NCBI GenBank assembly: GCA_902785695.1
Contig: CACZZQ010000007.1
Coordinates: 1-64,000, forward strand
Length of the DNA: 64,000 nt
Direction: 5' to 3'
DNA from: an uncultured Prevotellaceae bacterium
Lineage (GTDB): Bacteria; Bacteroidota; Bacteroidia; Bacteroidales; Bacteroidaceae
The notes beneath the pieces are model-generated. The model made no database searches. It was not told the DNA's origin and saw nothing but the letters and a program-made list of their open reading frames with translations. This document shows positions 1-64,000 of this stretch, one piece after another. The position numbers and the translations under genes were made by a program. How positions within the stretch are numbered: the stretch's first letter is position 1; every line of letters starts with the position of its first letter.

Positions 1-190
1 ACCAAGGGAAAAACTAAATTTCCTTACCCCAAATGAGGTCTTTTTCAAACATTTTGCCTAACTTTGCAACAAACTTGCACTTGCTGGTTGACTCTATACA
101 TATAAAAATGGTCAAATTGTTGTGTTTTTTTCTATCAATTCGTACTGTAATTGCGATTTTTTTTGTATATTTGCAGAAAAATTGGAGACT
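1..190. other. Non-coding region upstream of the AraC-type gene
   Basis: No gene is supported here. Open frames that cross it on both strands are shadows with no recognisable family. A TAACTTTG box lies at 59-66 and a second TAnnTTTG box (TATATTTG) at 166-173. The second sits 17 bp before the ATG at 191 and is the better promoter candidate, although no good TTTG -33 element lies at the right distance. The left end may hold the tail of a neighbouring intergenic region outside the window. Confidence 0.6.
166..173 (+). promoter_or_regulatory. Candidate -7 promoter box for the AraC-type/DPP III operon
   Basis: TATATTTG matches the Bacteroidota -7 consensus TAnnTTTG. It falls inside the longer open frame that begins at 122, so transcription starting here would exclude that upstream start and supports ATG 191. 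The -33 element is weak. Confidence 0.5.
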
Positions 191-664
191 ATGGAAGCAA
201 AACACGACGTGGAAAAGACTACGGAGAGCAGACCTTCTACCGTAAAGCCGGCTAAGAGTTCCGCATATCTTGACATGATTAGTCCACAGGTGCTCAATGA
301 TTTGCAAAAGAAGATTGTTGCTATCGTTGTGAATCAAAAGAAATACCTTGACAAGAACTATTCTGTCAAGCAGCTTTCCCTTGATATGGGCACTAACACA
401 CGTTATGTGTCGGCTACCATCAATATCTGTTTCAACATGAACTACACTTCCTTCATCAACAAATACAGGATAGAGGATGCAATGACGATTCTTAGGGATA
501 AGAAATATCAGGATCTGCGCATTGAAGAGGTAAGTGATATGGTAGGGTTCTCTAACAGACAGTCGTTTTATACTTCCTTCTTCAAATTAACGGGTGTAAC
601 TCCCAAGGCGTATAAACGCTCCCACATGGTGTCGGACACTAAAACGAAACGAAAAAACAAATGA
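191..664 (+). CDS. AraC-type helix-turn-helix DNA-binding protein
   Basis: A 157-residue protein consisting of little more than an AraC/XylS DNA-binding domain. The C-terminal half carries the two helix-turn-helix units: the first around the segment with YSVKQLSLDMGTNTRYVSAT and the second around VSDMVGFSNRQSFYTSFF followed by the typical TGVTPKAYKRS ending. There is no sensor domain and no membrane helix; the first 45 residues are polar and probably flexible. The start at 191 is preferred over the longer frame from 122 because a TAnnTTTG box lies at 166-173. The stop overlaps the next start (ATGA at 661-664), so it is translationally coupled to the dipeptidyl peptidase. Comparable orphan AraC domains in Bacteroidota are often the output halves of sensor proteins; the regulated genes are unknown. 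Confidence 0.8.
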   Translation: MEAKHDVEKTTESRPSTVKPAKSSAYLDMISPQVLNDLQKKIVAIVVNQKKYLDKNYSVKQLSLDMGTNTRYVSATINICFNMNYTSFINKYRIEDAMTILRDKKYQDLRIEEVSDMVGFSNRQSFYTSFFKLTGVTPKAYKRSHMVSDTKTKRKNK

Positions 665-2613
665 CCAATCATTCATTTTGCTATTCTGATGAGCGATTTG
701 CTGACATTCAGATGCTACGCTACCGCTTAAACGGCTTCGAGAATTTGTCACTTCAGCAAAAGCAACTCATCTATTATTTGTCTAAGGCTGCACTGTATGG
801 TCGTGACATTACATTTGACCAGTTCGGCAGATATAATCTTCGCATCAGAAAAGTCCTTGAGGTAATCTACAAAGACATGAGAATCCCTCGTGATAATCAG
901 GATTTTCGCGAATTGACGGTTTACTTGAAGCGACTGTGGTTTTCGAGTGGTATTCATCACCACTACGGGTGCGACAAGTTCAAACCAGGTTTCTCCAGAC
1001 AATTCTTCCACGAATGCCTTCAAACAGTTGACGCACGCCAGTTGCCTCTTGAAGAACGACAAACTGTCGAGGAACTGTTCAACGAGCTTGCACCTGTCAT
1101 TTTTGACGAACAGATTCTGCCCAAGCGAGTCAATAAGGCAGACGGTGTTGACCTGATTACTACATCGGCTTGCAACTATTATCAAGGTGTCACTCAAGAG
1201 GAGGTGGAAAACTACTATTCTGCATTCAGCCAGCGTGATGAAAGCGAACCACCTTCCTATGGGTTGAATACCACATTAGTGAAAGAAAACGGAATCATTC
1301 GTGAGGAAGTATGGAGCGCAAACGGACGCTATTCCAACGCTATCAGGCACATCATTTTCTGGTTGGAGAAAGCTGCGAATGTAGCAGAAAACGACGAACA
1401 GAAAGATACAATAGAAACACTTGTAAATTATTATCAGACAGGAGATTTGCATTTATTTGATAAATATTCAATCAAATGGCTTCAAGAAGGAGATGCAAGA
1501 GTAGATTTCATCAACGGATTTATTGAGGTATATGGCGACCCGTTAGGTATTAAAGGTTCTTGGGAAGGGTTGGTGGAATATGTGGACTTGGAGGCCACTA
1601 TACGTACACAGGCAATCAGTGACAACGCTCAGTGGTTTGAAGACCATTCTCCCGTTGACCCGCGATTCAAAAAAACAATAGTAAGGGGCGTTTCTGCAAG
1701 GGTGATTTGCGCTGCAATGCTGGGCGGCGACGAATATCCTTCTACGGCAATAGGCATTAATTTGCCTAATGCGGATTGGATTCGTTCACAGTATGGTTCC
1801 AAAAGTATTACCATTAGTAACATTACGGATGCCTACAATAAGGCTGCTCACGGAAACGGATTCAGAGAAGAGTTCGTCAAAGAACAGAAAATGCTCGATT
1901 TTATCGCTAAATATAGTGATATTTGTGACGATTTGCACACCGATCTTCATGAATGTCTGGGACACGGAAGCGGTCAGTTACTTCCAGGTACTTCACCTGA
2001 TGCGCTCAAGTCGTACGGCAACGTGATAGAAGAGGCAAGGGCCGATTTGTTCGGACTTTACTATATAGCAGACGAAAAGTTGGTAGAGTTAGGATTACTT
2101 CCTGATAATGAAGCATATAAAGCCCAATACTTTACGTATATGTTGAATGGATGTATGACACAGTTGGCACGTATAGAATTGGGATGTCAGATTGAAGAGG
2201 CCCACATGAGAAACCGTGCATTGATTGCCAGATGGTGTCTTGAGCATTCACGGCACATGAGACTGTCTGTCAAAAATGGACAGCATGAGCTGGAGATTGA
2301 CGATTTTCAGGAGCTTCGACGGCTGATTGCTAAGCTGTTGGCAGAGATTCAGCGCATCAAGAGCGAAGGAGATTACGAGGCAGCGCGTCAACTTGTAGAG
2401 ACCTACGCAGTGAATATCGACACAGATTTACATACGGAGGTATTGGAACGCTATCGCAAACTGAACTTGGCTCCATATAAGGGATTCATCAACCCTTGGC
2501 TGTTGCCAGTCTTCGATGAAAGGGGGGAAATTGCAGATATACAAGTCAATTATTCAGAATCCTACGACCATCAAATGATGAGATATAGTTCGGAATATTC
2601 TACATTAATATGA
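661..2613 (+). CDS. Dipeptidyl peptidase III-like metallopeptidase (family M49)
   Basis: A 650-residue zinc peptidase of family M49, which removes dipeptides from the N-terminus of short peptides. The zinc site is visible: HECLGH, the HExxGH form unique to M49, at about residues 430-435, and the third ligand motif EEARAD at about 457-462. No signal peptide is present, so it is probably cytoplasmic and recycles peptides. Length fits the bacterial family. It starts in a 4-bp ATGA overlap with the AraC-type gene and overlaps the next gene by 4 bp, so the three genes form one operon. The coupling to a DNA-binding protein is unexplained. Confidence 0.9.
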   Translation: MTNHSFCYSDERFADIQMLRYRLNGFENLSLQQKQLIYYLSKAALYGRDITFDQFGRYNLRIRKVLEVIYKDMRIPRDNQDFRELTVYLKRLWFSSGIHHHYGCDKFKPGFSRQFFHECLQTVDARQLPLEERQTVEELFNELAPVIFDEQILPKRVNKADGVDLITTSACNYYQGVTQEEVENYYSAFSQRDESEPPSYGLNTTLVKENGIIREEVWSANGRYSNAIRHIIFWLEKAANVAENDEQKDTIETLVNYYQTGDLHLFDKYSIKWLQEGDARVDFINGFIEVYGDPLGIKGSWEGLVEYVDLEATIRTQAISDNAQWFEDHSPVDPRFKKTIVRGVSARVICAAMLGGDEYPSTAIGINLPNADWIRSQYGSKSITISNITDAYNKAAHGNGFREEFVKEQKMLDFIAKYSDICDDLHTDLHECLGHGSGQLLPGTSPDALKSYGNVIEEARADLFGLYYIADEKLVELGLLPDNEAYKAQYFTYMLNGCMTQLARIELGCQIEEAHMRNRALIARWCLEHSRHMRLSVKNGQHELEIDDFQELRRLIAKLLAEIQRIKSEGDYEAARQLVETYAVNIDTDLHTEVLERYRKLNLAPYKGFINPWLLPVFDERGEIADIQVNYSESYDHQMMRYSSEYSTLI

Positions 2614-3224
2614 ACATACAAGATGAAATAAAGGAAATAAAGCTGTCATTCAGGTTGATGATGGACGGAAAGGTGGCACAGTCAATGCGTGAGAAGGGAC
2701 TTGACTACCATCTGAACTGGGGTGCCACGCTGCCCAGGCTGAAAGAAAAAGCCGATGAAATCGGCAAAAATTACGATTTGGCCATAGCTCTCTGGAAAGA
2801 GAACGTGCGCGAATGCAAAATATTGGCAACGATGATTATGCCAAATGAGCAGATGCTGCCAGAAGTTGCTGATATCTGGATGGAACAGACCCCCACCATA
2901 GAGATAGCCGAACAAGCTGCGTTCAACCTCTATCAACATCTGCCGTATGCTGCCGATATGGCATATCGGTGGCTGGCATCTGAGAACGACCTGACCCAAA
3001 TGTGCGGATACCACATACTGACCAGGCTGTTTATGCAGAAGCAAGATCCCAACGAGCGAGGAATCAACGAATTCATCGATCAGGCACTTGTGGCATTGCA
3101 GTCTTCAAATCTGACGCTTCGCAAAGCCGCGATGCAAGCCATTATCCGCTTTGCCGATTTGAGTCTGATGCACAAGCGCATTGCTCACTCTGCTGTGTCG
3201 AGCATCGGCTTTGATTTCGTATAA
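2610..3224 (+). CDS. DNA alkylation repair (AlkD-like) HEAT-repeat protein
   Basis: A 204-residue all-helical protein resembling the DNA alkylation repair family (AlkD/AlkC, PF08713). That family uses HEAT-like repeats to wrap damaged DNA. Visible features are the N-terminal helical segment, the repeated pattern WKENVRECKILATMIM and MAYRWLASENDLTQMCGYHIL typical of this family, and a C-terminal helix rich in Ala/Leu. It is on the short side of the family (about 210-230 residues), so glycosylase activity is not assured. Starts by ATGA overlap with the M49 peptidase and is the last gene of that operon; the ATP synthase promoter follows. Confidence 0.65.
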   Translation: MNIQDEIKEIKLSFRLMMDGKVAQSMREKGLDYHLNWGATLPRLKEKADEIGKNYDLAIALWKENVRECKILATMIMPNEQMLPEVADIWMEQTPTIEIAEQAAFNLYQHLPYAADMAYRWLASENDLTQMCGYHILTRLFMQKQDPNERGINEFIDQALVALQSSNLTLRKAAMQAIIRFADLSLMHKRIAHSAVSSIGFDFV

Positions 3225-3233
3225 AAGGGGTGA

Positions 3234-4889
<1,656 letters not shown>

Positions 4890-4920
4890 ATTGTAAATCG
4901 TCAAATTGTAAATTTGCAAT

Positions 4921-5154
4921 ATGCTGAAACTGAAGATTGTATCGCCCGAAAGGGTGGAATTTTCCGGAGAGGTTGAGAGTGTCAAGGTTCCTGGCTCAAT
5001 GGGACAGTTTGAGATTCTCACGGACCATGCTCCCATCATCTCTACATTGCAGAAGGGTATTGTAGAGTATGATGGACAGCAGTTGGCCATTCTCGGCGGT
5101 TTTGTTGAAGTACAGAAGAACGAGGTCTCACTCTGTATTGAGAAGACCGAATAA
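4921..5154 (+). CDS. atpC: F1Fo ATP synthase subunit epsilon (short form)
   Basis: A 77-residue epsilon subunit with only the N-terminal beta-sandwich (LKIVSPERVEFSGEVESVKV, the GQFEILTDHAPIIS loop and LAILGGFVEV). The C-terminal two-helix arm that latches and inhibits F1 in E. coli and Bacillus is absent. This short form is common in Bacteroidota, so it is probably not a truncation. The stop overlaps the next start by one base (5154). Confidence 0.93.
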   Translation: MLKLKIVSPERVEFSGEVESVKVPGSMGQFEILTDHAPIISTLQKGIVEYDGQQLAILGGFVEVQKNEVSLCIEKTE

Positions 5155-5417
5155 TGGAATACGTTCTATCCGTATTACTCTTCACCCTGCTAGGTGTGAC
5201 CTATGTGTTGGGTTATGACTTCGTCAAGCAGCGTTCTGCTGAGCATCTGCCTCACTTCTGCCTCGCAATGACGGTCATCCGCCTCATCTTAGCGTCAACA
5301 CTTGCCGGAATTATCATATTCTTCAAGGAAAATAGAGAAGAAACCATCACGTTTGCTATCATATATCTAATAATGTATATGGTTACGATGGTGGTCACAC
5401 TGAAATTAAGACATTAA
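5154..5417 (+). CDS. AtpI-like small membrane protein of the ATP synthase operon
   Basis: An 87-residue hydrophobic protein with about three predicted membrane segments (residues 2-20, 38-58 and 66-84). It sits exactly where atpI-type genes lie, just before atpB, and is co-translated with atpC. AtpI proteins assist assembly of the c-ring or carry Mg/Ca ions in other bacteria. Sequence alone does not show the role here; the assignment rests on position, size and topology. Confidence 0.6.
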   Translation: MEYVLSVLLFTLLGVTYVLGYDFVKQRSAEHLPHFCLAMTVIRLILASTLAGIIIFFKENREETITFAIIYLIMYMVTMVVTLKLRH

Positions 5418-5421
5418 AAAT

Positions 5422-6507
5422 ATGTATCACATCAAACGACTGATTACTCTTGCGCTACTGCTCATTGCATTGTCGCCCTCTGTGAAAGCCGAGGACTTCA
5501 GTGCCAAGGAGGTGGTGCTTGAGCATATTCAGGATTCGCACGACTGGCATATCACTGATTATGTGAACAGCGAGGGCGAGAAAGAGGCATTGGCTATTCC
5601 TCTGCCTGTCATCGTCAAGAGCTCTACTGGCTGGCACGTGTTCCTATCGTCGCAGTTCGAGCATCATGCCCATGATGGCTTGCGTCATGTTAAGGCTGAT
5701 GCTCCAGCAGACATTCAGGGACTGGCAATCGATGTAGAAGGCGAAAATGCTGGCAAGATTGTTGAAAACGGTGAGCCCGTGTTAGACCTCTCGATTACGA
5801 AGACTGTAGTAGTGATGTTCATCAACGTGGCCCTGCTCCTGTTCTGCATCCTGTTCAGTGCCCGCTGGTACAAGCGCCATAAAGCATCCGACAATGCCCC
5901 AGGAGGATTTGTCGGTTTCATCGAGATGCTGGTGATGTATGTAGTGGATGATATCATCAAGCCTGGCGTAGGTAAGGGTTATGAGAAGTACGTGCCATAT
6001 CTGCTCACCTGCTTCTTCTTCATCTTCACCTGTAACGTGATGGGCCTTATTCCGTTCCCCCCAGGCTCTGGTAATGTGACGGGTAATATCGCTGTGACGT
6101 TTATCTTGGCTCTGTGTACCTTTGTGGTGGTTCAGTTCTCTGGAAGCAAGCACTACTGGAAGGAAATCTTCTGGCCTGATGTGCCTTTCCTGTTGAAGTG
6201 TCCTGTTCCCCTGATGCCTGTTATCGAGTTCGTGGGTATCTTCACGAAGCCCTTTGCCCTGATGATCCGACTTTTCGCTAACATGATGGCAGGTCACGCT
6301 ATTGCCGTTGCCATGCCATGTATTATATTCCTGGTAGTGTCGATGTCGGCAGGCGTATTCTTTAGTATGAGTGCCGTCAGTGTATTTATGGCTATTTTTA
6401 TGATGTGCCTTGAATGTCTGGTATGCTTTATCCAGGCTATGGTATTCACACTGCTCTCATCCGTGTTCATCGGAATGGCTCGTGCCGTACCAGAAGGACA
6501 TGAGTAA
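5422..6507 (+). CDS. atpB: F1Fo ATP synthase subunit a
   Basis: The 361-residue proton-channel subunit. The C-terminal half has the essential helix with MIRLFANMMAGH (the conserved channel Arg) and the usual final helices. It is about 90-110 residues longer than E. coli subunit a. The extra part is N-terminal: a signal-peptide-like stretch (LITLALLLIALSPSVKAED) and a roughly 100-residue polar, His-rich segment before the first membrane helix near residue 125, presumably facing the periplasm. This extension is known from other Bacteroidota; its role is unknown. The frame upstream from ATG 5422 has no better start. Confidence 0.95.
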   Translation: MYHIKRLITLALLLIALSPSVKAEDFSAKEVVLEHIQDSHDWHITDYVNSEGEKEALAIPLPVIVKSSTGWHVFLSSQFEHHAHDGLRHVKADAPADIQGLAIDVEGENAGKIVENGEPVLDLSITKTVVVMFINVALLLFCILFSARWYKRHKASDNAPGGFVGFIEMLVMYVVDDIIKPGVGKGYEKYVPYLLTCFFFIFTCNVMGLIPFPPGSGNVTGNIAVTFILALCTFVVVQFSGSKHYWKEIFWPDVPFLLKCPVPLMPVIEFVGIFTKPFALMIRLFANMMAGHAIAVAMPCIIFLVVSMSAGVFFSMSAVSVFMAIFMMCLECLVCFIQAMVFTLLSSVFIGMARAVPEGHE

Positions 6508-6552
6508 TTTAAAGGTAAAAAGGTAAAAAAATATTAACAATTAAAAACTTAA

Positions 6553-6795
<243 letters not shown>

Positions 6796-6838
6796 AAAAA
6801 GATGTAATAACGAGATTTCTAACCATTAGATTCAGCGT

Positions 6839-7336
6839 ATGGATTTATTGATTCCGAGTACTGGTCTGCTGTTTTGGATGTCACTGACGTTCTTCGTTGT
6901 GCTGTTCATCTTGTGGAAGTTTGGTTTTCCCGTAATCACTACAATGGTTAAGGAGCGTCAGGCTTTCATCAATGACTCGCTGCGAAAGGCTCACGAGGCA
7001 AACGAGCGTCTGGCCAATATACAGAAAGAAGGTGAATCCATCTTGCAGGAGGCTCGCGAGAAGCAGGCGCAGATACTGAAGGAAGCTGCCGAAACGCGTG
7101 AGACTATTGTAGAACAAGCTCAGGAGAAGGCCCGTCAGGAGGGTTCCCGCCTGTTGGAAGATGCCCGTGTGGCTATCGAGCAGGAAAAGAAGGCCGCTAT
7201 TGCCGATATCCGAAAGCAAGTTGCTACACTCAGCGTTGAGATAGCCGAGAAGGTGTTGCGTGCCAACCTTAAGGACGATGCCTCGCAGATGGCACTCATC
7301 GACCGTATGCTGGATGATGTTACTAAGAACAAATAA
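6839..7336 (+). CDS. atpF: F1Fo ATP synthase subunit b
   Basis: A 165-residue peripheral-stalk subunit: one N-terminal membrane helix (about residues 8-27) followed by a long charged coiled coil rich in Glu, Lys, Ala and Gln that runs to about residue 140. A single b gene is present, so a homodimeric stalk is expected. atpH follows 12 bp downstream with an AGGAGG Shine-Dalgarno-like stretch at 7337-7342, unusually strong for this organism. Confidence 0.95.
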   Translation: MDLLIPSTGLLFWMSLTFFVVLFILWKFGFPVITTMVKERQAFINDSLRKAHEANERLANIQKEGESILQEAREKQAQILKEAAETRETIVEQAQEKARQEGSRLLEDARVAIEQEKKAAIADIRKQVATLSVEIAEKVLRANLKDDASQMALIDRMLDDVTKNK

Positions 7337-7348
7337 AGGAGGGTACGT

Positions 7349-7888
7349 ATGGATATAGGAGTCATATCGGTTCGCTACGCCCGTGCACTATTGAAGAGTG
7401 CCACTGAAGCTAAGATCGATGCTCAGGTATATCATGATATGCAGCTCTTGGCAAAGAGCTACATTGACGTGCCTGCCCTTCGTCAGACGATAGATAATCC
7501 GATGCTCGACAAGGAGAAGAAGCAGATGCTGCTCTATACCGCTATTGGTGGTGAGCAGGCTGCTGAGCTCTCCAAAGCCTTCGTTGCCCTGGTGCTGAAG
7601 GAAGGTCGCGAGAACATGATTCAGTTCATGGCCAATTCGTACGTCACGCTCTATCGTCAGCAAAAGAACATCATCCTTGGACGACTTACCACAGCTACGC
7701 GTGTGTCTGCCGCTATGGAGCAGAAGATGCGCACCGTTGTGGAAGCCAAGACTAAAGGCACTGTGGAGTTTGAGACCCAGGTAGACCCTGACATCATAGG
7801 AGGCTTTGTCCTCGAATACGACACCTATCGCATGGATGCCAGTGTCAAATATCGCCTCAACTCGATACTCACACAGTTAAAGAAATAA
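7349..7888 (+). CDS. atpH: F1Fo ATP synthase subunit delta
   Basis: A 179-residue OSCP/delta subunit that links the peripheral stalk to the top of F1. It begins with MDIGVISVRYARAL, matching the family opening, and ends with the conserved GGFVLEYDTYRMDASVKYRL segment. Followed by a 36-bp spacer made of ATTAAG-type repeats before atpA. Confidence 0.93.
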   Translation: MDIGVISVRYARALLKSATEAKIDAQVYHDMQLLAKSYIDVPALRQTIDNPMLDKEKKQMLLYTAIGGEQAAELSKAFVALVLKEGRENMIQFMANSYVTLYRQQKNIILGRLTTATRVSAAMEQKMRTVVEAKTKGTVEFETQVDPDIIGGFVLEYDTYRMDASVKYRLNSILTQLKK

Positions 7889-7924
7889 TTGTGCATTAAG
7901 CATTAAGAATTAAGTATTATATTT

Positions 7925-9511
7925 ATGTCAGATAAAATTAAACCAAGCGAAGTCTCTCAGGTGCTGCTCGAGCAGTTGAACGGTATCTCTGGTAGTGCTC
8001 AGTTCGATGAGGTGGGTACCGTGCTTCAGGTCTCTGACGGTGTGGCACGTATCTATGGCTTGCGTAATGCCGAGGCCAACGAGTTGCTGGAGTTCGAGAA
8101 CGGCACGATGGCTATCGTGATGAACCTTGAAGAGGACAACGTGGGTTGCGTGCTTCTGGGTACCACGTCGGGCATCAAGGAAGGTATGGTGGTAAAGCGC
8201 ACCAAGCGCATTGCCTCTATCCGCGTTAACGACAATATGCTTGGCCGAGTCATCAATCCTCTTGGACAGGCCATCGACGGTAAGGGCGACATCGACTTGA
8301 AAGACTCGTTCGAGATGCCACTGGACCGCAAGGCACCTGGCGTGATCTATCGTCAGCCTGTGAAGGAACCTCTACAGACAGGTTTGAAGGCTGTTGACTC
8401 CATGATTCCCATTGGTCGTGGTCAGCGTGAGTTGATTATTGGTGACCGCCAGACGGGTAAGACCGCCATTGCGGTTGACACCATTATCAACCAAAAGAGT
8501 TTCTATGAGGCTGGCAAGCCTGTGTATTGTATCTATGTGGCCATAGGTCAGAAAGCTTCTACTGTTGCTGCTCTTGTGCAGACACTGAAGGAGCATGGCG
8601 CAATGCCATATACTATTATCGTTGCTGCTACTGCTGCCGATCCTGCAGCTATGCAGTATTATGCTCCATTCGCTGGAGCCGCCATTGGCGAGTACTTCCG
8701 CGATCGTGGTCTTCCTGCTTTGGTGGTCTATGATGACTTGTCGAAACAGGCTGTGGCATATCGTGAGGTATCGCTGATTCTTCGTCGTCCTTCAGGACGT
8801 GAGGCTTATCCTGGTGATGTGTTCTATCTCCACTCACGTCTTCTTGAACGTGCGGCTAAGATGAACGAGCAGCAGGAAGTTGCCGAGCAGATGAACGACC
8901 TGCCCGAGTGCATGAAGGGTCATGTTAAGGGTGGTGGTTCGCTCACCGCTCTGCCCATCATCGAAACTCAGGCTGGTGACGTATCGGCTTACATCCCAAC
9001 CAATGTTATCTCTATCACCGACGGTCAGATTTTCTTGGAGTCAGACCTCTTCAACCAGGGCTTCCGTCCTGCCATCAACGTAGGTATCTCTGTATCTCGT
9101 GTGGGTGGTTCGGCACAGATTAAGTCCATGAAGAAGGTGGCAGGTACCTTGAAGATTGACCAGGCTCAGTATCGTGAGCTCGAGGCCTTCTCGAAGTTCT
9201 CAAGTGATATGGATGCCGTGACGGCAATGACGCTGGATCGTGGACGTAAGAACAACCAGTTGTTGATTCAGCCTCAGTACAGTCCCATGCCCGTAGGCGA
9301 GCAGGTGGCTATCCTGTATTGCGGTGTGAACGGCTTGATGCGCCAAGTGCCCATTGATAAGGTACGCCAGTGTCAGGATCAGTTCCTTGACAAGCTGCGC
9401 TCTTCTCATCCCGAGGTTATCGAGACGCTGGCCAGCGGCAAGATTGACGATACTACTGTCGATACCATCGAGGCAGTTATGGCCGATATCGCCGGAACGT
9501 ATAAAGCCTGA
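7925..9511 (+). CDS. atpA: F1Fo ATP synthase subunit alpha
   Basis: The 528-residue non-catalytic alpha subunit. Walker A GDRQTGKT near residue 174, the [12 protein letters not shown] segment and the SRVGGSAQ region with the arginine finger are all in place. Full length for the family. atpG starts 6 bp after the stop. Confidence 0.97.
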
Positions 9512-9517
9512 TAGCCT

Positions 9518-10492
9518 ATGCCAAGCCTGAAAGAAATTAAAGGCCGTATTGCCTCAGTCAACTCGACTCGCAAGATTACCAGTGCGATGAAGATGGTTGC
9601 TTCATCAAAGCTGCATCATGCGCAGGTGGCTATTCAAAATATGCTGCCCTACGAGACCTTGCTGGAGCATATCCTCAAGTCATTCTTGGCTGCCGAGCCC
9701 GGTGCTCAGACCATTTACGATACGGAACGTAACGTGAAGCGTGTGGCACTGGTGGTCTTCAGCAGCAACTCGTCGCTCTGTGGTGGCTTTAATGCCAACA
9801 TTATCAAGGTGATGATGAAGGCTGTTGACGCCCTCTCTACCGAGTTGGGTAAGGAGAACGTGGAGGTGTATCCCATAGGTCGTAAGGTTGCTGAGAAGGC
9901 GCGTAAGCTGGGCTATAATGTGAAGTGCGACTTGGCCAGTCTTGTGGATCATCCCAATGCGAAGCAGTGTATCGACTTGACGATGGAGTTGGGCGAGCGT
10001 TTTGCCAATGGTGAGATTGACAAGGTGGAGCTGATTTATCACCACTTTAAGAGTGCCGGCTCGCAGGTCTTGACTCATAAGACGCTGTTGCCTATCGATA
10101 TTGAGACAGAGCTTCAGCGCGACCATGAGCGCGACCTGACGTCAATAGTGACTTCACAGAAGGCTCAAGACTATCTGAAGAAGAAAGAACGTAAGAAAAA
10201 GAAGACAGAGAATAGTGAGGAGGTTGTTCCTTTGAACGACAACTTCATTGTAGAGCCCGATATGCATACCGTTCTCTCCGAGCTGATTCCCAAGCTGGGT
10301 CACCTGATGGTCTATACGGCTCTGCTCGACAGTATAGCCTCGGAACATGCTGCCCGTATGGTGGCTATGCAGACGGCAACGGATAATGCCGACGAGCTGC
10401 TGCGCCAGTTGAACCTGCAGTACAACAAGAGTCGTCAGCAGGCTATCACCAGCGAGTTGCTCGACATTGTGGGAGGCTCAGTAAACAATTAA
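9518..10492 (+). CDS. atpG: F1Fo ATP synthase subunit gamma
   Basis: The 324-residue rotor shaft. N-terminal MPSLKEIKGRIASVNSTRKI and C-terminal ELLDIVGGS match the two long coiled-coil helices of gamma. It is about 35 residues longer than E. coli gamma. Much of the extra length is a very basic then acidic insert around residues 215-240 (KKKERKKKKTENSEE) in the globular part. The gene overlaps convergent prmA by 4 bp, so any terminator must lie inside prmA; a weak hairpin candidate is listed at 10512-10541. Confidence 0.95.
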   Translation: MPSLKEIKGRIASVNSTRKITSAMKMVASSKLHHAQVAIQNMLPYETLLEHILKSFLAAEPGAQTIYDTERNVKRVALVVFSSNSSLCGGFNANIIKVMMKAVDALSTELGKENVEVYPIGRKVAEKARKLGYNVKCDLASLVDHPNAKQCIDLTMELGERFANGEIDKVELIYHHFKSAGSQVLTHKTLLPIDIETELQRDHERDLTSIVTSQKAQDYLKKKERKKKKTENSEEVVPLNDNFIVEPDMHTVLSELIPKLGHLMVYTALLDSIASEHAARMVAMQTATDNADELLRQLNLQYNKSRQQAITSELLDIVGGSVNN

Positions 10493-11349
10493 TTTTTCTC
10501 GAATCTTAGACAAGCCCAGTCGCCATCGTGCTGCTGGGCTTTCTTTGTGAGTCCTAACGATGCAGCTTTCTTTTCCAGCATAGGGATATCCTGTTTATAA
10601 AATCCGCTGAGCAACAGGGTGGAGTGTGCTTTCATCTTCTCTGTGAATGCCTGCATATCTGCTAAAAGGATATTCCTGTTGATATTGGCGAGTACCACAT
10701 CAAACTGACCCTCAACCGCCTTTAATATAGCAGCATCACCCAAAAGTGATATAAACTGCTTATCCACCATATTAATAACTGCATTATGTCTTGCATTCTC
10801 AGCACTCCATTCGTCAATATCATATCCCACAGCTTCACTGGCACCCAGTTTCAAGGCTGCAATGGCAAGAATGCCCGTACCTGTACCGCAATCCAACACA
10901 CGAAGGCCTTTCAACTGTAGTTCATTTAACTGTGAAACCATCATGCGAGTGGTTTCGTGCGTGCCAGTACCAAAAGCAAGGTGAGCATCAATCTCAATTG
11001 CTATTGGCAGTTGTTGTTCAGGCAAATGACGTCCGTCATGAATGGCAATGCTTTCGTCTACGATGATCGGTTCAAATCCCTCCTGCTCCCATTGCTCGTT
11101 CCAGTCCTTATCCTCGGCCTCAGCTGTTGTAAATAAAATCTTGCAATCTGGTAGGGGGAATCCCTCAAGCAATGTATTGAGTACCAGTTCGTTGAATGCA
11201 CTTTTTTGCACGTATCCTTTGACACCATCCTGGGTGTCCTCAAAAGTCTCGAACCCAGCCTCTCCTGCCAGTGCAGCCACTATGTCTCGTGCGTCCTGCA
11301 TCATGTCTGCAGGTGCTTTGATGTTGAAATTTACCTCGTAGTACTTCAT
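10489..11349 (-). CDS. prmA: Ribosomal protein L11 methyltransferase
   Basis: A 286-residue class I SAM-dependent methyltransferase that methylates ribosomal protein L11. The SAM site reads LDCGTGTGILAIAALKLGA, and AFGTGTHETT just before it is the PrmA signature. Length is close to E. coli PrmA (293). Convergent with atpG and overlapping it by 4 bp at the stop codons. A -7 box for this strand lies at 11372-11379. Confidence 0.93.
   Translation of the reverse strand: MKYYEVNFNIKAPADMMQDARDIVAALAGEAGFETFEDTQDGVKGYVQKSAFNELVLNTLLEGFPLPDCKILFTTAEAEDKDWNEQWEQEGFEPIIVDESIAIHDGRHLPEQQLPIAIEIDAHLAFGTGTHETTRMMVSQLNELQLKGLRVLDCGTGTGILAIAALKLGASEAVGYDIDEWSAENARHNAVINMVDKQFISLLGDAAILKAVEGQFDVVLANINRNILLADMQAFTEKMKAHSTLLLSGFYKQDIPMLEKKAASLGLTKKAQQHDGDWACLRFEKN
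10512..10541 (+). terminator. Weak candidate terminator for the ATP synthase operon
   Basis: AAGCCCAG (10512-10519) can pair with CTGGGCTT (10534-10541), an 8-bp stem with a 14-nt loop, followed by TCTTTG. It lies within the prmA coding sequence just after the atpG stop. The U-tract is poor, so this is only a possibility. Confidence 0.3.
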
Positions 11350-11371
11350 AGGAACTTTAATTTTTCCACTG

Positions 11372-11379
11372 CAAAATTA
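11372..11379 (-). promoter_or_regulatory. prmA -7 promoter box
   Basis: The minus strand reads TAATTTTG, matching TAnnTTTG, 23 bp before the prmA start codon. A divergent box for the next gene lies about 50-75 bp away. Confidence 0.55.
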
Positions 11380-11387
11380 CTAAAAAT

Positions 11388-11424
11388 TAGGGAAAATCCT
11401 ACCATGTTTTAGGGTTTTTCCCTA
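11388..11424. promoter_or_regulatory. Inverted repeat between divergent prmA and the Ser/Tyr-rich gene
   Basis: TAGGGAAAATCCT (11388-11400) and AGGGTTTTTCCCTA (11411-11424) are near-perfect inverted copies separated by 10 bp. The right arm runs into a TATCTTTG -7 box (11423-11430). The position between divergent promoters suits an operator or a folded leader; which one cannot be decided by eye. Confidence 0.45.
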
Positions 11425-11508
11425 TCTTTGCCCATCATTATTGATTATTTTTGCATCGTGAAAAAGTAAATACACACATATAAAGTCAAAACATCAAAAA
11501 AAACTGAT

Positions 11509-12504
11509 ATGAAAAAATTATTCTTGTTATCAATGACATTTGTTCTTTTGCCACTCTCGCTGATGGCTCAGGACGATATGTATTTCGGCTCCACCAAGCA
11601 GAAGTCGTCAACACGTCGCAGTTCTTCTTCCTATCAGCCAGCATCGACCTACTATTCAGGTTCGTCGCGCTCTGTCGACGAATACAATCGTCATTACAGT
11701 GGAAGCAGCTACGAAGTACTCAATACCGATACTGGCGACGTTATATCGTTCTCGCCCGTAGAGGGAACCTATCCTGACTCTGTGGGCGATTTCTCACTGA
11801 CACGTAAGATGACCCGCTTCGACGACTATGCCCCTACAACAGCTTATTGGGAGGGTTATGACCAAGGTCGTCGCGACTCTTGGGACTGGCATTCTCCTTG
11901 GTACTATACCTCTTCTTATTATCCTTGGTACGACTACGGATGGTATGATCCCTGGTATCACACCTCCTGGCGCTGGGGATGGTATGACCCCTGGTACTAC
12001 GACTACTCCTGGCGTTGGGGCTGGAACCGCCCGTACTATTACGGCTACTATAGTGGCGGTTACTACGGTGGTGGACACTACGTCCACAATACGCGCTATT
12101 ACCATAACGGCAATACAGGCACCCTCTCTCGTTACAGTGGCAACCGCCGCAGTTCTACCAGCGGACGTGTATCAAACTATACCAGCTCAAGCCGATTCAA
12201 TGGTGCTCGTGACCGTGCCTATGGCACCTCAACGACAGGGCACTCTACTTCTGTTGGTACTACCAATCGCTCTATATCGCGCAGTTCTACACGTACTACA
12301 TCAACGGGTAGCAGTTCTTATAGCACGCCTCGCAGCACGTCGTCAAGCGGCAGTGCTTTCAGCAACTCCAGCAGTTCCTATGGCAGCAGCCGTTCATCAG
12401 GTGGTGGCAGTTCCTTTGGCAGCAGCCGTTCTTCTGGCGGCGGTAACCGTTCATCAGGTGGCAATGCATACGGTAGTAGCCGTACTGGCGGTGGACGCAG
12501 ATAG
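11509..12504 (+). CDS. Exported low-complexity Ser/Tyr/Trp/Gly-rich protein
   Basis: A 331-residue protein I cannot assign to a family. It has a clear signal peptide (cleavage after LSLMAQ, residue 20-21), then a Ser-rich stretch. A central block of about residues 125-200 is made of Trp, Tyr, Asp and Gly (repeats of WGWYDPWYY), and a long tail is rich in Ser, Gly and Arg (SSGGGSSFGSSRSSGGG). No catalytic motif is visible. The composition suggests an exported, perhaps surface-exposed structural or adhesive protein. It lies 47 bp upstream of an outer-membrane porin gene, possibly co-transcribed. Confidence 0.6.
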   Translation: MKKLFLLSMTFVLLPLSLMAQDDMYFGSTKQKSSTRRSSSSYQPASTYYSGSSRSVDEYNRHYSGSSYEVLNTDTGDVISFSPVEGTYPDSVGDFSLTRKMTRFDDYAPTTAYWEGYDQGRRDSWDWHSPWYYTSSYYPWYDYGWYDPWYHTSWRWGWYDPWYYDYSWRWGWNRPYYYGYYSGGYYGGGHYVHNTRYYHNGNTGTLSRYSGNRRSSTSGRVSNYTSSSRFNGARDRAYGTSTTGHSTSVGTTNRSISRSSTRTTSTGSSSYSTPRSTSSSGSAFSNSSSSYGSSRSSGGGSSFGSSRSSGGGNRSSGGNAYGSSRTGGGRR

Positions 12505-12508
12505 GAGT

Positions 12509-12547
12509 GAGAAGTGTTAAGTGATAAGTATAAAGTGAAAAGTTTTA
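12509..12547 (+). repeat. AGTG-type direct-repeat spacer
   Basis: The gap between the two exported-protein genes is built of short near-repeats such as GTGTTAAGTGATAA (12514-12527) and AAGTGAAAAG. The same words appear in the spacer before ftsH (58024-58065) and in the ATTTGCTACCGC elements at 15.6, 16.7 and 20.5 kb. Confidence 0.6.
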
Positions 12548-12551
12548 GGAT

Positions 12552-14249
12552 ATGAAAAAGATTATTTCCCTGGCAGTTCTTTCGCTGGCCATGTTGCCCG
12601 CAGCTGCACAAGATACATACGAGAATGCCCGCTTGCTGGGTTCTGACCTCAACGGTACAGCCCGCTACGTGGGTATGGGTGGTGCATTGGATGCCCTTGG
12701 AGCTGATATTTCTACTATCGGTACCAATCCTGCCGGCATCGGCATTTTCCGTCACAGCACTATCAGCGGTTCGCTTGGAATAGTTTCACAAGAGGATGCC
12801 GTGCGTTTCGACCAGACACGTAAGACAAACCTGAGTTTCGATCAGGTGGGCTTTGTCTGGGCTAACGTGTTGGATGATGATGATGACACATATATGAATT
12901 TCGCATTCAATTATCATAAGAGCCGTAACTTCAATCAGATTCTCTCTGCTGCCAATAGCTTAAAGGGAGCCTCGCTTAGCAAACTGGCTTATGGCAAGAG
13001 TACCCTTGACAATGAGAGTCAGGGTGGCTATTATCTGGAAGAAGGCGATGTTTTAGAGGCCATAAAAGGTAAAGACTATTATCTTGTGGAAGGGTGGCAG
13101 AACAGTAACCCTCAAAGCGAGCGAGCCTACACATACACCCAGTGGGATCATGTCTATACCAACGGACTGATGTGGGACCAGAATAATTTCCCTGCTACAG
13201 AGACTTTCAAGAACAATTTCTTCGAGGCCACTGGTTATGACTTTAACCGCGGTCACAAGGGCTATATTGCCGACTTTGACTTCAACTTCTCAGGCAATAT
13301 CAACAACCGTATCTTCCTTGGTTTGACCCTGGGTATTCATAGCGTTGATTACTTAGGCTATAGCGAGTATCAGGAGTTCTTGGTTGACAGCAAAGGTCAG
13401 TCAATAGGAAACACTGTCCTGGCCGACGAGCGCAAGATTACTGGTACGGGCGTAGACCTGAAATTAGGTGCCATCTTCCGTCCCTTTGAGGATTCTCCCT
13501 TCCGATTCGGTCTCAGCGTCATCACACCAACTTGGTACGACCTGAAGAGCCGTAATGCCACTCTGCTTATCAATGCTACCGACTATGCTGCCACACATCC
13601 AGGTACTGAGAAATGGGGATGGAAAGAGTTCTCCAGTGGTGAGACCTATGAGTTCAAGTACTACACCCCTTGGAAGTTCGGTCTTAGTCTTGGTCACACC
13701 GTTGACGACTATCTGGCGTTGGGTGCCGGTATTGAGTATTCCGACTATTCTACAGCTGACACACGTGTGAATGACGGCTATGATTCTTATGGAAACGCCG
13801 ACTCTTACAGCGACGAGATTATGAACCGCAACACTGAACAAGCTCTCAAGAGTGTATTAACCTGTCGAGTTGGAGCCGAGTTTAAGCCCGACCCATCTAT
13901 GGCCGTACGCCTGGGCTACAACTACGTATCGCCTGCCTACAATAAGAACGGTATTCGGGATACCCGACTGGCAAGTCTTGGCAACTGGTACTCATCTACC
14001 GCCGACTATACAAACTGGGAAGCTACCCACCGCATTACCTGTGGTCTTGGCTACAAGTACGAGAACTGGAATTTTGATGTGGCCTATCAGTATAATACTA
14101 CCAAGGGTACCTTCTATCCCTTCCAGCCCGACTTTACTTTCACCGACGTGATTTCTTCCAGTAGCGTTTTAGAGACCAACATCTCAACACCAACCAACGT
14201 AAAGTTCAACCGTCATCAGGTTCTCTTCACTATAGGCTACACGTTTTGA
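12552..14249 (+). CDS. OmpP1/FadL-type outer-membrane transport protein
   Basis: A 565-residue predicted outer-membrane barrel with a signal peptide ending near residue 19 (LPAAAQ). The N-terminal plug region reads GTARYVGMGGALDALGADIS followed by TNPAGIGIFR, which is the mark of the OmpP1/FadL/TodX family that imports hydrophobic compounds. The rest alternates aromatic beta-strands and ends with FTIGYTF, a typical last strand closing on Phe. The substrate is not evident. The 3' end runs straight into the AAATGGC repeat array, the first unit starting 3 bp after the stop. Confidence 0.8.
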   Translation: MKKIISLAVLSLAMLPAAAQDTYENARLLGSDLNGTARYVGMGGALDALGADISTIGTNPAGIGIFRHSTISGSLGIVSQEDAVRFDQTRKTNLSFDQVGFVWANVLDDDDDTYMNFAFNYHKSRNFNQILSAANSLKGASLSKLAYGKSTLDNESQGGYYLEEGDVLEAIKGKDYYLVEGWQNSNPQSERAYTYTQWDHVYTNGLMWDQNNFPATETFKNNFFEATGYDFNRGHKGYIADFDFNFSGNINNRIFLGLTLGIHSVDYLGYSEYQEFLVDSKGQSIGNTVLADERKITGTGVDLKLGAIFRPFEDSPFRFGLSVITPTWYDLKSRNATLLINATDYAATHPGTEKWGWKEFSSGETYEFKYYTPWKFGLSLGHTVDDYLALGAGIEYSDYSTADTRVNDGYDSYGNADSYSDEIMNRNTEQALKSVLTCRVGAEFKPDPSMAVRLGYNYVSPAYNKNGIRDTRLASLGNWYSSTADYTNWEATHRITCGLGYKYENWNFDVAYQYNTTKGTFYPFQPDFTFTDVISSSSVLETNISTPTNVKFNRHQVLFTIGYTF

Positions 14250-14251
14250 AT

Positions 14252-14337
14252 AAGTGGCACACTTATGAATTTAAATGGCACACTTATGAATTTAAATGGC
14301 ACACTTACGAGTGCTAAATGGCATACTTACGAGTGCT
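14252..14337 (+). repeat. AAATGGC 21-22 bp repeat array, locus A
   Basis: Four tandem units of 21-22 bp starting at 14252, 14273, 14294 and 14316, each beginning AARTGGCAYACTTA, plus a decayed fifth (AAATGACCTGCTT) from 14338. They start immediately after the FadL-type stop codon, between convergent genes. The same core occurs at 34490-34616 and 61662-61760. Confidence 0.85.
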
Positions 14338-14356
14338 AAATGACCTGCTTTTTTAT

Positions 14357-14489
14357 GTGGACACTGGACAGTAAAAATCGGTGATTTTCTAAAAGTCTAC
14401 GCGTACGTCTGTACTTATTATACGCACGTATGCTCAGACGTACGCGAAGAGTTTTCTAAAAAACGCTGATTTTACTGTCCAGTGTCCAC
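14357..14489. repeat. 133-bp inverted-repeat element upstream of the pheS stop
   Basis: Outer arms at 14357-14379 and 14468-14489 (GTGGACACTGGACAG...) are inverted copies, perfect over 22 bp apart from one extra A. A second, inner inverted pair lies at 14400-14411 and 14435-14446 (CGCGTACGTCTG). The right arm is followed by a T-run. It encodes no protein. It could be a miniature transposable element, a bidirectional terminator or a structured RNA; no clear target-site duplication is visible. Confidence 0.75.
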
Positions 14490-14516
14490 TTTTTTTGAAC
14501 AACAGGCTTGCTTTGC

Positions 14517-15575
14517 TTAGTCGGCAGCTTGGAATTCCTCGAGGAAGCGGGTATCGTTCTCAGAGAACATACGGAGGTCGGAGACGCGATACTTCAAGTT
14601 GGTGATGCGCTCCACACCCATACCGAAGGCATAGCCACTGTAGATGCTACTGTCGATGCCGCACTGCTCGAGCACGTTGGGGTCTACCATACCACATCCC
14701 AGAATCTCTACCCAACCGGTGTGCTTGCAGAAGCCGCAGCCCTCGCCGCCACAGATAAAGCACGAGATATCCATCTCGGCACTGGGCTCGGTGAAGGGGA
14801 AGTAAGAGGGGCGCAGACGAATCTTCGTATCTGCACCGAACATCTCCTTTGCAAAGCTCAAAAGCACCTGCTTCAGGTCGGTGAAGCTGACGTTCTTGTC
14901 GATATACAGACCCTCTACCTGATGGAAGAAACAGTGAGCGCGGGCAGTGATGGCTTCATTGCGATACACGCGACCCGGACAGATGACGCGGATAGGAGCG
15001 GTGAGCTTGCCGTCCTCAGTGTGCATCTGCTCCATCACGCGGGCCTGAACACTCGAGGTATGAGAGCGCAGCAGGATGTTTTTCGTCACATCGTTGGGAT
15101 GTTGAGACACGAAGAACGTGTCCTGCATATCGCGGGCAGGATGGTCGGCAGCGAAGTTCATGCGGGTAAACACATGAAGGTCGTCCTCCACTTCAGGACC
15201 GTCGGCCAGCACGAAGCCCATGCGGCTGAAGATATCGATAATCTCGTTGGTCACGATGGTCAACGGATGGCGTGTGCCGAGCTGTATGGGGTAGGGGGTG
15301 CGGGTCAGGTCGATGGCTTCGTCGCCAGCTTCCTGCATGGTGCACTCCTCGCGCAGCTGGTTGATGCGGTCGGTGATGCGCTGTTTCAGTTCGTTAATCT
15401 TTACGCCCACCTCTTTCTTCTGCTCAGCGGGCACGTTGCGGAAGTCGCTCATCAGCTCGTTCAACTCACCTTTTTTACTTAGGTATTTGAGTCGCAGCTG
15501 CTCTACTTCCTCAGCATTCTTGGCCTCCAGCGAGTCAACCTGCTGAAGGAGTTGGTTTATCTTCTCAAGTATCAT
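14517..15575 (-). CDS. pheS: Phenylalanyl-tRNA synthetase alpha subunit
   Basis: A 352-residue class II synthetase subunit that charges tRNA-Phe together with PheT (not in this window). Visible are the N-terminal coiled coil (to about residue 90), motif 2 with CPGRVYRNEAITARAHCFFH, the FTEPSAEMD segment and the final GMGVERI motif 3. A four-Cys knuckle (CFICGGEGCGFC) lies in the catalytic domain, as in many bacterial PheS proteins. A long open frame on the opposite strand is a codon-bias shadow. Confidence 0.95.
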   Translation of the reverse strand: MILEKINQLLQQVDSLEAKNAEEVEQLRLKYLSKKGELNELMSDFRNVPAEQKKEVGVKINELKQRITDRINQLREECTMQEAGDEAIDLTRTPYPIQLGTRHPLTIVTNEIIDIFSRMGFVLADGPEVEDDLHVFTRMNFAADHPARDMQDTFFVSQHPNDVTKNILLRSHTSSVQARVMEQMHTEDGKLTAPIRVICPGRVYRNEAITARAHCFFHQVEGLYIDKNVSFTDLKQVLLSFAKEMFGADTKIRLRPSYFPFTEPSAEMDISCFICGGEGCGFCKHTGWVEILGCGMVDPNVLEQCGIDSSIYSGYAFGMGVERITNLKYRVSDLRMFSENDTRFLEEFQAAD

Positions 15576-15604
15576 TTTTATGTGTAAAATTGCAATTTCG
15601 GGTG

Positions 15605-15612
15605 CAAAGGTA
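15605..15612 (-). promoter_or_regulatory. pheS -7 promoter box
   Basis: The minus strand reads TACCTTTG 30 bp upstream of the pheS start, matching the Bacteroidota -7 box. The region upstream on that strand is the AGTGAAAAG repeat, with no clear TTTG. Confidence 0.6.
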
Positions 15613-15620
15613 ATAAAATA

Positions 15621-15662
15621 AAGTGAAAAGTGAAGAGTGAATAGTGAAAAATTTGCTACCGC
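15621..15662 (+). repeat. AGTGAAAAG...ATTTGCTACCGC repeat element, copy 1
   Basis: Three to four near-copies of AGTGAAAAGTGAA end in ATTTGCTACCGC (15651-15662). The 12-mer recurs in the same orientation and after the same AGTGAAAAG words at 16721-16732 and 20475-20486. This copy lies between divergent pheS and ftsY. Confidence 0.75.
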
Positions 15663-15717
15663 AGTTGATTTTTTTTAAAGAAATGTTATAAGTCTTGCAT
15701 GGGTCGGAAAATCTTTG

Positions 15718-15725
15718 TAATTTTG
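15718..15725 (+). promoter_or_regulatory. ftsY -7 promoter box
   Basis: TAATTTTG, 23 bp before the ATG at 15749, with CTTG at 15694-15697 as a weak -33 element 20 bp upstream. Confidence 0.6.
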
Positions 15726-15748
15726 CAGTTTGAAACACGTATTCGAAT

Positions 15749-16705
15749 ATGGGATTGTTTGATTTTTTTAGTAAGAAAAAGAAAGAAGAGACACTGGACA
15801 AGGGCTTGGAAAAGACCAAGACCTCAGTGTTCGACAAACTGGCACGTGCCATTGCAGGCAAGTCGAAAGTCGATGACGACGTACTGGACAACCTGGAAGA
15901 GGTGCTCATTACCAGCGATGTAGGCGTAGACACCACGCTGAAAATCATTGAGCGAATTGAGGAGCGCGTGGCTCGCGACAAATATGTGTCGACCAGCGAG
16001 CTCAACGGTATTCTGCGCGACGAGATAGCCGCCTTGTTGGCTGAGAACAATACCGAGGATAATGAGAATTGGGACCTGCCCGCCGACCATAAGCCCTACG
16101 TGATACTCGTAGTGGGTGTCAATGGTGTGGGCAAGACTACCACCATAGGTAAGCTGGCTTGGCAGTTTAAACAGGCTGGTAAGAAAGTCTATTTGGGTGC
16201 TGCAGATACGTTCCGTGCCGCTGCCGTAGAGCAGTTGTGTATCTGGGGCGAGCGTGTGGGAGTACCCGTAGTGAAGCAGCAGATGGGCTCTGACCCGGCT
16301 TCTGTGGCTTTCGACACGCTTCAGAGTGCCAAGGCCAACGGTGCCGACGTGGTGATTATCGATACCGCAGGCCGTCTGCATAATAAAGTGGGTCTGATGA
16401 ACGAGTTGAAGAAGATCAAGGACGTGATGAAGAAGGTGCTGCCCGAGGCTCCCGACGAGGTGATGCTGGTACTCGACGGTTCTACTGGCCAGAACGCCTT
16501 TGAGCAGGCCAAGCAGTTTGCAGCTGTGACCCAAATCACATCTCTGGCTATAACGAAACTCGACGGTACAGCCAAGGGCGGTGTAGTCATTGGTATCAGC
16601 GACCAGTTGAAGGTACCCGTGAAGTATATCGGATTGGGTGAAGGTATGGAGGACCTGCAACTCTTCAATAAGAAAGACTTTGTAGACAGCCTTTTTAAAG
16701 GTTAA
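15749..16705 (+). CDS. ftsY: Signal recognition particle receptor FtsY
   Basis: A 318-residue SRP GTPase that docks ribosome-SRP complexes at the membrane. The NG domain is complete: G1 GVNGVGKTTTIGKLA, DTFRAAA, G3 DTAGR, G4 TKLDGTAKGG and the closing GLGEGMEDLQLF. The acidic A domain of E. coli FtsY is missing, as in many non-proteobacterial forms; only a short Lys-rich N-terminus (FFSKKKKEE) precedes the N domain. rimO follows after 28 bp occupied by a repeat element. Confidence 0.95.
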   Translation: MGLFDFFSKKKKEETLDKGLEKTKTSVFDKLARAIAGKSKVDDDVLDNLEEVLITSDVGVDTTLKIIERIEERVARDKYVSTSELNGILRDEIAALLAENNTEDNENWDLPADHKPYVILVVGVNGVGKTTTIGKLAWQFKQAGKKVYLGAADTFRAAAVEQLCIWGERVGVPVVKQQMGSDPASVAFDTLQSAKANGADVVIIDTAGRLHNKVGLMNELKKIKDVMKKVLPEAPDEVMLVLDGSTGQNAFEQAKQFAAVTQITSLAITKLDGTAKGGVVIGISDQLKVPVKYIGLGEGMEDLQLFNKKDFVDSLFKG

Positions 16706-16732
16706 AGTGAAAAGTGAAACATTTGCTACCGC
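16706..16732 (+). repeat. AGTGAAAAG...ATTTGCTACCGC repeat element, copy 2
   Basis: Fills the whole gap between the ftsY stop and the rimO start: AGTGAAAAGTGAAAC followed by ATTTGCTACCGC (16721-16732), one base before the ATG at 16734. It therefore occupies the ribosome-binding position of rimO. Confidence 0.75.
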
Positions 16733-16733
16733 T

Positions 16734-18056
16734 ATGACCATTGACTTTATCTCTTTAGGCTGTTCCAAGAACCTGGTTGACAGCGAACGACTGATGGGAC
16801 TCTTTGAGGCTCATGGCTTTAAGGTGACCCACGATAGCGATGACCCCCAGGGCGAGGTGATTGTCATCAATACCTGTGGCTTCATTGCTGATGCTAAGGA
16901 GGAAAGCATCAATACAATACTGGAGCAGGTGGCACGCAAGAACGAGGGACTCGTAAAGCGCATCTATGTGATGGGCTGTCTGTCCGAGCGCTATCTGGCT
17001 GACTTGGAAGCTGAGATTCCAGAGGTTGATGGATGGTATGGGAAGTTCAATTATAAGGAACTACTGAAAGAGGTAGCCCCCCCTTCGTCCCCCGTGGGGG
17101 ACACTATAGATGCCCCCTCGGGGGCAGTAGGGGGGGCTCGACACTTAACCACTCCCCATCACTACGCCTATACCAAGATCAGCGAGGGCTGCGACCGTCA
17201 TTGCGCCTATTGCGCCATTCCCCTGATTACAGGCCGTCATCAGAGCCGTCCGATGGAGGAAATACTCGATGAGGTGCGCTGGTTGGTGAATCAGGGAACG
17301 GTAGAGTTTCAGATTATTGCGCAGGAACTAACTTATTACGGCATAGACCTTTATGGCGAACAGCGCATAGCAGAACTGATAGAGCAGATGGCTGATATCG
17401 AGGGCGTAAGGTGGATTCGTCTGCACTATGCCTATCCTACGCATTTTCCCTGGCATTTGCTCGACGTGATGCGTGAGAAAAAGAACGTCTGCCGCTATAT
17501 GGACATCGCCCTGCAGCACATCAGCGATCATATGCTCTCAAGGATGCGACGCAACACCACGAAGCAGGAAACGATGGAGCTCATAGAGCGGATGCGTCGT
17601 GAGGTGCCCGGCATCCATATCCGCACCACGCTGATGGTGGGCTTCCCTGGTGAGACCGATGAGGACTTCCAGGAGCTTGTCGATTTTGTGAAGTGGGCAC
17701 GTTTTGATCGTATGGGTGCCTTTGCCTATTCTGAGGAGGAAGGCACCTATTCGGCAGCGCATTATGAGGACGATGTGCCTGAGGACGTCAAACAGCGTCG
17801 TCTGGACAAGTTGATGCGTATTCAGCAGAATATCAGCGCTGAGATAGAGGCTGCAAAAGTAGGTAGCATACTGCCTGTGGTGATTGACCGCACGGAAGGC
17901 AACTATTATATCGGTCGCACGGAGTTCTGCTCACCAGAGGTTGACCCAGAGGTGCTGATTGAGATGACCGATGTGAAGCTGACCATCGGTGGGATGTATC
18001 AAGTGAGAATAACCGACTCCGAGGAGTTTGATCTCTATGGCATCGTGGAAAAATGA
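16734..18056 (+). CDS. rimO: Ribosomal protein S12 methylthiotransferase RimO
   Basis: A 440-residue radical-SAM methylthiotransferase that modifies an Asp of ribosomal protein S12. The N-terminal UPF0004 domain has its three cluster Cys (LGCSKNLVDSE, INTCGF, VMGCLSE). The radical-SAM cluster motif is CDRHCAYC near residue 154, and a TRAM-like C-terminus follows. Start at 16734 is preferred because MTIDFISLGCSKN is the family opening; the frame upstream crosses a repeat. A GC-rich palindromic element is inserted in frame at 17075-17138. It adds about 21 Pro/Gly/Ser/Ala residues in the linker between the UPF0004 and radical-SAM domains, so the enzyme is probably still functional. Confidence 0.93.
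   Translation: MTIDFISLGCSKNLVDSERLMGLFEAHGFKVTHDSDDPQGEVIVINTCGFIADAKEESINTILEQVARKNEGLVKRIYVMGCLSERYLADLEAEIPEVDGWYGKFNYKELLKEVAPPSSPVGDTIDAPSGAVGGARHLTTPHHYAYTKISEGCDRHCAYCAIPLITGRHQSRPMEEILDEVRWLVNQGTVEFQIIAQELTYYGIDLYGEQRIAELIEQMADIEGVRWIRLHYAYPTHFPWHLLDVMREKKNVCRYMDIALQHISDHMLSRMRRNTTKQETMELIERMRREVPGIHIRTTLMVGFPGETDEDFQELVDFVKWARFDRMGAFAYSEEEGTYSAAHYEDDVPEDVKQRRLDKLMRIQQNISAEIEAAKVGSILPVVIDRTEGNYYIGRTEFCSPEVDPEVLIEMTDVKLTIGGMYQVRITDSEEFDLYGIVEK
17075..17138 (+). repeat. GC-rich three-stem palindromic element within rimO
   Basis: Outer arms AGCCCCCCC (17075-17083) and GGGGGGGCT (17130-17138) pair perfectly. Between them lie two further perfect hairpins: GTCCCCC/GGGGGAC (17087-17093 with 17096-17102) and TGCCCCC/GGGGGCA (17111-17117 with 17120-17126). 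The whole folds as a three-way junction of 64 nt. It is read in frame as a Pro/Ser/Gly/Ala linker. Its base composition is very unlike the flanking gene, which marks it as an inserted element. Confidence 0.8.
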
Positions 18057-18068
18057 ATAATACTGAAA

Positions 18069-18356
18069 ATGAACAATAAGGAATTCATTAGCGTTTTAGC
18101 TAACAAAACAAATAAGAGACCAGCAGATACGCAGAAAATGGCTGATGCGTTGATAGCGGTGATGAGCGACTGTTTTCAAGAAGGAGACAGCGTTCAGATG
18201 GCCAATTTCGGCAATTTCGAGGTGAAGAAGAAACTGGAACGCGTGATGATGAACCCTGCCACAGGACAACATATGCTGGTTCCACCAAAATTGGTGCTAT
18301 CATTTAAACCTAATCCTACTTGGAAAGACCAAATCAAGAAAGGAGGGGTTGAATAA
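18069..18356 (+). CDS. HU/IHF-family DNA-binding protein
   Basis: A 95-residue nucleoid protein of the HU/IHF fold. It shows the helical N-terminus (MNNKEFISVLANKTNKRPADT), the GDSVQMANFGNFEVKKK strand region and the DNA-contacting arm around MMNPATGQHMLVPPKLVLSF. Followed 3 bp later by a second HU-domain gene, so the two are probably co-expressed and could form heterodimers. Confidence 0.88.
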   Translation: MNNKEFISVLANKTNKRPADTQKMADALIAVMSDCFQEGDSVQMANFGNFEVKKKLERVMMNPATGQHMLVPPKLVLSFKPNPTWKDQIKKGGVE

Positions 18357-18359
18357 ATT

Positions 18360-19430
18360 ATGGGTAAGATTTATATGAACGATCTGGCCGATTTGCTGGC
18401 GCAGAAAGCGAATATCAGTAAGCGTGAAGCTCAGCAGTTCATCGCGGCTGTCATCGAAACGATACAAGATGGCGTGAATGATGACAAACAAGTGAAGATA
18501 AAAGGACTGGGTACGTTCAAGGTGATTGATATAGATGCCCGCGAGAGCGTGAATGTGAATACTGGAGAACGTGTCACAATAGACAGCCATCAGAAACTTA
18601 CGTTTACACCTGATACTGTAATGAAAGAGTTGGTAAACCGTCCCTTTTCACAGTTTGAAACCGTGGTGCTTAATGAAGGCGTGGAATTTGACGATGACTT
18701 TCTTGTGAAGGAACTGACTATAGAAGCAAACGAAACACTCCCCATCATAGATGAGGAAAAGAATCCTGTTATAGAACCTGCAGTTGAAGTACAAGAAACC
18801 ATTCCCGTCATAGAAGAACAAGAGGAAGAACCTGTTGCAGAAGAACAAGAAGAAGAAGAAAACATGACAGAAGAAGAAAAAAATGTAGAGAAAGAAGAGT
18901 CTGAATCTTATTGGTGGGCATGGCTCCTACTGGCCATTGCAGCCTGCGTTGCCAGTTTTGCAGGTGGTTATCTGTATGGCCGTCACATGGATCGAATGTC
19001 TTTGCTTGAGGAAGAAGGTGTGATTGATACTACTTCCGTTGTTGCACCTGTAAAAGTTGATACGATAAAGAAAGATACATTAGAGGTTGATACTGCTACT
19101 TTGATAAAACAAGACACCACAAAAATCGAAGTGACTACCGCACCTAAGGTAAAGGTTCCCGAGATTAAGGCAGAGGTAGAACCAGAATGGAAGAAATACG
19201 AAAAGCAGGACGCGCGTGTACGTACAGGAGCTTATGCCATCATAGGTACTGAACGTACAGAGAAAGTACGTCAGGGAGACACTACCAAGCGTATAGCCAA
19301 ACGTACGCTGGGTGATGGTATGGAATGTTATATCGAAGTATATAATAATGTGAAGACGGTAGACCTAAAAGAAGGTCAGAACATCAAGATTCCCAAACTG
19401 AAACTGAAGAAACATCTTAAAACGAAATAA
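18360..19430 (+). CDS. HU DNA-binding domain fused to a membrane helix and LysM-like domain
   Basis: A 356-residue chimera. Residues 1-95 are an HU/IHF domain (NDLADLLAQKANISKREAQ, VKIKGLGTFKV, LTFTPDTVMKELV). Residues 120-180 form a very acidic Glu-rich linker. A single membrane helix lies at about 182-203 (WWAWLLLAIAACVASFAGGY), followed by a Thr/Lys/Val-rich region. The C-terminus resembles a LysM fold (VRQGDTTKRIAKRTLGDG ... GQNIKIPKLKL). With an N-in topology the HU part would face DNA and the LysM part peptidoglycan, so a nucleoid-envelope tether is plausible. This function is inference. Similar architectures occur in other Bacteroidota. Confidence 0.75.
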   Translation: MGKIYMNDLADLLAQKANISKREAQQFIAAVIETIQDGVNDDKQVKIKGLGTFKVIDIDARESVNVNTGERVTIDSHQKLTFTPDTVMKELVNRPFSQFETVVLNEGVEFDDDFLVKELTIEANETLPIIDEEKNPVIEPAVEVQETIPVIEEQEEEPVAEEQEEEENMTEEEKNVEKEESESYWWAWLLLAIAACVASFAGGYLYGRHMDRMSLLEEEGVIDTTSVVAPVKVDTIKKDTLEVDTATLIKQDTTKIEVTTAPKVKVPEIKAEVEPEWKKYEKQDARVRTGAYAIIGTERTEKVRQGDTTKRIAKRTLGDGMECYIEVYNNVKTVDLKEGQNIKIPKLKLKKHLKTK

Positions 19431-19448
19431 ACAACATTTTTAAAGAAT

Positions 19449-20444
19449 ATGGCAGAAAATATTGATATCCGCGAACTGAACAGACGGATAGAAGAGCAAA
19501 GCTCGTTTGTAACCAACCTGACAACAGGTATGGACAGAGTGATTGTAGGCCAGAAGCATCTGGTTGACTCCTTGCTGATAGGACTCCTCAGCGATGGCAA
19601 CATCCTGCTGGAGGGTGTACCTGGTCTGGCAAAGACCTTGGCCATCAAGACCCTGTCTCAGTTGATCGACGCAAAATACAGTCGCATACAGTTTACACCA
19701 GACCTGTTGCCTGCCGACGTTACCGGTACAATGATTTATTCACAGAAGGACGAAAAATTCCTGGTGAAGCAAGGCCCCGTATTTGCCAACTTCGTATTGG
19801 CAGATGAAATCAACCGTGCACCGGCCAAGGTGCAGAGTGCATTGCTGGAGGCTATGCAGGAGAAGCAGGTTACCATTGGCAGTGAGACTTTCAATTTGCC
19901 AACTCCGTTCCTCGTAATGGCTACCCAGAACCCCATTGAGCAGGAGGGAACCTATCCGTTGCCAGAAGCACAGATGGACCGTTTCATGCTGAAGGTGGTT
20001 ATCGGTTATCCTACGCTGGAGGAGGAGAAGCAGATTATCCGTGAGAATATCGCAGGCAGCCTCCCCACGGTAACTCCCGTCACCACGAAGGAAGAGATAT
20101 TGAAAGCACGTGAGGTAGTGCGCGAGGTGTACATCGACGAGAAGATTGAACAGTATATCGCTGACATCGTCTTTGCGACGCGCTATCCCGACCGTTATGG
20201 TTTGAAGGATATGAAGGAGATGATTTCGTTTGGTGGCTCACCACGTGCCAGCATCAATCTGGCTAAGGCTTCGCGTGCCTATGCCTTCATCAAGCGTCGC
20301 GGCTATGTGGTACCTGAGGATGTGCGTGCTGTGGCTCACGACGTACTGCGCCACCGTATCGGTCTGACCTACGAGGCCGAGGCATCCAACATCACCAGCG
20401 AGGAGATCGTCAGCAAGATTATCAATAAGGTGGAAGTGCCCTAA
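19449..20444 (+). CDS. MoxR-family AAA+ ATPase of the Bat operon
   Basis: A 331-residue AAA+ protein of the MoxR/RavA group, thought to act as a chaperone for metal-ion insertion or assembly of VWA proteins. Walker A is GVPGLAKT, Walker B LADEINRAPAKVQSALLEAM and sensor 1 ATQNPIEQEGTYPLPEAQ. It heads a run of DUF58, batA, batB, batC and batD/E genes, the usual partners. Confidence 0.92.
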   Translation: MAENIDIRELNRRIEEQSSFVTNLTTGMDRVIVGQKHLVDSLLIGLLSDGNILLEGVPGLAKTLAIKTLSQLIDAKYSRIQFTPDLLPADVTGTMIYSQKDEKFLVKQGPVFANFVLADEINRAPAKVQSALLEAMQEKQVTIGSETFNLPTPFLVMATQNPIEQEGTYPLPEAQMDRFMLKVVIGYPTLEEEKQIIRENIAGSLPTVTPVTTKEEILKAREVVREVYIDEKIEQYIADIVFATRYPDRYGLKDMKEMISFGGSPRASINLAKASRAYAFIKRRGYVVPEDVRAVAHDVLRHRIGLTYEAEASNITSEEIVSKIINKVEVP

Positions 20445-20456
20445 AAGGGTATAACG

Positions 20457-20486
20457 AAGAGTGAAAAGTGAATAATTTGCTACCGC
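20457..20486 (+). repeat. AGTGAAAAG...ATTTGCTACCGC repeat element, copy 3
   Basis: AGAGTGAAAAGTGAATA followed by ATTTGCTACCGC (20475-20486), 4 bp before the DUF58 ATG at 20491. Same orientation and layout as the copy before rimO. Confidence 0.75.
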
Positions 20487-20490
20487 TCTG

Positions 20491-21360
20491 ATGGAAACAA
20501 GTGAAATAATTAAGAAGGTCAGGAAGATTGAGATCAAGGCTCGTGGCCTGAGTTCAAACATCTTCGCGGGTCAGTACCACTCGGCTTTCAAAGGTCGTGG
20601 TATGGCTTTCTCGGAGGTGCGCGAATATCAGTATGGCGACGATGTGCGCGATATCGACTGGAACGTCACTGCACGCTTCAACAAACCCTATGTCAAGGTG
20701 TTTGAGGAGGAGCGTGAGTTGACGGTAATGCTGCTTATCGATGTCAGCGGCTCGCTGGACTTCGGCACCAAGAAGCAATTCAAGCGCGACATGGTGACTG
20801 AGATAGCGGCTACACTGGCATTCTCAGCAATCCAGAACAATGATAAGATTGGCGTGATCTTCTTCTCTGATAAGATAGAAAAATACATCCCACCCAAGAA
20901 AGGACGCAAGCATATCCTGTATATCATCCGCGAGATGCTGGACTTCAACGCAGAGAGCCGTCATACTGATGTGGCACAGGCGATAGAGTTCCTTACTGGC
21001 GTGAGCAAGCGTCGCTGTACGGCATTTATCCTGAGTGACTTCTACGTGCGTCAGGACTTCCTGCAGCAGCTCACCATAGCCAACAACAAACACGACGTGG
21101 TGGCTATACAGGTCTACGACAAGCGTGGCTGTGAACTGCCTAACATCGGACTGATGAAGGTCGTTGACGCAGAAACCGGTTATGAGCAGTATGTGGACAC
21201 AAGCAACAAGAAGGTGCGTGAAACCTACCGCCGCTACTGGATGAAGCGTCAGGCAGACCTGAAGGAGACATTTGCCAAGAGTAATGTGGACAGCGTAAGC
21301 ATTGCTACCGATGAGGACTATGTACGTTCGATGATGGGATTGTTTAAACAACGTGGATAA
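20491..21360 (+). CDS. DUF58 domain protein of the Bat operon
   Basis: A 289-residue cytoplasmic DUF58 protein. The family motif YQYGDDVRDIDWNVTARF is near residue 55, and a VWA-like MIDAS strand (LLIDVSGSLDFG) lies around 80-92. DUF58 proteins accompany MoxR and the Bat proteins throughout Bacteroidota; their biochemical role is not settled. The next gene starts directly after the stop. Confidence 0.9.
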   Translation: METSEIIKKVRKIEIKARGLSSNIFAGQYHSAFKGRGMAFSEVREYQYGDDVRDIDWNVTARFNKPYVKVFEEERELTVMLLIDVSGSLDFGTKKQFKRDMVTEIAATLAFSAIQNNDKIGVIFFSDKIEKYIPPKKGRKHILYIIREMLDFNAESRHTDVAQAIEFLTGVSKRRCTAFILSDFYVRQDFLQQLTIANNKHDVVAIQVYDKRGCELPNIGLMKVVDAETGYEQYVDTSNKKVRETYRRYWMKRQADLKETFAKSNVDSVSIATDEDYVRSMMGLFKQRG

Positions 21361-22428
21361 ATGAAAAGACATATCACAACCCTGGCGTTACTGATTCTCA
21401 CACTACATCTTTCGGCTCAACAAGTGAAGGTGGAGTCGAGCCTGAGTAGTGTGGAGATGTTGGTTGGTGAACAGGTGGAACTTTCTGTCAAGGCCACAGC
21501 AGACAAGGACGCTACGGTGGAGTTTCCTGAAGAGGCGCTGATACCCCAAGGCGTTGAGGTGCTGGGGTTTAATGATGCGCCAGATCTGCTGGTAGACGGT
21601 GATCAGGTGTGTCGTCAGCGTAACTATGTGCTGACATCGTTTGTTGATACCCTTTACTATCTGCCCCCCCTTAAGGTGAAGGTCAACGGCAAGGAATTCC
21701 CAACAAACAAGTTGGCATTAAAAGTGCTAACCGTCGATGTGGATACCACCAAGTTTGATGAGTACTTTGGCCCGAAGGATGTGCAGGACAACCCCTTTGA
21801 CTGGGAGCTGGACGATTTCTCCGTACCCTTCTGGCTCAGCATCGTGTTTGTTGTTCTGATGGCGCTGTTCTTCTATCTCTACCTGCGACTGCGTGATAAT
21901 AAGCCGATTATTGCCCGCATCCGCATCGTGAAGCGACTGTTGCCACATCAGAAAGCCATGAAGGCCATCGAGGAAATCAAGGCCGACAAGATAGTGACTG
22001 CAGAAGATCCGAAGGAATACTATACGCGACTGACTGATGCTTTGCGCAAGTATATAGAGGAACGCTATGGCTTCAGCGCTATGGAGATGACCAGTAGCGA
22101 GATTATTGACCAGCTGATGAAGAATGCTGATCAGGAGTCACTCAACGAGTTGCATCAGCTCTTCCTCACGGCTGACCTGGTGAAGTTTGCCAAATACTCG
22201 ACACTGATTAACGAGAACGATGCAAACCTGGTGAACGCCGTTGACTTCATCAACAAGACAAAGATAGAGCAGCCCGTCAATGCGGAGCCCGTGAAGCCGG
22301 AACTCACCGTAGAGGAACAGCGTTCAAAGCGCAGCAGAACAGCGTTGATTATCTCGCTGAGCGTCATCTTTGCCAGTTGCATGGTGCTGTTTATATACAT
22401 CGCCTACTGCATCTATGAGGTATTGTAA
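21361..22428 (+). CDS. Bat-operon membrane protein (DUF4381/BatD-like N-terminal region)
   Basis: A 355-residue protein with a signal peptide (residues 1-19, ending HLSAQ). A periplasmic beta-rich domain of about 140 residues follows, then a membrane helix near 158-180 (FWLSIVFVVLMALFFYLYL). The cytoplasmic part carries RLTDALRKYIEERYGFSAMEMTSSEI, and a last membrane helix closes the chain. The cytoplasmic signature resembles DUF4381 and the C-terminus of BatD. It probably forms part of a membrane complex with BatA and BatB. Confidence 0.65.
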   Translation: MKRHITTLALLILTLHLSAQQVKVESSLSSVEMLVGEQVELSVKATADKDATVEFPEEALIPQGVEVLGFNDAPDLLVDGDQVCRQRNYVLTSFVDTLYYLPPLKVKVNGKEFPTNKLALKVLTVDVDTTKFDEYFGPKDVQDNPFDWELDDFSVPFWLSIVFVVLMALFFYLYLRLRDNKPIIARIRIVKRLLPHQKAMKAIEEIKADKIVTAEDPKEYYTRLTDALRKYIEERYGFSAMEMTSSEIIDQLMKNADQESLNELHQLFLTADLVKFAKYSTLINENDANLVNAVDFINKTKIEQPVNAEPVKPELTVEEQRSKRSRTALIISLSVIFASCMVLFIYIAYCIYEVL

Positions 22429-22439
22429 AACGAAGAACA

Positions 22440-23456
22440 ATGGAATTTGCAAATAGAGAATATTTGTTTCTGCTTCTGCTCATCATACCGTATATATTAT
22501 GGTATGTGATGTTCAGGAAGAAAAGTGAGCCAACGATACAGATGGCTGATACCAACGCGTTTACTTTTGCTAACCGCAGTTGGAAGGTCATGCTGATGCC
22601 TATACAACTATTGTTGCGCATTCTGGCCTTTACGATGTTGGTGATTGTTTTAGCCCGTCCGCAAACGCACGACAGTATGCAGAACGAGAGTATCGAGGGC
22701 ATCGATATCATGCTGGCTATGGACGTGTCGACATCCATGTTGGCAGAAGACCTCCGCGATGACTCACGAAACATCCAGAACCGTATCGAGGCTGCCAAGG
22801 TGGTAGCCGCAGAGTTTATTGCAGGACGCCCTAACGATAATATCGGACTGACGATCTTTGCTGGTGAGTCGTTCACCCAATGTCCGATGACGATAGACCA
22901 CGCCTCGCTGCTGTCGCTGCTCCGTAATGTCCAGACAGATATTGCTGCCCGTGGACTGATAGAAGACGGAACGGCTATCGGTATGGGACTGGCCAATGCG
23001 GTGTCGCGACTCAAGGATTCGAGTGCCAAGAGCAAGGTGGTGATTCTGCTGACCGATGGTAGTAACAACCGTGGTGACTTGTCGCCGATGACCTCTGCAG
23101 AAATAGCGAAGAGTCTGGGTGTACGCGTATATACAATTGGTGTTGGAACTAATGGTACTGCCCGCTATCCGTTGACTATGGGTGGACATGTTCAGTATGT
23201 TCAGATACCCGTAGAGATTGACACAAAAACGCTTTCCGATATCGCAAAGGCCACCAATGGTAAGTTCTATCGTGCACGTAATGCGGAGGAATTGCGTGAG
23301 ATATATCATGAGATTGACAAACTGGAGAAATCGAAGATAGAAGTGCAGCGCTATAGCCGTCGCTATGAGGACTATCAGCGTTATGCGCTTATCGCACTTG
23401 GTGCGTTGCTGCTCGAGATTCTTCTTAGGATAACCATATTTAGGAGGATACCGTAA
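22440..23456 (+). CDS. batA: BatA, VWA-domain aerotolerance protein
   Basis: A 338-residue inner-membrane protein: two N-terminal membrane helices (residues 7-25 and 58-76), a von Willebrand A domain with MIDAS AMDVSTSM, LTDGSNN and the TIGVGTNG strand, and a C-terminal membrane helix. Bat proteins were first described as Bacteroides aerotolerance factors. The stop overlaps the batB start by one base (TAATG). Confidence 0.9.
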   Translation: MEFANREYLFLLLLIIPYILWYVMFRKKSEPTIQMADTNAFTFANRSWKVMLMPIQLLLRILAFTMLVIVLARPQTHDSMQNESIEGIDIMLAMDVSTSMLAEDLRDDSRNIQNRIEAAKVVAAEFIAGRPNDNIGLTIFAGESFTQCPMTIDHASLLSLLRNVQTDIAARGLIEDGTAIGMGLANAVSRLKDSSAKSKVVILLTDGSNNRGDLSPMTSAEIAKSLGVRVYTIGVGTNGTARYPLTMGGHVQYVQIPVEIDTKTLSDIAKATNGKFYRARNAEELREIYHEIDKLEKSKIEVQRYSRRYEDYQRYALIALGALLLEILLRITIFRRIP

Positions 23457-24472
23457 TGTTTAGATTTGAGAATCCAGAATACCTGTGGCTGTTGTCGGTA
23501 GTGGTACTATTAGCCCTCATCCGCTTTGTCACCTATTTCAATCAAAAGAAGCGTCTGCGCAAGTTCGGAGACCCGGAACTGATACGTCAGTTGATGCCAA
23601 ACGTGTCTCGCTGGCGCCCATTAGTAAAGTTCTGCCTTTTGGAACTGGCTCTGACATTTGTCATCCTAATGGTGGCTCGCCCACAACAGGCAAATGGCAT
23701 CAGTCAGGAGAAACGCTCTGGTATCGAGGTTGTCATTGCCATGGATATATCCAACTCCATGCGAGCTACAGATGTGTCACCTTCACGTCTGGACAGGGCA
23801 AAGATGATGGTGGAGAACCTGGTTGAGAATTTTATCAACGATAAAATAGGACTGATCGTCTTTGCCGGTGATGCCTTTGTGCAGTTACCTATCACGAGTG
23901 ACTATGTATCGGCCAAGATGTTCCTAAGTACCATTGACCCGTCTATGATTGTGAATCAGGGAACGGATATTGCAGGAGCCATTCAGATGGCTACGCAGAG
24001 TTTCACACAACAGGAGCATGTGGGCAAAGCCATCATCGTGATTACAGATGGTGAAGACCATGAGGGTGGTGCGGTAGAAGCTGCGAAAGCCGCACATGAC
24101 CAGGGCTATAACGTCTATCTGTTGGGGATCGGTTCTACTAACGGCTCGCCTGTCCCTGATCCAGATACGGGTAACTATATGATTGACAATCAGGGTAATA
24201 CAGTCATGTCGCGTCTCAACGAGCAGATGTGTCGTGAGATAGCACAGGCTGGTGGCGGTGCCTATATCCATGTTGACAATAACAGTAGCGCACAGCGTCT
24301 GTTGGACGAGGAACTCGATAAACTGGAGAAAGGCGAGACAACTATTTACAGCGACTATACAGAACAGTTTCAGTATGCGGCAGCATTTGCCATCTTGTTG
24401 CTAATCATTGAGATATGCATCTTGAATCGTAAGAACCCATTGCTCAAGAATATAAAACTATTTAAGCGATGA
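23456..24472 (+). CDS. batB: BatB, VWA-domain aerotolerance protein
   Basis: A 338-residue paralogue of BatA with the same topology: N-terminal helices, VWA domain with MIDAS AMDISNSM, ITDGEDHEGG and LLGIGSTNG, and a C-terminal membrane helix. Identical length to BatA and direct adjacency point to an ancient tandem duplication. The stop overlaps batC by 4 bp. Confidence 0.9.
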   Translation: MFRFENPEYLWLLSVVVLLALIRFVTYFNQKKRLRKFGDPELIRQLMPNVSRWRPLVKFCLLELALTFVILMVARPQQANGISQEKRSGIEVVIAMDISNSMRATDVSPSRLDRAKMMVENLVENFINDKIGLIVFAGDAFVQLPITSDYVSAKMFLSTIDPSMIVNQGTDIAGAIQMATQSFTQQEHVGKAIIVITDGEDHEGGAVEAAKAAHDQGYNVYLLGIGSTNGSPVPDPDTGNYMIDNQGNTVMSRLNEQMCREIAQAGGGAYIHVDNNSSAQRLLDEELDKLEKGETTIYSDYTEQFQYAAAFAILLLIIEICILNRKNPLLKNIKLFKR

Positions 24473-25203
24473 AATTGTCAAGACTATTCCTTTTCCTGAT
24501 ATTCATATCATTGTCGGCAAGCGTTTATGCCGACAACCGACAGGCTCGTAAGTTCGTGCGTAAGGGTAATACCCAGTATCGTTGCGACAAGCGCCAGGAG
24601 GCTCAGGTAAATTATCTGAAAGCCTATCGTACCGATAGTACGGATGCTCGTGTTGTCTATAACCTGAGTACATCCATGTTTCCACGTGATTTCCATAACA
24701 CGCAGAAGGAGCGTTGTGACACAATGGCTCAGATGTTTGAACAGTCAGCCCAATATGAGACGAATCCCCTGCGCAAGGCTAAGGCTTTTCATAACGAAGG
24801 TGTGGCATACCAAAGCGTGAAGGAATTCGGAAAGGCGATTGAGGCCTATAAGAATGCGTTGCGCAATAATCCTAAAGATGATGAGTCACGTTATAATCTG
24901 GTACTCTGTCAGCGCCAGTTGAAGAATGATAATCAAGGTGGTGGTAATAATAACGACCAAAAGCAAGACCAGAATCAGGAGGATCAGCAAAAGCAACAGC
25001 AGCAAAAACAGCAACAAAAACAAGAGGAACAAAAGAAAGATGAGCAGCAACAGCAACAACAGGAACAGCAGGAACCTCCAATGAGTAAGGAGAATGCAGA
25101 ACAGTTGTTGAATGCTGCCTTACAACGTGAGAAAGAAACTCAGAAACGAATGCAGGAGGCTCAGCAGCAGCCCCGTCGCAGACGAATAGAGAAAAACTGG
25201 TAA
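24469..25203 (+). CDS. batC: BatC, TPR protein with Gln-rich tail
   Basis: A 244-residue exported protein: signal peptide (about residues 1-21), TPR-type helices including FHNEGVAYQSVKEFGKAIEAYKNALRNNPKDD, then a Gln/Lys/Glu low-complexity tail encoded by CAG/CAA-rich DNA (about 24955-25080). It ends in a conserved-looking segment, MSKENAEQLLNAALQREKETQ. The tail is typical of BatC and may vary in length between strains by slippage. Confidence 0.85.
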   Translation: MKLSRLFLFLIFISLSASVYADNRQARKFVRKGNTQYRCDKRQEAQVNYLKAYRTDSTDARVVYNLSTSMFPRDFHNTQKERCDTMAQMFEQSAQYETNPLRKAKAFHNEGVAYQSVKEFGKAIEAYKNALRNNPKDDESRYNLVLCQRQLKNDNQGGGNNNDQKQDQNQEDQQKQQQQKQQQKQEEQKKDEQQQQQQEQQEPPMSKENAEQLLNAALQREKETQKRMQEAQQQPRRRRIEKNW

Positions 25204-25264
25204 TAAGTGAAATTTAAAAATTAAATAATTTAAAAATTAAAAAATAACAGGCATTAGAAGAACA

Positions 25265-27835
25265 ATGAAGCGAACCCTTTTAATATTTTCATTTTTTAAT
25301 TTTTTAATTGCGACGATAGTCGCCCAGACACTGACGGCTAATGCCCCACAACAGGTGGCTGTAGGACAGCAATTCCGCCTGACCTACACCGTGAATACCC
25401 ACGATGTGCAGGGTTTTCGCATCGGTCAGATACCTTCAGAGGCGTTCGAGGTGTTGATGGGACCAAGCACCAGCACGCAGTCGAGCTTTAGCATGGTGAA
25501 CGGACATACTTCTCAGTCGTCAACCATCACCTATACTTATATCCTTAGTGCACTGAAGAACGGTACCTTTACTATCCCTGCTGCCTCTGTAACAGCAGGT
25601 GGCAAGCAGATCACTTCGAATGCCGTAAAGATTCAGGTGAGTGGTACGGCTCAAGGCAATGGCGGTAACTCGAATGCCCAACAGCCAGAGCCACGTGCTG
25701 CGGGTACTCCCATCTCGGGCTCAGAACTCTTCATCCGCGTTAGTGCATCAAAGAAACGCGTGGTGGAACAAGAGCCAGTGTTACTGACATATAAGGTCTA
25801 TAGTTTGGTGACCTTGACGCAGTTGGAAGGTAAGATGCCCGATCTGAAAGGTTTCCATACCCAGGAGATTCCACTTCCTCAGGAAAAGAGCTTTAAGGTG
25901 GAACAGTTCAATGGTCGCAACTATCGTACCGTCACATGGAGCCAATATGTGATGTTCCCACAGATGTCGGGTAAGCTGCAGGTTCCTCCCATCACTTTCA
26001 ACGGTGTGGTGGTTCAGCGCAATCGAAATGTTGACCCGTTTGAAGCTTTCTTCAACGGTGGTTCTGGTTACGTTGAAGTCAAGAAGCAGATTCAGGCACC
26101 TGGTGTTGAGATAGAGGTAGACCCACTACCTGCACGTCCAGCAAATTTCTCGGGTGGTGTAGGTAAGTTTACGATGACCACAGAGATTGACAAGACAGAA
26201 TTGAAAGCCAACGACCCGTTGACCTTGAGGGTAACTATTAATGGTACGGGTAACCTGAAACTCATCAAGCAGCCAGTAGTGAAATTCCCCAAGGACTTCG
26301 ATACCTATGATGCCAAGGTGACCGATAAGTCGCACTTGACGGTGAGCGGTCTTGAGGGCAATATGATCTACGAGTTTCTGGCTGTGCCCCGTCATCAGGG
26401 AAAGTACACCATTCCTGCTGTAGAGTTTGTCTATTATGACACTCAGGCCAAGCAATACAAGACTCTAACATCAGAGGCATACGAACTGGATGTGGCCAAA
26501 GGCGAGGGTGGGGAAAGTCAGATGCAGACCTTCTCTGACCAGGAGGATATCCAGATGTTGGGCAGCGACATCCGTTATATCAAGTTGGGTGAAAGCAAAC
26601 AGAATGCTGAGGGCGATTATTTCTTCACGTCAGTAGCCTATTTGATAGCTTTGGTTGTCTTGTGCTTGCTGTTCGTCTCATTGTTTGTCATCTTCCGTCA
26701 GCGTGCCATTGAGAATGCAGATATGGTGAAGATGCGCGGCAAAAAGGCTAATAAAGTGGCTACCAAGCGATTGAAACAGGCTGCCAAGCTGATGAAGAAC
26801 AATCAGCAGAGTGCCTTCTATGATGAGGTGTTGCGTGCACTTTGGGGCTATGTGGGCGATAAGTTGAATATTCCTGTAGAGCAACTGTCTCGTGACAACA
26901 TCAACGATCGCTTTGCCGAGCGTAATGTGAGCAGTGCTACTATCTCGCAGTTTATCGAAGCTATTGATGAATGCGAGTTTGAACGCTATGCCCCAGGCGA
27001 TGCGAAAGGCAACATGAATAAAGTCTATCAGGCAGCTATGACAGCTATTGAGGAGATCGAGAACACCATGAAGAGTAAATCAAAGAAGGCTTCTGTCGCA
27101 GGTATGGCGCTGCTGCTCATGCTGTTGTTGCCACTATCGGCATCAGCAGTTACAAAGGCCGAGGCCGACAGCAGCTATGTGAATGAGAACTATCAGCAGG
27201 CTATCAACCAGTATGAGGCGTTGTTACAGCAAGGTAGTAGTGCCGAAATATACTATAATTTGGGTAATGCCTATTACCGCATAGACAATATCACACGTGC
27301 TATATTGAACTATGAACGTGCCCTGTTGCTGTCGCCTGGTGATGAAGATATTCGTTTCAACCTTCAGTTGGCACGTAGCAAGACCGTTGATAAGATTGTA
27401 CCTCAGTCGGAGTTTTTCCTAGCAACCTGGTATCGCTCTTTGGTAAATACGCTGAGCGTTGACGGTTGGGCCTATGTGTCACTCTTGTCGCTTTCTATTG
27501 CGATTATCCTAGCGTTAATCTATCTGTTTGCTTCGCCTATATGGCTGCGTAAGATTGGTTTCTTCGGAGGTATACTTCTGCTGTTGGCGTTCCTGCTGGC
27601 CAACGTGTTTGCCTGGAACCAGAAGCAGATGATTGAACAGCGCGATGGTGCCATCATCATAGAGTCGGCTGTCACGGTGAAAAGTACGCCTGCCAATAAC
27701 GGTACCGACCTGTTTATCCTTCATGAAGGGACGAAGGTTACTATTGTGGACACCTCAATGGATGGTTGGCGTGAGGTACGTGTGCCCGATGGAAAACAAG
27801 GCTGGCTTGAAGTCTCACAAATAGAAGAAATCTGA
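25265..27835 (+). CDS. BatD-BatE fusion protein
   Basis: An 856-residue protein that joins two Bat proteins. Residues 1-455 are BatD: signal peptide, then beta-rich oxygen-tolerance domains with FTIPAASVTAGGKQ and the SQYVMFPQMSGKLQVPPITF pattern. A membrane helix near 457-478 and a cytoplasmic region follow. From residue 602 (MKSKSKK, ATG at 27068) a second signal-like hydrophobic stretch begins. After it come a TPR pair (EIYYNLGNAYYRIDNITRAI), two membrane helices and an SH3-like end (DGWREVRVPDGKQGWLEVS), which is the BatE layout. In some relatives batD and batE are separate genes. Confidence 0.8.
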   Translation: MKRTLLIFSFFNFLIATIVAQTLTANAPQQVAVGQQFRLTYTVNTHDVQGFRIGQIPSEAFEVLMGPSTSTQSSFSMVNGHTSQSSTITYTYILSALKNGTFTIPAASVTAGGKQITSNAVKIQVSGTAQGNGGNSNAQQPEPRAAGTPISGSELFIRVSASKKRVVEQEPVLLTYKVYSLVTLTQLEGKMPDLKGFHTQEIPLPQEKSFKVEQFNGRNYRTVTWSQYVMFPQMSGKLQVPPITFNGVVVQRNRNVDPFEAFFNGGSGYVEVKKQIQAPGVEIEVDPLPARPANFSGGVGKFTMTTEIDKTELKANDPLTLRVTINGTGNLKLIKQPVVKFPKDFDTYDAKVTDKSHLTVSGLEGNMIYEFLAVPRHQGKYTIPAVEFVYYDTQAKQYKTLTSEAYELDVAKGEGGESQMQTFSDQEDIQMLGSDIRYIKLGESKQNAEGDYFFTSVAYLIALVVLCLLFVSLFVIFRQRAIENADMVKMRGKKANKVATKRLKQAAKLMKNNQQSAFYDEVLRALWGYVGDKLNIPVEQLSRDNINDRFAERNVSSATISQFIEAIDECEFERYAPGDAKGNMNKVYQAAMTAIEEIENTMKSKSKKASVAGMALLLMLLLPLSASAVTKAEADSSYVNENYQQAINQYEALLQQGSSAEIYYNLGNAYYRIDNITRAILNYERALLLSPGDEDIRFNLQLARSKTVDKIVPQSEFFLATWYRSLVNTLSVDGWAYVSLLSLSIAIILALIYLFASPIWLRKIGFFGGILLLLAFLLANVFAWNQKQMIEQRDGAIIIESAVTVKSTPANNGTDLFILHEGTKVTIVDTSMDGWREVRVPDGKQGWLEVSQIEEI

Positions 27836-27845
27836 AGAAGCAACT

Positions 27846-28544
27846 ATGTGGAACGAAATCATTCAATACGACAAGGAATTGCTGCTGTGGTTCAACGGTA
27901 GCGATTCGTTGTTCTTTGATGGATTGGTTAAGACACTGACTACTGCCACTACTTGGATACCCTTGTATCTGGCTCTGTTCTACATGGTTGTTAAGAATAA
28001 TGATGGCATACAGAAAGTATTGTTGATATTAGCATGTGCTGGCCTCTGCGTGTTCTTTGCTGGTTCGCTCAATGATATGTTTGTAAAGACTACCGTAGAG
28101 CGTTGGCGTCCTACTCATGATGGTGAGATTGCCATGTTGGTGGATGTGGTCAATGGCTACCGAGGCGGCAGATTTGGTTTCTTTTCTTCTCATGCAGCCA
28201 ATACGTTCAGCTTGGCTATCTTCTTCTCCTTGCTTGTACGTAGTCGCGTATTGACGTCCTTTCTTGTCTGTTGGTCGTTAATCAACTGCTGGACCCGTAT
28301 GTATCTTGGCGTGCATTTCCCAATAGATATCTGTTGTGGCTTGTTTTGGGGAGCTACCGTTGGTACAACCATTTGGTTCCTGTACAGGAAACTGTATAAG
28401 CGTCTTTATAGGCAAGATAATTTTATATCATCCCACTATACGTTAACTGGATACGAATGTGCTGATGTTGACGTCGTAGTAACCGTCATGTTGCTAACAA
28501 TCCTTTATGCTATTCTAAAGGCATGTTTGATGCTTTATTTATAA
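27846..28544 (+). CDS. PAP2-family membrane phosphatase
   Basis: A 232-residue integral membrane phosphatase of the PAP2 superfamily (undecaprenyl-diphosphate or phosphatidate type). The three signature blocks are present: KTTVERWRP (KxxxxxxRP), a degenerate SSH in FFSSHAANT where PSGH is usual, and TRMYLGVHFPID (SRxxxxxHxxxD). About five to six membrane helices. Substrate not predictable from sequence. Confidence 0.82.
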   Translation: MWNEIIQYDKELLLWFNGSDSLFFDGLVKTLTTATTWIPLYLALFYMVVKNNDGIQKVLLILACAGLCVFFAGSLNDMFVKTTVERWRPTHDGEIAMLVDVVNGYRGGRFGFFSSHAANTFSLAIFFSLLVRSRVLTSFLVCWSLINCWTRMYLGVHFPIDICCGLFWGATVGTTIWFLYRKLYKRLYRQDNFISSHYTLTGYECADVDVVVTVMLLTILYAILKACLMLYL

Positions 28545-28551
28545 CGAAATA

Positions 28552-29793
28552 ATGGATACAAAACATATACATATCAGTGATTATAACTATCCTCTTCCCG
28601 ACGAGCGTATAGCAAAGTTCCCCTTGGCTGAACGTGATCAGTCGAAACTGTTGCTTTATAAGCATGGTGAGGTGAGCGAGGATGTATTTTGTCATTTACC
28701 CAATCATCTTCCAAAGAAGGCCTTGATGGTCTTTAATAACACGAAGGTGATTCAGGCACGTCTGCATTTCCGCAAGGAGACAGGTGCCTTGATAGAGGTG
28801 TTCCTTTTGGAACCCGCTGCACCTGCCGATTATGAGCAGATGTTCCAGACCCGAGGCTGTTGTTCCTGGTATTGCCTTGTTGGCAACCTCAAGAAATGGA
28901 AGGAAGGAACGCTATCAAAACAATTGACAATTCATGATTCGCAATTCACCTTTATGGCTACGCGGGGCGAGCTGCACGGCACCAGCCATCGCATTGACTT
29001 CACCTGGGACGACGATAGTATTTCTTTTGCCGAGATTCTTGAGTCGATGGGCGAATTGCCCATCCCTCCATATCTGAATCGTGAGTCTCAGGAGAGTGAT
29101 AAGATAACCTATCAGACTGTTTACTCAAAGATTCAGGGAAGTGTGGCTGCACCAACGGCAGGCCTTCATTTTACAGACCGCGTATTAGCATCGCTCGATG
29201 CGCATGGTATTGATCGCGAAGAGGTTACTCTTCATGTGGGCGCAGGTACGTTTAAGCCTGTCAAGAGTGAGGAGATAGAAGGTCATGAGATGCATACAGA
29301 GTATATCTGCGTTCGTAGGCAGACGCTCGAGAAGCTTCTGACGCATGATTGTCAGGCGATTGCTGTAGGTACAACCAGCGTGCGCACATTGGAAAGTCTC
29401 TATTATATGGGCCTGAAGGTACTTCGTAATCCAGATATTCAGGAGTCGGAACTTCATGTGAACCAATGGGAGCCATACGACGCTTCGCTAAATGAGAAAG
29501 GAGAAATAAGAAATGAGAAATGCAACGTGAAGGCATCTATTCAGGCACTTCTCGACTGGCTCGACCGTAATGGATTGAAGGCACTTCACAGTAGCACGCA
29601 GATCATCATTGCGCCAGGCTATGACTACAAAATAGTAAAAATGCTGGTCACCAATTTCCATCAGCCCCAATCTACGCTGTTGCTTCTGGTGAGTGCCTTT
29701 GTCAAAGGCGACTGGCATCAAATCTACGACTATGCGCTAAGCCATGATTTCCGTTTCCTGAGCTATGGCGACAGTTCATTATTAATACCTTAA
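28552..29793 (+). CDS. queA: S-adenosylmethionine:tRNA ribosyltransferase-isomerase
   Basis: A 413-residue enzyme that transfers the ribosyl group of SAM to preQ1 in tRNA, the penultimate step of queuosine synthesis. Matching blocks include [49 protein letters not shown] and [17 protein letters not shown]. It is about 57 residues longer than E. coli QueA. Part of this is shared by Bacteroidota. Two stretches look at DNA level like the AT-rich spacers seen between genes: 28919-28949 (CAATTGACAATTCATGATTC) and 29490-29524 (AATGAGAAAGGAGAAATAAG). Confidence 0.93.
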
Positions 29794-29798
29794 AGAAA

Positions 29799-30491
29799 AT
29801 GAAGATAGGCGATCAAGTCAGATTTCTGAGCGAGATAGGTGGAGGTCGTGTTGCTGGCTTCCAGGGTAAGAATGTGGTACTTGTAGAAGACGAGGACGGC
29901 TTTCAGGTGCCAATGGCTATCAACGAGGTGGTAGTCATTGGTGAGGAGAACTACGAGACTAAGCGCGTAGTGGAGATGAAACAGCAGCAGGAACCACAGG
30001 AAGAGCCTGAGCTGGAGCCTGCCGACCTGCCCGTCACCTTCAAGGCGAAGCCTGAGGAGCGCAAGGGTGGCGACCGTTTGTCAGCCTATCTGGCTTTCGT
30101 TCCCATGAATGTCAAGGAACTGTCGCAAACACGTTTTGAAGCCTATTTGGTTAACGACTCCAATTACTACTTGCGTTTCAATTATCTGAGTGCCGAAGGT
30201 AATGCCTGGCAACTGCGTGCTACCGACGAGGTGGAGCCTAATACCAAGCTCTTTATCGAGGAGTTCGGACGTGAAGACCTCAACGAGATAGAGCATGTTG
30301 CCATTCAGCTGATGGGTTATAAACGTGACAAACACTTTTTGTTGAAGCCAACAGCCAATGTGCAGTTGCGTATCGATACGGTGAAGTTCTATAAGCTTCA
30401 TACCTTCGAACCCAATGATTTCTTTGAAGAGCCAGCTCTGATATATACGATTATAGAGAACGACCGTTGTAAAATCAATTTGAAGGAATGA
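29799..30491 (+). CDS. DUF2027 domain protein without an Smr domain
   Basis: A 230-residue cytoplasmic protein. It opens with a KOW/SH3-like strand pair ([21 protein letters not shown]), has an acidic Gln/Glu/Pro linker near residues 65-85, then a beta-rich domain typical of DUF2027. In many relatives this domain is followed by a C-terminal Smr (MutS2-type) nuclease domain; here the protein stops after the DUF2027 region. The start of nadE overlaps its stop (ATGA), with no sign of a lost reading frame. Confidence 0.6.
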
Positions 30492-32407
30492 AACACGGAT
30501 TAATCAAAGTGGCTGCTGCCATACCAGGTGTGCGCGTAGCCGATGTTGACTACAATGTTCAGCAAATAGAGAGTTTCATTGCCCAGGCCGAAGGCAAGGG
30601 TGTGGAGATTATCGTCTTTCCCGAACTGTCGCTGACGGGCTATACCTGTCAGGACCTGTTCCGTCAGCAGTTGCTTCTTGATAAGTCAGAAGGGGCGCTG
30701 CTCACATTGCTCGACTTCACCCGCAAACTTGACATCATCAGTATTGTAGGCTTGCCTGTTCGCATCGGGTCGCTGCTATACAACTGTGCTGCCGTTATTC
30801 AGAGCGGTACGTTGTTGGGCGTAGTACCCAAAACTTACCTGCCCAATTACAACGAGTTCTACGAGAAGCGTTGGTTTGCCTCTGCCGCAGACCTCATGCC
30901 GCAGGAGATTTATCTAGCAGGGAGTCCTATCAAGGTATCCAATGAACCCATCGTGTTCCGTACCATCGATGGTATAGGCTTTGGCATCGAGATCTGTGAG
31001 GACGTATGGGCACCGCTTCCTCCCAGCAACAATCTGGCTTTGGCTGGTGCAGATATCATCTTCAACCTCTCGGCTACCGATGAGATGATAGGCAAGCACG
31101 CCTATCTTTGTTCGCTGTTGGCTCAACAGAGTGCCCGCATGATGTGCGGTTACGTTTATAGCAGCTGTGGTTATGGTGAGTCAACGCAAGATGTAGTATA
31201 TGGCGGTAATGCTATGATTATTGAGAATGGACGCTTGATTAGCAAGTCCGAGCGTTTCTCTATGGAGCCGCAGATTCAAATTCAACAGATTGACGTTGAT
31301 TGTCTGCGGTGCGATCGGCAGAACAATACTACCTTCCGTACGGCTCAGGATGGTGCCACATCACGTGTCATCAATGCTAAGGCCGTCAATGAACGTCCTT
31401 TTGAGATAATACGTGAGATCAATCCTCATCCGTTTATCCCTACCGAAGAGCGTATGACGGCTAACTGTGAAGAAATATTGAATATCCAGACCTTAGGGCT
31501 TTGTCGCCGACTGGAGCATACCCATTGCGACAAAGCCGTCATCGGTATCAGCGGTGGTCTTGATTCCACGCTGGCTCTGCTCGTTGTGACGCGAGCCTTC
31601 GATAAGCTCGGCCTTTCCCGTAAGGGCATTGTGGGTATCACGATGCCAGGCTTTGGCACCACTGACCGCACCCACGATAATGCCGTCAGCCTAATGACCT
31701 CACTGGGTATCAGCCTGCGTGAAATCAGTATTGCCAAGAGTGTGATTCAGCATTTCGAGGATATAGGCCATGATATCAAGAATCATGATGTGACCTACGA
31801 GAACTCACAGGCTCGTGAGCGTACGCAGATCCTGATGGATGTGGCTAATCAGATGGGCGGTATGGTGATTGGTACTGGCGACTTGTCGGAACTGGCATTG
31901 GGATGGTGTACGTATAACGGTGACCATATGTCGATGTATGGCGTTAATGCCGGCGTTCCAAAGACGCTGGTTCAGTATCTGATACGCTACATCGCTATGT
32001 TGCCGGCTTTCGCAGAGCAGCGGGATACGTTGATTGACGTAGTTGATACGCCTATCTCGCCAGAGTTGACACCTGCCGACGAGCAGGGAAACATCCAGCA
32101 GAAGACCGAGGATTTGGTAGGCCCTTACGAGCTCCACGACTTCTTCCTCTATCAGATGCTGCGCTGGGGACATCGTCCTTCCAAGATTTTCCTGTTGGCA
32201 CAACGTGCTTTCAATGGACGCTATGATGATGAGACTATTCGTCATTGGCTCACCACCTTCTGTCGCCGTTTCTTCAATCAGCAGTTCAAGCGCTCTTGTC
32301 TGCCCGACGGACCTAAGGTGGGTAGTATAAGCCTCTCACCACGTGGTGACTGGAGGATGCCGAGCGATGCCTCCAGTGCCTTGTGGCTCAAGGATTTAGA
32401 ATTTTAA
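30488..32407 (+). CDS. nadE: Glutamine-dependent NAD+ synthetase
   Basis: A 639-residue two-domain enzyme making NAD from deamido-NAD with glutamine as nitrogen donor. The N-terminal nitrilase domain carries the Glu ([10 protein letters not shown]), Lys ([17 protein letters not shown]) and Cys (GIEICEDVW) triad. The C-terminal synthetase has the P-loop [12 protein letters not shown]. The stop overlaps the convergent TonB receptor gene by 4 bp. Notably nadB lies near the other end of the window, so two NAD-pathway genes are close but not in one operon. Confidence 0.95.
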
Positions 32408-34458
32408 AATCGATACTTTGTTCCCACAACCGCCCATACGCCAGGCTGAGGTACATTGCCGAAGTCAACGTATGAGCGGTTGTCCAGTATATTATTGGCA
32501 TCTGCATAAACGGTGAAGGATGCTCTTGTCCATTGCAGACGAGCGTTAAACAGCGCATAAGGCTGGTAGTCGCAGACATTGCCGTCGAAACTGGTGTAGC
32601 TTCCCACGCGGTCCTGCCAACGGGCATCCACCCTTAGGCTTAATCCTCTCCATTCCTTCGTCTGCAGGGATGCTATCAGCTTATGCCTCAGATATTCCAA
32701 AGCATATTGGGATACAATGTGGTTTTCCTGTTGTTTGTCCTGATGGATGTAGCTGTACGAAAGGTTCAGTCTTGCCCATGGGGTTTGTGCAGCAATAGCC
32801 GCTTCTATGCCGTATGCGTTGATTTCAGTATGATTCACGCTCTGCCATTGAGCGGCTGTTCCCAGCGAGGTGTCCATGATCCAGTCAATCATGTTCTCTC
32901 CATGATGATGATAGGCCGTCACTTTGGCTTGAAGGGTAGGGGATGTCCATTGCGCACCTACCTCGATGGCTCGCATCTCCTCTGGCTTTAGATGCGGATC
33001 TGCCGCATAGCCCTGCAGCTTATAGTACATCTCCGTAAATGAGGGCAGACGCAGGGATGTGTTATACGAAGCAAACAGCTTCCAGTTTTCTATCGTATAG
33101 CTCATGTCGATACCAGGATAAACGGTCATATTCATACTGCTCCATGAACTCTTGGCAGCTACGAAGCCAGCAGAAACGGTGAACCTGTTGAGTAGGATAT
33201 TATGCTCCAGGTGCGCGCTGATGTTCGTTCGGTTGATGCCGTGTGTATAGTCGCGGTCAGTGCCTTTGACATGATGCGTCTGAAACAAAGGCTCGCCCAA
33301 GTTGCCACTGACCAAATCCTCGTTTCTGATTTCCGCACCGACTGCCGTGCGTCCAATACTCCAATCAAAGTAACTATTTATTTTCAAACCATATACATCG
33401 CAACGGTTATAATTATACTTCATGATTTCTGGTCTATTGTGATAGCCTTCGTATCTGTCGTAGTTCTGGTTCCAATAGATGGCTGGTTGCAGATGCAGAC
33501 ATCCCTGTTTGTTCTCTCCTTGCAGCGATGTTATGATCTTGGTGGTGTGCTCGTATTGCTCGTCGGCTTGCCACTTAGGTGTAGCATAAAATGAACCTGA
33601 GCCCCATCCCTTGTCCGTGATACCTACGTTCCATCTCACGTTAATATGCTCGTCATCATAGCCTCCCTGATAGAATGCCTTTGCACCACTGTAACCTGTA
33701 TTGAGTTTTCCCGCTTTCGAACGGCTGTAGCCATCGGAACGGGCATAGCTTGCAGACAGTGAACCCAACGAGAAATGAGGACTGACAGCAGGCAGTTTTA
33801 CCATTCCGCCACCTTTCGCATATCCGAAAGAGCCTGCCTCCAGATATACCTCACTTTGCTTGGGACGCTGACTGGTCACGATGTTGATAGCGCCAACAAG
33901 TGAAGAGGTGCCGTAGGTGCGTCCAGCAGGCCCTTCCAATACCTCGATACGCACAATGTCGGCGGGATCACAAGGGAGATCCATCGTATTGTGGGCCGTC
34001 TGCGGGTCGCAGATGTTGATGCCGTTGAGTAAAACGACGATTTGCTCTTGGGTGCCTCCTCGGATGCTGATATCAGTCTGGGAACCAAGTGGTCCGCGCT
34101 GTCTGACATCTATGCCAACGGCGAGTTTCAGCAAATCGTTAACACTTTGTATTGGCGCCTGCGCAAAATCCTCGCGGCTCAATACAGTTACCATTCTCGC
34201 AGCCTGACTCACGGTCAGGGGAGCCCTGGAGCCTGTAATGCTCACATCATCGAGCATCACCTCTCGGGCGGTCGCTTTGGTGGTATCCACGCGGAAGGTC
34301 TCATCGCTTATGCTGGCGGCTTTCGAAGCGGAAAGCGTAGCTACGCTCAGCACGGAGATGACTACCTCACGTCCAAGACAGGCAAAGAGCGAGTAGCCTT
34401 TGCGCTGAAAATGGTGGAATACCAATACCTGGCGTTTCAGAAATTGAGGTTTAAACAT
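32404..34458 (-). CDS. TonB-dependent outer-membrane receptor
   Basis: A 684-residue receptor. The N-terminus is the basic-aromatic leader plus signal-like helix (REVVISVLSVATLSASKA) seen on BtuB-like receptors of Bacteroidota. A plug domain follows: SITGSRAPLTVSQAARMVTV, a degenerate TonB box near it, ISIRGGTQEQIVVLLNGI and EVLEGPAGRTYGTSSLVGAINI. A 22-strand barrel ends in VVGTKYRF. No partner SusD gene is next to it. A cobalamin or siderophore substrate is possible, but no riboswitch is visible upstream. It lies just downstream of repeat array B. Confidence 0.82.
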   Translation of the reverse strand: MFKPQFLKRQVLVFHHFQRKGYSLFACLGREVVISVLSVATLSASKAASISDETFRVDTTKATAREVMLDDVSITGSRAPLTVSQAARMVTVLSREDFAQAPIQSVNDLLKLAVGIDVRQRGPLGSQTDISIRGGTQEQIVVLLNGINICDPQTAHNTMDLPCDPADIVRIEVLEGPAGRTYGTSSLVGAINIVTSQRPKQSEVYLEAGSFGYAKGGGMVKLPAVSPHFSLGSLSASYARSDGYSRSKAGKLNTGYSGAKAFYQGGYDDEHINVRWNVGITDKGWGSGSFYATPKWQADEQYEHTTKIITSLQGENKQGCLHLQPAIYWNQNYDRYEGYHNRPEIMKYNYNRCDVYGLKINSYFDWSIGRTAVGAEIRNEDLVSGNLGEPLFQTHHVKGTDRDYTHGINRTNISAHLEHNILLNRFTVSAGFVAAKSSWSSMNMTVYPGIDMSYTIENWKLFASYNTSLRLPSFTEMYYKLQGYAADPHLKPEEMRAIEVGAQWTSPTLQAKVTAYHHHGENMIDWIMDTSLGTAAQWQSVNHTEINAYGIEAAIAAQTPWARLNLSYSYIHQDKQQENHIVSQYALEYLRHKLIASLQTKEWRGLSLRVDARWQDRVGSYTSFDGNVCDYQPYALFNARLQWTRASFTVYADANNILDNRSYVDFGNVPQPGVWAVVGTKYRF

Positions 34459-34489
34459 TAAGTTAATTGATTAAAAAAATGAAAATCAA

Positions 34490-34616
34490 AAGTGCCACAC
34501 TTAACACTCGTAAATGGCTTACTTTTTTTTGTAAATGGCTTACTTTTTTTTGTAAATGGCTTACTTTTTTTTGTAAATGGCTTACTTTTGCATCGTAAAT
34601 GGCCTACTTATTTCAG
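34490..34616 (+). repeat. AAATGGC 21-22 bp repeat array, locus B
   Basis: Six units starting at 34490, 34512, 34533, 34554, 34575 and 34597. Units 2-4 are identical 21-mers (AAATGGCTTAC, a run of eight T, then GT); the flanking units vary in the second half. The last unit contains the TAA stop of the minus-strand AAA-CYTH gene. The array separates that gene from the TonB receptor. Confidence 0.88.
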
Positions 34617-35705
34617 AGCTAAAGTATGGTTATAGTAATTTTGATCACCTGTGATTTCCTTGATGACTTTGAGGAAGGGTGGAAACTTCACTGGCTCACC
34701 CTCGGCAATACCCTTTGTTTCAAGTATCACCAAACCTTCAAGCCTGTCTTTATAGGTGTCTACCTCGAAATACTGGCCTTTCCAGATGAAGCTGCTTCGC
34801 TGTTTGCGAATGGTGTGACGGGTGGGGTCGGCAAGCGAGAGCATCATCTCGTAGAGAGACAGGTTAATCTGACGCTCGGTGACGAGTTCCTCGTCCTCGG
34901 AAGTCTTTTTCTTGGTGGTGTGCACATAGACTTGTTTCTGTCCCCATCCACGTTTACGCAGTCGAATCTCAGTGCCTGGTTCAGCTTGCAGATAGGTTTG
35001 TGTAATTTCACTCAGTATGCTGTCTTCAGGGAATTGACCAGTAACTTCTACAATGTATTTACGCTCCTCAACGATAGGTTGGGGCAGTCCAAGTACATTG
35101 GAAATCTCTTTGATGACACGGTTCATCTTGCAATCGAAATCATCGTGATTATTGATGACTCGCAGGTGTGGATGTCCCGTCCATGCATGAATAACCTTCT
35201 TGTCGAGTCCGCGAGCTATACGAAGTCCTTCCTCGTTCATTTGTTCGTAGCGCTGTGCATTATTGGCTGTAGTATAGTATTGCTCGGCACCGTCGGCAGC
35301 GGAAACGAGATGGAGAACAGCATCATAGCGTTCACGGAGTTCGGGTGTCGACGTTCCTACGGAGCGAGTAATCTGATCCCAAGTTTCTGGTGACATATAA
35401 GCCGAGATGTCCATTGCTCCACGATCGCATACAATGATGCAGGGCTTGTTGCATTCTTGAGCCATTCTCAGGAATTTGTCTTCCAATGCAAGTTGTATTT
35501 CAAGTGTGGCTTTCTCTCCTTCATAGAAGAATCCCTGATTCTTAGTCAAGTAGTTCATGCCTGCCTGAGTAAAGAGCGTAGGTACTTCTGGGATAGTAAA
35601 CACTTTGAAACCGAGGCTCGAAAAATGCTCGATGACACGTACGAGTGCAGTTGTCTTACCTGCACAAGGTCCACCTGTTAGAACTATTTTCTTGATGTCG
35701 TTCAT
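34608..35705 (-). CDS. AAA/P-loop kinase-like domain fused to a CYTH-like domain
   Basis: A 365-residue two-domain protein. The N-terminal half is a P-loop ATPase of the NadR/AAA_28 kind: Walker A GGPCAGKT at residues 11-18 and a CDRGAMDISAYM motif in the Walker B region. From about residue 190 the chain resembles a CYTH/triphosphate tunnel domain: EERKYIVEV at its start, then charged strands (EIRLRKRGWGQKQVYVHTTKK) ending in a basic and acidic tunnel pattern (FEVDTYKDRLEGLVILETKG). Animal TTD14 proteins share this domain pair, bind GTP and phosphatidic acid, and are distant relatives. The bacterial function is unknown. Confidence 0.7.
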   Translation of the reverse strand: MNDIKKIVLTGGPCAGKTTALVRVIEHFSSLGFKVFTIPEVPTLFTQAGMNYLTKNQGFFYEGEKATLEIQLALEDKFLRMAQECNKPCIIVCDRGAMDISAYMSPETWDQITRSVGTSTPELRERYDAVLHLVSAADGAEQYYTTANNAQRYEQMNEEGLRIARGLDKKVIHAWTGHPHLRVINNHDDFDCKMNRVIKEISNVLGLPQPIVEERKYIVEVTGQFPEDSILSEITQTYLQAEPGTEIRLRKRGWGQKQVYVHTTKKKTSEDEELVTERQINLSLYEMMLSLADPTRHTIRKQRSSFIWKGQYFEVDTYKDRLEGLVILETKGIAEGEPVKFPPFLKVIKEITGDQNYYNHTLALK

Positions 35706-35725
35706 TAGAATTGTCTTTTACCCTG

Positions 35726-35733
35726 CAAAGTTA
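35726..35733 (-). promoter_or_regulatory. -7 promoter box of the AAA-CYTH gene
   Basis: The minus strand reads TAACTTTG 20 bp upstream of the start codon at 35705, fitting TAnnTTTG. Confidence 0.55.
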
Positions 35734-35773
35734 CAATTTTTTTTTGAATGAGAAAGAAAAAGTAGGTCTAAAA

Positions 35774-35805
35774 TTTGTGGGTATCGAAAAATTTAAGTAC
35801 CTTTG
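35774..35805 (+). promoter_or_regulatory. Promoter of the tRNA-Thr/tRNA-Gly unit
   Basis: TTTG at 35774-35777, a 20-bp spacer and TACCTTTG at 35798-35805. The tRNA-Thr gene starts 23 bp downstream of the -7 box. Confidence 0.8.
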
Positions 35806-35828
35806 CAGCCGCAAACAAAGAAAGGGTT

Positions 35829-35901
<73 letters not shown>

Positions 35902-35973
35902 CAAAAAGGTTGATAAAGGGAATGCTCAGGAGAAAAGAGTTTCCCTATTTTCTTTTAAGAGAAAGAGATTGTT

Positions 35974-36046
35974 GCGGAATTAGCTCAGTTGGTAGAGCAT
36001 TGGCTTCCCAAGCCGAGGGTCGCGGGTTCGAGTCCCGTATTCCGCT
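35974..36046 (+). tRNA. tRNA-Gly (anticodon CCC)
   Basis: A complete 73-nt cloverleaf. Acceptor GCGGAAT pairs with ATTCCGC, the D arm is GCTC...GAGC, the anticodon loop is TTCCCAA with anticodon CCC, and the T arm contains GGTTCGAGTCC. CCA is not encoded. It shares the promoter at 35774-35805 with tRNA-Thr and ends 9 bp before the methyltransferase gene. Confidence 0.95.
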
Positions 36047-36055
36047 CGAAAGAAA

Positions 36056-36856
36056 ATGGCAACAGATTATCAATTTATTTCCAGTTTACAGAATCATAAG
36101 GTAAAGCAAATCGTTTTGCTTCAGCAGAAATCATCGGAACGTAAGAAGTCCGATTTGTTTGTTGTTGAGGGCTTGCGAGAACTGCGTCATTGCGTCAGTA
36201 AAGGTTATGAGATTGAAAGTCTTTTTTGCTGTCCATCTTTGCTGGCCGAGCCTATAGATGACCTTCATGCGTCAAATTTCTTTGAAGTAACGGAAAATGT
36301 GTATGAAAAGATGGCATATAGGGGCAGCACAGAAGGGGTTTTAGCCGTTACGCGCATGAAACATCTGCGGCTTGAAGACCTGAAACTGTCTGAGAATCCG
36401 CTTGTCGTTGTCTTGGAAAGTGTTGAAAAGCCCGGTAATCTGGGGGCAGTGTTGCGTTCAGCTGATGCTGCAGGTGCTGATGCGGTAATCGTGTGTGACC
36501 CGTTGACGGATTTGTATAATCCCAATTTAATCCGTGCCAGTATAGGAGCATTGTTTACTGTGCCTACTGTCTCTGTATCTTCTGAAGAATGCATCGCATT
36601 CCTGAAATCACGGCATATACGTATTTTGACGGCACAATTACAAGACTCAGAACTGTATTATGATACGGATATGTGTTCTGCTACGGCAATTGTAATGGGT
36701 ACCGAAGCAACAGGATTAAGCAATCAATGGCGTGAAGCTGCCGATGCCCATATTCGTATTCCTATGCTTGGACGTTTGGATTCGTTGAACGTGTCGGTTT
36801 CGGCAGCCATTCTTCTCTTTGAGGCAGTAAGACAAAGAATGGGAAGTCGCAATTAA
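36056..36856 (+). CDS. SpoU/TrmH-family RNA 2'-O-methyltransferase
   Basis: A 266-residue SPOUT methyltransferase. The N-terminal substrate-binding region (QNHKVKQIVLLQQKSSERKK) is followed by the knotted domain with LESVEKPGNLGAVLRSADAAG, VMGTEATGLSNQWREAAD and IPMLGRLDSLNVSVSAAI, the three SpoU motifs. Whether it acts on rRNA (like RlmB) or tRNA is not clear. It starts 9 bp after tRNA-Gly and may be co-transcribed with the tRNAs. An intrinsic terminator overlaps its stop codon. Confidence 0.88.
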   Translation: MATDYQFISSLQNHKVKQIVLLQQKSSERKKSDLFVVEGLRELRHCVSKGYEIESLFCCPSLLAEPIDDLHASNFFEVTENVYEKMAYRGSTEGVLAVTRMKHLRLEDLKLSENPLVVVLESVEKPGNLGAVLRSADAAGADAVIVCDPLTDLYNPNLIRASIGALFTVPTVSVSSEECIAFLKSRHIRILTAQLQDSELYYDTDMCSATAIVMGTEATGLSNQWREAADAHIRIPMLGRLDSLNVSVSAAILLFEAVRQRMGSRN

Positions 36857-36870
36857 CTTCCCATTTTTTT
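36840..36870 (+). terminator. Intrinsic terminator after the SpoU methyltransferase gene
   Basis: TGGGAAGT (36840-36847) pairs with ACTTCCCA (36856-36863), an 8-nt loop, followed by seven T. The stem includes the last codons and stop of the gene, and the T-run abuts the stop of the convergent 42-codon gene. Confidence 0.8.
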
Positions 36871-36997
36871 ATAGAGCCTCATCATCGGGCTTTTGTGGTC
36901 GTGATTTTACAAGCGGCAGATGCTTCTTCTTCCGAAGATAAGCTTCTTTACGAGCTTCGTAGTCTGCCTGATGTTTCTCCAAATAGCCGTCTGCCAT
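36869..36997 (-). CDS. Small basic protein, 42 residues
   Basis: A short gene encoding 42 residues. It begins MADGYLEKHQADYEARK, has a Lys/Arg cluster (YLRKKKHLPLVKSRPQ) and ends DDEAL. It sits 3 bp after the DUF4270 stop on the same strand and ends exactly where a terminator T-run begins. Small proteins opening MAD-YLEK are found across Bacteroides and Prevotella, sometimes mislabelled dehydrogenase. No function is known to me; the basic middle suggests nucleic-acid or ribosome binding, which is only a guess. Confidence 0.7.
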   Translation of the reverse strand: MADGYLEKHQADYEARKEAYLRKKKHLPLVKSRPQKPDDEAL

Positions 36998-37000
36998 TGC

Positions 37001-38470
37001 TTAGTTATTTGATTTCGCAAAAACAACTTGAATCTTAACGGGAGAATCCGTATTCTTTGTTCCTTTAATCAGTTTGGTACTTGTCAGCGACATATCGTGT
37101 TCGGCACTTGTAGATGTTCCGCTTACGTATGTGATAGGTACCAACAATACTTTATTCCAATTGGGATTCTCTGTTTCCCAGTTAGGATTGGCAGAAGTTC
37201 CGTCTTGATAATTTCTCCACATCTGTTTTACAAGCGGAATAATGTTTGTAAAGTTATAGGTGTTCGTTGCAGAATAGCTGGAAGAGATGTAGTTGAAATT
37301 TGCATAGAATGACGTTGTCAAGTCTGGCACATTATTACCTTCAAAGAATGAAGTGAGACTATCTTCCTGAACCATCAGTATTGTCTGCGGTATTGCAAAC
37401 ATACGCTCGTCGCTCGATTCATCGTTGATACGCTGGAAAGACAACTTGGCAGCGATGATTGAATCATTGTCATGACCATTGAAAATATCTTTTACAGGTA
37501 AGGTTGCCTCAGTGAACAATCCTGCAGGAGACTTTAAATAGGTATGATTAGTATTTGCTGCAAGTTGACGAATGGCTTTCGTGTCATTGGTAATAAGAGT
37601 GCTTTGCAGAACCTCGCGGGTTCCTGCCAACGTCATTGTAGAGTTGACTACAGTCGTATCACTTTGATAACGGAAAAACACACGCAAGCCTATATTTGAC
37701 ACCTTGGCATGGAACCCGTAGCCGTCGGTAATCTCAAAGAAGAAGCCTGGACATACATGATGGCTGAAGGCATAGGAATTCTTGAAATACTCTGGATGCT
37801 CGTGATACTGACGGATAATATAGGTGCCATAATTGTTAACGGTATTACCATTGTAGGTATAGGGCTCGTTAAGTGAGACACGGATATTGTTCAGATAAGT
37901 GGACTTTGTCCTTGTGGTGTCTTGGTCTGTCAGATTGAGGAAACTGAACATTTTGCTCTTATTCAATCCTTCCGTCTTAACCATACCGTGACTCATGGGA
38001 TTGAAGTTAGAATAGTACTTCACACCAGGCTCCATAGTGGTAGACAGTTCATGCACAGTCATCTTGATTGACAACAGCGAGTCACTAGCATTAAAGGGAT
38101 TGCTAACATAAAGGATCAGGTCGCAGGAGTCTGCTACGGGCAGGTTGTCTTGATTGCTAATGCTTACGAACTTCTCTGCCTGTGGTATTCTCATAACATC
38201 AAGGAGATGAAACTGTGTGGAAAACTCACTCTTCACATCCGTCAGTGTCTCAGGGTCACGCACAAGTCCTAAATAACATGTACTGCTTTGAGTAAAGACA
38301 GAGTCGGCAACGTACGACTGAGTTTCAACAGGAAATTCGATAGGAGTTCCTATCTCAAGTCGTTCTTCTGTGTTAGTTATTGACTGACCGATACTGTCAG
38401 TTCCTTCTCCACATGAATAAATGGCCATTGTCGTGAGAACGACACTAGCCATATAGATGATTCTTTTCAT
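37001..38470 (-). CDS. DUF4270 family lipoprotein
   Basis: A 489-residue exported protein with a lipoprotein-type leader (MASVVLTTMAIYSCGEGTDS, acylated Cys near residue 20). The body is a long beta-rich DUF4270 sequence. DUF4270 genes recur beside glgA-like and panC genes in Bacteroidota. Together with the GT5 gene upstream (25 bp gap) and the small basic protein downstream it makes one operon, divergent from panCD. Role unknown. Confidence 0.8.
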   Translation of the reverse strand: MKRIIYMASVVLTTMAIYSCGEGTDSIGQSITNTEERLEIGTPIEFPVETQSYVADSVFTQSSTCYLGLVRDPETLTDVKSEFSTQFHLLDVMRIPQAEKFVSISNQDNLPVADSCDLILYVSNPFNASDSLLSIKMTVHELSTTMEPGVKYYSNFNPMSHGMVKTEGLNKSKMFSFLNLTDQDTTRTKSTYLNNIRVSLNEPYTYNGNTVNNYGTYIIRQYHEHPEYFKNSYAFSHHVCPGFFFEITDGYGFHAKVSNIGLRVFFRYQSDTTVVNSTMTLAGTREVLQSTLITNDTKAIRQLAANTNHTYLKSPAGLFTEATLPVKDIFNGHDNDSIIAAKLSFQRINDESSDERMFAIPQTILMVQEDSLTSFFEGNNVPDLTTSFYANFNYISSSYSATNTYNFTNIIPLVKQMWRNYQDGTSANPNWETENPNWNKVLLVPITYVSGTSTSAEHDMSLTSTKLIKGTKNTDSPVKIQVVFAKSNN

Positions 38471-38494
38471 ATTGTATTCCTGTAATATTGTTGA

Positions 38495-39304
38495 TTATTC
38501 AGGGCATATCTGATCGTAAAATGCTTCAAACGCATCGCCAAAGTCTTCGCCCTGGTATCCTAATGTTGGCTTACCTTTTTCCTTTGCATATTTTTGCAAT
38601 GTCTTATTGACGTTCTTTTCTGAAATGACAATTCCGTCGCTATAGTCGATGGCCAGCTTTCCTAATTCATCGAAATTGAAATCATCATTATACTCTGTAA
38701 GCATCTCGGACTTGGCATCACGGAATTCTACGCATTCTTTGAAGTTGTTGCCTAAATCACCTTTCACGGTTTTCGAAAAGAGTGACGTGACAACCTTCGT
38801 ATTGGCAAACGAAGGCTCGTCGCTATAGGCAGACTTGATGTAGAACGGCACAACGCCACTCATCCATCCCTGACAATGAATGATGTCCGGAATCCAACGC
38901 AGTTTCTTGACCGTTTCCAATACTCCACGTGCAAAGAAGATGGCTCTTTCACCATTGTCATTGTAATCAATGCCGTTTTCATCGACTTCCATCTGCCGCT
39001 TGGAGAAATAATCATCGTTGTCAATAAAATATACCTGAACTCGAGAAGTGGGAATGGAAGCCACCTTAATGATGAGCGGATGGTCGGTGTCGTTAATGAT
39101 AAGATTCATTCCTGACAGCCTGATGACCTCATGAAGTTGACCACGTCGTTCATTGATGGTACCCCATTTGGGCATAAAGGTACGAATCTCATGGTTGCGA
39201 TCCTGCATCACATGCGGTAATTCACGCCCCATTACCGACATTGTCGTGTCAGGCACGTACGGAGATATTTCTTGATTGATGAATAGAATTTTCTTCTTTG
39301 CCAT
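38495..39304 (-). CDS. Glycogen/starch synthase GT5 N-terminal-domain protein
   Basis: A 269-residue protein matching only the N-terminal (ADP-glucose synthase, GT5 catalytic-domain) half of glycogen synthase: KILFINQEISPYVPDTTMSVMG, then ERAIFFARGVLETVKKL and IIHCQGWMSGVVPFYIK. The GT-B C-terminal domain that binds the sugar nucleotide is missing, and the usual KTGGL near the start is replaced by DTTMS. Similar short proteins beside panC are known in Bacteroides, so this is a stable form and not a fresh truncation. Enzymatic activity is doubtful. Start at 39304 is supported by a -7 box at 39327-39334, which lies inside the longer frame. Confidence 0.75.
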   Translation of the reverse strand: MAKKKILFINQEISPYVPDTTMSVMGRELPHVMQDRNHEIRTFMPKWGTINERRGQLHEVIRLSGMNLIINDTDHPLIIKVASIPTSRVQVYFIDNDDYFSKRQMEVDENGIDYNDNGERAIFFARGVLETVKKLRWIPDIIHCQGWMSGVVPFYIKSAYSDEPSFANTKVVTSLFSKTVKGDLGNNFKECVEFRDAKSEMLTEYNDDFNFDELGKLAIDYSDGIVISEKNVNKTLQKYAKEKGKPTLGYQGEDFGDAFEAFYDQICPE

Positions 39305-39326
39305 CTTTATTAGAGTTTTTACATTG

Positions 39327-39334
39327 CAAAGGTA
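39327..39334 (-). promoter_or_regulatory. -7 promoter box of the GT5-DUF4270 operon
   Basis: The minus strand reads TACCTTTG 22 bp before the start codon at 39304. A divergent panC promoter with a less canonical TTATTTTG box (39440-39447) faces the other way. Confidence 0.6.
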
Positions 39335-39477
39335 CAAATTTTTTTGTATAAATCCGCATAAAAAGTGTGATTTTAGGAAAAAGTGACATTTTATAGGCTT
39401 ATTTTTAGTCTTTTTTTTCCATATTTGAGAAAAATGTTGTTATTTTGCACTCCCAAAGCAAATGACATTTGTTAAGA

Positions 39478-40329
39478 ATGAAAGTTTTTAAGAGAATTGT
39501 TGATCTTCAGAATGCGCTTTTTGAAGAACGCAAACATGGTAAAAAGATTGGATTAGTGCCAACGATGGGGGCTCTTCATGAAGGGCATGCGTCACTTGTT
39601 CGGCATAGTGTTAGCGAGAATGACGTTACTGTGGTTTCGGTTTTTGTGAATCCTACACAGTTTAACGACAAAAATGACCTGAAGAATTATCCTCGTGATT
39701 TGGAAGCAGACTGCCATCTGCTGGAATCGTGCGGTGCTGATTATGTGTTGGCTCCAGAGGTAGAAGAAATGTATCCAACACCCGATACGCGGCATTTTGA
39801 ATTTCCACCCGTATCTACTGTGATGGAGGGTGCACATCGTCCAGGCCACTTCAATGGCGTTTGCCAAGTGGTTAGCCGATTGTTCTATATTGTACGTCCA
39901 GATAACGCTTATTTCGGAGAGAAAGACTGGCAGCAGATAGCCGTTGTGAAGGCTATGGTGCGTCAGTTGGGGTTGGGTGTACAAATAGTGGAGTGTCCTA
40001 TTGTGCGTGATACAGACGGACTGGCTCGCAGCAGCCGCAACAGTTTGCTGGCACCCGACGAAAGAGCCATCGCACCTGCTATCTATAAGGCACTGAAGGA
40101 TAGCCTGACCTACGCTAAAAGCCATTCACTGAAAGATACCCACGATAAGGTTGTAAACGATATTAACAGTGTGAAAGGGCTTGAGGTGGAGTATTTCTCC
40201 ATTGTTGATGGCAATACACTACAGGATGTGAATGAATGGGATGATTCGCCTTATGTAGTTGGCTGTATCACTGTGTATTGTGGTAAGACACCTATCCGTC
40301 TGATTGACCATATCAAATATAAAGAGTAG
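39478..40329 (+). CDS. panC: Pantothenate synthetase
   Basis: A 283-residue ATP-dependent ligase joining pantoate and beta-alanine. Signature blocks are [45 protein letters not shown] and [11 protein letters not shown]. The ATG at 39478 is chosen; the longer frame would use TTG at 39469. panD follows 5 bp downstream, so both steps towards pantothenate are co-transcribed. Confidence 0.95.
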
Positions 40330-40334
40330 AAGAT

Positions 40335-40676
40335 ATGATGATAGAAGTAATGAAATCCAAGTTGCACTGTGTACAAGTGACAGAAGCCAACTTGAATTAT
40401 ATGGGTAGTATTACCATTGATGAGGATCTGATGGATGCCGCTAATTTTATTGCCGGCGAGAAAGTGCAGGTTCTTGACAACAATAACGGTGAGCGTTTCG
40501 AAACCTATATCATTAAAGGCGAACGAGGAAGTGGATGTATCTGCTTGAATGGAGCTGCAGCTCGAAGGGTTCAGGTTGGCGATATAGTGATTATCATTTC
40601 CTATGCATTGATGGATTTCGAGGAAGCCAAGACCTTCAAGCCAACAGTCGTATTCCCTCAGGACAATCATCTATAA
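40335..40676 (+). CDS. panD: Aspartate 1-decarboxylase
   Basis: A 113-residue pyruvoyl enzyme that makes beta-alanine from aspartate, supplying PanC. The self-cleavage site Gly-Ser is visible in [15 protein letters not shown], and [15 protein letters not shown] matches the family. ATG ATG at 40335/40338 leaves two equivalent starts. A strong terminator follows 24 bp after the stop. Confidence 0.95.
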
Positions 40677-40699
40677 AAATTGAGAATTACACTTAATCG

Positions 40700-40740
40700 A
40701 GTAGGAGGTAAACACCAACAATCAGTGTTTACCTCCTACT
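40700..40740. terminator. Bidirectional hairpin between panD and the OmpA gene
   Basis: AGTAGGAGGTAAACAC (40700-40715) pairs perfectly with its inverse at 40725-40740 around a 9-nt loop. It lies between convergent genes. The U-tract on the + strand is short (TTGATTAT), so termination may depend mainly on the very stable stem. Confidence 0.7.
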
Positions 40741-40767
40741 TGATTATAATATGTATTCTATAGATGT

Positions 40768-41850
40768 TTACTCTTCTCCAAATGCAATAACCACACGGTT
40801 TTCATCGTTGTTGGCAAAAGGCTGCTCGGTATCACCTTTCACGTCAATCTTTAGACGGTCGACAGCAACACCCTTGGCAACGAGTGCCTTCTTGACATTA
40901 TCAGCACGATCGGCTGCAATCTTCTTGTTGATTCTTGCATTACCAGTTTCTTTGTCTGCATAGCCCGTCAGAAGAATGGTAGCTTTGGGATTCTCGTTTG
41001 CCCATTTCACAATCTGGTCAATCTTTCCCGTCTGTTCAGACTTGATGTTCGACTTGGCCAAATCGAAGAAGATATTCTCTGTAATCTTTACTGGCTGCTT
41101 TACCACAGGCTTAGGCTCAGGTTTGGGCTCCGGCTTGCTTTCCACCACAGTGGGTTTTGCAGGAGCAACTTCTGTTTTATTGGTCTCATCAACTTCGGCA
41201 ATAGGCTGTTCCACGATAGGAGCAACTTGTTTCACCTTCTTATGTCCAAACTTAAAGGTAAGTCCAGCCATAGCATAAGGCCACCATTTGTTGTTGTCAG
41301 TGGTCAAACCGTTCTTCTGACGAACATAGTTGGTACCTGCCTCTAGATTGATACCCCAGTGCTTAGACAGGTTGAAGTCGAGCATACCTCCCACTTTCCA
41401 TGCAGGATTCCAGCGGTCGCCTCCATCAGCGGTAGCATAGGCATAATTGTCAATCCATGCATGAGGAAGAGCCAGTTCGAAAGGAACACCTGCAATGGCA
41501 ATGACATTAACAAAATTCTTCTGATTGGGGAAGAATACATTAGAAAGGTTGAACATCATGTCAAGGTCAATGTTGCCAATCTTGCTCTTGTATTCGCTGT
41601 CATCAGCAAGCGTGGCTTTCCATGAACTACCATTAGCCTGTAGACGAAGGCCAAATACATCCGTGAAATTGTAACCCAGAGAAATGGCTGCCATTGGATT
41701 CCATTTACGGTCAATGTTCTGACCATTATAGGTTTTCATCATACCACCCTGTAAACCTATGAAGGCATGGGGATATTCTTTTGTTTCCTGAGCGGAAACA
41801 GTGATAGCAAATAACATCGCCACCATTGAAAGAAGAATTCTGTACTTCAT
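40768..41850 (-). CDS. OmpA-family outer-membrane protein
   Basis: A 360-residue protein: signal peptide (residues 1-20, AITVSAQ), an eight-strand barrel (about 25-205) and a Pro/Lys/Val linker with KPEPKPEPKP repeats (about 220-260). The C-terminal OmpA peptidoglycan-binding domain carries LLTGYADKETGNARINKKIAADRADNVKKAL (written here in part). It anchors the outer membrane to the wall. A strong minus-strand promoter precedes it. Confidence 0.9.
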   Translation of the reverse strand: MKYRILLSMVAMLFAITVSAQETKEYPHAFIGLQGGMMKTYNGQNIDRKWNPMAAISLGYNFTDVFGLRLQANGSSWKATLADDSEYKSKIGNIDLDMMFNLSNVFFPNQKNFVNVIAIAGVPFELALPHAWIDNYAYATADGGDRWNPAWKVGGMLDFNLSKHWGINLEAGTNYVRQKNGLTTDNNKWWPYAMAGLTFKFGHKKVKQVAPIVEQPIAEVDETNKTEVAPAKPTVVESKPEPKPEPKPVVKQPVKITENIFFDLAKSNIKSEQTGKIDQIVKWANENPKATILLTGYADKETGNARINKKIAADRADNVKKALVAKGVAVDRLKIDVKGDTEQPFANNDENRVVIAFGEE

Positions 41851-41889
41851 GTGATACTAATTTGTTGATTAAGTTTTGTTAATTTGCCG

Positions 41890-41921
41890 CAAAGATAATG
41901 CGTTTTTTCGAGAAAAGCAAA
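41890..41921 (-). promoter_or_regulatory. Promoter of the OmpA-family gene
   Basis: On the minus strand TTTG (41918-41921), a 20-bp spacer and TATCTTTG (41890-41897). A 39-nt gap follows to the start codon. Confidence 0.8.
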
Positions 41922-41971
41922 TCTTTTGCCCGAAAAAACGCATTAACAACGGAAAATATCTAGTGACTGGA

Positions 41972-43303
41972 TTAAATATCCTCTCCGTAGCGCTCCTTTG
42001 TGATTTGCGCTAACGACTTACCACGGGTATGGGGCATACCAATAAGACCAACGATAAGTGCGATGGCCAGGAGGGCTACCATACAATAGGCAGCAAGGGT
42101 AAATCCCTCACCGTTTTCACCATAGATAAAGGTGAAGACAAGTCCCCAGACAGCTGACAGACCGCGAACGATGAAAAACATCAGACCTTGAGCTCCGGCA
42201 CGGAACTTGGCAGGGAAGAGCTCGGAGCCCCAGAGGGCGTAGAACACCTGTACGGAACTACCGTTGTTGATACCCCATAGGATAGTAAAGATCCAAATAC
42301 CTGCAATGCTGGTGATGCTGCCACCGATGACGAGTATCCATGCTGTAAGTGCTGCTGCCAATCCAAAAACGTAGAACAGGCAATGTGCCACCTTGTCAAC
42401 AAAGAACGAGATGATGAATGTGGTGACAACAACGAATACCCAGCTGACACAACTCAACATGTTGGCTGTCTCGTTACTCAGACCACCAGCCGTCTCGTAG
42501 ACATGAGGCATGAAGAAGCCCATGACGGAGGCAACGAGATTCCAAGTGAGGTAGATGCAAGCCAAGAAAGCTACGGTCTTGATAGCTATGCGGTTTGTAA
42601 ACAACAGTTTGATATTGTCAACGATGCTGCTCTTGTCCTCTGCCTGCTTGGATGTAAATTCTGCACTCTCATCAAGTTGGCGCTGTAGCGTCCAAGCTAC
42701 GAGAGCCACAACAAACAGTGTGAAGAATACCACACGTGAAGAGAATACCTCAACAGCGGTGTTTGCTGCATCGGTTCCTATGACGGCATGGGCCAGAGAC
42801 ACAACGGGGCCGTTAAGCAGACCGCCTGGTGCGAGTAACATTCCGAAGAAGAGAATGAACATAGGTCCCAGACCCCACGACATTTGCGAAATACAGATGT
42901 TACGTCCTCGGTTATTGACCTCAGATGACTCTGAGATATATGTCCATGAGGCAGGAACACCAATACCTACTGAAATGCCTGTTACGAGGAATCCAGCGAG
43001 TAGCATGGGGTAGCTGACGGATAGCATGACGATGAGTACGCCCAGCATATAAACCAACAAGTTATAAGTGAAGATAAACTTTCGTCCAAACTTGTCTGCC
43101 AGGAACCCACCAATGATGGCACCAATGGCAGCACCCATCGCATTGGCGCTGAGAGCGTTGAGCCACCCTAAGTGCACCTCTTCCAAGCCCAGATAACTTT
43201 TCCATAAGGTCAGCCCGGATGCACCTGCCACAATGGCACCGGCATCAAGGTAGTTGTTGAGCGACACAGCAATGGTCGACTTCAAAGAACTGGATTTTGC
43301 CAT
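41972..43303 (-). CDS. Sugar-porter MFS transporter, probably for L-rhamnose
   Basis: A 443-residue major facilitator protein with twelve predicted helices. The sugar-porter motif GGFLADKFGRK lies after helix 2, and a GRN/ISQMSWGLG block replaces the usual PESPR region; GMPHTRGKSLAQI stands near the end. It is 4 bp downstream of rhaA, so rhamnose (or another deoxy sugar) is the likely cargo. The canonical RhaT permease family is different; substrate assignment is by context. Confidence 0.8.
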   Translation of the reverse strand: MAKSSSLKSTIAVSLNNYLDAGAIVAGASGLTLWKSYLGLEEVHLGWLNALSANAMGAAIGAIIGGFLADKFGRKFIFTYNLLVYMLGVLIVMLSVSYPMLLAGFLVTGISVGIGVPASWTYISESSEVNNRGRNICISQMSWGLGPMFILFFGMLLAPGGLLNGPVVSLAHAVIGTDAANTAVEVFSSRVVFFTLFVVALVAWTLQRQLDESAEFTSKQAEDKSSIVDNIKLLFTNRIAIKTVAFLACIYLTWNLVASVMGFFMPHVYETAGGLSNETANMLSCVSWVFVVVTTFIISFFVDKVAHCLFYVFGLAAALTAWILVIGGSITSIAGIWIFTILWGINNGSSVQVFYALWGSELFPAKFRAGAQGLMFFIVRGLSAVWGLVFTFIYGENGEGFTLAAYCMVALLAIALIVGLIGMPHTRGKSLAQITKERYGEDI

Positions 43304-43307
43304 TGGT

Positions 43308-44558
43308 TTATCTCTTTGAGGTTACGTCCTTCTCGTATTGCTGGATGCAGGCAATATATTCCTCACCTACGGGTACGTTGTTCTTCAGGTTGAAGTAGTC
43401 AAACACGGCACCAAATGGCAGCGACTTAGCTTCTTCCATCAGGGCGAGACGCTCGAACAACTGACCGTTATCCTCGTACTCGCGCAGCTTCTGCTTCGGC
43501 TCCAACAGGGCCTGAAGAATGCATTTCTGAGTCGCGCGTGTACCTATAATATATGCACCTATACGGTTGATAGAAGCATCGAAATAGTCGAGACCGACGT
43601 GAGCACGATCCAAGGCATCGCTACGAACGAGTTCCTTGAAAAGGTCGAGAGTCTGGTCGTTCATGATGGTCACATGGTCAGAGTCCCAACGAACGGGGCG
43701 AGAAACGTGGAGCATCAGCTCTGGTACATACATCAGCAGGGTAGAGACGAAGTCAGAGACATTCTCTGTCTGTTCGTAGTGGCCTGTATCAATGGTGTAC
43801 ATCTGCTTACGGGTTGCACAGTAAGCGGTGTAGAAATCATGCGATCCTACGGTGTAGCTCTCCAAACCGATACCAAACAGCTTAGCTTCAAAGCAATTCT
43901 TTACACCATCAAGCTTCTCCTCCATAATCTCATCGAGAGAAGCTGCGAGAATCTCACGATATTTCTTGCGCTGTACAGGCATATCCTTCGAGCCGTCGTG
44001 TACCCAGATGTTCATGATACAAGGATCGTTCTGAGCCTTACCCATGGCATCGGCGATGCGGCGGCAACGCTTGGTATGCTCAATCCAGAAGTCACGGATA
44101 GCCTTGTCGGGGTTTGACAGCGTCAGGCTGCCACTCTTGGGATGTGAGAAGGAAGATGAGTTGAAGTCGAGCTTCATGTTGTTCTCCTTAGCCCACTGAA
44201 TCCAACTTTCGAAATGCTCTACGCCGCACTGGTCGCGGTCTACAAATTTATTACCAAAGTCGCCATAGATCTCGTGGAGATTCAGACGATGGTTACCTGC
44301 AATAAGGGTTTTGACGAATTCTATATCTTGACGCACCTCGTCGATGTTACGTGCACGACCAGGGTAGTTGCCGGTGGTCTGGATGCCGCCAGAGAGGGCG
44401 TCGTTGCGCTCGAAACCAACCACGTCGTCGGTCTGCCAGCAGTGCAGTGAGATTTGCTGTTTCTGGAGCTGGTCAAGTACTGCGTCGGTATCAACGCCAA
44501 CGGCTGCATAGCGGTCTTTCGCTACGGCATAAGCTTTTTCAATCAGTTCTGCTTTCAT
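43308..44558 (-). CDS. rhaA: L-rhamnose isomerase
   Basis: A 416-residue enzyme converting L-rhamnose to L-rhamnulose. Family blocks are ISLHCWQTDDVVGFE, NLHEIYGDFG, LDFNSSSFSHPKS, WVHDGSKD and the metal-site region IDTGHYEQTENV. Length matches E. coli RhaA (419). Middle gene of the operon rhaB-rhaA-transporter. Confidence 0.95.
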   Translation of the reverse strand: MKAELIEKAYAVAKDRYAAVGVDTDAVLDQLQKQQISLHCWQTDDVVGFERNDALSGGIQTTGNYPGRARNIDEVRQDIEFVKTLIAGNHRLNLHEIYGDFGNKFVDRDQCGVEHFESWIQWAKENNMKLDFNSSSFSHPKSGSLTLSNPDKAIRDFWIEHTKRCRRIADAMGKAQNDPCIMNIWVHDGSKDMPVQRKKYREILAASLDEIMEEKLDGVKNCFEAKLFGIGLESYTVGSHDFYTAYCATRKQMYTIDTGHYEQTENVSDFVSTLLMYVPELMLHVSRPVRWDSDHVTIMNDQTLDLFKELVRSDALDRAHVGLDYFDASINRIGAYIIGTRATQKCILQALLEPKQKLREYEDNGQLFERLALMEEAKSLPFGAVFDYFNLKNNVPVGEEYIACIQQYEKDVTSKR

Positions 44559-44570
44559 TTGCTTTGAGTT

Positions 44571-46052
44571 TTATTTGTTTGTTATGTTTAGATACTTTTT
44601 ATAAGCTTCGTCCCAGGTTTCTTTATCCTGCGGCTCGTATTTCTTCATTTCTGTTGAGTTGGCGATAATCTGGCGCATCTGCCAGATGTCGCTGACAAGA
44701 CCTGAGGCCTTAGCCTGAAGCATAATATTTCCAATAGCGGTGCACTCTTGAGGACCAGCCAGAACGGTTGCGCCAGTGGAGTTGGCCGTAAACTGGTTCA
44801 GGTATTTGTTGAGCGAGCCACCACCGATGATATGGAGTACGTGAAGGTCGAATGATGCAAACTCCTTAAGCCAATCGAACACCTGACGATAACGGAGAGC
44901 CAGTGAATCGAAGATGCATCGGCAAATCTCTGCAGGTGTCTCTGGCACGGGCTGGTTGGTGTCGCGACAATATTCCTGAATAGCCCTAATCATAGATGAG
45001 GGAGCAGCAAAAGCCGCGTCATCAGGATTGATGAGTGAGCGGAATGGCTCTACTGTCATAGCCTGACCTTGCAACTCGGGATGTGAAAGTTTGCGAACTT
45101 CCTCAGGCCATTCCAAGCGACAGCGCTCATAAAGCCACATACCACAGATATTTTTCAGGAAGCGGGTCGTACCCTCAATTCCACCTTCATTAGTGAAGTT
45201 ACGTTCGTATGAGAGGTCGTTGATGATGGCATCTTTCGTCTCAATACCCATAAGGCTCCAGGTACCACTTGAAAGGTAGGCAAAGTTTTCGTCTTTCGCT
45301 GGTACGGCGGCAACGGCAGAGCCAGTGTCGTGACCAGCCACAGCGATGACAGGAACAGGACCAAGTCCTGTGAGTCGCTGCACTTCTTCGGTGAGCACAC
45401 CAATCTGAGTTCCTGGGTTGACCATCTTGCCAAATTTAGAGCGGGTGAGTCCCAGAGAATTGAGCAGTCGCTCGTCGAGTTGCTTGGTGCGTGGGTCGAG
45501 CAACTGCGAGGTAGATGCGATGGTATATTCGCAAACCTCGTTGCCTGTGAGCATCCAGCTGAGTGCATCGGACACGAAGAGAATCTTCGAAGCATTACGA
45601 AATGCGGAGTTGCCCTCGCGCTTCATCGCATAGAGCTGGAAGATAGAGTTGAAGTTCATGAACTGGATACCAGTTACATCGTACACCTCTTTCTTTGAAA
45701 TAACATTCTTCAGGTAGTCATCCATCGCCTCGAAAGTGATAGGATCGCGATAGGCGCGTGGATTCCTTAATATAGCACCGTCATCTCCGATGAATACGAA
45801 GTCTACGCCCCAGGTGTCGATACCTATCGAGGTGACTTCCAATCCACGTTGAGCTACTTCTTTCAGTCCGCGGATGATCTCGAAATAAAGGGCGTAGATG
45901 TCCCAATAGTAGTGACCACCCTGTTCTATAAGGTTATTGGGGAAGCGGGTTACCTCTTCCAACTCAAATTTATCATTCTCGATATGACCAATAATGGTGC
46001 GTCCACTGGTGGCTCCCAGATCTACAGCAAAGAAATATTTCTTATTTCCCAT
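44571..46052 (-). CDS. rhaB: Rhamnulokinase
   Basis: A 493-residue FGGY-family kinase phosphorylating L-rhamnulose. The N-terminal phosphate loop FAVDLGATSGRTIIG, SIGIDTWGVDF with the catalytic Asp, AVAGHDTGSAVAAVP and HIIGGGSLNKYLNQF are all visible. First gene of the rhamnose operon. The aldolase (rhaD) and any rhaM are not in the window. Confidence 0.95.
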   Translation of the reverse strand: MGNKKYFFAVDLGATSGRTIIGHIENDKFELEEVTRFPNNLIEQGGHYYWDIYALYFEIIRGLKEVAQRGLEVTSIGIDTWGVDFVFIGDDGAILRNPRAYRDPITFEAMDDYLKNVISKKEVYDVTGIQFMNFNSIFQLYAMKREGNSAFRNASKILFVSDALSWMLTGNEVCEYTIASTSQLLDPRTKQLDERLLNSLGLTRSKFGKMVNPGTQIGVLTEEVQRLTGLGPVPVIAVAGHDTGSAVAAVPAKDENFAYLSSGTWSLMGIETKDAIINDLSYERNFTNEGGIEGTTRFLKNICGMWLYERCRLEWPEEVRKLSHPELQGQAMTVEPFRSLINPDDAAFAAPSSMIRAIQEYCRDTNQPVPETPAEICRCIFDSLALRYRQVFDWLKEFASFDLHVLHIIGGGSLNKYLNQFTANSTGATVLAGPQECTAIGNIMLQAKASGLVSDIWQMRQIIANSTEMKKYEPQDKETWDEAYKKYLNITNK

Positions 46053-46083
46053 TGTTGTTTTAGTGTGTTAGCTTATTTGTCCG

Positions 46084-46091
46084 CAAAAGTA
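46084..46091 (-). promoter_or_regulatory. -7 promoter box of the rhamnose operon
   Basis: The minus strand reads TACTTTTG 31 bp before the rhaB start. No good TTTG lies upstream at 19-20 bp, which would suit a promoter that needs an activator such as an AraC-type regulator. Confidence 0.6.
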
Positions 46092-46141
46092 CACACTTCT
46101 GTTTATTCTTAGCATCATATTTTGATTTTTGGACATAGTTT

Positions 46142-46172
46142 TTTGTTTGAATCGTTTTTTTTAGTACTTTTG
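46142..46172 (+). promoter_or_regulatory. nhaD promoter
   Basis: TTTG (46142-46145), 19-bp spacer, TACTTTTG (46165-46172); divergent from the rhamnose promoter. Confidence 0.75.
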
Positions 46173-46223
46173 CAGCCAATTTGATGTCAGGACATATTAA
46201 AAACAAATAAATCAATAACTGAA

Positions 46224-47549
46224 ATGACATTTACAGTACTAATTATCACGCTTTTCGTAGTGGGCTATCTATGCATCGCCCTTGAGAGCGTGTTTGAGAT
46301 TAACAAGGCGGCTATCGCATTGCTGATGTGTGTGGGTTGCTGGACGTTGCTGATGGTTGGCGTACAGGGATTCTTCCCAGAGATTGCAGACGGAGTGGGT
46401 TATATCTCAGGGCGCATCCAGCATCATCTGGGTGATGCCGGCGAGACGCTGTTCTTCCTGATGGGTGCAATGACCATTGTGGAAATCGTTGACTCTAACG
46501 GCGGTTTTAACTTCGTACGCGATGCTATCAAGACGCGTTCGAAGCGTAAACTGATGTGGCGAGTTGCCTTTATGACATTCTTCCTGTCGGCTATCCTAGA
46601 TAACCTGACAACGTCAATTGTGATGATTATGGTGTTGCGCAAACTGGTGCAGAGTCGTGAGGAACGTCTGATTTACGCAGGACTGATTATCATCTCGGCC
46701 AACTCAGGTGGGGCCTTCTCACCCATTGGTGACGTGACTACTATCATGCTTTGGATCAAAGGCGTGATAACCACTCAGGGTGTACTGACTGAAATTTTTA
46801 TCCCTTCTCTGGTTTCGATGGTGATTCCTGCGGCTATCCTCAGCCTGTCGCTGAAAGGTAAGTTCGATAAGGAGCAGAATCTGAAGACTACAGAGGTGAC
46901 GGCGTTTACCAAGACCCAGCGCGATGTAATATTCTGGCTGGGTGTAGGCGGCCTGGTCTTTGTGCCAATCTTCAAAACACTGACTCATCTGCCGCCGTTT
47001 ATGGGGATTCTGCTGGTGCTGGGCGTACTATGGACAGTAACGGAGATTTTTCATCGTATGCAGAATAGGTCTGAAGACGATACGATGGCAAAGCGTGTGT
47101 CAGACTTGTTGTCGAAAATCGACCTTTCAACCATCATGTTCTTTTTGGGTATCCTGATGGCAGTAGCCGTACTGCAGGAAATTGGGGTGCTGACTTCGAT
47201 GGGTGAAGGATTGAATGAAGCTTTTGCTGGCAACTATTATCTTATCAATGGTATCATTGGCGTACTGTCGTCTATCGTAGATAATGTACCCCTTGTAGCA
47301 GGTTGTATGGGTATGTATCCTGTGGCAGAGGCTGGCGATATGGCTGTTGATGGTATCTTCTGGCAGTTACTGGCCTACTGTGCTGGTGTTGGTGGTTCGA
47401 TGCTGATTATCGGTAGTGCTGCTGGCGTTGTGGTGATGGGTTTGGAGAAAATAACTTTCGGTTGGTATCTGAAACGCATCTCGTGGATAGCCTTCGTAGG
47501 TTATCTGGCTGGTATCGGATGCTACTGGGTAGAGAAACTCATTTACTAA
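46224..47549 (+). CDS. nhaD: NhaD-type Na+/H+ antiporter
   Basis: A 441-residue membrane protein of the ion-transporter superfamily with about twelve helices. Family blocks include FLMGAMTIVEIVDSNGGF, LSAILDNLTTSIVMIMVLRK, NSGGAFSPIGDVTTIMLW and VDNVPLVAG. It would extrude sodium in exchange for protons. Single-gene unit bounded by its own promoter and a strong terminator, between the rhamnose operon and an AraC regulator. Confidence 0.9.
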   Translation: MTFTVLIITLFVVGYLCIALESVFEINKAAIALLMCVGCWTLLMVGVQGFFPEIADGVGYISGRIQHHLGDAGETLFFLMGAMTIVEIVDSNGGFNFVRDAIKTRSKRKLMWRVAFMTFFLSAILDNLTTSIVMIMVLRKLVQSREERLIYAGLIIISANSGGAFSPIGDVTTIMLWIKGVITTQGVLTEIFIPSLVSMVIPAAILSLSLKGKFDKEQNLKTTEVTAFTKTQRDVIFWLGVGGLVFVPIFKTLTHLPPFMGILLVLGVLWTVTEIFHRMQNRSEDDTMAKRVSDLLSKIDLSTIMFFLGILMAVAVLQEIGVLTSMGEGLNEAFAGNYYLINGIIGVLSSIVDNVPLVAGCMGMYPVAEAGDMAVDGIFWQLLAYCAGVGGSMLIIGSAAGVVVMGLEKITFGWYLKRISWIAFVGYLAGIGCYWVEKLIY

Positions 47550-47555
47550 ATATAT

Positions 47556-47589
47556 GCAATGGCGAGGGTTCTTCCTCGCCATTGCTTTT
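47556..47589. terminator. Terminator between nhaD and the AraC-type regulator
   Basis: GCAATGGCGAGG (47556-47567) pairs perfectly with CCTCGCCATTGC (47574-47585) around a 6-nt loop and is followed by TTTT. It can serve both convergent genes. Confidence 0.85.
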
Positions 47590-48460
47590 ATTGATTTCGA
47601 TATTCACTGGGTTTGCGCCCCGTTTTGAGTTTGAACTTCGCAGAGAAATAGTCTGGCGACTCGAAATTGAGTTGGTAGGCTATTTCTTTTATACTCATGT
47701 CTGTCGTAGATAGTAACTCCTTGGCTCGTTGTAAACGTAAGTCCTGTTGATAAGTGGCAGGCGAAAGGCCTGTATGCTCTTTGAACAGTTTGCGGAAGTT
47801 GCTGTAGCTGACACCTAACTCTTCTGCTACTTCCTGAATGGTGAGCGGACTCTCAAGCGATTCACGGATGCGCAGACGGGCTTTGTTAATCATGTCTACA
47901 TGCGTCTGGTTACGGCTCTTCAGTTCTATGTTACGCTCCAGAGAGTACATCATGCCAATGAGGTGGTTCACAATGCCTGCCATGAGTTGCTGTGAGTAGG
48001 CTGCCTCTTCCAATGCAGTGCTGTAGGCCTGTTTATATAGGCTTACCACTGCGTCGGAGAATCCCACGTGATAGATGGGTTTCGTGGGTGAGAGAAAGCT
48101 AGCACGTACTCGTGCATCCATATTGTCTCCCTTAAAGCCTATCCAGTATTTCTTCCATCCTTTTGGTCCTGTGGGGTGGTAGCTGTGCCATTCGCCTGGG
48201 AAGAGCAGGAAGAAGTCGCCTTCTTTCAGATGAGCTTCTGGAACCGTGCGACTGTGGAAGATACCTTCACCTTCTATGATATATAGTAGTTGGTACTCTG
48301 GCAGTATACGTCCTTTCTCCAAGTCAAAGTAATAGCCATCGGCATGACCACGGGTAGGATAGGGGTCTCTACGACCGATTTCTTCGTAGCCGATAGTTGT
48401 AACGGTGAGTCCCCATAGGGCATCACGTTCGCTGGCCAGCATATATTTGCTAATCTGCAT
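47588..48460 (-). CDS. AraC-family regulator with cupin sensor domain
   Basis: A 290-residue regulator: an N-terminal cupin-like ligand domain (YQLLYIIEGEGIFHSRTV, FFLLFPGEWHSYHPT) and a C-terminal AraC double helix-turn-helix (LTIQEVAEELGVSYSNFRKLF, MSIKEIAYQLNFESPDYFSAKF). It resembles RhaR/RhaS-like and XylS-like sugar regulators. Its closest sugar operon is rhaBA-transporter, 1.5 kb away across nhaD. It is also 13 bp downstream of a sensor kinase on the same strand, so it might serve that system instead. Confidence 0.85.
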   Translation of the reverse strand: MQISKYMLASERDALWGLTVTTIGYEEIGRRDPYPTRGHADGYYFDLEKGRILPEYQLLYIIEGEGIFHSRTVPEAHLKEGDFFLLFPGEWHSYHPTGPKGWKKYWIGFKGDNMDARVRASFLSPTKPIYHVGFSDAVVSLYKQAYSTALEEAAYSQQLMAGIVNHLIGMMYSLERNIELKSRNQTHVDMINKARLRIRESLESPLTIQEVAEELGVSYSNFRKLFKEHTGLSPATYQQDLRLQRAKELLSTTDMSIKEIAYQLNFESPDYFSAKFKLKTGRKPSEYRNQ

Positions 48461-48473
48461 AACTTAAAGATTT

Positions 48474-51215
48474 TTATGTTGTTGGTTTTGTCTGTTTGCA
48501 AGGAATCCAGAGCCAGAAGGTAGAACCTTTTCCTTCGCCTTCGCTGAATACGCCTATCTTTCCGCCGCAGCGTTCGGCGATGTTCTTACAGATACTTAGG
48601 CCAAGGCCTGTACCCTGTACGAAGTCGTTCAGTTTCACAAAGCGTTCAAAGACGCTTGCTTGCTTATCCTTGGGAATGCCTGCTCCTGTGTCTTCGCAAT
48701 AGATATAGAGCCCGCCATCCTGTTCTCGATAGCCCACTTTGATATGTCCCTGATGGGTATACTTCACGGCATTGGTGACAAAGTTGGTTATGACCTGTTG
48801 CACTCGTCCTTTGTCGAGTTCTGTGGGATAGGTTTCGTAGGGGTTATCTTTAATGAACTGTACACCAGGTTCCTGCACACGTTGCTCCAAGGTCTGACAG
48901 ATATCATCGAAGACCTGTGAAAAATCGAGAGCAGTGGATGTTATAGTGAGTGATTGGTTTGTGTCTGATGCTTCAAGAATATCGTTAATAAGTCGCAGCA
49001 GCATATCGCAATTGTTGCGTATGATGCGTATGAATTCTTTTCGGTCAGCAGGATCGTCGATGACCTGTAATAAATCACTGAATCCTACGATGGCATTCAG
49101 TGGGGTGCGTATCTCGTGGGTCATATTTGCCAAGAAGGCACTCTTCATCATGCCAGACACTTCGGCTCTGGTGCGTTCTTTCTTCAACCGTTCCTGCGCG
49201 TCCATCAAGTCATCGATATTTCTCAACACACCGAAGAATCCATTGGGATGTCCCTCTTCGTCGTAGGTAGGCATACCGCTGATGGCGTGCCATTGTGGAC
49301 GTTTTTCAATATGTGTATATCTGAAGTGGTGAACCAAATAGAAGGGCTCCAGTTTGTCTTTCAGCCTATGTATAGAGATAGCCGCAATCTCACGCTCATC
49401 TTCATAAAGCGAGTTGAGATAATCATCGAACGATTCTGTGAACTCTGCTTTTGTCAGTGAGCGTGTGAACGCTATCTGCTGCGTCTCGAAATCCATATTC
49501 CACACGTAGAGATTGCTCTTTTCCAACATATAGCGTAGTTCCTCTTCATAGCGATTTATTTCATCATAGATCTGTTTCAGTTCTTTCTGTTGCCTGCGCT
49601 GTTCCAGCTCGGTGTCTCGTTCAGCTGTAACATCACGAGATGTAACAATGTAATAGAGTAGATTGTCTTGATCATCGAAAGTAGGACGTATGCGGAAGTC
49701 TATGTATTTGTCGATGTTTATCTCTGGATAGTACATATGTTGGCAAACATGGAACGAATGTTTGCTAAAGCGATTGAAATCATTCTTAAGAACAGGCACG
49801 TCAAACATACTTGTTTTGCGGAAAAATGCCTCACGTTCTTTATCAAACTCACATAGCTTGCGCATACTATCGTTCAAGTCTATTAACATTCCATCTGTAT
49901 CATAGAACGACATTGCGATAATGTTGGTATGGAATATTTTCATATACCTACTGCCCAGTTCGTTGTTGGCTTGTTCCTCCTCAACTTCTTGTGTGATGTC
50001 TTTCACGGTGTTGACGATATGAGCCAGTCTACCGTTTTCCATCTCCGCAATGGAGTTACCAGTCAGATATCGGTTTTTCCATCTGTATGACAAGTTGTAG
50101 GGTTTGTCTGGTGTTTGCAGCAAATGTCCGTATATGGCTCGTACATTCGCCAAGTCATTTGTGTGAAGCTCCGAGAAGAACTCCTCGGCTTCCATTCCGT
50201 CGACAGGAAGTAGGTTGCCGTAGACATTCTTCATGTGTCCCGTGGCAATGTCGTGTTCGAAAATATAGAAATCGCCCATGCTTAATGCCTGTGCCATCAT
50301 ATTGCCAACGTCCTGTGTTCGAGCTACGGCACGTTTCACTCGGCGTCGCAAAAGCTGTCCGAGTGTCAGCAGCCACAGAGCCATAAGCAGTGTTGCGGTG
50401 ATGATATAGAAGGCATACAACGGCGTGTCGTTATGTATGCGCTCTGGTGCGAACCATTTGTCGCTAATTACCTCTAGTTCTCCTGCCTGTCTCATACGAG
50501 CATATTCGTCATCAATGGCATTTATGACTTTCGAGTCATAGCCCACGATGTGCAGCTCGCCTATGGGAATGTCGATATCCTCGGTCTCAATGTCATCAAG
50601 TGCCATTTCATGAATCTTCAACTCCAGTGGAACAGCCCCCCATAGGAAGTACTTGATTTCATTGCGGGTCAGGGCCACCAGTGCCTCACGTGGTGTTTCA
50701 AACTTCATGTAATACGGTCTGAATGGCTGCTTCTGCAGGTAGCTGTTTACATAGTCGTTTTCTTTCATCACGATAGTATCGGAGTATGACAGGTCACGTA
50801 TGCTCCTTAGTGGGAGTGTACCTTTTTTATAGGCTACCTTTACCCTGTACACATTGATGAAATCTGTTGTCTGCACATAAGGAGTCATATCGAACTCTTC
50901 ACCTATGGCATGTATCAGGTCGGCCTGTCCTGCTTTAAATATCTCTATTGCCTGGTGCCATTCTCGCATCTCATAGCGGTGGGGGATATTTAGACGGTCC
51001 AATATGATGTCGAGTACTTCAATGTTGTATCCTGCGGGGTTGCCACTGTTATCGGTAAATTCAAACGGTGGAAAGTCCCAGTCGCAGATGATGACAAGCG
51101 GGTCGGTCTCAGTGTACGATCGTGCCTGCTTGCTGTTGGCAGCAGTCAGCGTTACGGCCATTGTAATGAGAACCGTGAGTATGATTGTAATACGTTGTCT
51201 TGTCATATTATGCAT
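48474..51215 (-). CDS. Sensor histidine kinase with periplasmic solute-binding domain
   Basis: A 913-residue membrane kinase. Signal-like N-terminus, a periplasmic SBP family 3 domain (residues about 35-260, with FEFTDNSGNPAGYNIEVLDIIL) and a membrane helix (about 267-290). A PAS-like region follows (about 300-670, with the sensor-box segment LLYYIVTSRDVTAERDTE). HisKA has NMTHEIRTPLNAI with phospho-acceptor His700, and HATPase has CEDTGAGIP and GTGLGLSICKNI. All kinase boxes are intact. No receiver domain and no response regulator next door. It overlaps the upstream paralogue by 8 bp. Confidence 0.88.
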   Translation of the reverse strand: MHNMTRQRITIILTVLITMAVTLTAANSKQARSYTETDPLVIICDWDFPPFEFTDNSGNPAGYNIEVLDIILDRLNIPHRYEMREWHQAIEIFKAGQADLIHAIGEEFDMTPYVQTTDFINVYRVKVAYKKGTLPLRSIRDLSYSDTIVMKENDYVNSYLQKQPFRPYYMKFETPREALVALTRNEIKYFLWGAVPLELKIHEMALDDIETEDIDIPIGELHIVGYDSKVINAIDDEYARMRQAGELEVISDKWFAPERIHNDTPLYAFYIITATLLMALWLLTLGQLLRRRVKRAVARTQDVGNMMAQALSMGDFYIFEHDIATGHMKNVYGNLLPVDGMEAEEFFSELHTNDLANVRAIYGHLLQTPDKPYNLSYRWKNRYLTGNSIAEMENGRLAHIVNTVKDITQEVEEEQANNELGSRYMKIFHTNIIAMSFYDTDGMLIDLNDSMRKLCEFDKEREAFFRKTSMFDVPVLKNDFNRFSKHSFHVCQHMYYPEINIDKYIDFRIRPTFDDQDNLLYYIVTSRDVTAERDTELEQRRQQKELKQIYDEINRYEEELRYMLEKSNLYVWNMDFETQQIAFTRSLTKAEFTESFDDYLNSLYEDEREIAAISIHRLKDKLEPFYLVHHFRYTHIEKRPQWHAISGMPTYDEEGHPNGFFGVLRNIDDLMDAQERLKKERTRAEVSGMMKSAFLANMTHEIRTPLNAIVGFSDLLQVIDDPADRKEFIRIIRNNCDMLLRLINDILEASDTNQSLTITSTALDFSQVFDDICQTLEQRVQEPGVQFIKDNPYETYPTELDKGRVQQVITNFVTNAVKYTHQGHIKVGYREQDGGLYIYCEDTGAGIPKDKQASVFERFVKLNDFVQGTGLGLSICKNIAERCGGKIGVFSEGEGKGSTFWLWIPCKQTKPTT

Positions 51216-54015
51216 TGCTTATGCGTTCTATTTCTATGGCTTTGCATGGGATGGTAAACCACACGGTGGTACCCTTGCCTTCTGTCGATTTGATGTTGAT
51301 GGTGCCATTCATGAGCCTGACGAGTTCATGACAGATGCTCAGTCCCAATCCTGTACCATTATTAGCTCCTGTAGAGAATCGTTCGAAGATATGCCCCAGT
51401 AGTTGTTCGTCTATACCGCTACCTGTGTCTTCTACAGATACGATGAGATGGTCGCCTGTGTACTCGTAGCTTGTGCATACGGTGCCTCCTTTGGTAAACT
51501 GTACAGCATTAGCAATAAGCTGTTCAATGATGTGTCCCACATTCTGGCTGTCTATTTCGAGCACCATACGCTGGTAGTGGTTTTGCACCAGTAGCCGTGT
51601 GTTGCTATTTTGTATGTCTCGGAAGCTGTCCCAATAGGTAATGCACATACTTTCAAATATCATTGCAAAATCAGTAGGGGCTGGCTTTATTTCAATCATA
51701 CGTGCATCAATGCGTGACAGGAACAGAATGTTATTAATTAATTTGAGCAGCGAATCTGAATTGTTCCTAATCTCACTGATAAAAATGGGCTCGTCCTTTA
51801 TTTCGTGAGGCAGTTGGAAGAACTCTGCGAACCCCACTATAGAGTTCAGTGGAGTACGAATTTCGTAGTTCATGTTGTGGAGGAAAGCGTTCTTGATGGT
51901 CTCTACCTCCCGGGCTTTGGCTGTCTCTATCTCCAACTGTTCCTCAGTAGTCTTCAATTCGCTCACGTCGCGACAGATGCCAAAATACTCCCTGACTTTG
52001 CCCGTCTCGTCAGTCATGGGTACCATGCTCAGTTGTATAAAGAGATTGCGTCCTTGCAGTTGCCTTAGTCTAGTTTTCAATGTCGCTTCGATGGGACTCT
52101 TTGTGTGTCGGTCCATATCGTTCAGAATGCGCAATGCCGTCTTCATACTATCTTGATGTATGAAATGTAAAGCACGGGTCTGCGTCAGTTTGCTCTGTAC
52201 CTTATTAATTCCGCTGTAGATGATTAGAATGTGGTTTTCAGGATGATATCCGGCAAAGCGCATACCTCCGACCTTCAGCGTGTAGTTGATGTTCTCTATA
52301 TAGCGTCGCTCAGCTCTGTTGGCTTCATTCTGGCGCATCAACGCATCCTTTCGAAGGTGATAGTTGTGTACGATTTCTGTCACCTTGCGCCCTGTTCCGT
52401 AATATCCCAGTGGCTGTCCCTCGTTATCGGTCATTGGCTCCAACTTCAGTTCATACCACACGATGCCCAAATTGGGGACATTGCGATTAATGCTGGCATA
52501 AAACGCCTCCTGCCTTGATGCTTGGAATTCATCGGGGCTCAATTGGTAGAGGTTGTTTATGGTGATTTGGTTGCCTATAGCGTTTCTATTGTCTATACCA
52601 AAAGTTTGGCAGGCATTATCGTTAAGGTCGGTCAGATAGCCTTCCTTGTTGAAATAGGTCATGTCCACCATGATAGAGTCGAAAATGGCATGATAGCGTC
52701 GCAGCGTATCTTTCACTCGTTGCTGTCGCTGCCTATCCATACTAATGTCGTTGCGTGTACCTATGATTACCGTAGGTTTGCCAAAACGGTTACGATGAAA
52801 CACTGATAATTGAATGGCATAGTCACACATCTTTTTGCTATTAACATCAGAGGGAACCCTAAGAGTTAATTCTATGTTCTCTGCCTTTTGATCTGTTAAA
52901 ATGGTGAGAGCCTGCATAATCTTTTCCAGCTCACTTGAATTGTAGTTGCCAAAAAATTGCAGGAGGGTGTATTCATGTCTGTTTTCACCATTGGCCTCGT
53001 ACCAAGTTACAGTCTGGTGCTTGATATTATATGTCCAAATACGCACTCCGCTGGCTTTCAGCGTCATAGCCAGTCGTGAATTCTGTTTTCTGATTTTCCT
53101 AGTCACCAATCGTTCACGCATTCTGTAGAACAGATAGTAGCCTATCGTGATTACAAAGACCACCACCAGCGTATTGGCAATAATCCACACCCAGGATGGA
53201 ATGCCTGTCTCTACGCGCTCAGGATAGAACCATTTGTTTTGCAAGGGTCTGATCATGCCTCTCGACTGCAACAGCGCGTAAGTGCTGTCGAGCAGGGCAA
53301 GCAGTTGGGGGTTGTTCGACATGAACCGATACTCACCGTGGGGCATGTCAGTAGGCGCAAGTACCAGGTTTTCAGCATGGTATTGTCTTATTAGCCATTT
53401 CAGCGACATGGTGTTCCATAGTATGGGTGCTGTTTTATCGGCTTTTGCTTTCAGTATGGCTGACTTCATGTCATTAATAGGTATGGCGTTCTGTTCCCAT
53501 CCCTGCTGTTCCATGAGATGGTGGCTGAAGCTACCAGCATGTACCACAACGCGGTAGTTGGCCAAATCGCCCGTTTGCTTAATGTTTTGCGGCTCGCCCT
53601 TCTGATATACCACACTATGTGTAAACAGGTCTATCACAGTACGTCCGTATAGTGCATAGTCATCATGGAAGAAGGCTTTCATGCCCAGCATCACGTCTGA
53701 GATGCCTTCACGCAAGTCTTCAAGTGCATCTTGTGTGTCTTTCAATTTAATGATATATGGAATTTTCAGTTCTTCTAAAATCAGCTTCAACAACTCTACA
53801 TTGTATCCCGTAGGCTCGCCATTATCCAGATAGACATAGGGCCACAAATCCCACGCATCCTCGTATACCAATGGATGCTCATCTGTAAAATGCAGACTGT
53901 CCAGGTCGTAGGTCTGTGCTCGTCCTTCTGTTAACGTCAACACGCACAAGGCAACTATCGTCAATAGTACTTGCCTCAGCGTGAAGCCTTGTATCATTGG
54001 AGCTGATTGTCTCAT
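51208..54015 (-). CDS. Paralogous SBP-PAS histidine kinase lacking the phospho-acceptor His
   Basis: A 935-residue paralogue of the downstream kinase with the same layout: signal peptide, SBP family 3 domain (WPYVYLDNGEPTGYNVELLKL), membrane helix near 290, PAS regions, HisKA and HATPase. The H-box reads NMNYEIRTPLNSI: Tyr (codon TAC at 51865-51867, residue about 717) stands where His is required. The ATP-binding boxes are intact (VEDTGSGI, GTGLGLSICHEL). It could therefore bind ATP and trans-phosphorylate or regulate the neighbouring kinase but not accept phosphate itself. Start 54015 is chosen because a promoter lies at 54036-54067. Confidence 0.85.
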   Translation of the reverse strand: MRQSAPMIQGFTLRQVLLTIVALCVLTLTEGRAQTYDLDSLHFTDEHPLVYEDAWDLWPYVYLDNGEPTGYNVELLKLILEELKIPYIIKLKDTQDALEDLREGISDVMLGMKAFFHDDYALYGRTVIDLFTHSVVYQKGEPQNIKQTGDLANYRVVVHAGSFSHHLMEQQGWEQNAIPINDMKSAILKAKADKTAPILWNTMSLKWLIRQYHAENLVLAPTDMPHGEYRFMSNNPQLLALLDSTYALLQSRGMIRPLQNKWFYPERVETGIPSWVWIIANTLVVVFVITIGYYLFYRMRERLVTRKIRKQNSRLAMTLKASGVRIWTYNIKHQTVTWYEANGENRHEYTLLQFFGNYNSSELEKIMQALTILTDQKAENIELTLRVPSDVNSKKMCDYAIQLSVFHRNRFGKPTVIIGTRNDISMDRQRQQRVKDTLRRYHAIFDSIMVDMTYFNKEGYLTDLNDNACQTFGIDNRNAIGNQITINNLYQLSPDEFQASRQEAFYASINRNVPNLGIVWYELKLEPMTDNEGQPLGYYGTGRKVTEIVHNYHLRKDALMRQNEANRAERRYIENINYTLKVGGMRFAGYHPENHILIIYSGINKVQSKLTQTRALHFIHQDSMKTALRILNDMDRHTKSPIEATLKTRLRQLQGRNLFIQLSMVPMTDETGKVREYFGICRDVSELKTTEEQLEIETAKAREVETIKNAFLHNMNYEIRTPLNSIVGFAEFFQLPHEIKDEPIFISEIRNNSDSLLKLINNILFLSRIDARMIEIKPAPTDFAMIFESMCITYWDSFRDIQNSNTRLLVQNHYQRMVLEIDSQNVGHIIEQLIANAVQFTKGGTVCTSYEYTGDHLIVSVEDTGSGIDEQLLGHIFERFSTGANNGTGLGLSICHELVRLMNGTINIKSTEGKGTTVWFTIPCKAIEIERISNA

Positions 54016-54035
54016 CTTAGGCTTTTTTGATTGTG

Positions 54036-54067
54036 CAAATTTAAAAAAAAAATGTGAAATAGCCAAA
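54036..54067 (-). promoter_or_regulatory. Promoter of the tandem kinase operon
   Basis: Minus strand TTTG (54064-54067), 20-bp spacer, TAAATTTG (54036-54043). It lies inside the longer open frame and so fixes the start of the kinase at 54015. Confidence 0.75.
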
Positions 54068-54072
54068 TGATA

Positions 54073-54103
54073 CTTGCTTTTTCCTGATTATTTCTTACCT
54101 TTG
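54073..54103 (+). promoter_or_regulatory. metY promoter
   Basis: CTTG (54073-54076), 19-bp spacer, TACCTTTG (54096-54103), 29 bp before the start codon. Divergent from the kinase promoter; the two are separated by only a few bases. Confidence 0.7.
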
Positions 54104-54132
54104 CACACAAAAAACTTAAAAAACGAAACGAA

Positions 54133-55416
54133 ATGACACAGAAAATGAAGCCCGCCACCCTTTGTGTGCAGGCTGGTTGGGAACCTAAAAATGGAGAATC
54201 GCGCGTGCTGCCCATCTATCAGAGCACAACTTTCAAGTACGACAACACCGAAGAGATGGCCGACCTTTTCGACTTGAAGAAAGAGGGCTATTTCTATACC
54301 CGATTGCAGAACCCCACAAACGACGCTGTAGCCAAGAAGATTGCAGCCCTCGAGGGTGGAATAGGGGCTATGCTTACCTCCAGTGGTCAGGCAGCTAATT
54401 TCTATGCCATCTTCAATATATGTGAGGCAGGCGACCATTTCGTTACTTCGAATGAAATCTATGGCGGTACCTATAATCTCTTTGGTGTCACACTGAAGAA
54501 ACTGGGTATCGAGTGCACCTTCGTTAATCCTGAGGCTTCAGAAGAGGAAATCTCTGCTGCTTTCCATCCTAATACGAAGGCCTTGTTTGGTGAGACCATC
54601 TCAAACCCAGGCTGTAAGGTGCTCGACATTGAGAAGTTTGCCCGTATTGCCCACAGTCATGGGGTGCCCCTCATCATAGATAACACCTTCCCCACACCTA
54701 TCAACTGTCGTCCTTTTGAGTGGGGAGCTGATATCGTGACCCATTCCACTACAAAATATATGGATGGACACGCCACTCAGGTGGGTGGATGTATCGTGGA
54801 TAGTGGTAACTTCGACTGGGATGCTCATGCAGAAAAATTTCCCGGTCTGTGCACCCCCGATGAGTCTTATCACGGACTCACCTACACCAAGAAATTCGGT
54901 AAGATGGCGTATATGGCTAAGCTCACGGCTCAGCTGATGCGCGACTTGGGTAGCATCCCATCACCTCATAACGCCTTCCTTCTTAACCTCGGACTGGAGA
55001 CACTCCACCTGCGCATGAAGCAGCATTGCACTAACGCTCAGAAGATTGCTGAGTTCCTGAAGAATGATAATCGCGTGGCTTGGGTGCACTATAGTGGACT
55101 GGAGGGCGATGAGTGTCACGTTCTGGCTCAGAAATACCTGCCTAACGGCTCTTGTGGCGTTATCGCTTTCGGACTGAAAGGCACCCGTGAGACAGCCGTG
55201 AAGTTCATGGACTCTCTGAAGCTCATCTGCATTGTAACCCACGTGGCTGATGCTCGCACCTGTGTGCTCCATCCCGCCAGTCATACACATCGCCAGCTCT
55301 CCGACGAGCAGTTGCGCGAGGCAGGTGTAGCACCAGACTTGATACGTCTGTCAGTAGGCATTGAAGATGTCGATGATCTTTTGACAGACATACAACAGGC
55401 ACTTAATCAGATTTAA
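54133..55416 (+). CDS. metY: O-acetylhomoserine sulfhydrylase
   Basis: A 427-residue PLP enzyme that makes homocysteine from O-acetylhomoserine and sulfide in methionine synthesis. The opening LCVQAGWEPKNGESRVLPIYQSTTF is family-typical. YTRLQNPTND, GETISNPG, LIIDNTFPTP and the PLP lysine in THSTTKYMDGH follow. It is in the MetY size class (about 420-430 residues) and longer than cystathionine gamma-synthase (about 385). Ends with a clear terminator. Confidence 0.92.
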   Translation: MTQKMKPATLCVQAGWEPKNGESRVLPIYQSTTFKYDNTEEMADLFDLKKEGYFYTRLQNPTNDAVAKKIAALEGGIGAMLTSSGQAANFYAIFNICEAGDHFVTSNEIYGGTYNLFGVTLKKLGIECTFVNPEASEEEISAAFHPNTKALFGETISNPGCKVLDIEKFARIAHSHGVPLIIDNTFPTPINCRPFEWGADIVTHSTTKYMDGHATQVGGCIVDSGNFDWDAHAEKFPGLCTPDESYHGLTYTKKFGKMAYMAKLTAQLMRDLGSIPSPHNAFLLNLGLETLHLRMKQHCTNAQKIAEFLKNDNRVAWVHYSGLEGDECHVLAQKYLPNGSCGVIAFGLKGTRETAVKFMDSLKLICIVTHVADARTCVLHPASHTHRQLSDEQLREAGVAPDLIRLSVGIEDVDDLLTDIQQALNQI

Positions 55417-55420
55417 CATA

Positions 55421-55446
55421 AAAAGCCAACCATTGGTTGGCTTTTT
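55421..55446 (+). terminator. metY terminator
   Basis: AAAAGCCAACC (55421-55431) and GGTTGGCTTTT (55435-55445) form a hairpin with a 3-nt loop followed by T. Classic intrinsic terminator, usable from both sides. Confidence 0.85.
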
Positions 55447-55463
55447 ATATTACTCTATTAATA

Positions 55464-56291
55464 TTATACATCTTTATAGATGTCTTTCATCTCGCAGGGG
55501 AACCAGAAAGAAGCAACGGTTTTCTTGCCGTTTTCTGTTTCCATAAAGAACTCTCCTCCGAACATATCAACAATAGCCCTACAGATGGCGAGTCCTAATA
55601 TGGAAGACTTGTTGGTATCTTTCAGGGCATCTTCTTTCTGAAGGATTGCATAGATGTCATGATCCGTCTGCTCTGTTTGTTCCATGCCTGTGTAGCAGAT
55701 AGAGACTTTAAGCCCCCTTCGCTCGCAACCATATTTGATGAAAATGTCACCATGCGTAACTTGACGAGCTGCATTGGAAAGAAGATGCATCATAAGTTGA
55801 TGCATGAGATTAGTGTCAAGTATGGCCCTGCAATGAGGTGACAGATCAGAGGTGACGCGTACGGTGACATCTGGCTTGGTATAGTTCAATGCTTCGCGCC
55901 TATAAGATGCCATGAGCTCAATAAGGTTGACCTCTATGAATGTGAAGGTTGGGGTGACACCCTCGAACTTTGACATCTCATGAATCTGAAGTACAAAGTC
56001 AAGTAACTCTTTTGAATATTCGGAGATATCCGTCACCGTTTTCCTCACCATAGCAGGCTGCATGTTTTCGTCTTTTTCATCGAGAATCTTATCGCAAAAA
56101 CCTGTGATGGCATTTAAAGGAGAGCGAAGTGTACGGCTGATATTGTCAATAAACACCGACTTCAACTGTTCACTTTTCTGAGCGCGCTTAACAGCTACAT
56201 TCAAAAGCTTCACATAGTGACGCCGAACTAACAAGAAGCCAATTGCGAAGGCAACAACTAAAAAAACGATAATCAAAGTTACTGCTGTCAT
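55464..56291 (-). CDS. Degenerate (pseudo-) histidine kinase
   Basis: A 275-residue membrane protein with an N-terminal membrane helix (residues about 2-22), then a kinase-like core without any sensor domain. The H-box reads NISRTLRSPLNAI, with Arg53 where the phospho-acceptor His belongs. The D/G1 box reads CYTGMEQT instead of EDTGxGI, and G2 is SILGLAIC. The N-box (LLSNAARQV) is roughly kept. Both autophosphorylation and ATP binding are therefore doubtful. Start 56291 is favoured by the promoter at 56338-56368. It may act as a scaffold or regulator of real kinases such as the pair nearby. Confidence 0.75.
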   Translation of the reverse strand: MTAVTLIIVFLVVAFAIGFLLVRRHYVKLLNVAVKRAQKSEQLKSVFIDNISRTLRSPLNAITGFCDKILDEKDENMQPAMVRKTVTDISEYSKELLDFVLQIHEMSKFEGVTPTFTFIEVNLIELMASYRREALNYTKPDVTVRVTSDLSPHCRAILDTNLMHQLMMHLLSNAARQVTHGDIFIKYGCERRGLKVSICYTGMEQTEQTDHDIYAILQKEDALKDTNKSSILGLAICRAIVDMFGGEFFMETENGKKTVASFWFPCEMKDIYKDV

Positions 56292-56337
56292 AATGAAATA
56301 AATTGTTTTAAACAAGATTATTTTTAATTTTGTAGTG

Positions 56338-56368
56338 CAAAGATACAGCAAAAAAGGAAAATCGCAAA
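56338..56368 (-). promoter_or_regulatory. Promoter of the degenerate kinase gene
   Basis: Minus strand TTTG (56365-56368), 19-bp spacer, TATCTTTG (56338-56345). Excludes the start at 56351, which would lie 5' of the expected transcription start. Confidence 0.75.
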
Positions 56369-56398
56369 GAATATTGAGTTTTTTTCTTCTCTTTTATG

Positions 56399-56406
56399 TA
56401 CCTTTG
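56399..56406 (+). promoter_or_regulatory. -7 box of the GNAT-TIGR04076 gene
   Basis: TACCTTTG 34 bp before the first possible start codon (56441). The -33 element is not clear. Confidence 0.55.
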
Positions 56407-56440
56407 CACTCATAAAGTGTGGAAATGTGGACTATAGGAT

Positions 56441-57346
56441 ATGGAAATGAGCAAGATGAATATTAGAACAGCTAAAGAAGAGGATGCTGAGCGACTGCTC
56501 GGAATCTATACACCTTACATCACTGATACGGCAATCACTTTCGAATACGAGGTGCCGTCCATTGGTGAGTTCCGTCAACGTATCAACAATACGTTGAAAA
56601 AATATCCTTATTTGGTAGCAGAGGATGAGAATGGGAATTTGGTGGGCTATGCCTACGCAGGTGTTTTCAAAGGACGTGCAGCCTACGATTGGGCTGTTGA
56701 GACCTCCATCTATGTGAAACAAAGTGAGGCCGGAAAAGGACTTGGCCGGTTGCTACATGATACACTTCAGAAAGAACTACAGCAAATGGGAATCCTCAAT
56801 ATGTATGCCTGCATCTCTGCCCCACGGGGTACAGATCCTTATCTGACTGATAACAGTATCCAATTCCACAGTCATCTAGGGTATCGGATTGTAGGACGCT
56901 TTGCACAATGCGGCTATAAGTTTAACCGCTGGTATGATATGGTGTGGATGGAAAAACATATTGGTGCGCATACAGAAAAGGTAAAGCCTGTTTCCTTTAT
57001 TGACAATACAAACGAGGACTTTGCAACCAGTCGAGAAGGATCTTTGAATAAAGTTCGAATAACTGCAGTACGCCAGACAATCTATCCTGACCTGATGGAG
57101 AAATACGAAAACCCCATTGAGCATACTTGTGATATGGCTGAGGGGCAGCAATGGATTTCAGTGGATGGGAAATGCCCTAATGGAATGTGTCCATCTGCAT
57201 GGGGGGCTATGCGCGAGTTCGTGGAGTCTTTAGCGAAAGGCGAGGGTGATTTCTACGATGGATGGATGAAAAACCCAATGAGTGCAATGATCAGTTGTAA
57301 CGATGGCTTTCGTCCGTTCAGCTTCTTCATAGAAGTTATGGAGTAA
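56441..57346 (+). CDS. GNAT acetyltransferase fused to a TIGR04076-like domain
   Basis: A 301-residue fusion. Residues 1-185 are a GNAT of the phosphinothricin-acetyltransferase type: MNIRTAKEEDAERLLGIYTPY, GRAAYDWAVETSIYV, the acetyl-CoA loop EAGKGLGRLLH and FHSHLGYRIVGRF. From about residue 203 a second domain begins (VRITAVRQTIYPDLMEKY) with GKCPNGMCPSAWGAMREFVESL and ISCNDGFRPFSFFI. This matches the small TIGR04076 family as I remember it. Both halves usually occur as separate proteins. In-frame ATGs at 56441, 56447 and 56456 are all possible starts. Confidence 0.78.
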   Translation: MEMSKMNIRTAKEEDAERLLGIYTPYITDTAITFEYEVPSIGEFRQRINNTLKKYPYLVAEDENGNLVGYAYAGVFKGRAAYDWAVETSIYVKQSEAGKGLGRLLHDTLQKELQQMGILNMYACISAPRGTDPYLTDNSIQFHSHLGYRIVGRFAQCGYKFNRWYDMVWMEKHIGAHTEKVKPVSFIDNTNEDFATSREGSLNKVRITAVRQTIYPDLMEKYENPIEHTCDMAEGQQWISVDGKCPNGMCPSAWGAMREFVESLAKGEGDFYDGWMKNPMSAMISCNDGFRPFSFFIEVME

Positions 57347-57357
57347 GACATACAAAA

Positions 57358-57396
57358 AAATCGCTAAGAGCATTGTGTTTAGCTACTTAGCGATTT
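57358..57396. terminator. Bidirectional terminator between the GNAT gene and tRNA-Gln
   Basis: AAATCGCTAAG (57358-57368) pairs perfectly with CTTAGCGATTT (57386-57396), 17-nt loop, with A-run on the left and T-rich right side. It serves the GNAT gene on + and tRNA-Gln on minus. Confidence 0.75.
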
Positions 57397-57403
57397 AAAT
57401 CTG

Positions 57404-57474
57404 TTGGGGTACCCGGACTCGAACCAGGAAAGGCAGGACCAGAATCTGCAGTGTTACCATTACACCATACCCCA
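57404..57474 (-). tRNA. tRNA-Gln (anticodon CTG)
   Basis: A 71-nt cloverleaf on the minus strand. Acceptor TGGGGTA/TACCCCA, D arm GTGT...ACAC, anticodon loop TTCTGGT with CTG, T arm CCTGG TTCGAGT CCGGG. The anticodon stem GCAGA/CCTGC has an A-C mismatch at its last pair (31-39). CCA is not encoded. Single gene with its own promoter. Confidence 0.92.
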
Positions 57475-57515
57475 ATTCATTTGCTTCAAGAATCTTGTTT
57501 TCTTGATTGCGGGTG

Positions 57516-57546
57516 CAAAGGTACTGCTTTTTTTTTAATCACCAAA
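57516..57546 (-). promoter_or_regulatory. tRNA-Gln promoter
   Basis: Minus strand TTTG (57543-57546), 19-bp spacer, TACCTTTG (57516-57523). Confidence 0.8.
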
Positions 57547-57618
57547 ACTTTTTGCGGATTTTTTTTAAAAATTCCGTAAAAATGTATCGGTTCGGTTGGC
57601 AGTTTGAATTTTTCTTCA

Positions 57619-57626
57619 TAACTTTG
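57619..57626 (+). promoter_or_regulatory. -7 box of the rsfS-ftsH-cdsA operon
   Basis: TAACTTTG 30 bp before the rsfS ATG at 57657. It lies within the longer open frame and supports the later start. Confidence 0.65.
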
Positions 57627-57656
57627 CATCCAAGATTACACATTATTATATATTTA

Positions 57657-58016
57657 ATGGAACAAACAAAAAAACTAGTAGAAACTATCATAGAGGGAAT
57701 ACAAGAGAAAAAAGGTTCGCAGATTGTGGTAGCCGACCTGAGCGGTATCGACGGCACCATCTGCAAGAATTTCATTATTTGTCAGGGAAACTCGCCGGCC
57801 CAGGTGGAGGCTATCACTGAGAGTGTGGCAGAGATGGCACGCAAGAAGCTGGGCGAGAAGCCTGCTCATGTGGTGGGTTTGGAGAATGCGCAGTGGGTAG
57901 CTATGGACTATACTGACGTGATGGTACACGTCTTTTTACCCGATGTACGTAAGTATTACGACTTGGAGCATCTGTGGAATGATGCCCCGTTGAAGTGTAT
58001 TCCCGACCTTGATTAA
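57657..58016 (+). CDS. rsfS: Ribosomal silencing factor RsfS
   Basis: A 119-residue protein that binds ribosomal protein L14 and blocks subunit joining when growth slows. Family features: ETIIEGIQEKKGSQIVVADLSG, ICKNFIICQGNSPAQVEAI and the closing WVAMDYTDVMVHVFLPDVRKYYDLEHLW (shown in part: VMVHVFLPDVRKYYDLE). The start at 57657 gives the usual family length; the 50-residue upstream extension crosses the promoter. First gene of the operon with ftsH and cdsA. Confidence 0.93.
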   Translation: MEQTKKLVETIIEGIQEKKGSQIVVADLSGIDGTICKNFIICQGNSPAQVEAITESVAEMARKKLGEKPAHVVGLENAQWVAMDYTDVMVHVFLPDVRKYYDLEHLWNDAPLKCIPDLD

Positions 58017-58023
58017 GTGATGA

Positions 58024-58065
58024 GTGTTAAGTGAGAAGTGTTAAGTGAGAAGTGTTAAGTGAGAA
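58024..58065 (+). repeat. Three perfect 14-bp direct repeats before ftsH
   Basis: GTGTTAAGTGAGAA occurs three times head to tail (58024, 58038, 58052), ending 5 bp before the ftsH ATG at 58071. The same words make up the spacer at 12509-12547. Copy number is likely to vary between strains and would change the distance between rsfS and ftsH. Confidence 0.85.
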
Positions 58066-58070
58066 AAAAT

Positions 58071-60101
58071 ATGGAACAGAATCAAAATAATCAGCCGAAA
58101 ATGCCTAAGTTCAACATGAACTGGATATATCTGCTCGTGATAGGTGCACTGGCATTCTTCTATTTCCAGAACGGGACGGATGGACTGCAGGAAAGGGGTG
58201 CAACGAATGGGAAAGCGTCGTACAGCGAATTTAAGAACTTCGTGAAGAATGGCTATGCCGACCGTATCGTTGCCAATAAGACATCAGAGACGCTGAAGAT
58301 GTACGTGAAGCCCGACAGTATTCAGTCGGTGTTTCACCAGACAACAGCCACTACTGGCACTGAGCCTTACCTCAGTGTAGAGTATGGCGAGAACAGTAAG
58401 GTGGAAGAGTTTATTGATTCAGCGCGTGCCAATGGCTACTTCAAAGGAAAGTTCGACTATGAGCATGAGGCGAGCAACGGTATCCTGAGCTTTATCATCA
58501 GTAGTCTGCTGCCTATCTTCTTCCTCGTATTCCTGTGGATGTTCTTCATGCGCCGCATGGGCGGTGGAGGTGGTATGGGTGCCGGCATCTTCAGCGTGGG
58601 CAAGAGCAAGGCCAGGATGTATGAAAAGGGGGGCGAGCTGGGCATCACGTTCAAGGATGTGGCTGGTCAAGCGGGTGCCAAGCAGGAGATACAGGAGATT
58701 GTGGAGTTTCTGAAGAATCCGCAAAAATACACTGACTTGGGTGGTAAGATTCCCAAGGGAGCATTACTTGTAGGTCCTCCAGGAACAGGTAAGACTTTGC
58801 TTGCCAAGGCCGTAGCAGGTGAGGCTGGCGTACCGTTCTTCTCGATGAGCGGTTCCGACTTTGTGGAGATGTTCGTAGGTGTGGGTGCAAGTCGTGTGCG
58901 CGACTTGTTCCAGCAGGCAAAGGCGAAAAGTCCCTGCATCATCTTTATAGACGAGATAGATGCCGTAGGGCGAGCCCGTTCGAAGAACCCCGCTATGGGT
59001 GGTAATGACGAGCGCGAGAACACGCTGAACGCTTTGCTCACCGAGATGGATGGCTTCGGTACAAACAGCGGTGTGATTATCCTGGCAGCTACCAATCGTG
59101 TGGATATGCTTGACTCGGCACTGCTGCGTGCAGGTCGATTCGACCGACAGATACATGTTGACCTGCCTGACCTTAATGAGCGCAAGGAAGTGTTTATGGT
59201 TCACTTGAAGCCCTTGAAACTTGATAATACTGTTGATGTGGACTTCCTGGCTCGTCAGACTCCAGGTTTTTCGGGTGCCGATATCGCCAATGTATGCAAC
59301 GAAGCAGCCCTGATAGCTGCCCGTCACGATAGTCCGAAGGTGGGCAAACAGGATTTCCTGGATGCTGTAGACCGCATCATCGGTGGTTTAGAGAAGAAGA
59401 CGAAGGTGATGACAGAGTCCGAGAAACGCTCGATAGCCATACACGAGGCTGGTCACGCTACCATCTCTTGGTTCACGGAGTTTGCCAATCCGTTGGTAAA
59501 GGTATCGATAGTACCTCGCGGACAGGCACTTGGTGCCGCCTGGTATCTGCCTGAGGAACGCGTGTTGCAGACCAAGGAGGCCATGCTCGACGAGATGTGT
59601 TCTTTGCTTGGCGGCCGTGCTGCCGAGGAACTCTTCGTGGGTCATATTTCTACGGGTGCCATGAACGACCTTGAGCGTACCACCAAGCAGGCCTATGGTA
59701 TGATTGCATACGCCGGCATGGGCGAGCAGTTGCCTAATGTCTGCTATTATAATAATGCGGAATATCAGTTCCAGCGTCCGTATTCTGAGACAACTGCCAA
59801 GCTGATTGACGATGAGGTACTGAAGATGATCAACGAACAGTACGAGCGGGCGAAGCAGATACTAACGGAGCACGCCGAAGGCCACGCCCAGTTGGCTCAG
59901 CTCCTGGTAGAGCGTGAGGTAATCTTTGCCGAGGACGTAGAGCGAATCTTTGGCAAGCGTCCCTGGACTTCTCGTGCTGACGAACTGTTGGAAGCTCAGA
60001 TGCGTGCAGAGGCAGAGAAGATGGTGGAGGAACGTACGAAAGCCCTGGAAAACAAGGCTTTAGAAGATGAAAGTGGAGAGAAGAAAGAGGAAGGAGAATA
60101 G
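58071..60101 (+). CDS. ftsH: ATP-dependent zinc metalloprotease FtsH
   Basis: A 676-residue membrane-bound AAA protease for quality control of membrane and regulatory proteins. Two N-terminal membrane helices (about 18-35 and 142-160) flank a periplasmic domain. The AAA domain has Walker A GPPGTGKT, Walker [13 protein letters not shown] and the SRH arginines. Zinc site HEAGH is followed by the third ligand region. Start ATG 58071 is preferred over a GTG at 58059 that lies within the spacer repeats. The C-terminus ends in a Glu/Lys-rich tail. Confidence 0.95.
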
Positions 60102-60117
60102 AGTAAGTACTAATAAT

Positions 60118-60954
60118 ATGAAGAACTTTATTGTAAGAACCATCACAGGCGTGTTTTTCGTTGCTGCTATTGTGGTCAGTTTCTTGAATCCACTGGCAAT
60201 GGTGTTTCTGTTTGCACTCATCACAGGACTCACTATATGGGAGTTCTGCGGACTGGTAAACGAGCGGCCCTATGTGCAGGTAAACCAGTTTATATCCACC
60301 GTAGCAGGCATGTATCTTTTTCTCGCTATGGCTGGACATTGTAGCGGGCGGACACCCGACACGGTGTTTATACCTTATTTAATAACGATTATCTACCTGC
60401 TTATCGCAGAACTATACCTCAAGGCGAAAGATCCAGTTAACAATTGGGCATATACCATGCTGCCTCAGCTGTATATCGCCCTGCCTTTCTCAATGCTCAA
60501 CGTGCTGGCATTCCCACAGGCAGGCAGCTATTCATTCGTGTATCCCCTGTCGGTTTTTATATTCCTATGGATGAACGACACTGGTGCCTATCTCTGCGGT
60601 TCGCTATTGGGCCGTCATAAGCTCTTTCCAAGGGTATCGCCAGGCAAATCGTGGGAAGGCAGCATCGGAGGCGGCGTGCTGGTGGTTGGTGTAGCAATAT
60701 TGATATGGTGGTTGCTGGGGCAAACCCAACAGCACACAGAGCTGGGTATGTGGCATTGGGCAGGACTTGGACTGACGGTTGTCGTATTCGGCACATGGGG
60801 CGATTTGGTGGAAAGCCTCTTCAAACGTACGCTGGGCATCAAGGACAGTGGCAACATTCTTCCTGGTCACGGAGGTATGCTTGATCGCTTCGATTCGTCG
60901 CTGCTGGCTATTCCAGCTGCTGTGGTTTATCTGTTTACTATCTCGCTGATGTAA
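60118..60954 (+). CDS. cdsA: Phosphatidate cytidylyltransferase
   Basis: A 278-residue integral membrane enzyme making CDP-diacylglycerol for phospholipids. The family signature is present near the C-terminus: GDLVESLFKRTLGIKDSG followed by ILPGHGGMLDRFDS. About seven to eight membrane helices. The start at ATG 60118 (MKNFIVRTITGVFF) follows 16 bp after the ftsH stop; the longer frame overlaps ftsH in another frame and is not credible. Confidence 0.93.
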   Translation: MKNFIVRTITGVFFVAAIVVSFLNPLAMVFLFALITGLTIWEFCGLVNERPYVQVNQFISTVAGMYLFLAMAGHCSGRTPDTVFIPYLITIIYLLIAELYLKAKDPVNNWAYTMLPQLYIALPFSMLNVLAFPQAGSYSFVYPLSVFIFLWMNDTGAYLCGSLLGRHKLFPRVSPGKSWEGSIGGGVLVVGVAILIWWLLGQTQQHTELGMWHWAGLGLTVVVFGTWGDLVESLFKRTLGIKDSGNILPGHGGMLDRFDSSLLAIPAAVVYLFTISLM

Positions 60955-61039
60955 AAAAGTCGGTAAAAAACTTGCATATATCAAAAAAAACTTGTTATTT
61001 TGCATATAGTTTACTAACATTAACTTAAAAACAAGTATT

Positions 61040-61648
61040 ATGAAGAAGTTTTTAGTGGCTATCGTAGCCGTGCTGTTCGCAGCACCTTCGTTCGCTCAGT
61101 ACAGCAGCGGCGGTTTTTCTTTGAGTGAGAGCACTGTGTATTATGGTGTACGCATGGGTTTGAATTTCGCAACTGTCACTGGTGATCTCCCTTCTGATGT
61201 TAAGGGAGCCAAGACTGGATTCAATTTCGGTGGTGTATTAGGTTTGCGTGTTAGCCAGACAACTCCTATTTTCTTGGAGAGTGGTCTGTACTATACAGAG
61301 CGCGGCTGTAAGAACGGAGACAACAAGATCGGCCTCACCTATTTTGAAATTCCCTTACTGATCAAATATGGCATTCAGGCTACTGATGAGATTGCTGTCC
61401 TTCCTTATTTAGGTCCAGCCTTTGGATTTGGTATTGCCGGAAAGGTTAAGCCTGGCAATGACAGTTCGTTCAGTAGTGAAGGTGGTTTCAACCGTCCTGA
61501 TGTAGGTTTCAAGATTGGTTGTGGTGCCGAATATAATATGCTCTACTTGGAAGCAGGTTATCAGATAGGTATGGCAAACATTGCACGTGACGATAACAAG
61601 ACTGCTCATGGTAATGCGTTCTTCATCAACTTCGGTGTGAACTTCTAA
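61040..61648 (+). CDS. Outer-membrane beta-barrel protein (PorT-like)
   Basis: A 202-residue exported protein: signal peptide ending AAPSFAQ (residue 20), then eight or so amphipathic strands (VRMGLNFATVTG, FNFGGVLGLRVSQTTPIFLESGLYYTERG) and a final FFINFGVNF strand. It fits the outer-membrane beta-barrel family with PorT-like sequences found in large numbers in Bacteroidota. Function not predictable. The spacing to cdsA (85 bp) with a TTATTTTG box at 60995-61002 suggests its own promoter. Confidence 0.75.
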   Translation: MKKFLVAIVAVLFAAPSFAQYSSGGFSLSESTVYYGVRMGLNFATVTGDLPSDVKGAKTGFNFGGVLGLRVSQTTPIFLESGLYYTERGCKNGDNKIGLTYFEIPLLIKYGIQATDEIAVLPYLGPAFGFGIAGKVKPGNDSSFSSEGGFNRPDVGFKIGCGAEYNMLYLEAGYQIGMANIARDDNKTAHGNAFFINFGVNF

Positions 61649-61661
61649 ATCATTCAATAGT

Positions 61662-61718
61662 TTATTATACGTAAACAGGCCATTTACCGATTGTAAATGG
61701 CCTGTTTACGTATAATAA
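61662..61718. repeat. Perfect 26-bp inverted repeat, AAATGGC locus C
   Basis: Arms 61662-61687 and 61693-61718 are exact inverted copies around a 5-nt loop (CGATT). The inner part of each arm is the AAATGGC repeat core (GTAAATGGCCTGTTTAC). It begins 13 bp after the stop of the barrel gene, between convergent genes. It may act as a terminator, but no T-run follows on the + side. Confidence 0.85.
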
Positions 61719-61760
61719 GTGGCATACTTAGATATCGTAAATGGCATACTTATATTTTAC
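61717..61760 (+). repeat. AAATGGC 22-bp repeat units, locus C
   Basis: Two units, AAGTGGCATACTTA... at 61717-61738 and AAATGGCATACTTA... at 61739-61760, continue directly from the right arm of the hairpin. The second overlaps the TAA stop of dacB on the minus strand. Same family as arrays at 14.25 and 34.5 kb. Confidence 0.82.
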
Positions 61761-62977
61761 TCGCAGAGAATGTCACAAATCTTATCCTGATAGTCGCGTG
61801 CATCACGGGCTCGTTGTATGCCCTGATTGATGATTGCGAAGCAGAGTCGATGACCGTTAGAGGCTGTACAATAGCCGGCTAATGAGATGATACCAGTCAA
61901 GGTGCCGGTTTTCGCCTGAACTTTGCCTTCAGCATGAGTGCCTTTCATGCGCTTCTTTAGTGTGCCGTCCTCGCCAGCCATAGGCAGTGAGGGTAGAAGA
62001 TGGTCATAGACGGGCTTACGGTAATAAGCGTAACGCAATAGGCGGAGCAGGCATTCGGCTGAAATGTAGTTGTAGAGTGACAACCCGCTGCCATCGGCTA
62101 AACGGTAGCGACTGCTGTTTAATCCGGCACGCTCCATCAGTGCCCTTTCTTGCCTCTGAGCATAAAGAGCCTTTCCTGGATGGTCTCTACGGGCAGCTAT
62201 CTGATAGTACATGGATTCTGCATAGAGGTTGTCGCTGTCCTTCATCATGCGCAGCAGTATATGGTCGATACTCCGCTTGCACTGACTTACCAGCGTGGCA
62301 TCATCGGCAAGCGTCCCTTCCTTGATGGTGGTGTCCTGCAAAACGACACCTGAATTGTTCAATGTACTGACAAACTGCCTTGCAAACCCGCCTTTTCGAT
62401 CTACAAGCAGCGGTGTTAGGATGGGGTTCTTGTCATCCCAACACCAGCCTTCTCCCCATTTCAGGGTGTCCTTCAAGGTGTTGTCTGCCATAATGCTACC
62501 GATAATGGTATCGACACCCAGTTGCCTGACGCTGTTGGCAAAAACCTCCAAGTCTTCATAAGAGAATGCAGGATCCATACCACCCACGCAATAGAGGTCG
62601 CCATATAGTGTTCGCCCAATAATATCTCCTTTATAATATAAAGAAGTGGTGAACTGGTAGTCGGTTCCAAGATAGTCGAGAGCAGTGATGGCTGTCACCA
62701 GTTTCATTGTAGAAGCTGGGCGCAGTAGTTGCCTGTGGTTCATGCTGAAGAGCGAAGTGTCGTCAGTCAAGTCCCAAACCATCAGTCCTGCTTGTGTATA
62801 ATCCAACAAGGGGTCGCGCATCATAGAGTCCAGTCGGCTCTGCATCTTCAGAGGCCAGGGCAACATGTTTTCTGTGGTGTCAGCAACGATGGGTAGTTCA
62901 CTTACTGTCTGTTCCGTTTGTGCATAAAGGGTTACCGACAGCAAACTTATTAAGCCTAAAATCAATCTTTTCATCAT
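61757..62977 (-). CDS. dacB: D-alanyl-D-alanine carboxypeptidase/endopeptidase (PBP4 type)
   Basis: A 406-residue class C penicillin-binding protein that trims or cuts peptidoglycan peptides in the periplasm. The three active-site motifs are visible: SxxK in RPASTMKLVTA, SxN in KDSDNLYAES and KTG in QAKTGTLTG. Signal peptide at residues 1-19 (ISLLSVTLYAQ). Start at 62977 (MMKRLILG) because a TAATTTTG box lies at 62986-62993 inside the longer frame. Confidence 0.92.
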   Translation of the reverse strand: MMKRLILGLISLLSVTLYAQTEQTVSELPIVADTTENMLPWPLKMQSRLDSMMRDPLLDYTQAGLMVWDLTDDTSLFSMNHRQLLRPASTMKLVTAITALDYLGTDYQFTTSLYYKGDIIGRTLYGDLYCVGGMDPAFSYEDLEVFANSVRQLGVDTIIGSIMADNTLKDTLKWGEGWCWDDKNPILTPLLVDRKGGFARQFVSTLNNSGVVLQDTTIKEGTLADDATLVSQCKRSIDHILLRMMKDSDNLYAESMYYQIAARRDHPGKALYAQRQERALMERAGLNSSRYRLADGSGLSLYNYISAECLLRLLRYAYYRKPVYDHLLPSLPMAGEDGTLKKRMKGTHAEGKVQAKTGTLTGIISLAGYCTASNGHRLCFAIINQGIQRARDARDYQDKICDILCE

Positions 62978-62985
62978 ATTGCCTG

Positions 62986-62993
62986 CAAAATTA
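62986..62993 (-). promoter_or_regulatory. dacB -7 promoter box
   Basis: The minus strand reads TAATTTTG 9 bp before the start codon, so the leader would be very short. The -33 region is filled by ATTCATA repeats with no TTTG. Confidence 0.5.
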
Positions 62994-63000
62994 AAAAATA

Positions 63001-63030
63001 ATTCATAATTCATAGTTCATAATTCATAAT
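63001..63030. repeat. ATTCATA direct-repeat spacer between dacB and nadB
   Basis: Four near-copies of ATTCATA in tandem fill the space between the divergent dacB and nadB promoters. It belongs to the general class of AT-rich 6-8 bp tandem spacers seen elsewhere in the window. Confidence 0.7.
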
Positions 63031-63037
63031 ATTTTTC

Positions 63038-63045
63038 TAATTTTG
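63038..63045 (+). promoter_or_regulatory. nadB -7 promoter box
   Basis: TAATTTTG 18 bp before the nadB ATG at 63064, no clear -33 element. Confidence 0.55.
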
Positions 63046-63063
63046 CAAAATAATTTGATTTGT

Positions 63064-64000
63064 ATGGTTTACAAATATGATTTTCTGATTATTGGAGCTG
63101 GCGTAGCCGGTATGAGTTATGCCCTGAAAGTGGCTCGCGCCAAGAAGGGTAATGTATGTATTATATGTAAGACCTCGCTTGACGAAGCTAATACATCGTT
63201 TGCGCAAGGTGGTGTGGCATCGGTGACCAATCTGGCAGTCGACGATTTTGAAAAGCACATCGAAGATACGATGATTGCGGGCGATTATATCAGTGACCGT
63301 GCTGCTGTAGAGCAGGTAGTAAAGAATGCACCAGAGCAGATAAAGGAACTGGTGGAGTGGGGGGTCAACTTCGACAAGAAGGCTGATGGCACTTTCGACC
63401 TTCATCGCGAGGGTGGACACTCAGAATTTCGCATCCTGCACCATGCCGACGATACGGGTGCTGAGATTCAGCGTGGACTGATGGCTGCTGTAAAAAGCAA
63501 TCCAGATATCACTATCAAGGAGAATCACTTCGCAGTAGAGATTATCACCCAACACCATCTGGGGGCCAAGGTCACACGCCGTACACCTTATATCAACTGT
63601 TACGGTGCCTACGTGCTGAATCCTGAGACGGAGAAGGTCGATACCTATCTTTCGAAAGTCACACTGATGTGCACGGGCGGCTGCGGTGCAGTGTATCAAA
63701 CTACCACAAACCCCGTGATAGCTACTGGCGACGGCGAGGCAATGGTATATCGCGCTAAGGGAACGGTGGCTGACATGGAGTTTGTACAGTTCCACCCCAC
63801 AGCCCTTTATTCGCCAGGTGAGACGCATCCAGCCTTCCTGATTACTGAGGCTATGCGTGGTTACGGCGGTATTCTTCGCTTGCCTAATGGTGAGTCGTTC
63901 ATGGAGAAATACGACGAGCGCCTCTCGTTGGCTCCACGTGATATCGTAGCGCGTGCCATCGATAAGGAGATGAAAATTCACGGTCTGGATCATGTCTGCC
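63064..64000 (+). CDS. nadB: L-aspartate oxidase (5' part; runs off the window)
   Basis: The first 312 codons of a flavoprotein that oxidises aspartate to iminoaspartate in de novo NAD synthesis. The FAD-binding motif FLIIGAGVAGMSYALKVA opens the protein. SFAQGGVASVT, LHREGGHSEFRILHHADDTG, TGGCGAVYQTTTNP, GDGEAMVYRAKGTVADMEF and FHPTALY with FLITEAMRGYGG follow, all family blocks. The reading frame is open to the last base. The window also holds nadE for the last step of the pathway. Confidence 0.93.
   Translation, partial: MVYKYDFLIIGAGVAGMSYALKVARAKKGNVCIICKTSLDEANTSFAQGGVASVTNLAVDDFEKHIEDTMIAGDYISDRAAVEQVVKNAPEQIKELVEWGVNFDKKADGTFDLHREGGHSEFRILHHADDTGAEIQRGLMAAVKSNPDITIKENHFAVEIITQHHLGAKVTRRTPYINCYGAYVLNPETEKVDTYLSKVTLMCTGGCGAVYQTTTNPVIATGDGEAMVYRAKGTVADMEFVQFHPTALYSPGETHPAFLITEAMRGYGGILRLPNGESFMEKYDERLSLAPRDIVARAIDKEMKIHGLDHVC

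What the first reader, a model, noticed from the sequence alone, without database searches (positions are those of the whole stretch)
14252..61760. A family of 21-22 bp intergenic repeats (AAATGGCnnACTTA) at three distant loci, all against stop codons
Seen in sequence: arrays at 14252-14337 (four units plus a decayed one), 34490-34616 (six units, three identical) and 61662-61760 (two units plus a 26-bp perfect hairpin built from the same core). The first half of each unit is conserved, the second half varies. Unit length is two turns of B-DNA, so the conserved cores face the same side of the helix. Each array lies directly beside a stop codon: it begins 3 bp after the FadL-type gene, or overlaps the stop of the AAA-CYTH and dacB genes. 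Inference: either binding sites for an array-binding protein or a dispersed non-autonomous element that targets gene ends, or a termination/insulation device. I know of no described family with this core, but cannot search.
Basis: partly seen in the sequence, partly recalled or inferred. Interest (0 to 1): 0.85.

Follow-up and report, generated by a model that had tools for sequence, protein, structure and literature searches.

The report
Two-turn DNA repeats with changing dialects
The three repeats belong to a class of tandem DNA repeats spaced 21-22 base pairs, two turns of the helix, found in sampled stretches of all eight genomes examined from this genus (apparently Prevotella); at two genes their spacing and position are shared by many species while the letters differ, and they likely serve as docking rows for a DNA-binding protein that is still unknown.

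Summary
AARTGGCNNACTT occurs 133 times in the host genome against 5 for the reversed control, in 29 arrays of 2-7 units; 94 of 94 spacings are 21 or 22 bp. This dialect is patchy: 10 of 398 same-genus genomes, own included.

It is one dialect of a wider class. In stretches of 8 same-genus genomes, 33 of 81 non-coding tandem arrays have period 22, against 0 of 19 in 14 genomes of other families. Core letters differ between species. Two host arrays lie in frame inside genes (U32 peptidase, isochorismate synthase-like). At the same two places other species carry 22-bp arrays with other letters; 8 of 15 and 7 of 9 share one register.

Gene-end targeting and termination are not supported: 8 arrays between convergent, 12 tandem, 4 divergent genes, 2 inside genes. 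I infer docking platforms for an unidentified DNA-binding protein. Neutral concerted evolution is a close rival: of 7 genomes with arrays at both genes, only the host shows the same core at both. Closest described kind: STAR of Staphylococcus, with another core and period.

The parts
14252..14337 (+). Array 1: four exact units (starts 14252, 14273, 14294, 14316; spacing 21, 21, 22); a decayed fifth unit follows from 14338
14357..14489 (.). Long inverted repeat on the 3' side of array 1 (arms 14357-14411 and 14435-14489, 55 nt, 80% complementary); one of 10 hairpins in the genome with the CGTACGTCTG/CAGACGTACG core, 9 of which lie beside an array
34490..34616 (+). Array 2: six units (34490, 34512, 34533, 34554, 34575, 34597), three identical 21-mers; the last unit overlaps the stop codon of the ORF 34608-35705(-)
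61662..61718 (.). Perfect inverted repeat (26-nt arms, 5-nt loop) holding two head-to-head variant units AAATGGCCTGTTTA
61717..61760 (+). Array 3: two exact units (61717, 61739); the spacer of the second overlaps the stop codon of the ORF 61757-63013(-)

Best explanation
The arrays are tandem rows of 21-22-bp units that likely act as docking platforms for a sequence-specific, probably dimeric DNA-binding protein, predicted to sit on one face of the helix every two turns. Shown by the calls: a fixed period; a degenerate unit at many 3' edges; spacers alike within an array; dispersal of one core over about 30 loci beside varied genes; other cores in other species; and, at two genes, a register shared by species whose array letters differ. 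Inferred: geometry (period, often a dyad) is what selection keeps; each dialect has its own reader protein; slippage or gene conversion spreads a new core through an array from the inside and leaves older units at the edges. Unknown: which protein, and what the bound array does (chromosome organisation, segregation and recombination are all open).
For: 133 core copies against 5 control; 29 arrays, 94 of 94 spacings 21 or 22 bp. Period 22 in 33 of 81 non-coding tandem arrays of 8 same-genus samples, 0 of 19 in 14 genomes of other families. Dialects dispersed within a genome and rare or absent in others: 89 pairs in the host, 21 pairs in G035 and 0 in 39 others, GAAACANNTTGTTT in 5 of 19 genomes with 8 pairs at 5 places in G432. 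Same place and register with other letters: MenF 8 of 15, U32 7 of 9; the host MenF linker is 0.24-0.29 identical to three equally long linkers in the same phase. 22 is not a multiple of 3, so inside a gene successive units are read in different frames: the DNA row, not the peptide, is what repeats. No Pfam family recurs among neighbours: at most 2 of 56.
Against: No protein identified and no binding tested. Of 7 genomes with best lag 22 at both genes, only the host shows the same core at both by eye; G422, G423, G425, G427, G429 and G432 do not, so one reader per genome is excluded and several dialects must coexist. Dyad symmetry is not general: 7 of 42 consensus units at p<=0.05, and the two window consensuses are not symmetric by that test. 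Spacers between arrays are more alike than composition predicts (0.56 against 0.32), which fits copying between loci as well. The same linkers in other species hold heptad hairpins or plain sequence.
Confidence: 0.4

Rival explanations
1. Neutral or selfish minisatellites: replication slippage and template switching copy 22-bp units and correct near-palindromes in place, so arrays renew their letters without any reader protein.
For: Spacers homogenised within arrays; degenerate edge units (17 of 29 at the 3' edge, 9 of 29 at the 5' edge); whole-unit length change of 14 residues, two 21-bp units, between the host U32 protein and its nearest homologue; different dialects at two genes of one genome.
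Against: Does not by itself explain one core at about 30 unlinked places, nor why 22 bp stands out in this genus and not in 14 other-family genomes.
Confidence: 0.35
2. Non-autonomous mobile repeats moved by a transposase in trans; each dialect is one family, and the two gene linkers are favoured landing sites.
For: Patchy distribution: 10 of 398 genomes. In the host 9 of 10 copies of one hairpin family lie beside an array. Unrelated hairpin repeats occupy the same linkers in other species.
Against: A register shared across different letters would need base-exact insertion each time. No transposase family recurs beside arrays. The IS21 remnant carries no core. Y1 transposase in 5 of 10 array-bearing genomes, host core at 0 of its 10 loci. 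No filled and empty site pair was found.
Confidence: 0.15
3. Transcription termination or insulation device at gene ends.
For: A stop codon within 15 bp of 8 of 30 arrays; 8 of 24 between convergent genes.
Against: 4 of 24 between divergent genes, 2 of 30 inside reading frames, array strand not tied to gene strand.
Confidence: 0.06

Closest known systems
STAR elements of Staphylococcus (PMC3532100: abstract, outline and 12 passages seen)
   Same: Dispersed direct-repeat rows, 1-7 units per locus at the loci described, conserved core with locus-specific spacers that are alike within a locus, a distinct last spacer, uneven species distribution, function unknown
   Different: Its core is 14 bp with spacers of 40 bp or more (here 21-22 bp in all); the paper reports locations that differ between species, here two places are shared with other letters; here 2 of 30 arrays lie inside genes
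REP/BIME repeats with RAYT (Y1) transposases
   Same: Short, partly palindromic dispersed repeats, often outside genes
   Different: Y1 transposase in only 5 of 10 array-bearing genomes and no host core beside it; strict two-turn tandem period
Ends of IS21-type and Tn7-like elements (recalled)
   Same: Tandem sites of about 20-22 bp in one orientation (recalled)
   Different: No transposase family among neighbours; single IS21 remnant without the core
Rickettsia palindromic elements (recalled; search listing only)
   Same: Repeats accommodated in frame inside genes
   Different: Tandem rows rather than single palindromes; most arrays here lie outside genes
Plasmid iterons and parC centromere rows (recalled)
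   Same: Tandem protein-binding units near two helical turns
   Different: About 30 chromosomal rows beside varied genes; no replication or partition family recurs next to them
TAACTGA heptad repeats (PMC4679880: abstract and outline seen)
   Same: Abundant short intergenic direct repeats, reported also in some Bacteroidetes
   Different: Period 7 and one fixed heptamer

Membership tests
STAR elements | 14-bp core T(G/A/T)TGTTG(G/T)GGCCC(C/A) with spacers of at least 40 bp | tested here: not met
   Core AARTGGCNNACTT; 94 of 94 spacings 21 or 22 bp (definition)
STAR elements | Locus-specific spacers alike within a locus | tested here: met
   0.88 within, 0.56 between arrays
REP/BIME | RAYT (Y1) transposase linked to the repeats | tested here: not met
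   Y1 in 5 of 10 genomes; host core at 0 of 10 Y1 loci. In G016, 2 of 3 Y1 loci have 22-bp arrays nearby
REP/BIME | Single palindromic unit of 20-40 bp | tested here: inconclusive
   7 of 42 consensus units symmetric at p<=0.05
IS21-type transposon ends | Repeats flank a transposase gene | tested here: not met
   One below-cut-off IS21 match in the host, no core within its locus; no transposase family among the 25 families shown for 56 neighbours
Non-autonomous mobile element (MITE) | Filled and empty sites with target duplication | not tested
   No second strain of the host species was available
Protein-binding array (iteron or centromere type) | Tandem units at a whole number of helical turns | tested here: met
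   21-22 bp
Protein-binding array (iteron or centromere type) | A cognate protein that binds the units | not testable with these tools
   Needs binding assays
Intrinsic terminator | Lies 3' of genes in a consistent strand | tested here: not met
   8 convergent, 12 tandem, 4 divergent, 2 in genes

The most novel reading that the evidence does not exclude
The genus carries an inherited system of two-turn DNA rows in which geometry, not sequence, is the lasting signal: positions and helical register persist across species while the letters of the units are rewritten in dialects, each read by its own fast-evolving DNA-binding protein.
Probability: 0.28. Interest if true: 0.9.

Novelty: new variant of a known kind. 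Interest (0 to 1): 0.7.

Why it matters
The function of dispersed repeat rows such as STAR is still stated as unknown. Here a fixed two-turn geometry can be told apart from sequence: it recurs across species and sits in a shared register inside two enzymes while the letters differ. That makes the question testable: either an unknown kind of protein reads these rows, or replication itself writes 22-bp arrays in this genus.

Tried and rejected
Ends of IS21-type elements (my first idea, because such ends hold repeated sites; recalled): one IS21 remnant, no core in its locus. REP/RAYT: Y1 transposase in 5 of 10 genomes, host core at 0 of 10 Y1 loci. A link to VapE cassettes, suspected by eye: VapE-like domain in 1 of 56 neighbours. 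Gene-end targeting: mixed contexts. Phage origin: 0, 0, 1 and 0 contigs for four specific patterns in the viral collection; the one hit, L394, encodes phage-like proteins with no evident link to this genus. General dyad symmetry of 22-bp units: only partly borne out. Paper searches by words and by core letters (10 papers on other subjects by title, not opened) found no description of these arrays in the held library; that is no proof that none is in print.

Full report
Observation. The three arrays are as described; small corrections are under the observation check. In the host genome (G000: 2.48 Mb, 61 contigs, 78% complete) the core AARTGGCNNACTT occurs 133 times against 5 for the reversed control, and a tandem pattern finds 89 pairs against 0 control.

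Anatomy. The places listed were fetched. I left seven loci out of the script as lacking a same-strand pair of strict units (L069, L072, L074, L075, L076, L085, L086); three more that I gave it hold one strict unit only (L080, L083, L087). It found 29 arrays of 2-7 units, 123 units in all, decayed units between strict ones included; 94 of 94 spacings are 21 (53) or 22 bp (41). The core AAGT-GGCNN-ACTT is an imperfect dyad. Spacers are 0.88 identical within and 0.56 between arrays, against 0.32 by composition. One step beyond the 3' edge 17 of 29 arrays hold a degenerate unit, five of them with CATAGTT; beyond the 5' edge 9 of 29; null fraction 0.025. By eye, several arrays have 22-bp outer and 21-bp inner units.

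Context. Of 30 arrays (the 29 and one inverted pair in L081), 24 have called neighbours on both sides: 8 lie between convergent, 12 between tandem and 4 between divergent genes; 2 lie inside genes; 4 have one called neighbour. A stop lies within 15 bp of 8 of 30 (my count; gene calls come from a simple codon model). I gave 56 of 60 neighbour ORFs to a Pfam scan: 117 families, none matched by more than two members.

In-gene copies. C5:33163-33239 lies in frame in a U32 peptidase and C6:50926-50982 in a chorismate-binding enzyme, here called MenF. Against its nearest homologue (603 aa, 86% identity) the host U32 protein (617 aa) shows one 14-residue gap in the linker, two 21-bp units. Other homologues carry different repeat-like peptides there.

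Distribution. The host dialect occurs in 10 of 398 same-genus genomes, own included, most of them with few pairs; the reversed control also hits three genomes (G035 eight times, G190 and G257 once each). AAGGTGCCGCCT gives 21 pairs in G035 and none in 39 other genomes. GAAACANNTTGTTT gives pairs in 5 of 19 genomes, none in the host.

A class with one period. In 1.18 Mb from 8 same-genus genomes (118 kb non-coding), Tandem Repeats Finder gives 81 non-coding arrays of period 10 or more: 33 at 22, 9 at 44, 6 at 21, no other period above 7. In 0.70 Mb from 14 genomes of other families of the order (67 kb non-coding) it gives 19: 0 at 22, 2 at 21. All 8 genus samples contribute 2 to 12 arrays at 21-22. 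Four of them (host, G035, G289, G196) were chosen knowing that they hold arrays; the four chosen for contiguity gave 5, 4, 12 and 2.

Register without letters. MenF linkers came from the best 80 of 204 loci of the genome collection and the host: 15 of 81 have 22 as best lag, and 8 of these 15 share one dyad phase modulo 11. U32 linkers were measured in 57 of 58 loci: 9 have best lag 22, and 7 of 9 share one phase. Chance bounds are 1.9e-6 and 2.9e-7 if species are taken as independent; they are not, and shared descent of the row is the likely cause, which is the point. The host MenF linker is 0.24-0.29 identical to three others of equal length and phase; six U32 linkers of 102 nt in phase are 0.33-0.75 identical. 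L338 and L339 are one genome seen twice (G431 and G196); neither is in the phase count.

Against a simple reading. Seven genomes have best lag 22 at both genes: only the host shows one core at both by eye; G422, G423, G425, G427, G429 and G432 do not. So several dialects coexist in a genome. Units are symmetric more often than expected (7 of 42 at p<=0.05) but not in general, and the window consensuses are not. Other species hold heptad hairpins or plain sequence in the same linkers. No binding protein is known.

Mechanism. I infer that geometry is kept because a dimeric protein docks on one face every two turns, and that cores turn over by homogenisation inside the array while edges lag; the host U32 row still has GTTTCC...AAAAC at one edge, like some relatives (inference). 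A neutral writing process is nearly as likely and needs no protein, but leaves the shared core at unlinked loci unexplained.

Known kinds. STAR elements are closest in anatomy but fail on core and period. REP/RAYT and IS21-type ends were tested and not met. Papers: abstract, outline and 12 passages of PMC3532100; abstract and outline of PMC4679880; all others as search listings. Iterons, parC rows, Tn7-like ends and Rickettsia elements are recalled.

Noticed in passing
window 14357-14489; L059, L096, L018, L022, L025, L062, L064, L071, L074: Hairpin family with constant core CGTACGTCTG/CAGACGTACG (10 copies): 9 of 10 lie 66-92 bp from an array unit, 8 of the 9 on its 3' side. Arm letters differ by locus (GTAACAGAT, TTGCCACAT or GTGGACACTGGACAGT type) but pair with each other: outer 38 nt 0.76 complementary within a locus, 0.64 identical between loci.
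   Followed up: partly
L069, L073, L079, L081: A second MITE-like repeat with AATGCTCCGC...GCGGAGCATT lies beside arrays at these places.
   Followed up: partly
window 4887, 7893, 15620, 29490, 58013, 62998: Six tandem repeats with a period-7 row; heptad-armed hairpins also fill MenF and U32 linkers in other species.
   Followed up: no
G000 starts of contigs C1, C30, C32; ends of C5, C23, C40: Array units lie within about 150 bp of these six contig ends; C1 and C32 begin with sequence sharing ACCCTGCAAAATGAGCTA, perhaps ends of one insertion sequence.
   Followed up: no
L236, L239 (G016): 22-bp arrays lie near 2 of 3 Y1 transposase matches of this genome.
   Followed up: no
L081 1070-1105; window 61672-61708: Head-to-head pairs of array units that form short palindromes.
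   Followed up: no
L394 14446-14479: One viral contig, apparently of an unrelated host, holds a short row of units like the host dialect.
   Followed up: partly
L106, L114, L119 (G064): Arrays here lie between long inverted flanks rich in CACTGAATCCTA-type direct repeats, seen by eye.
   Followed up: no
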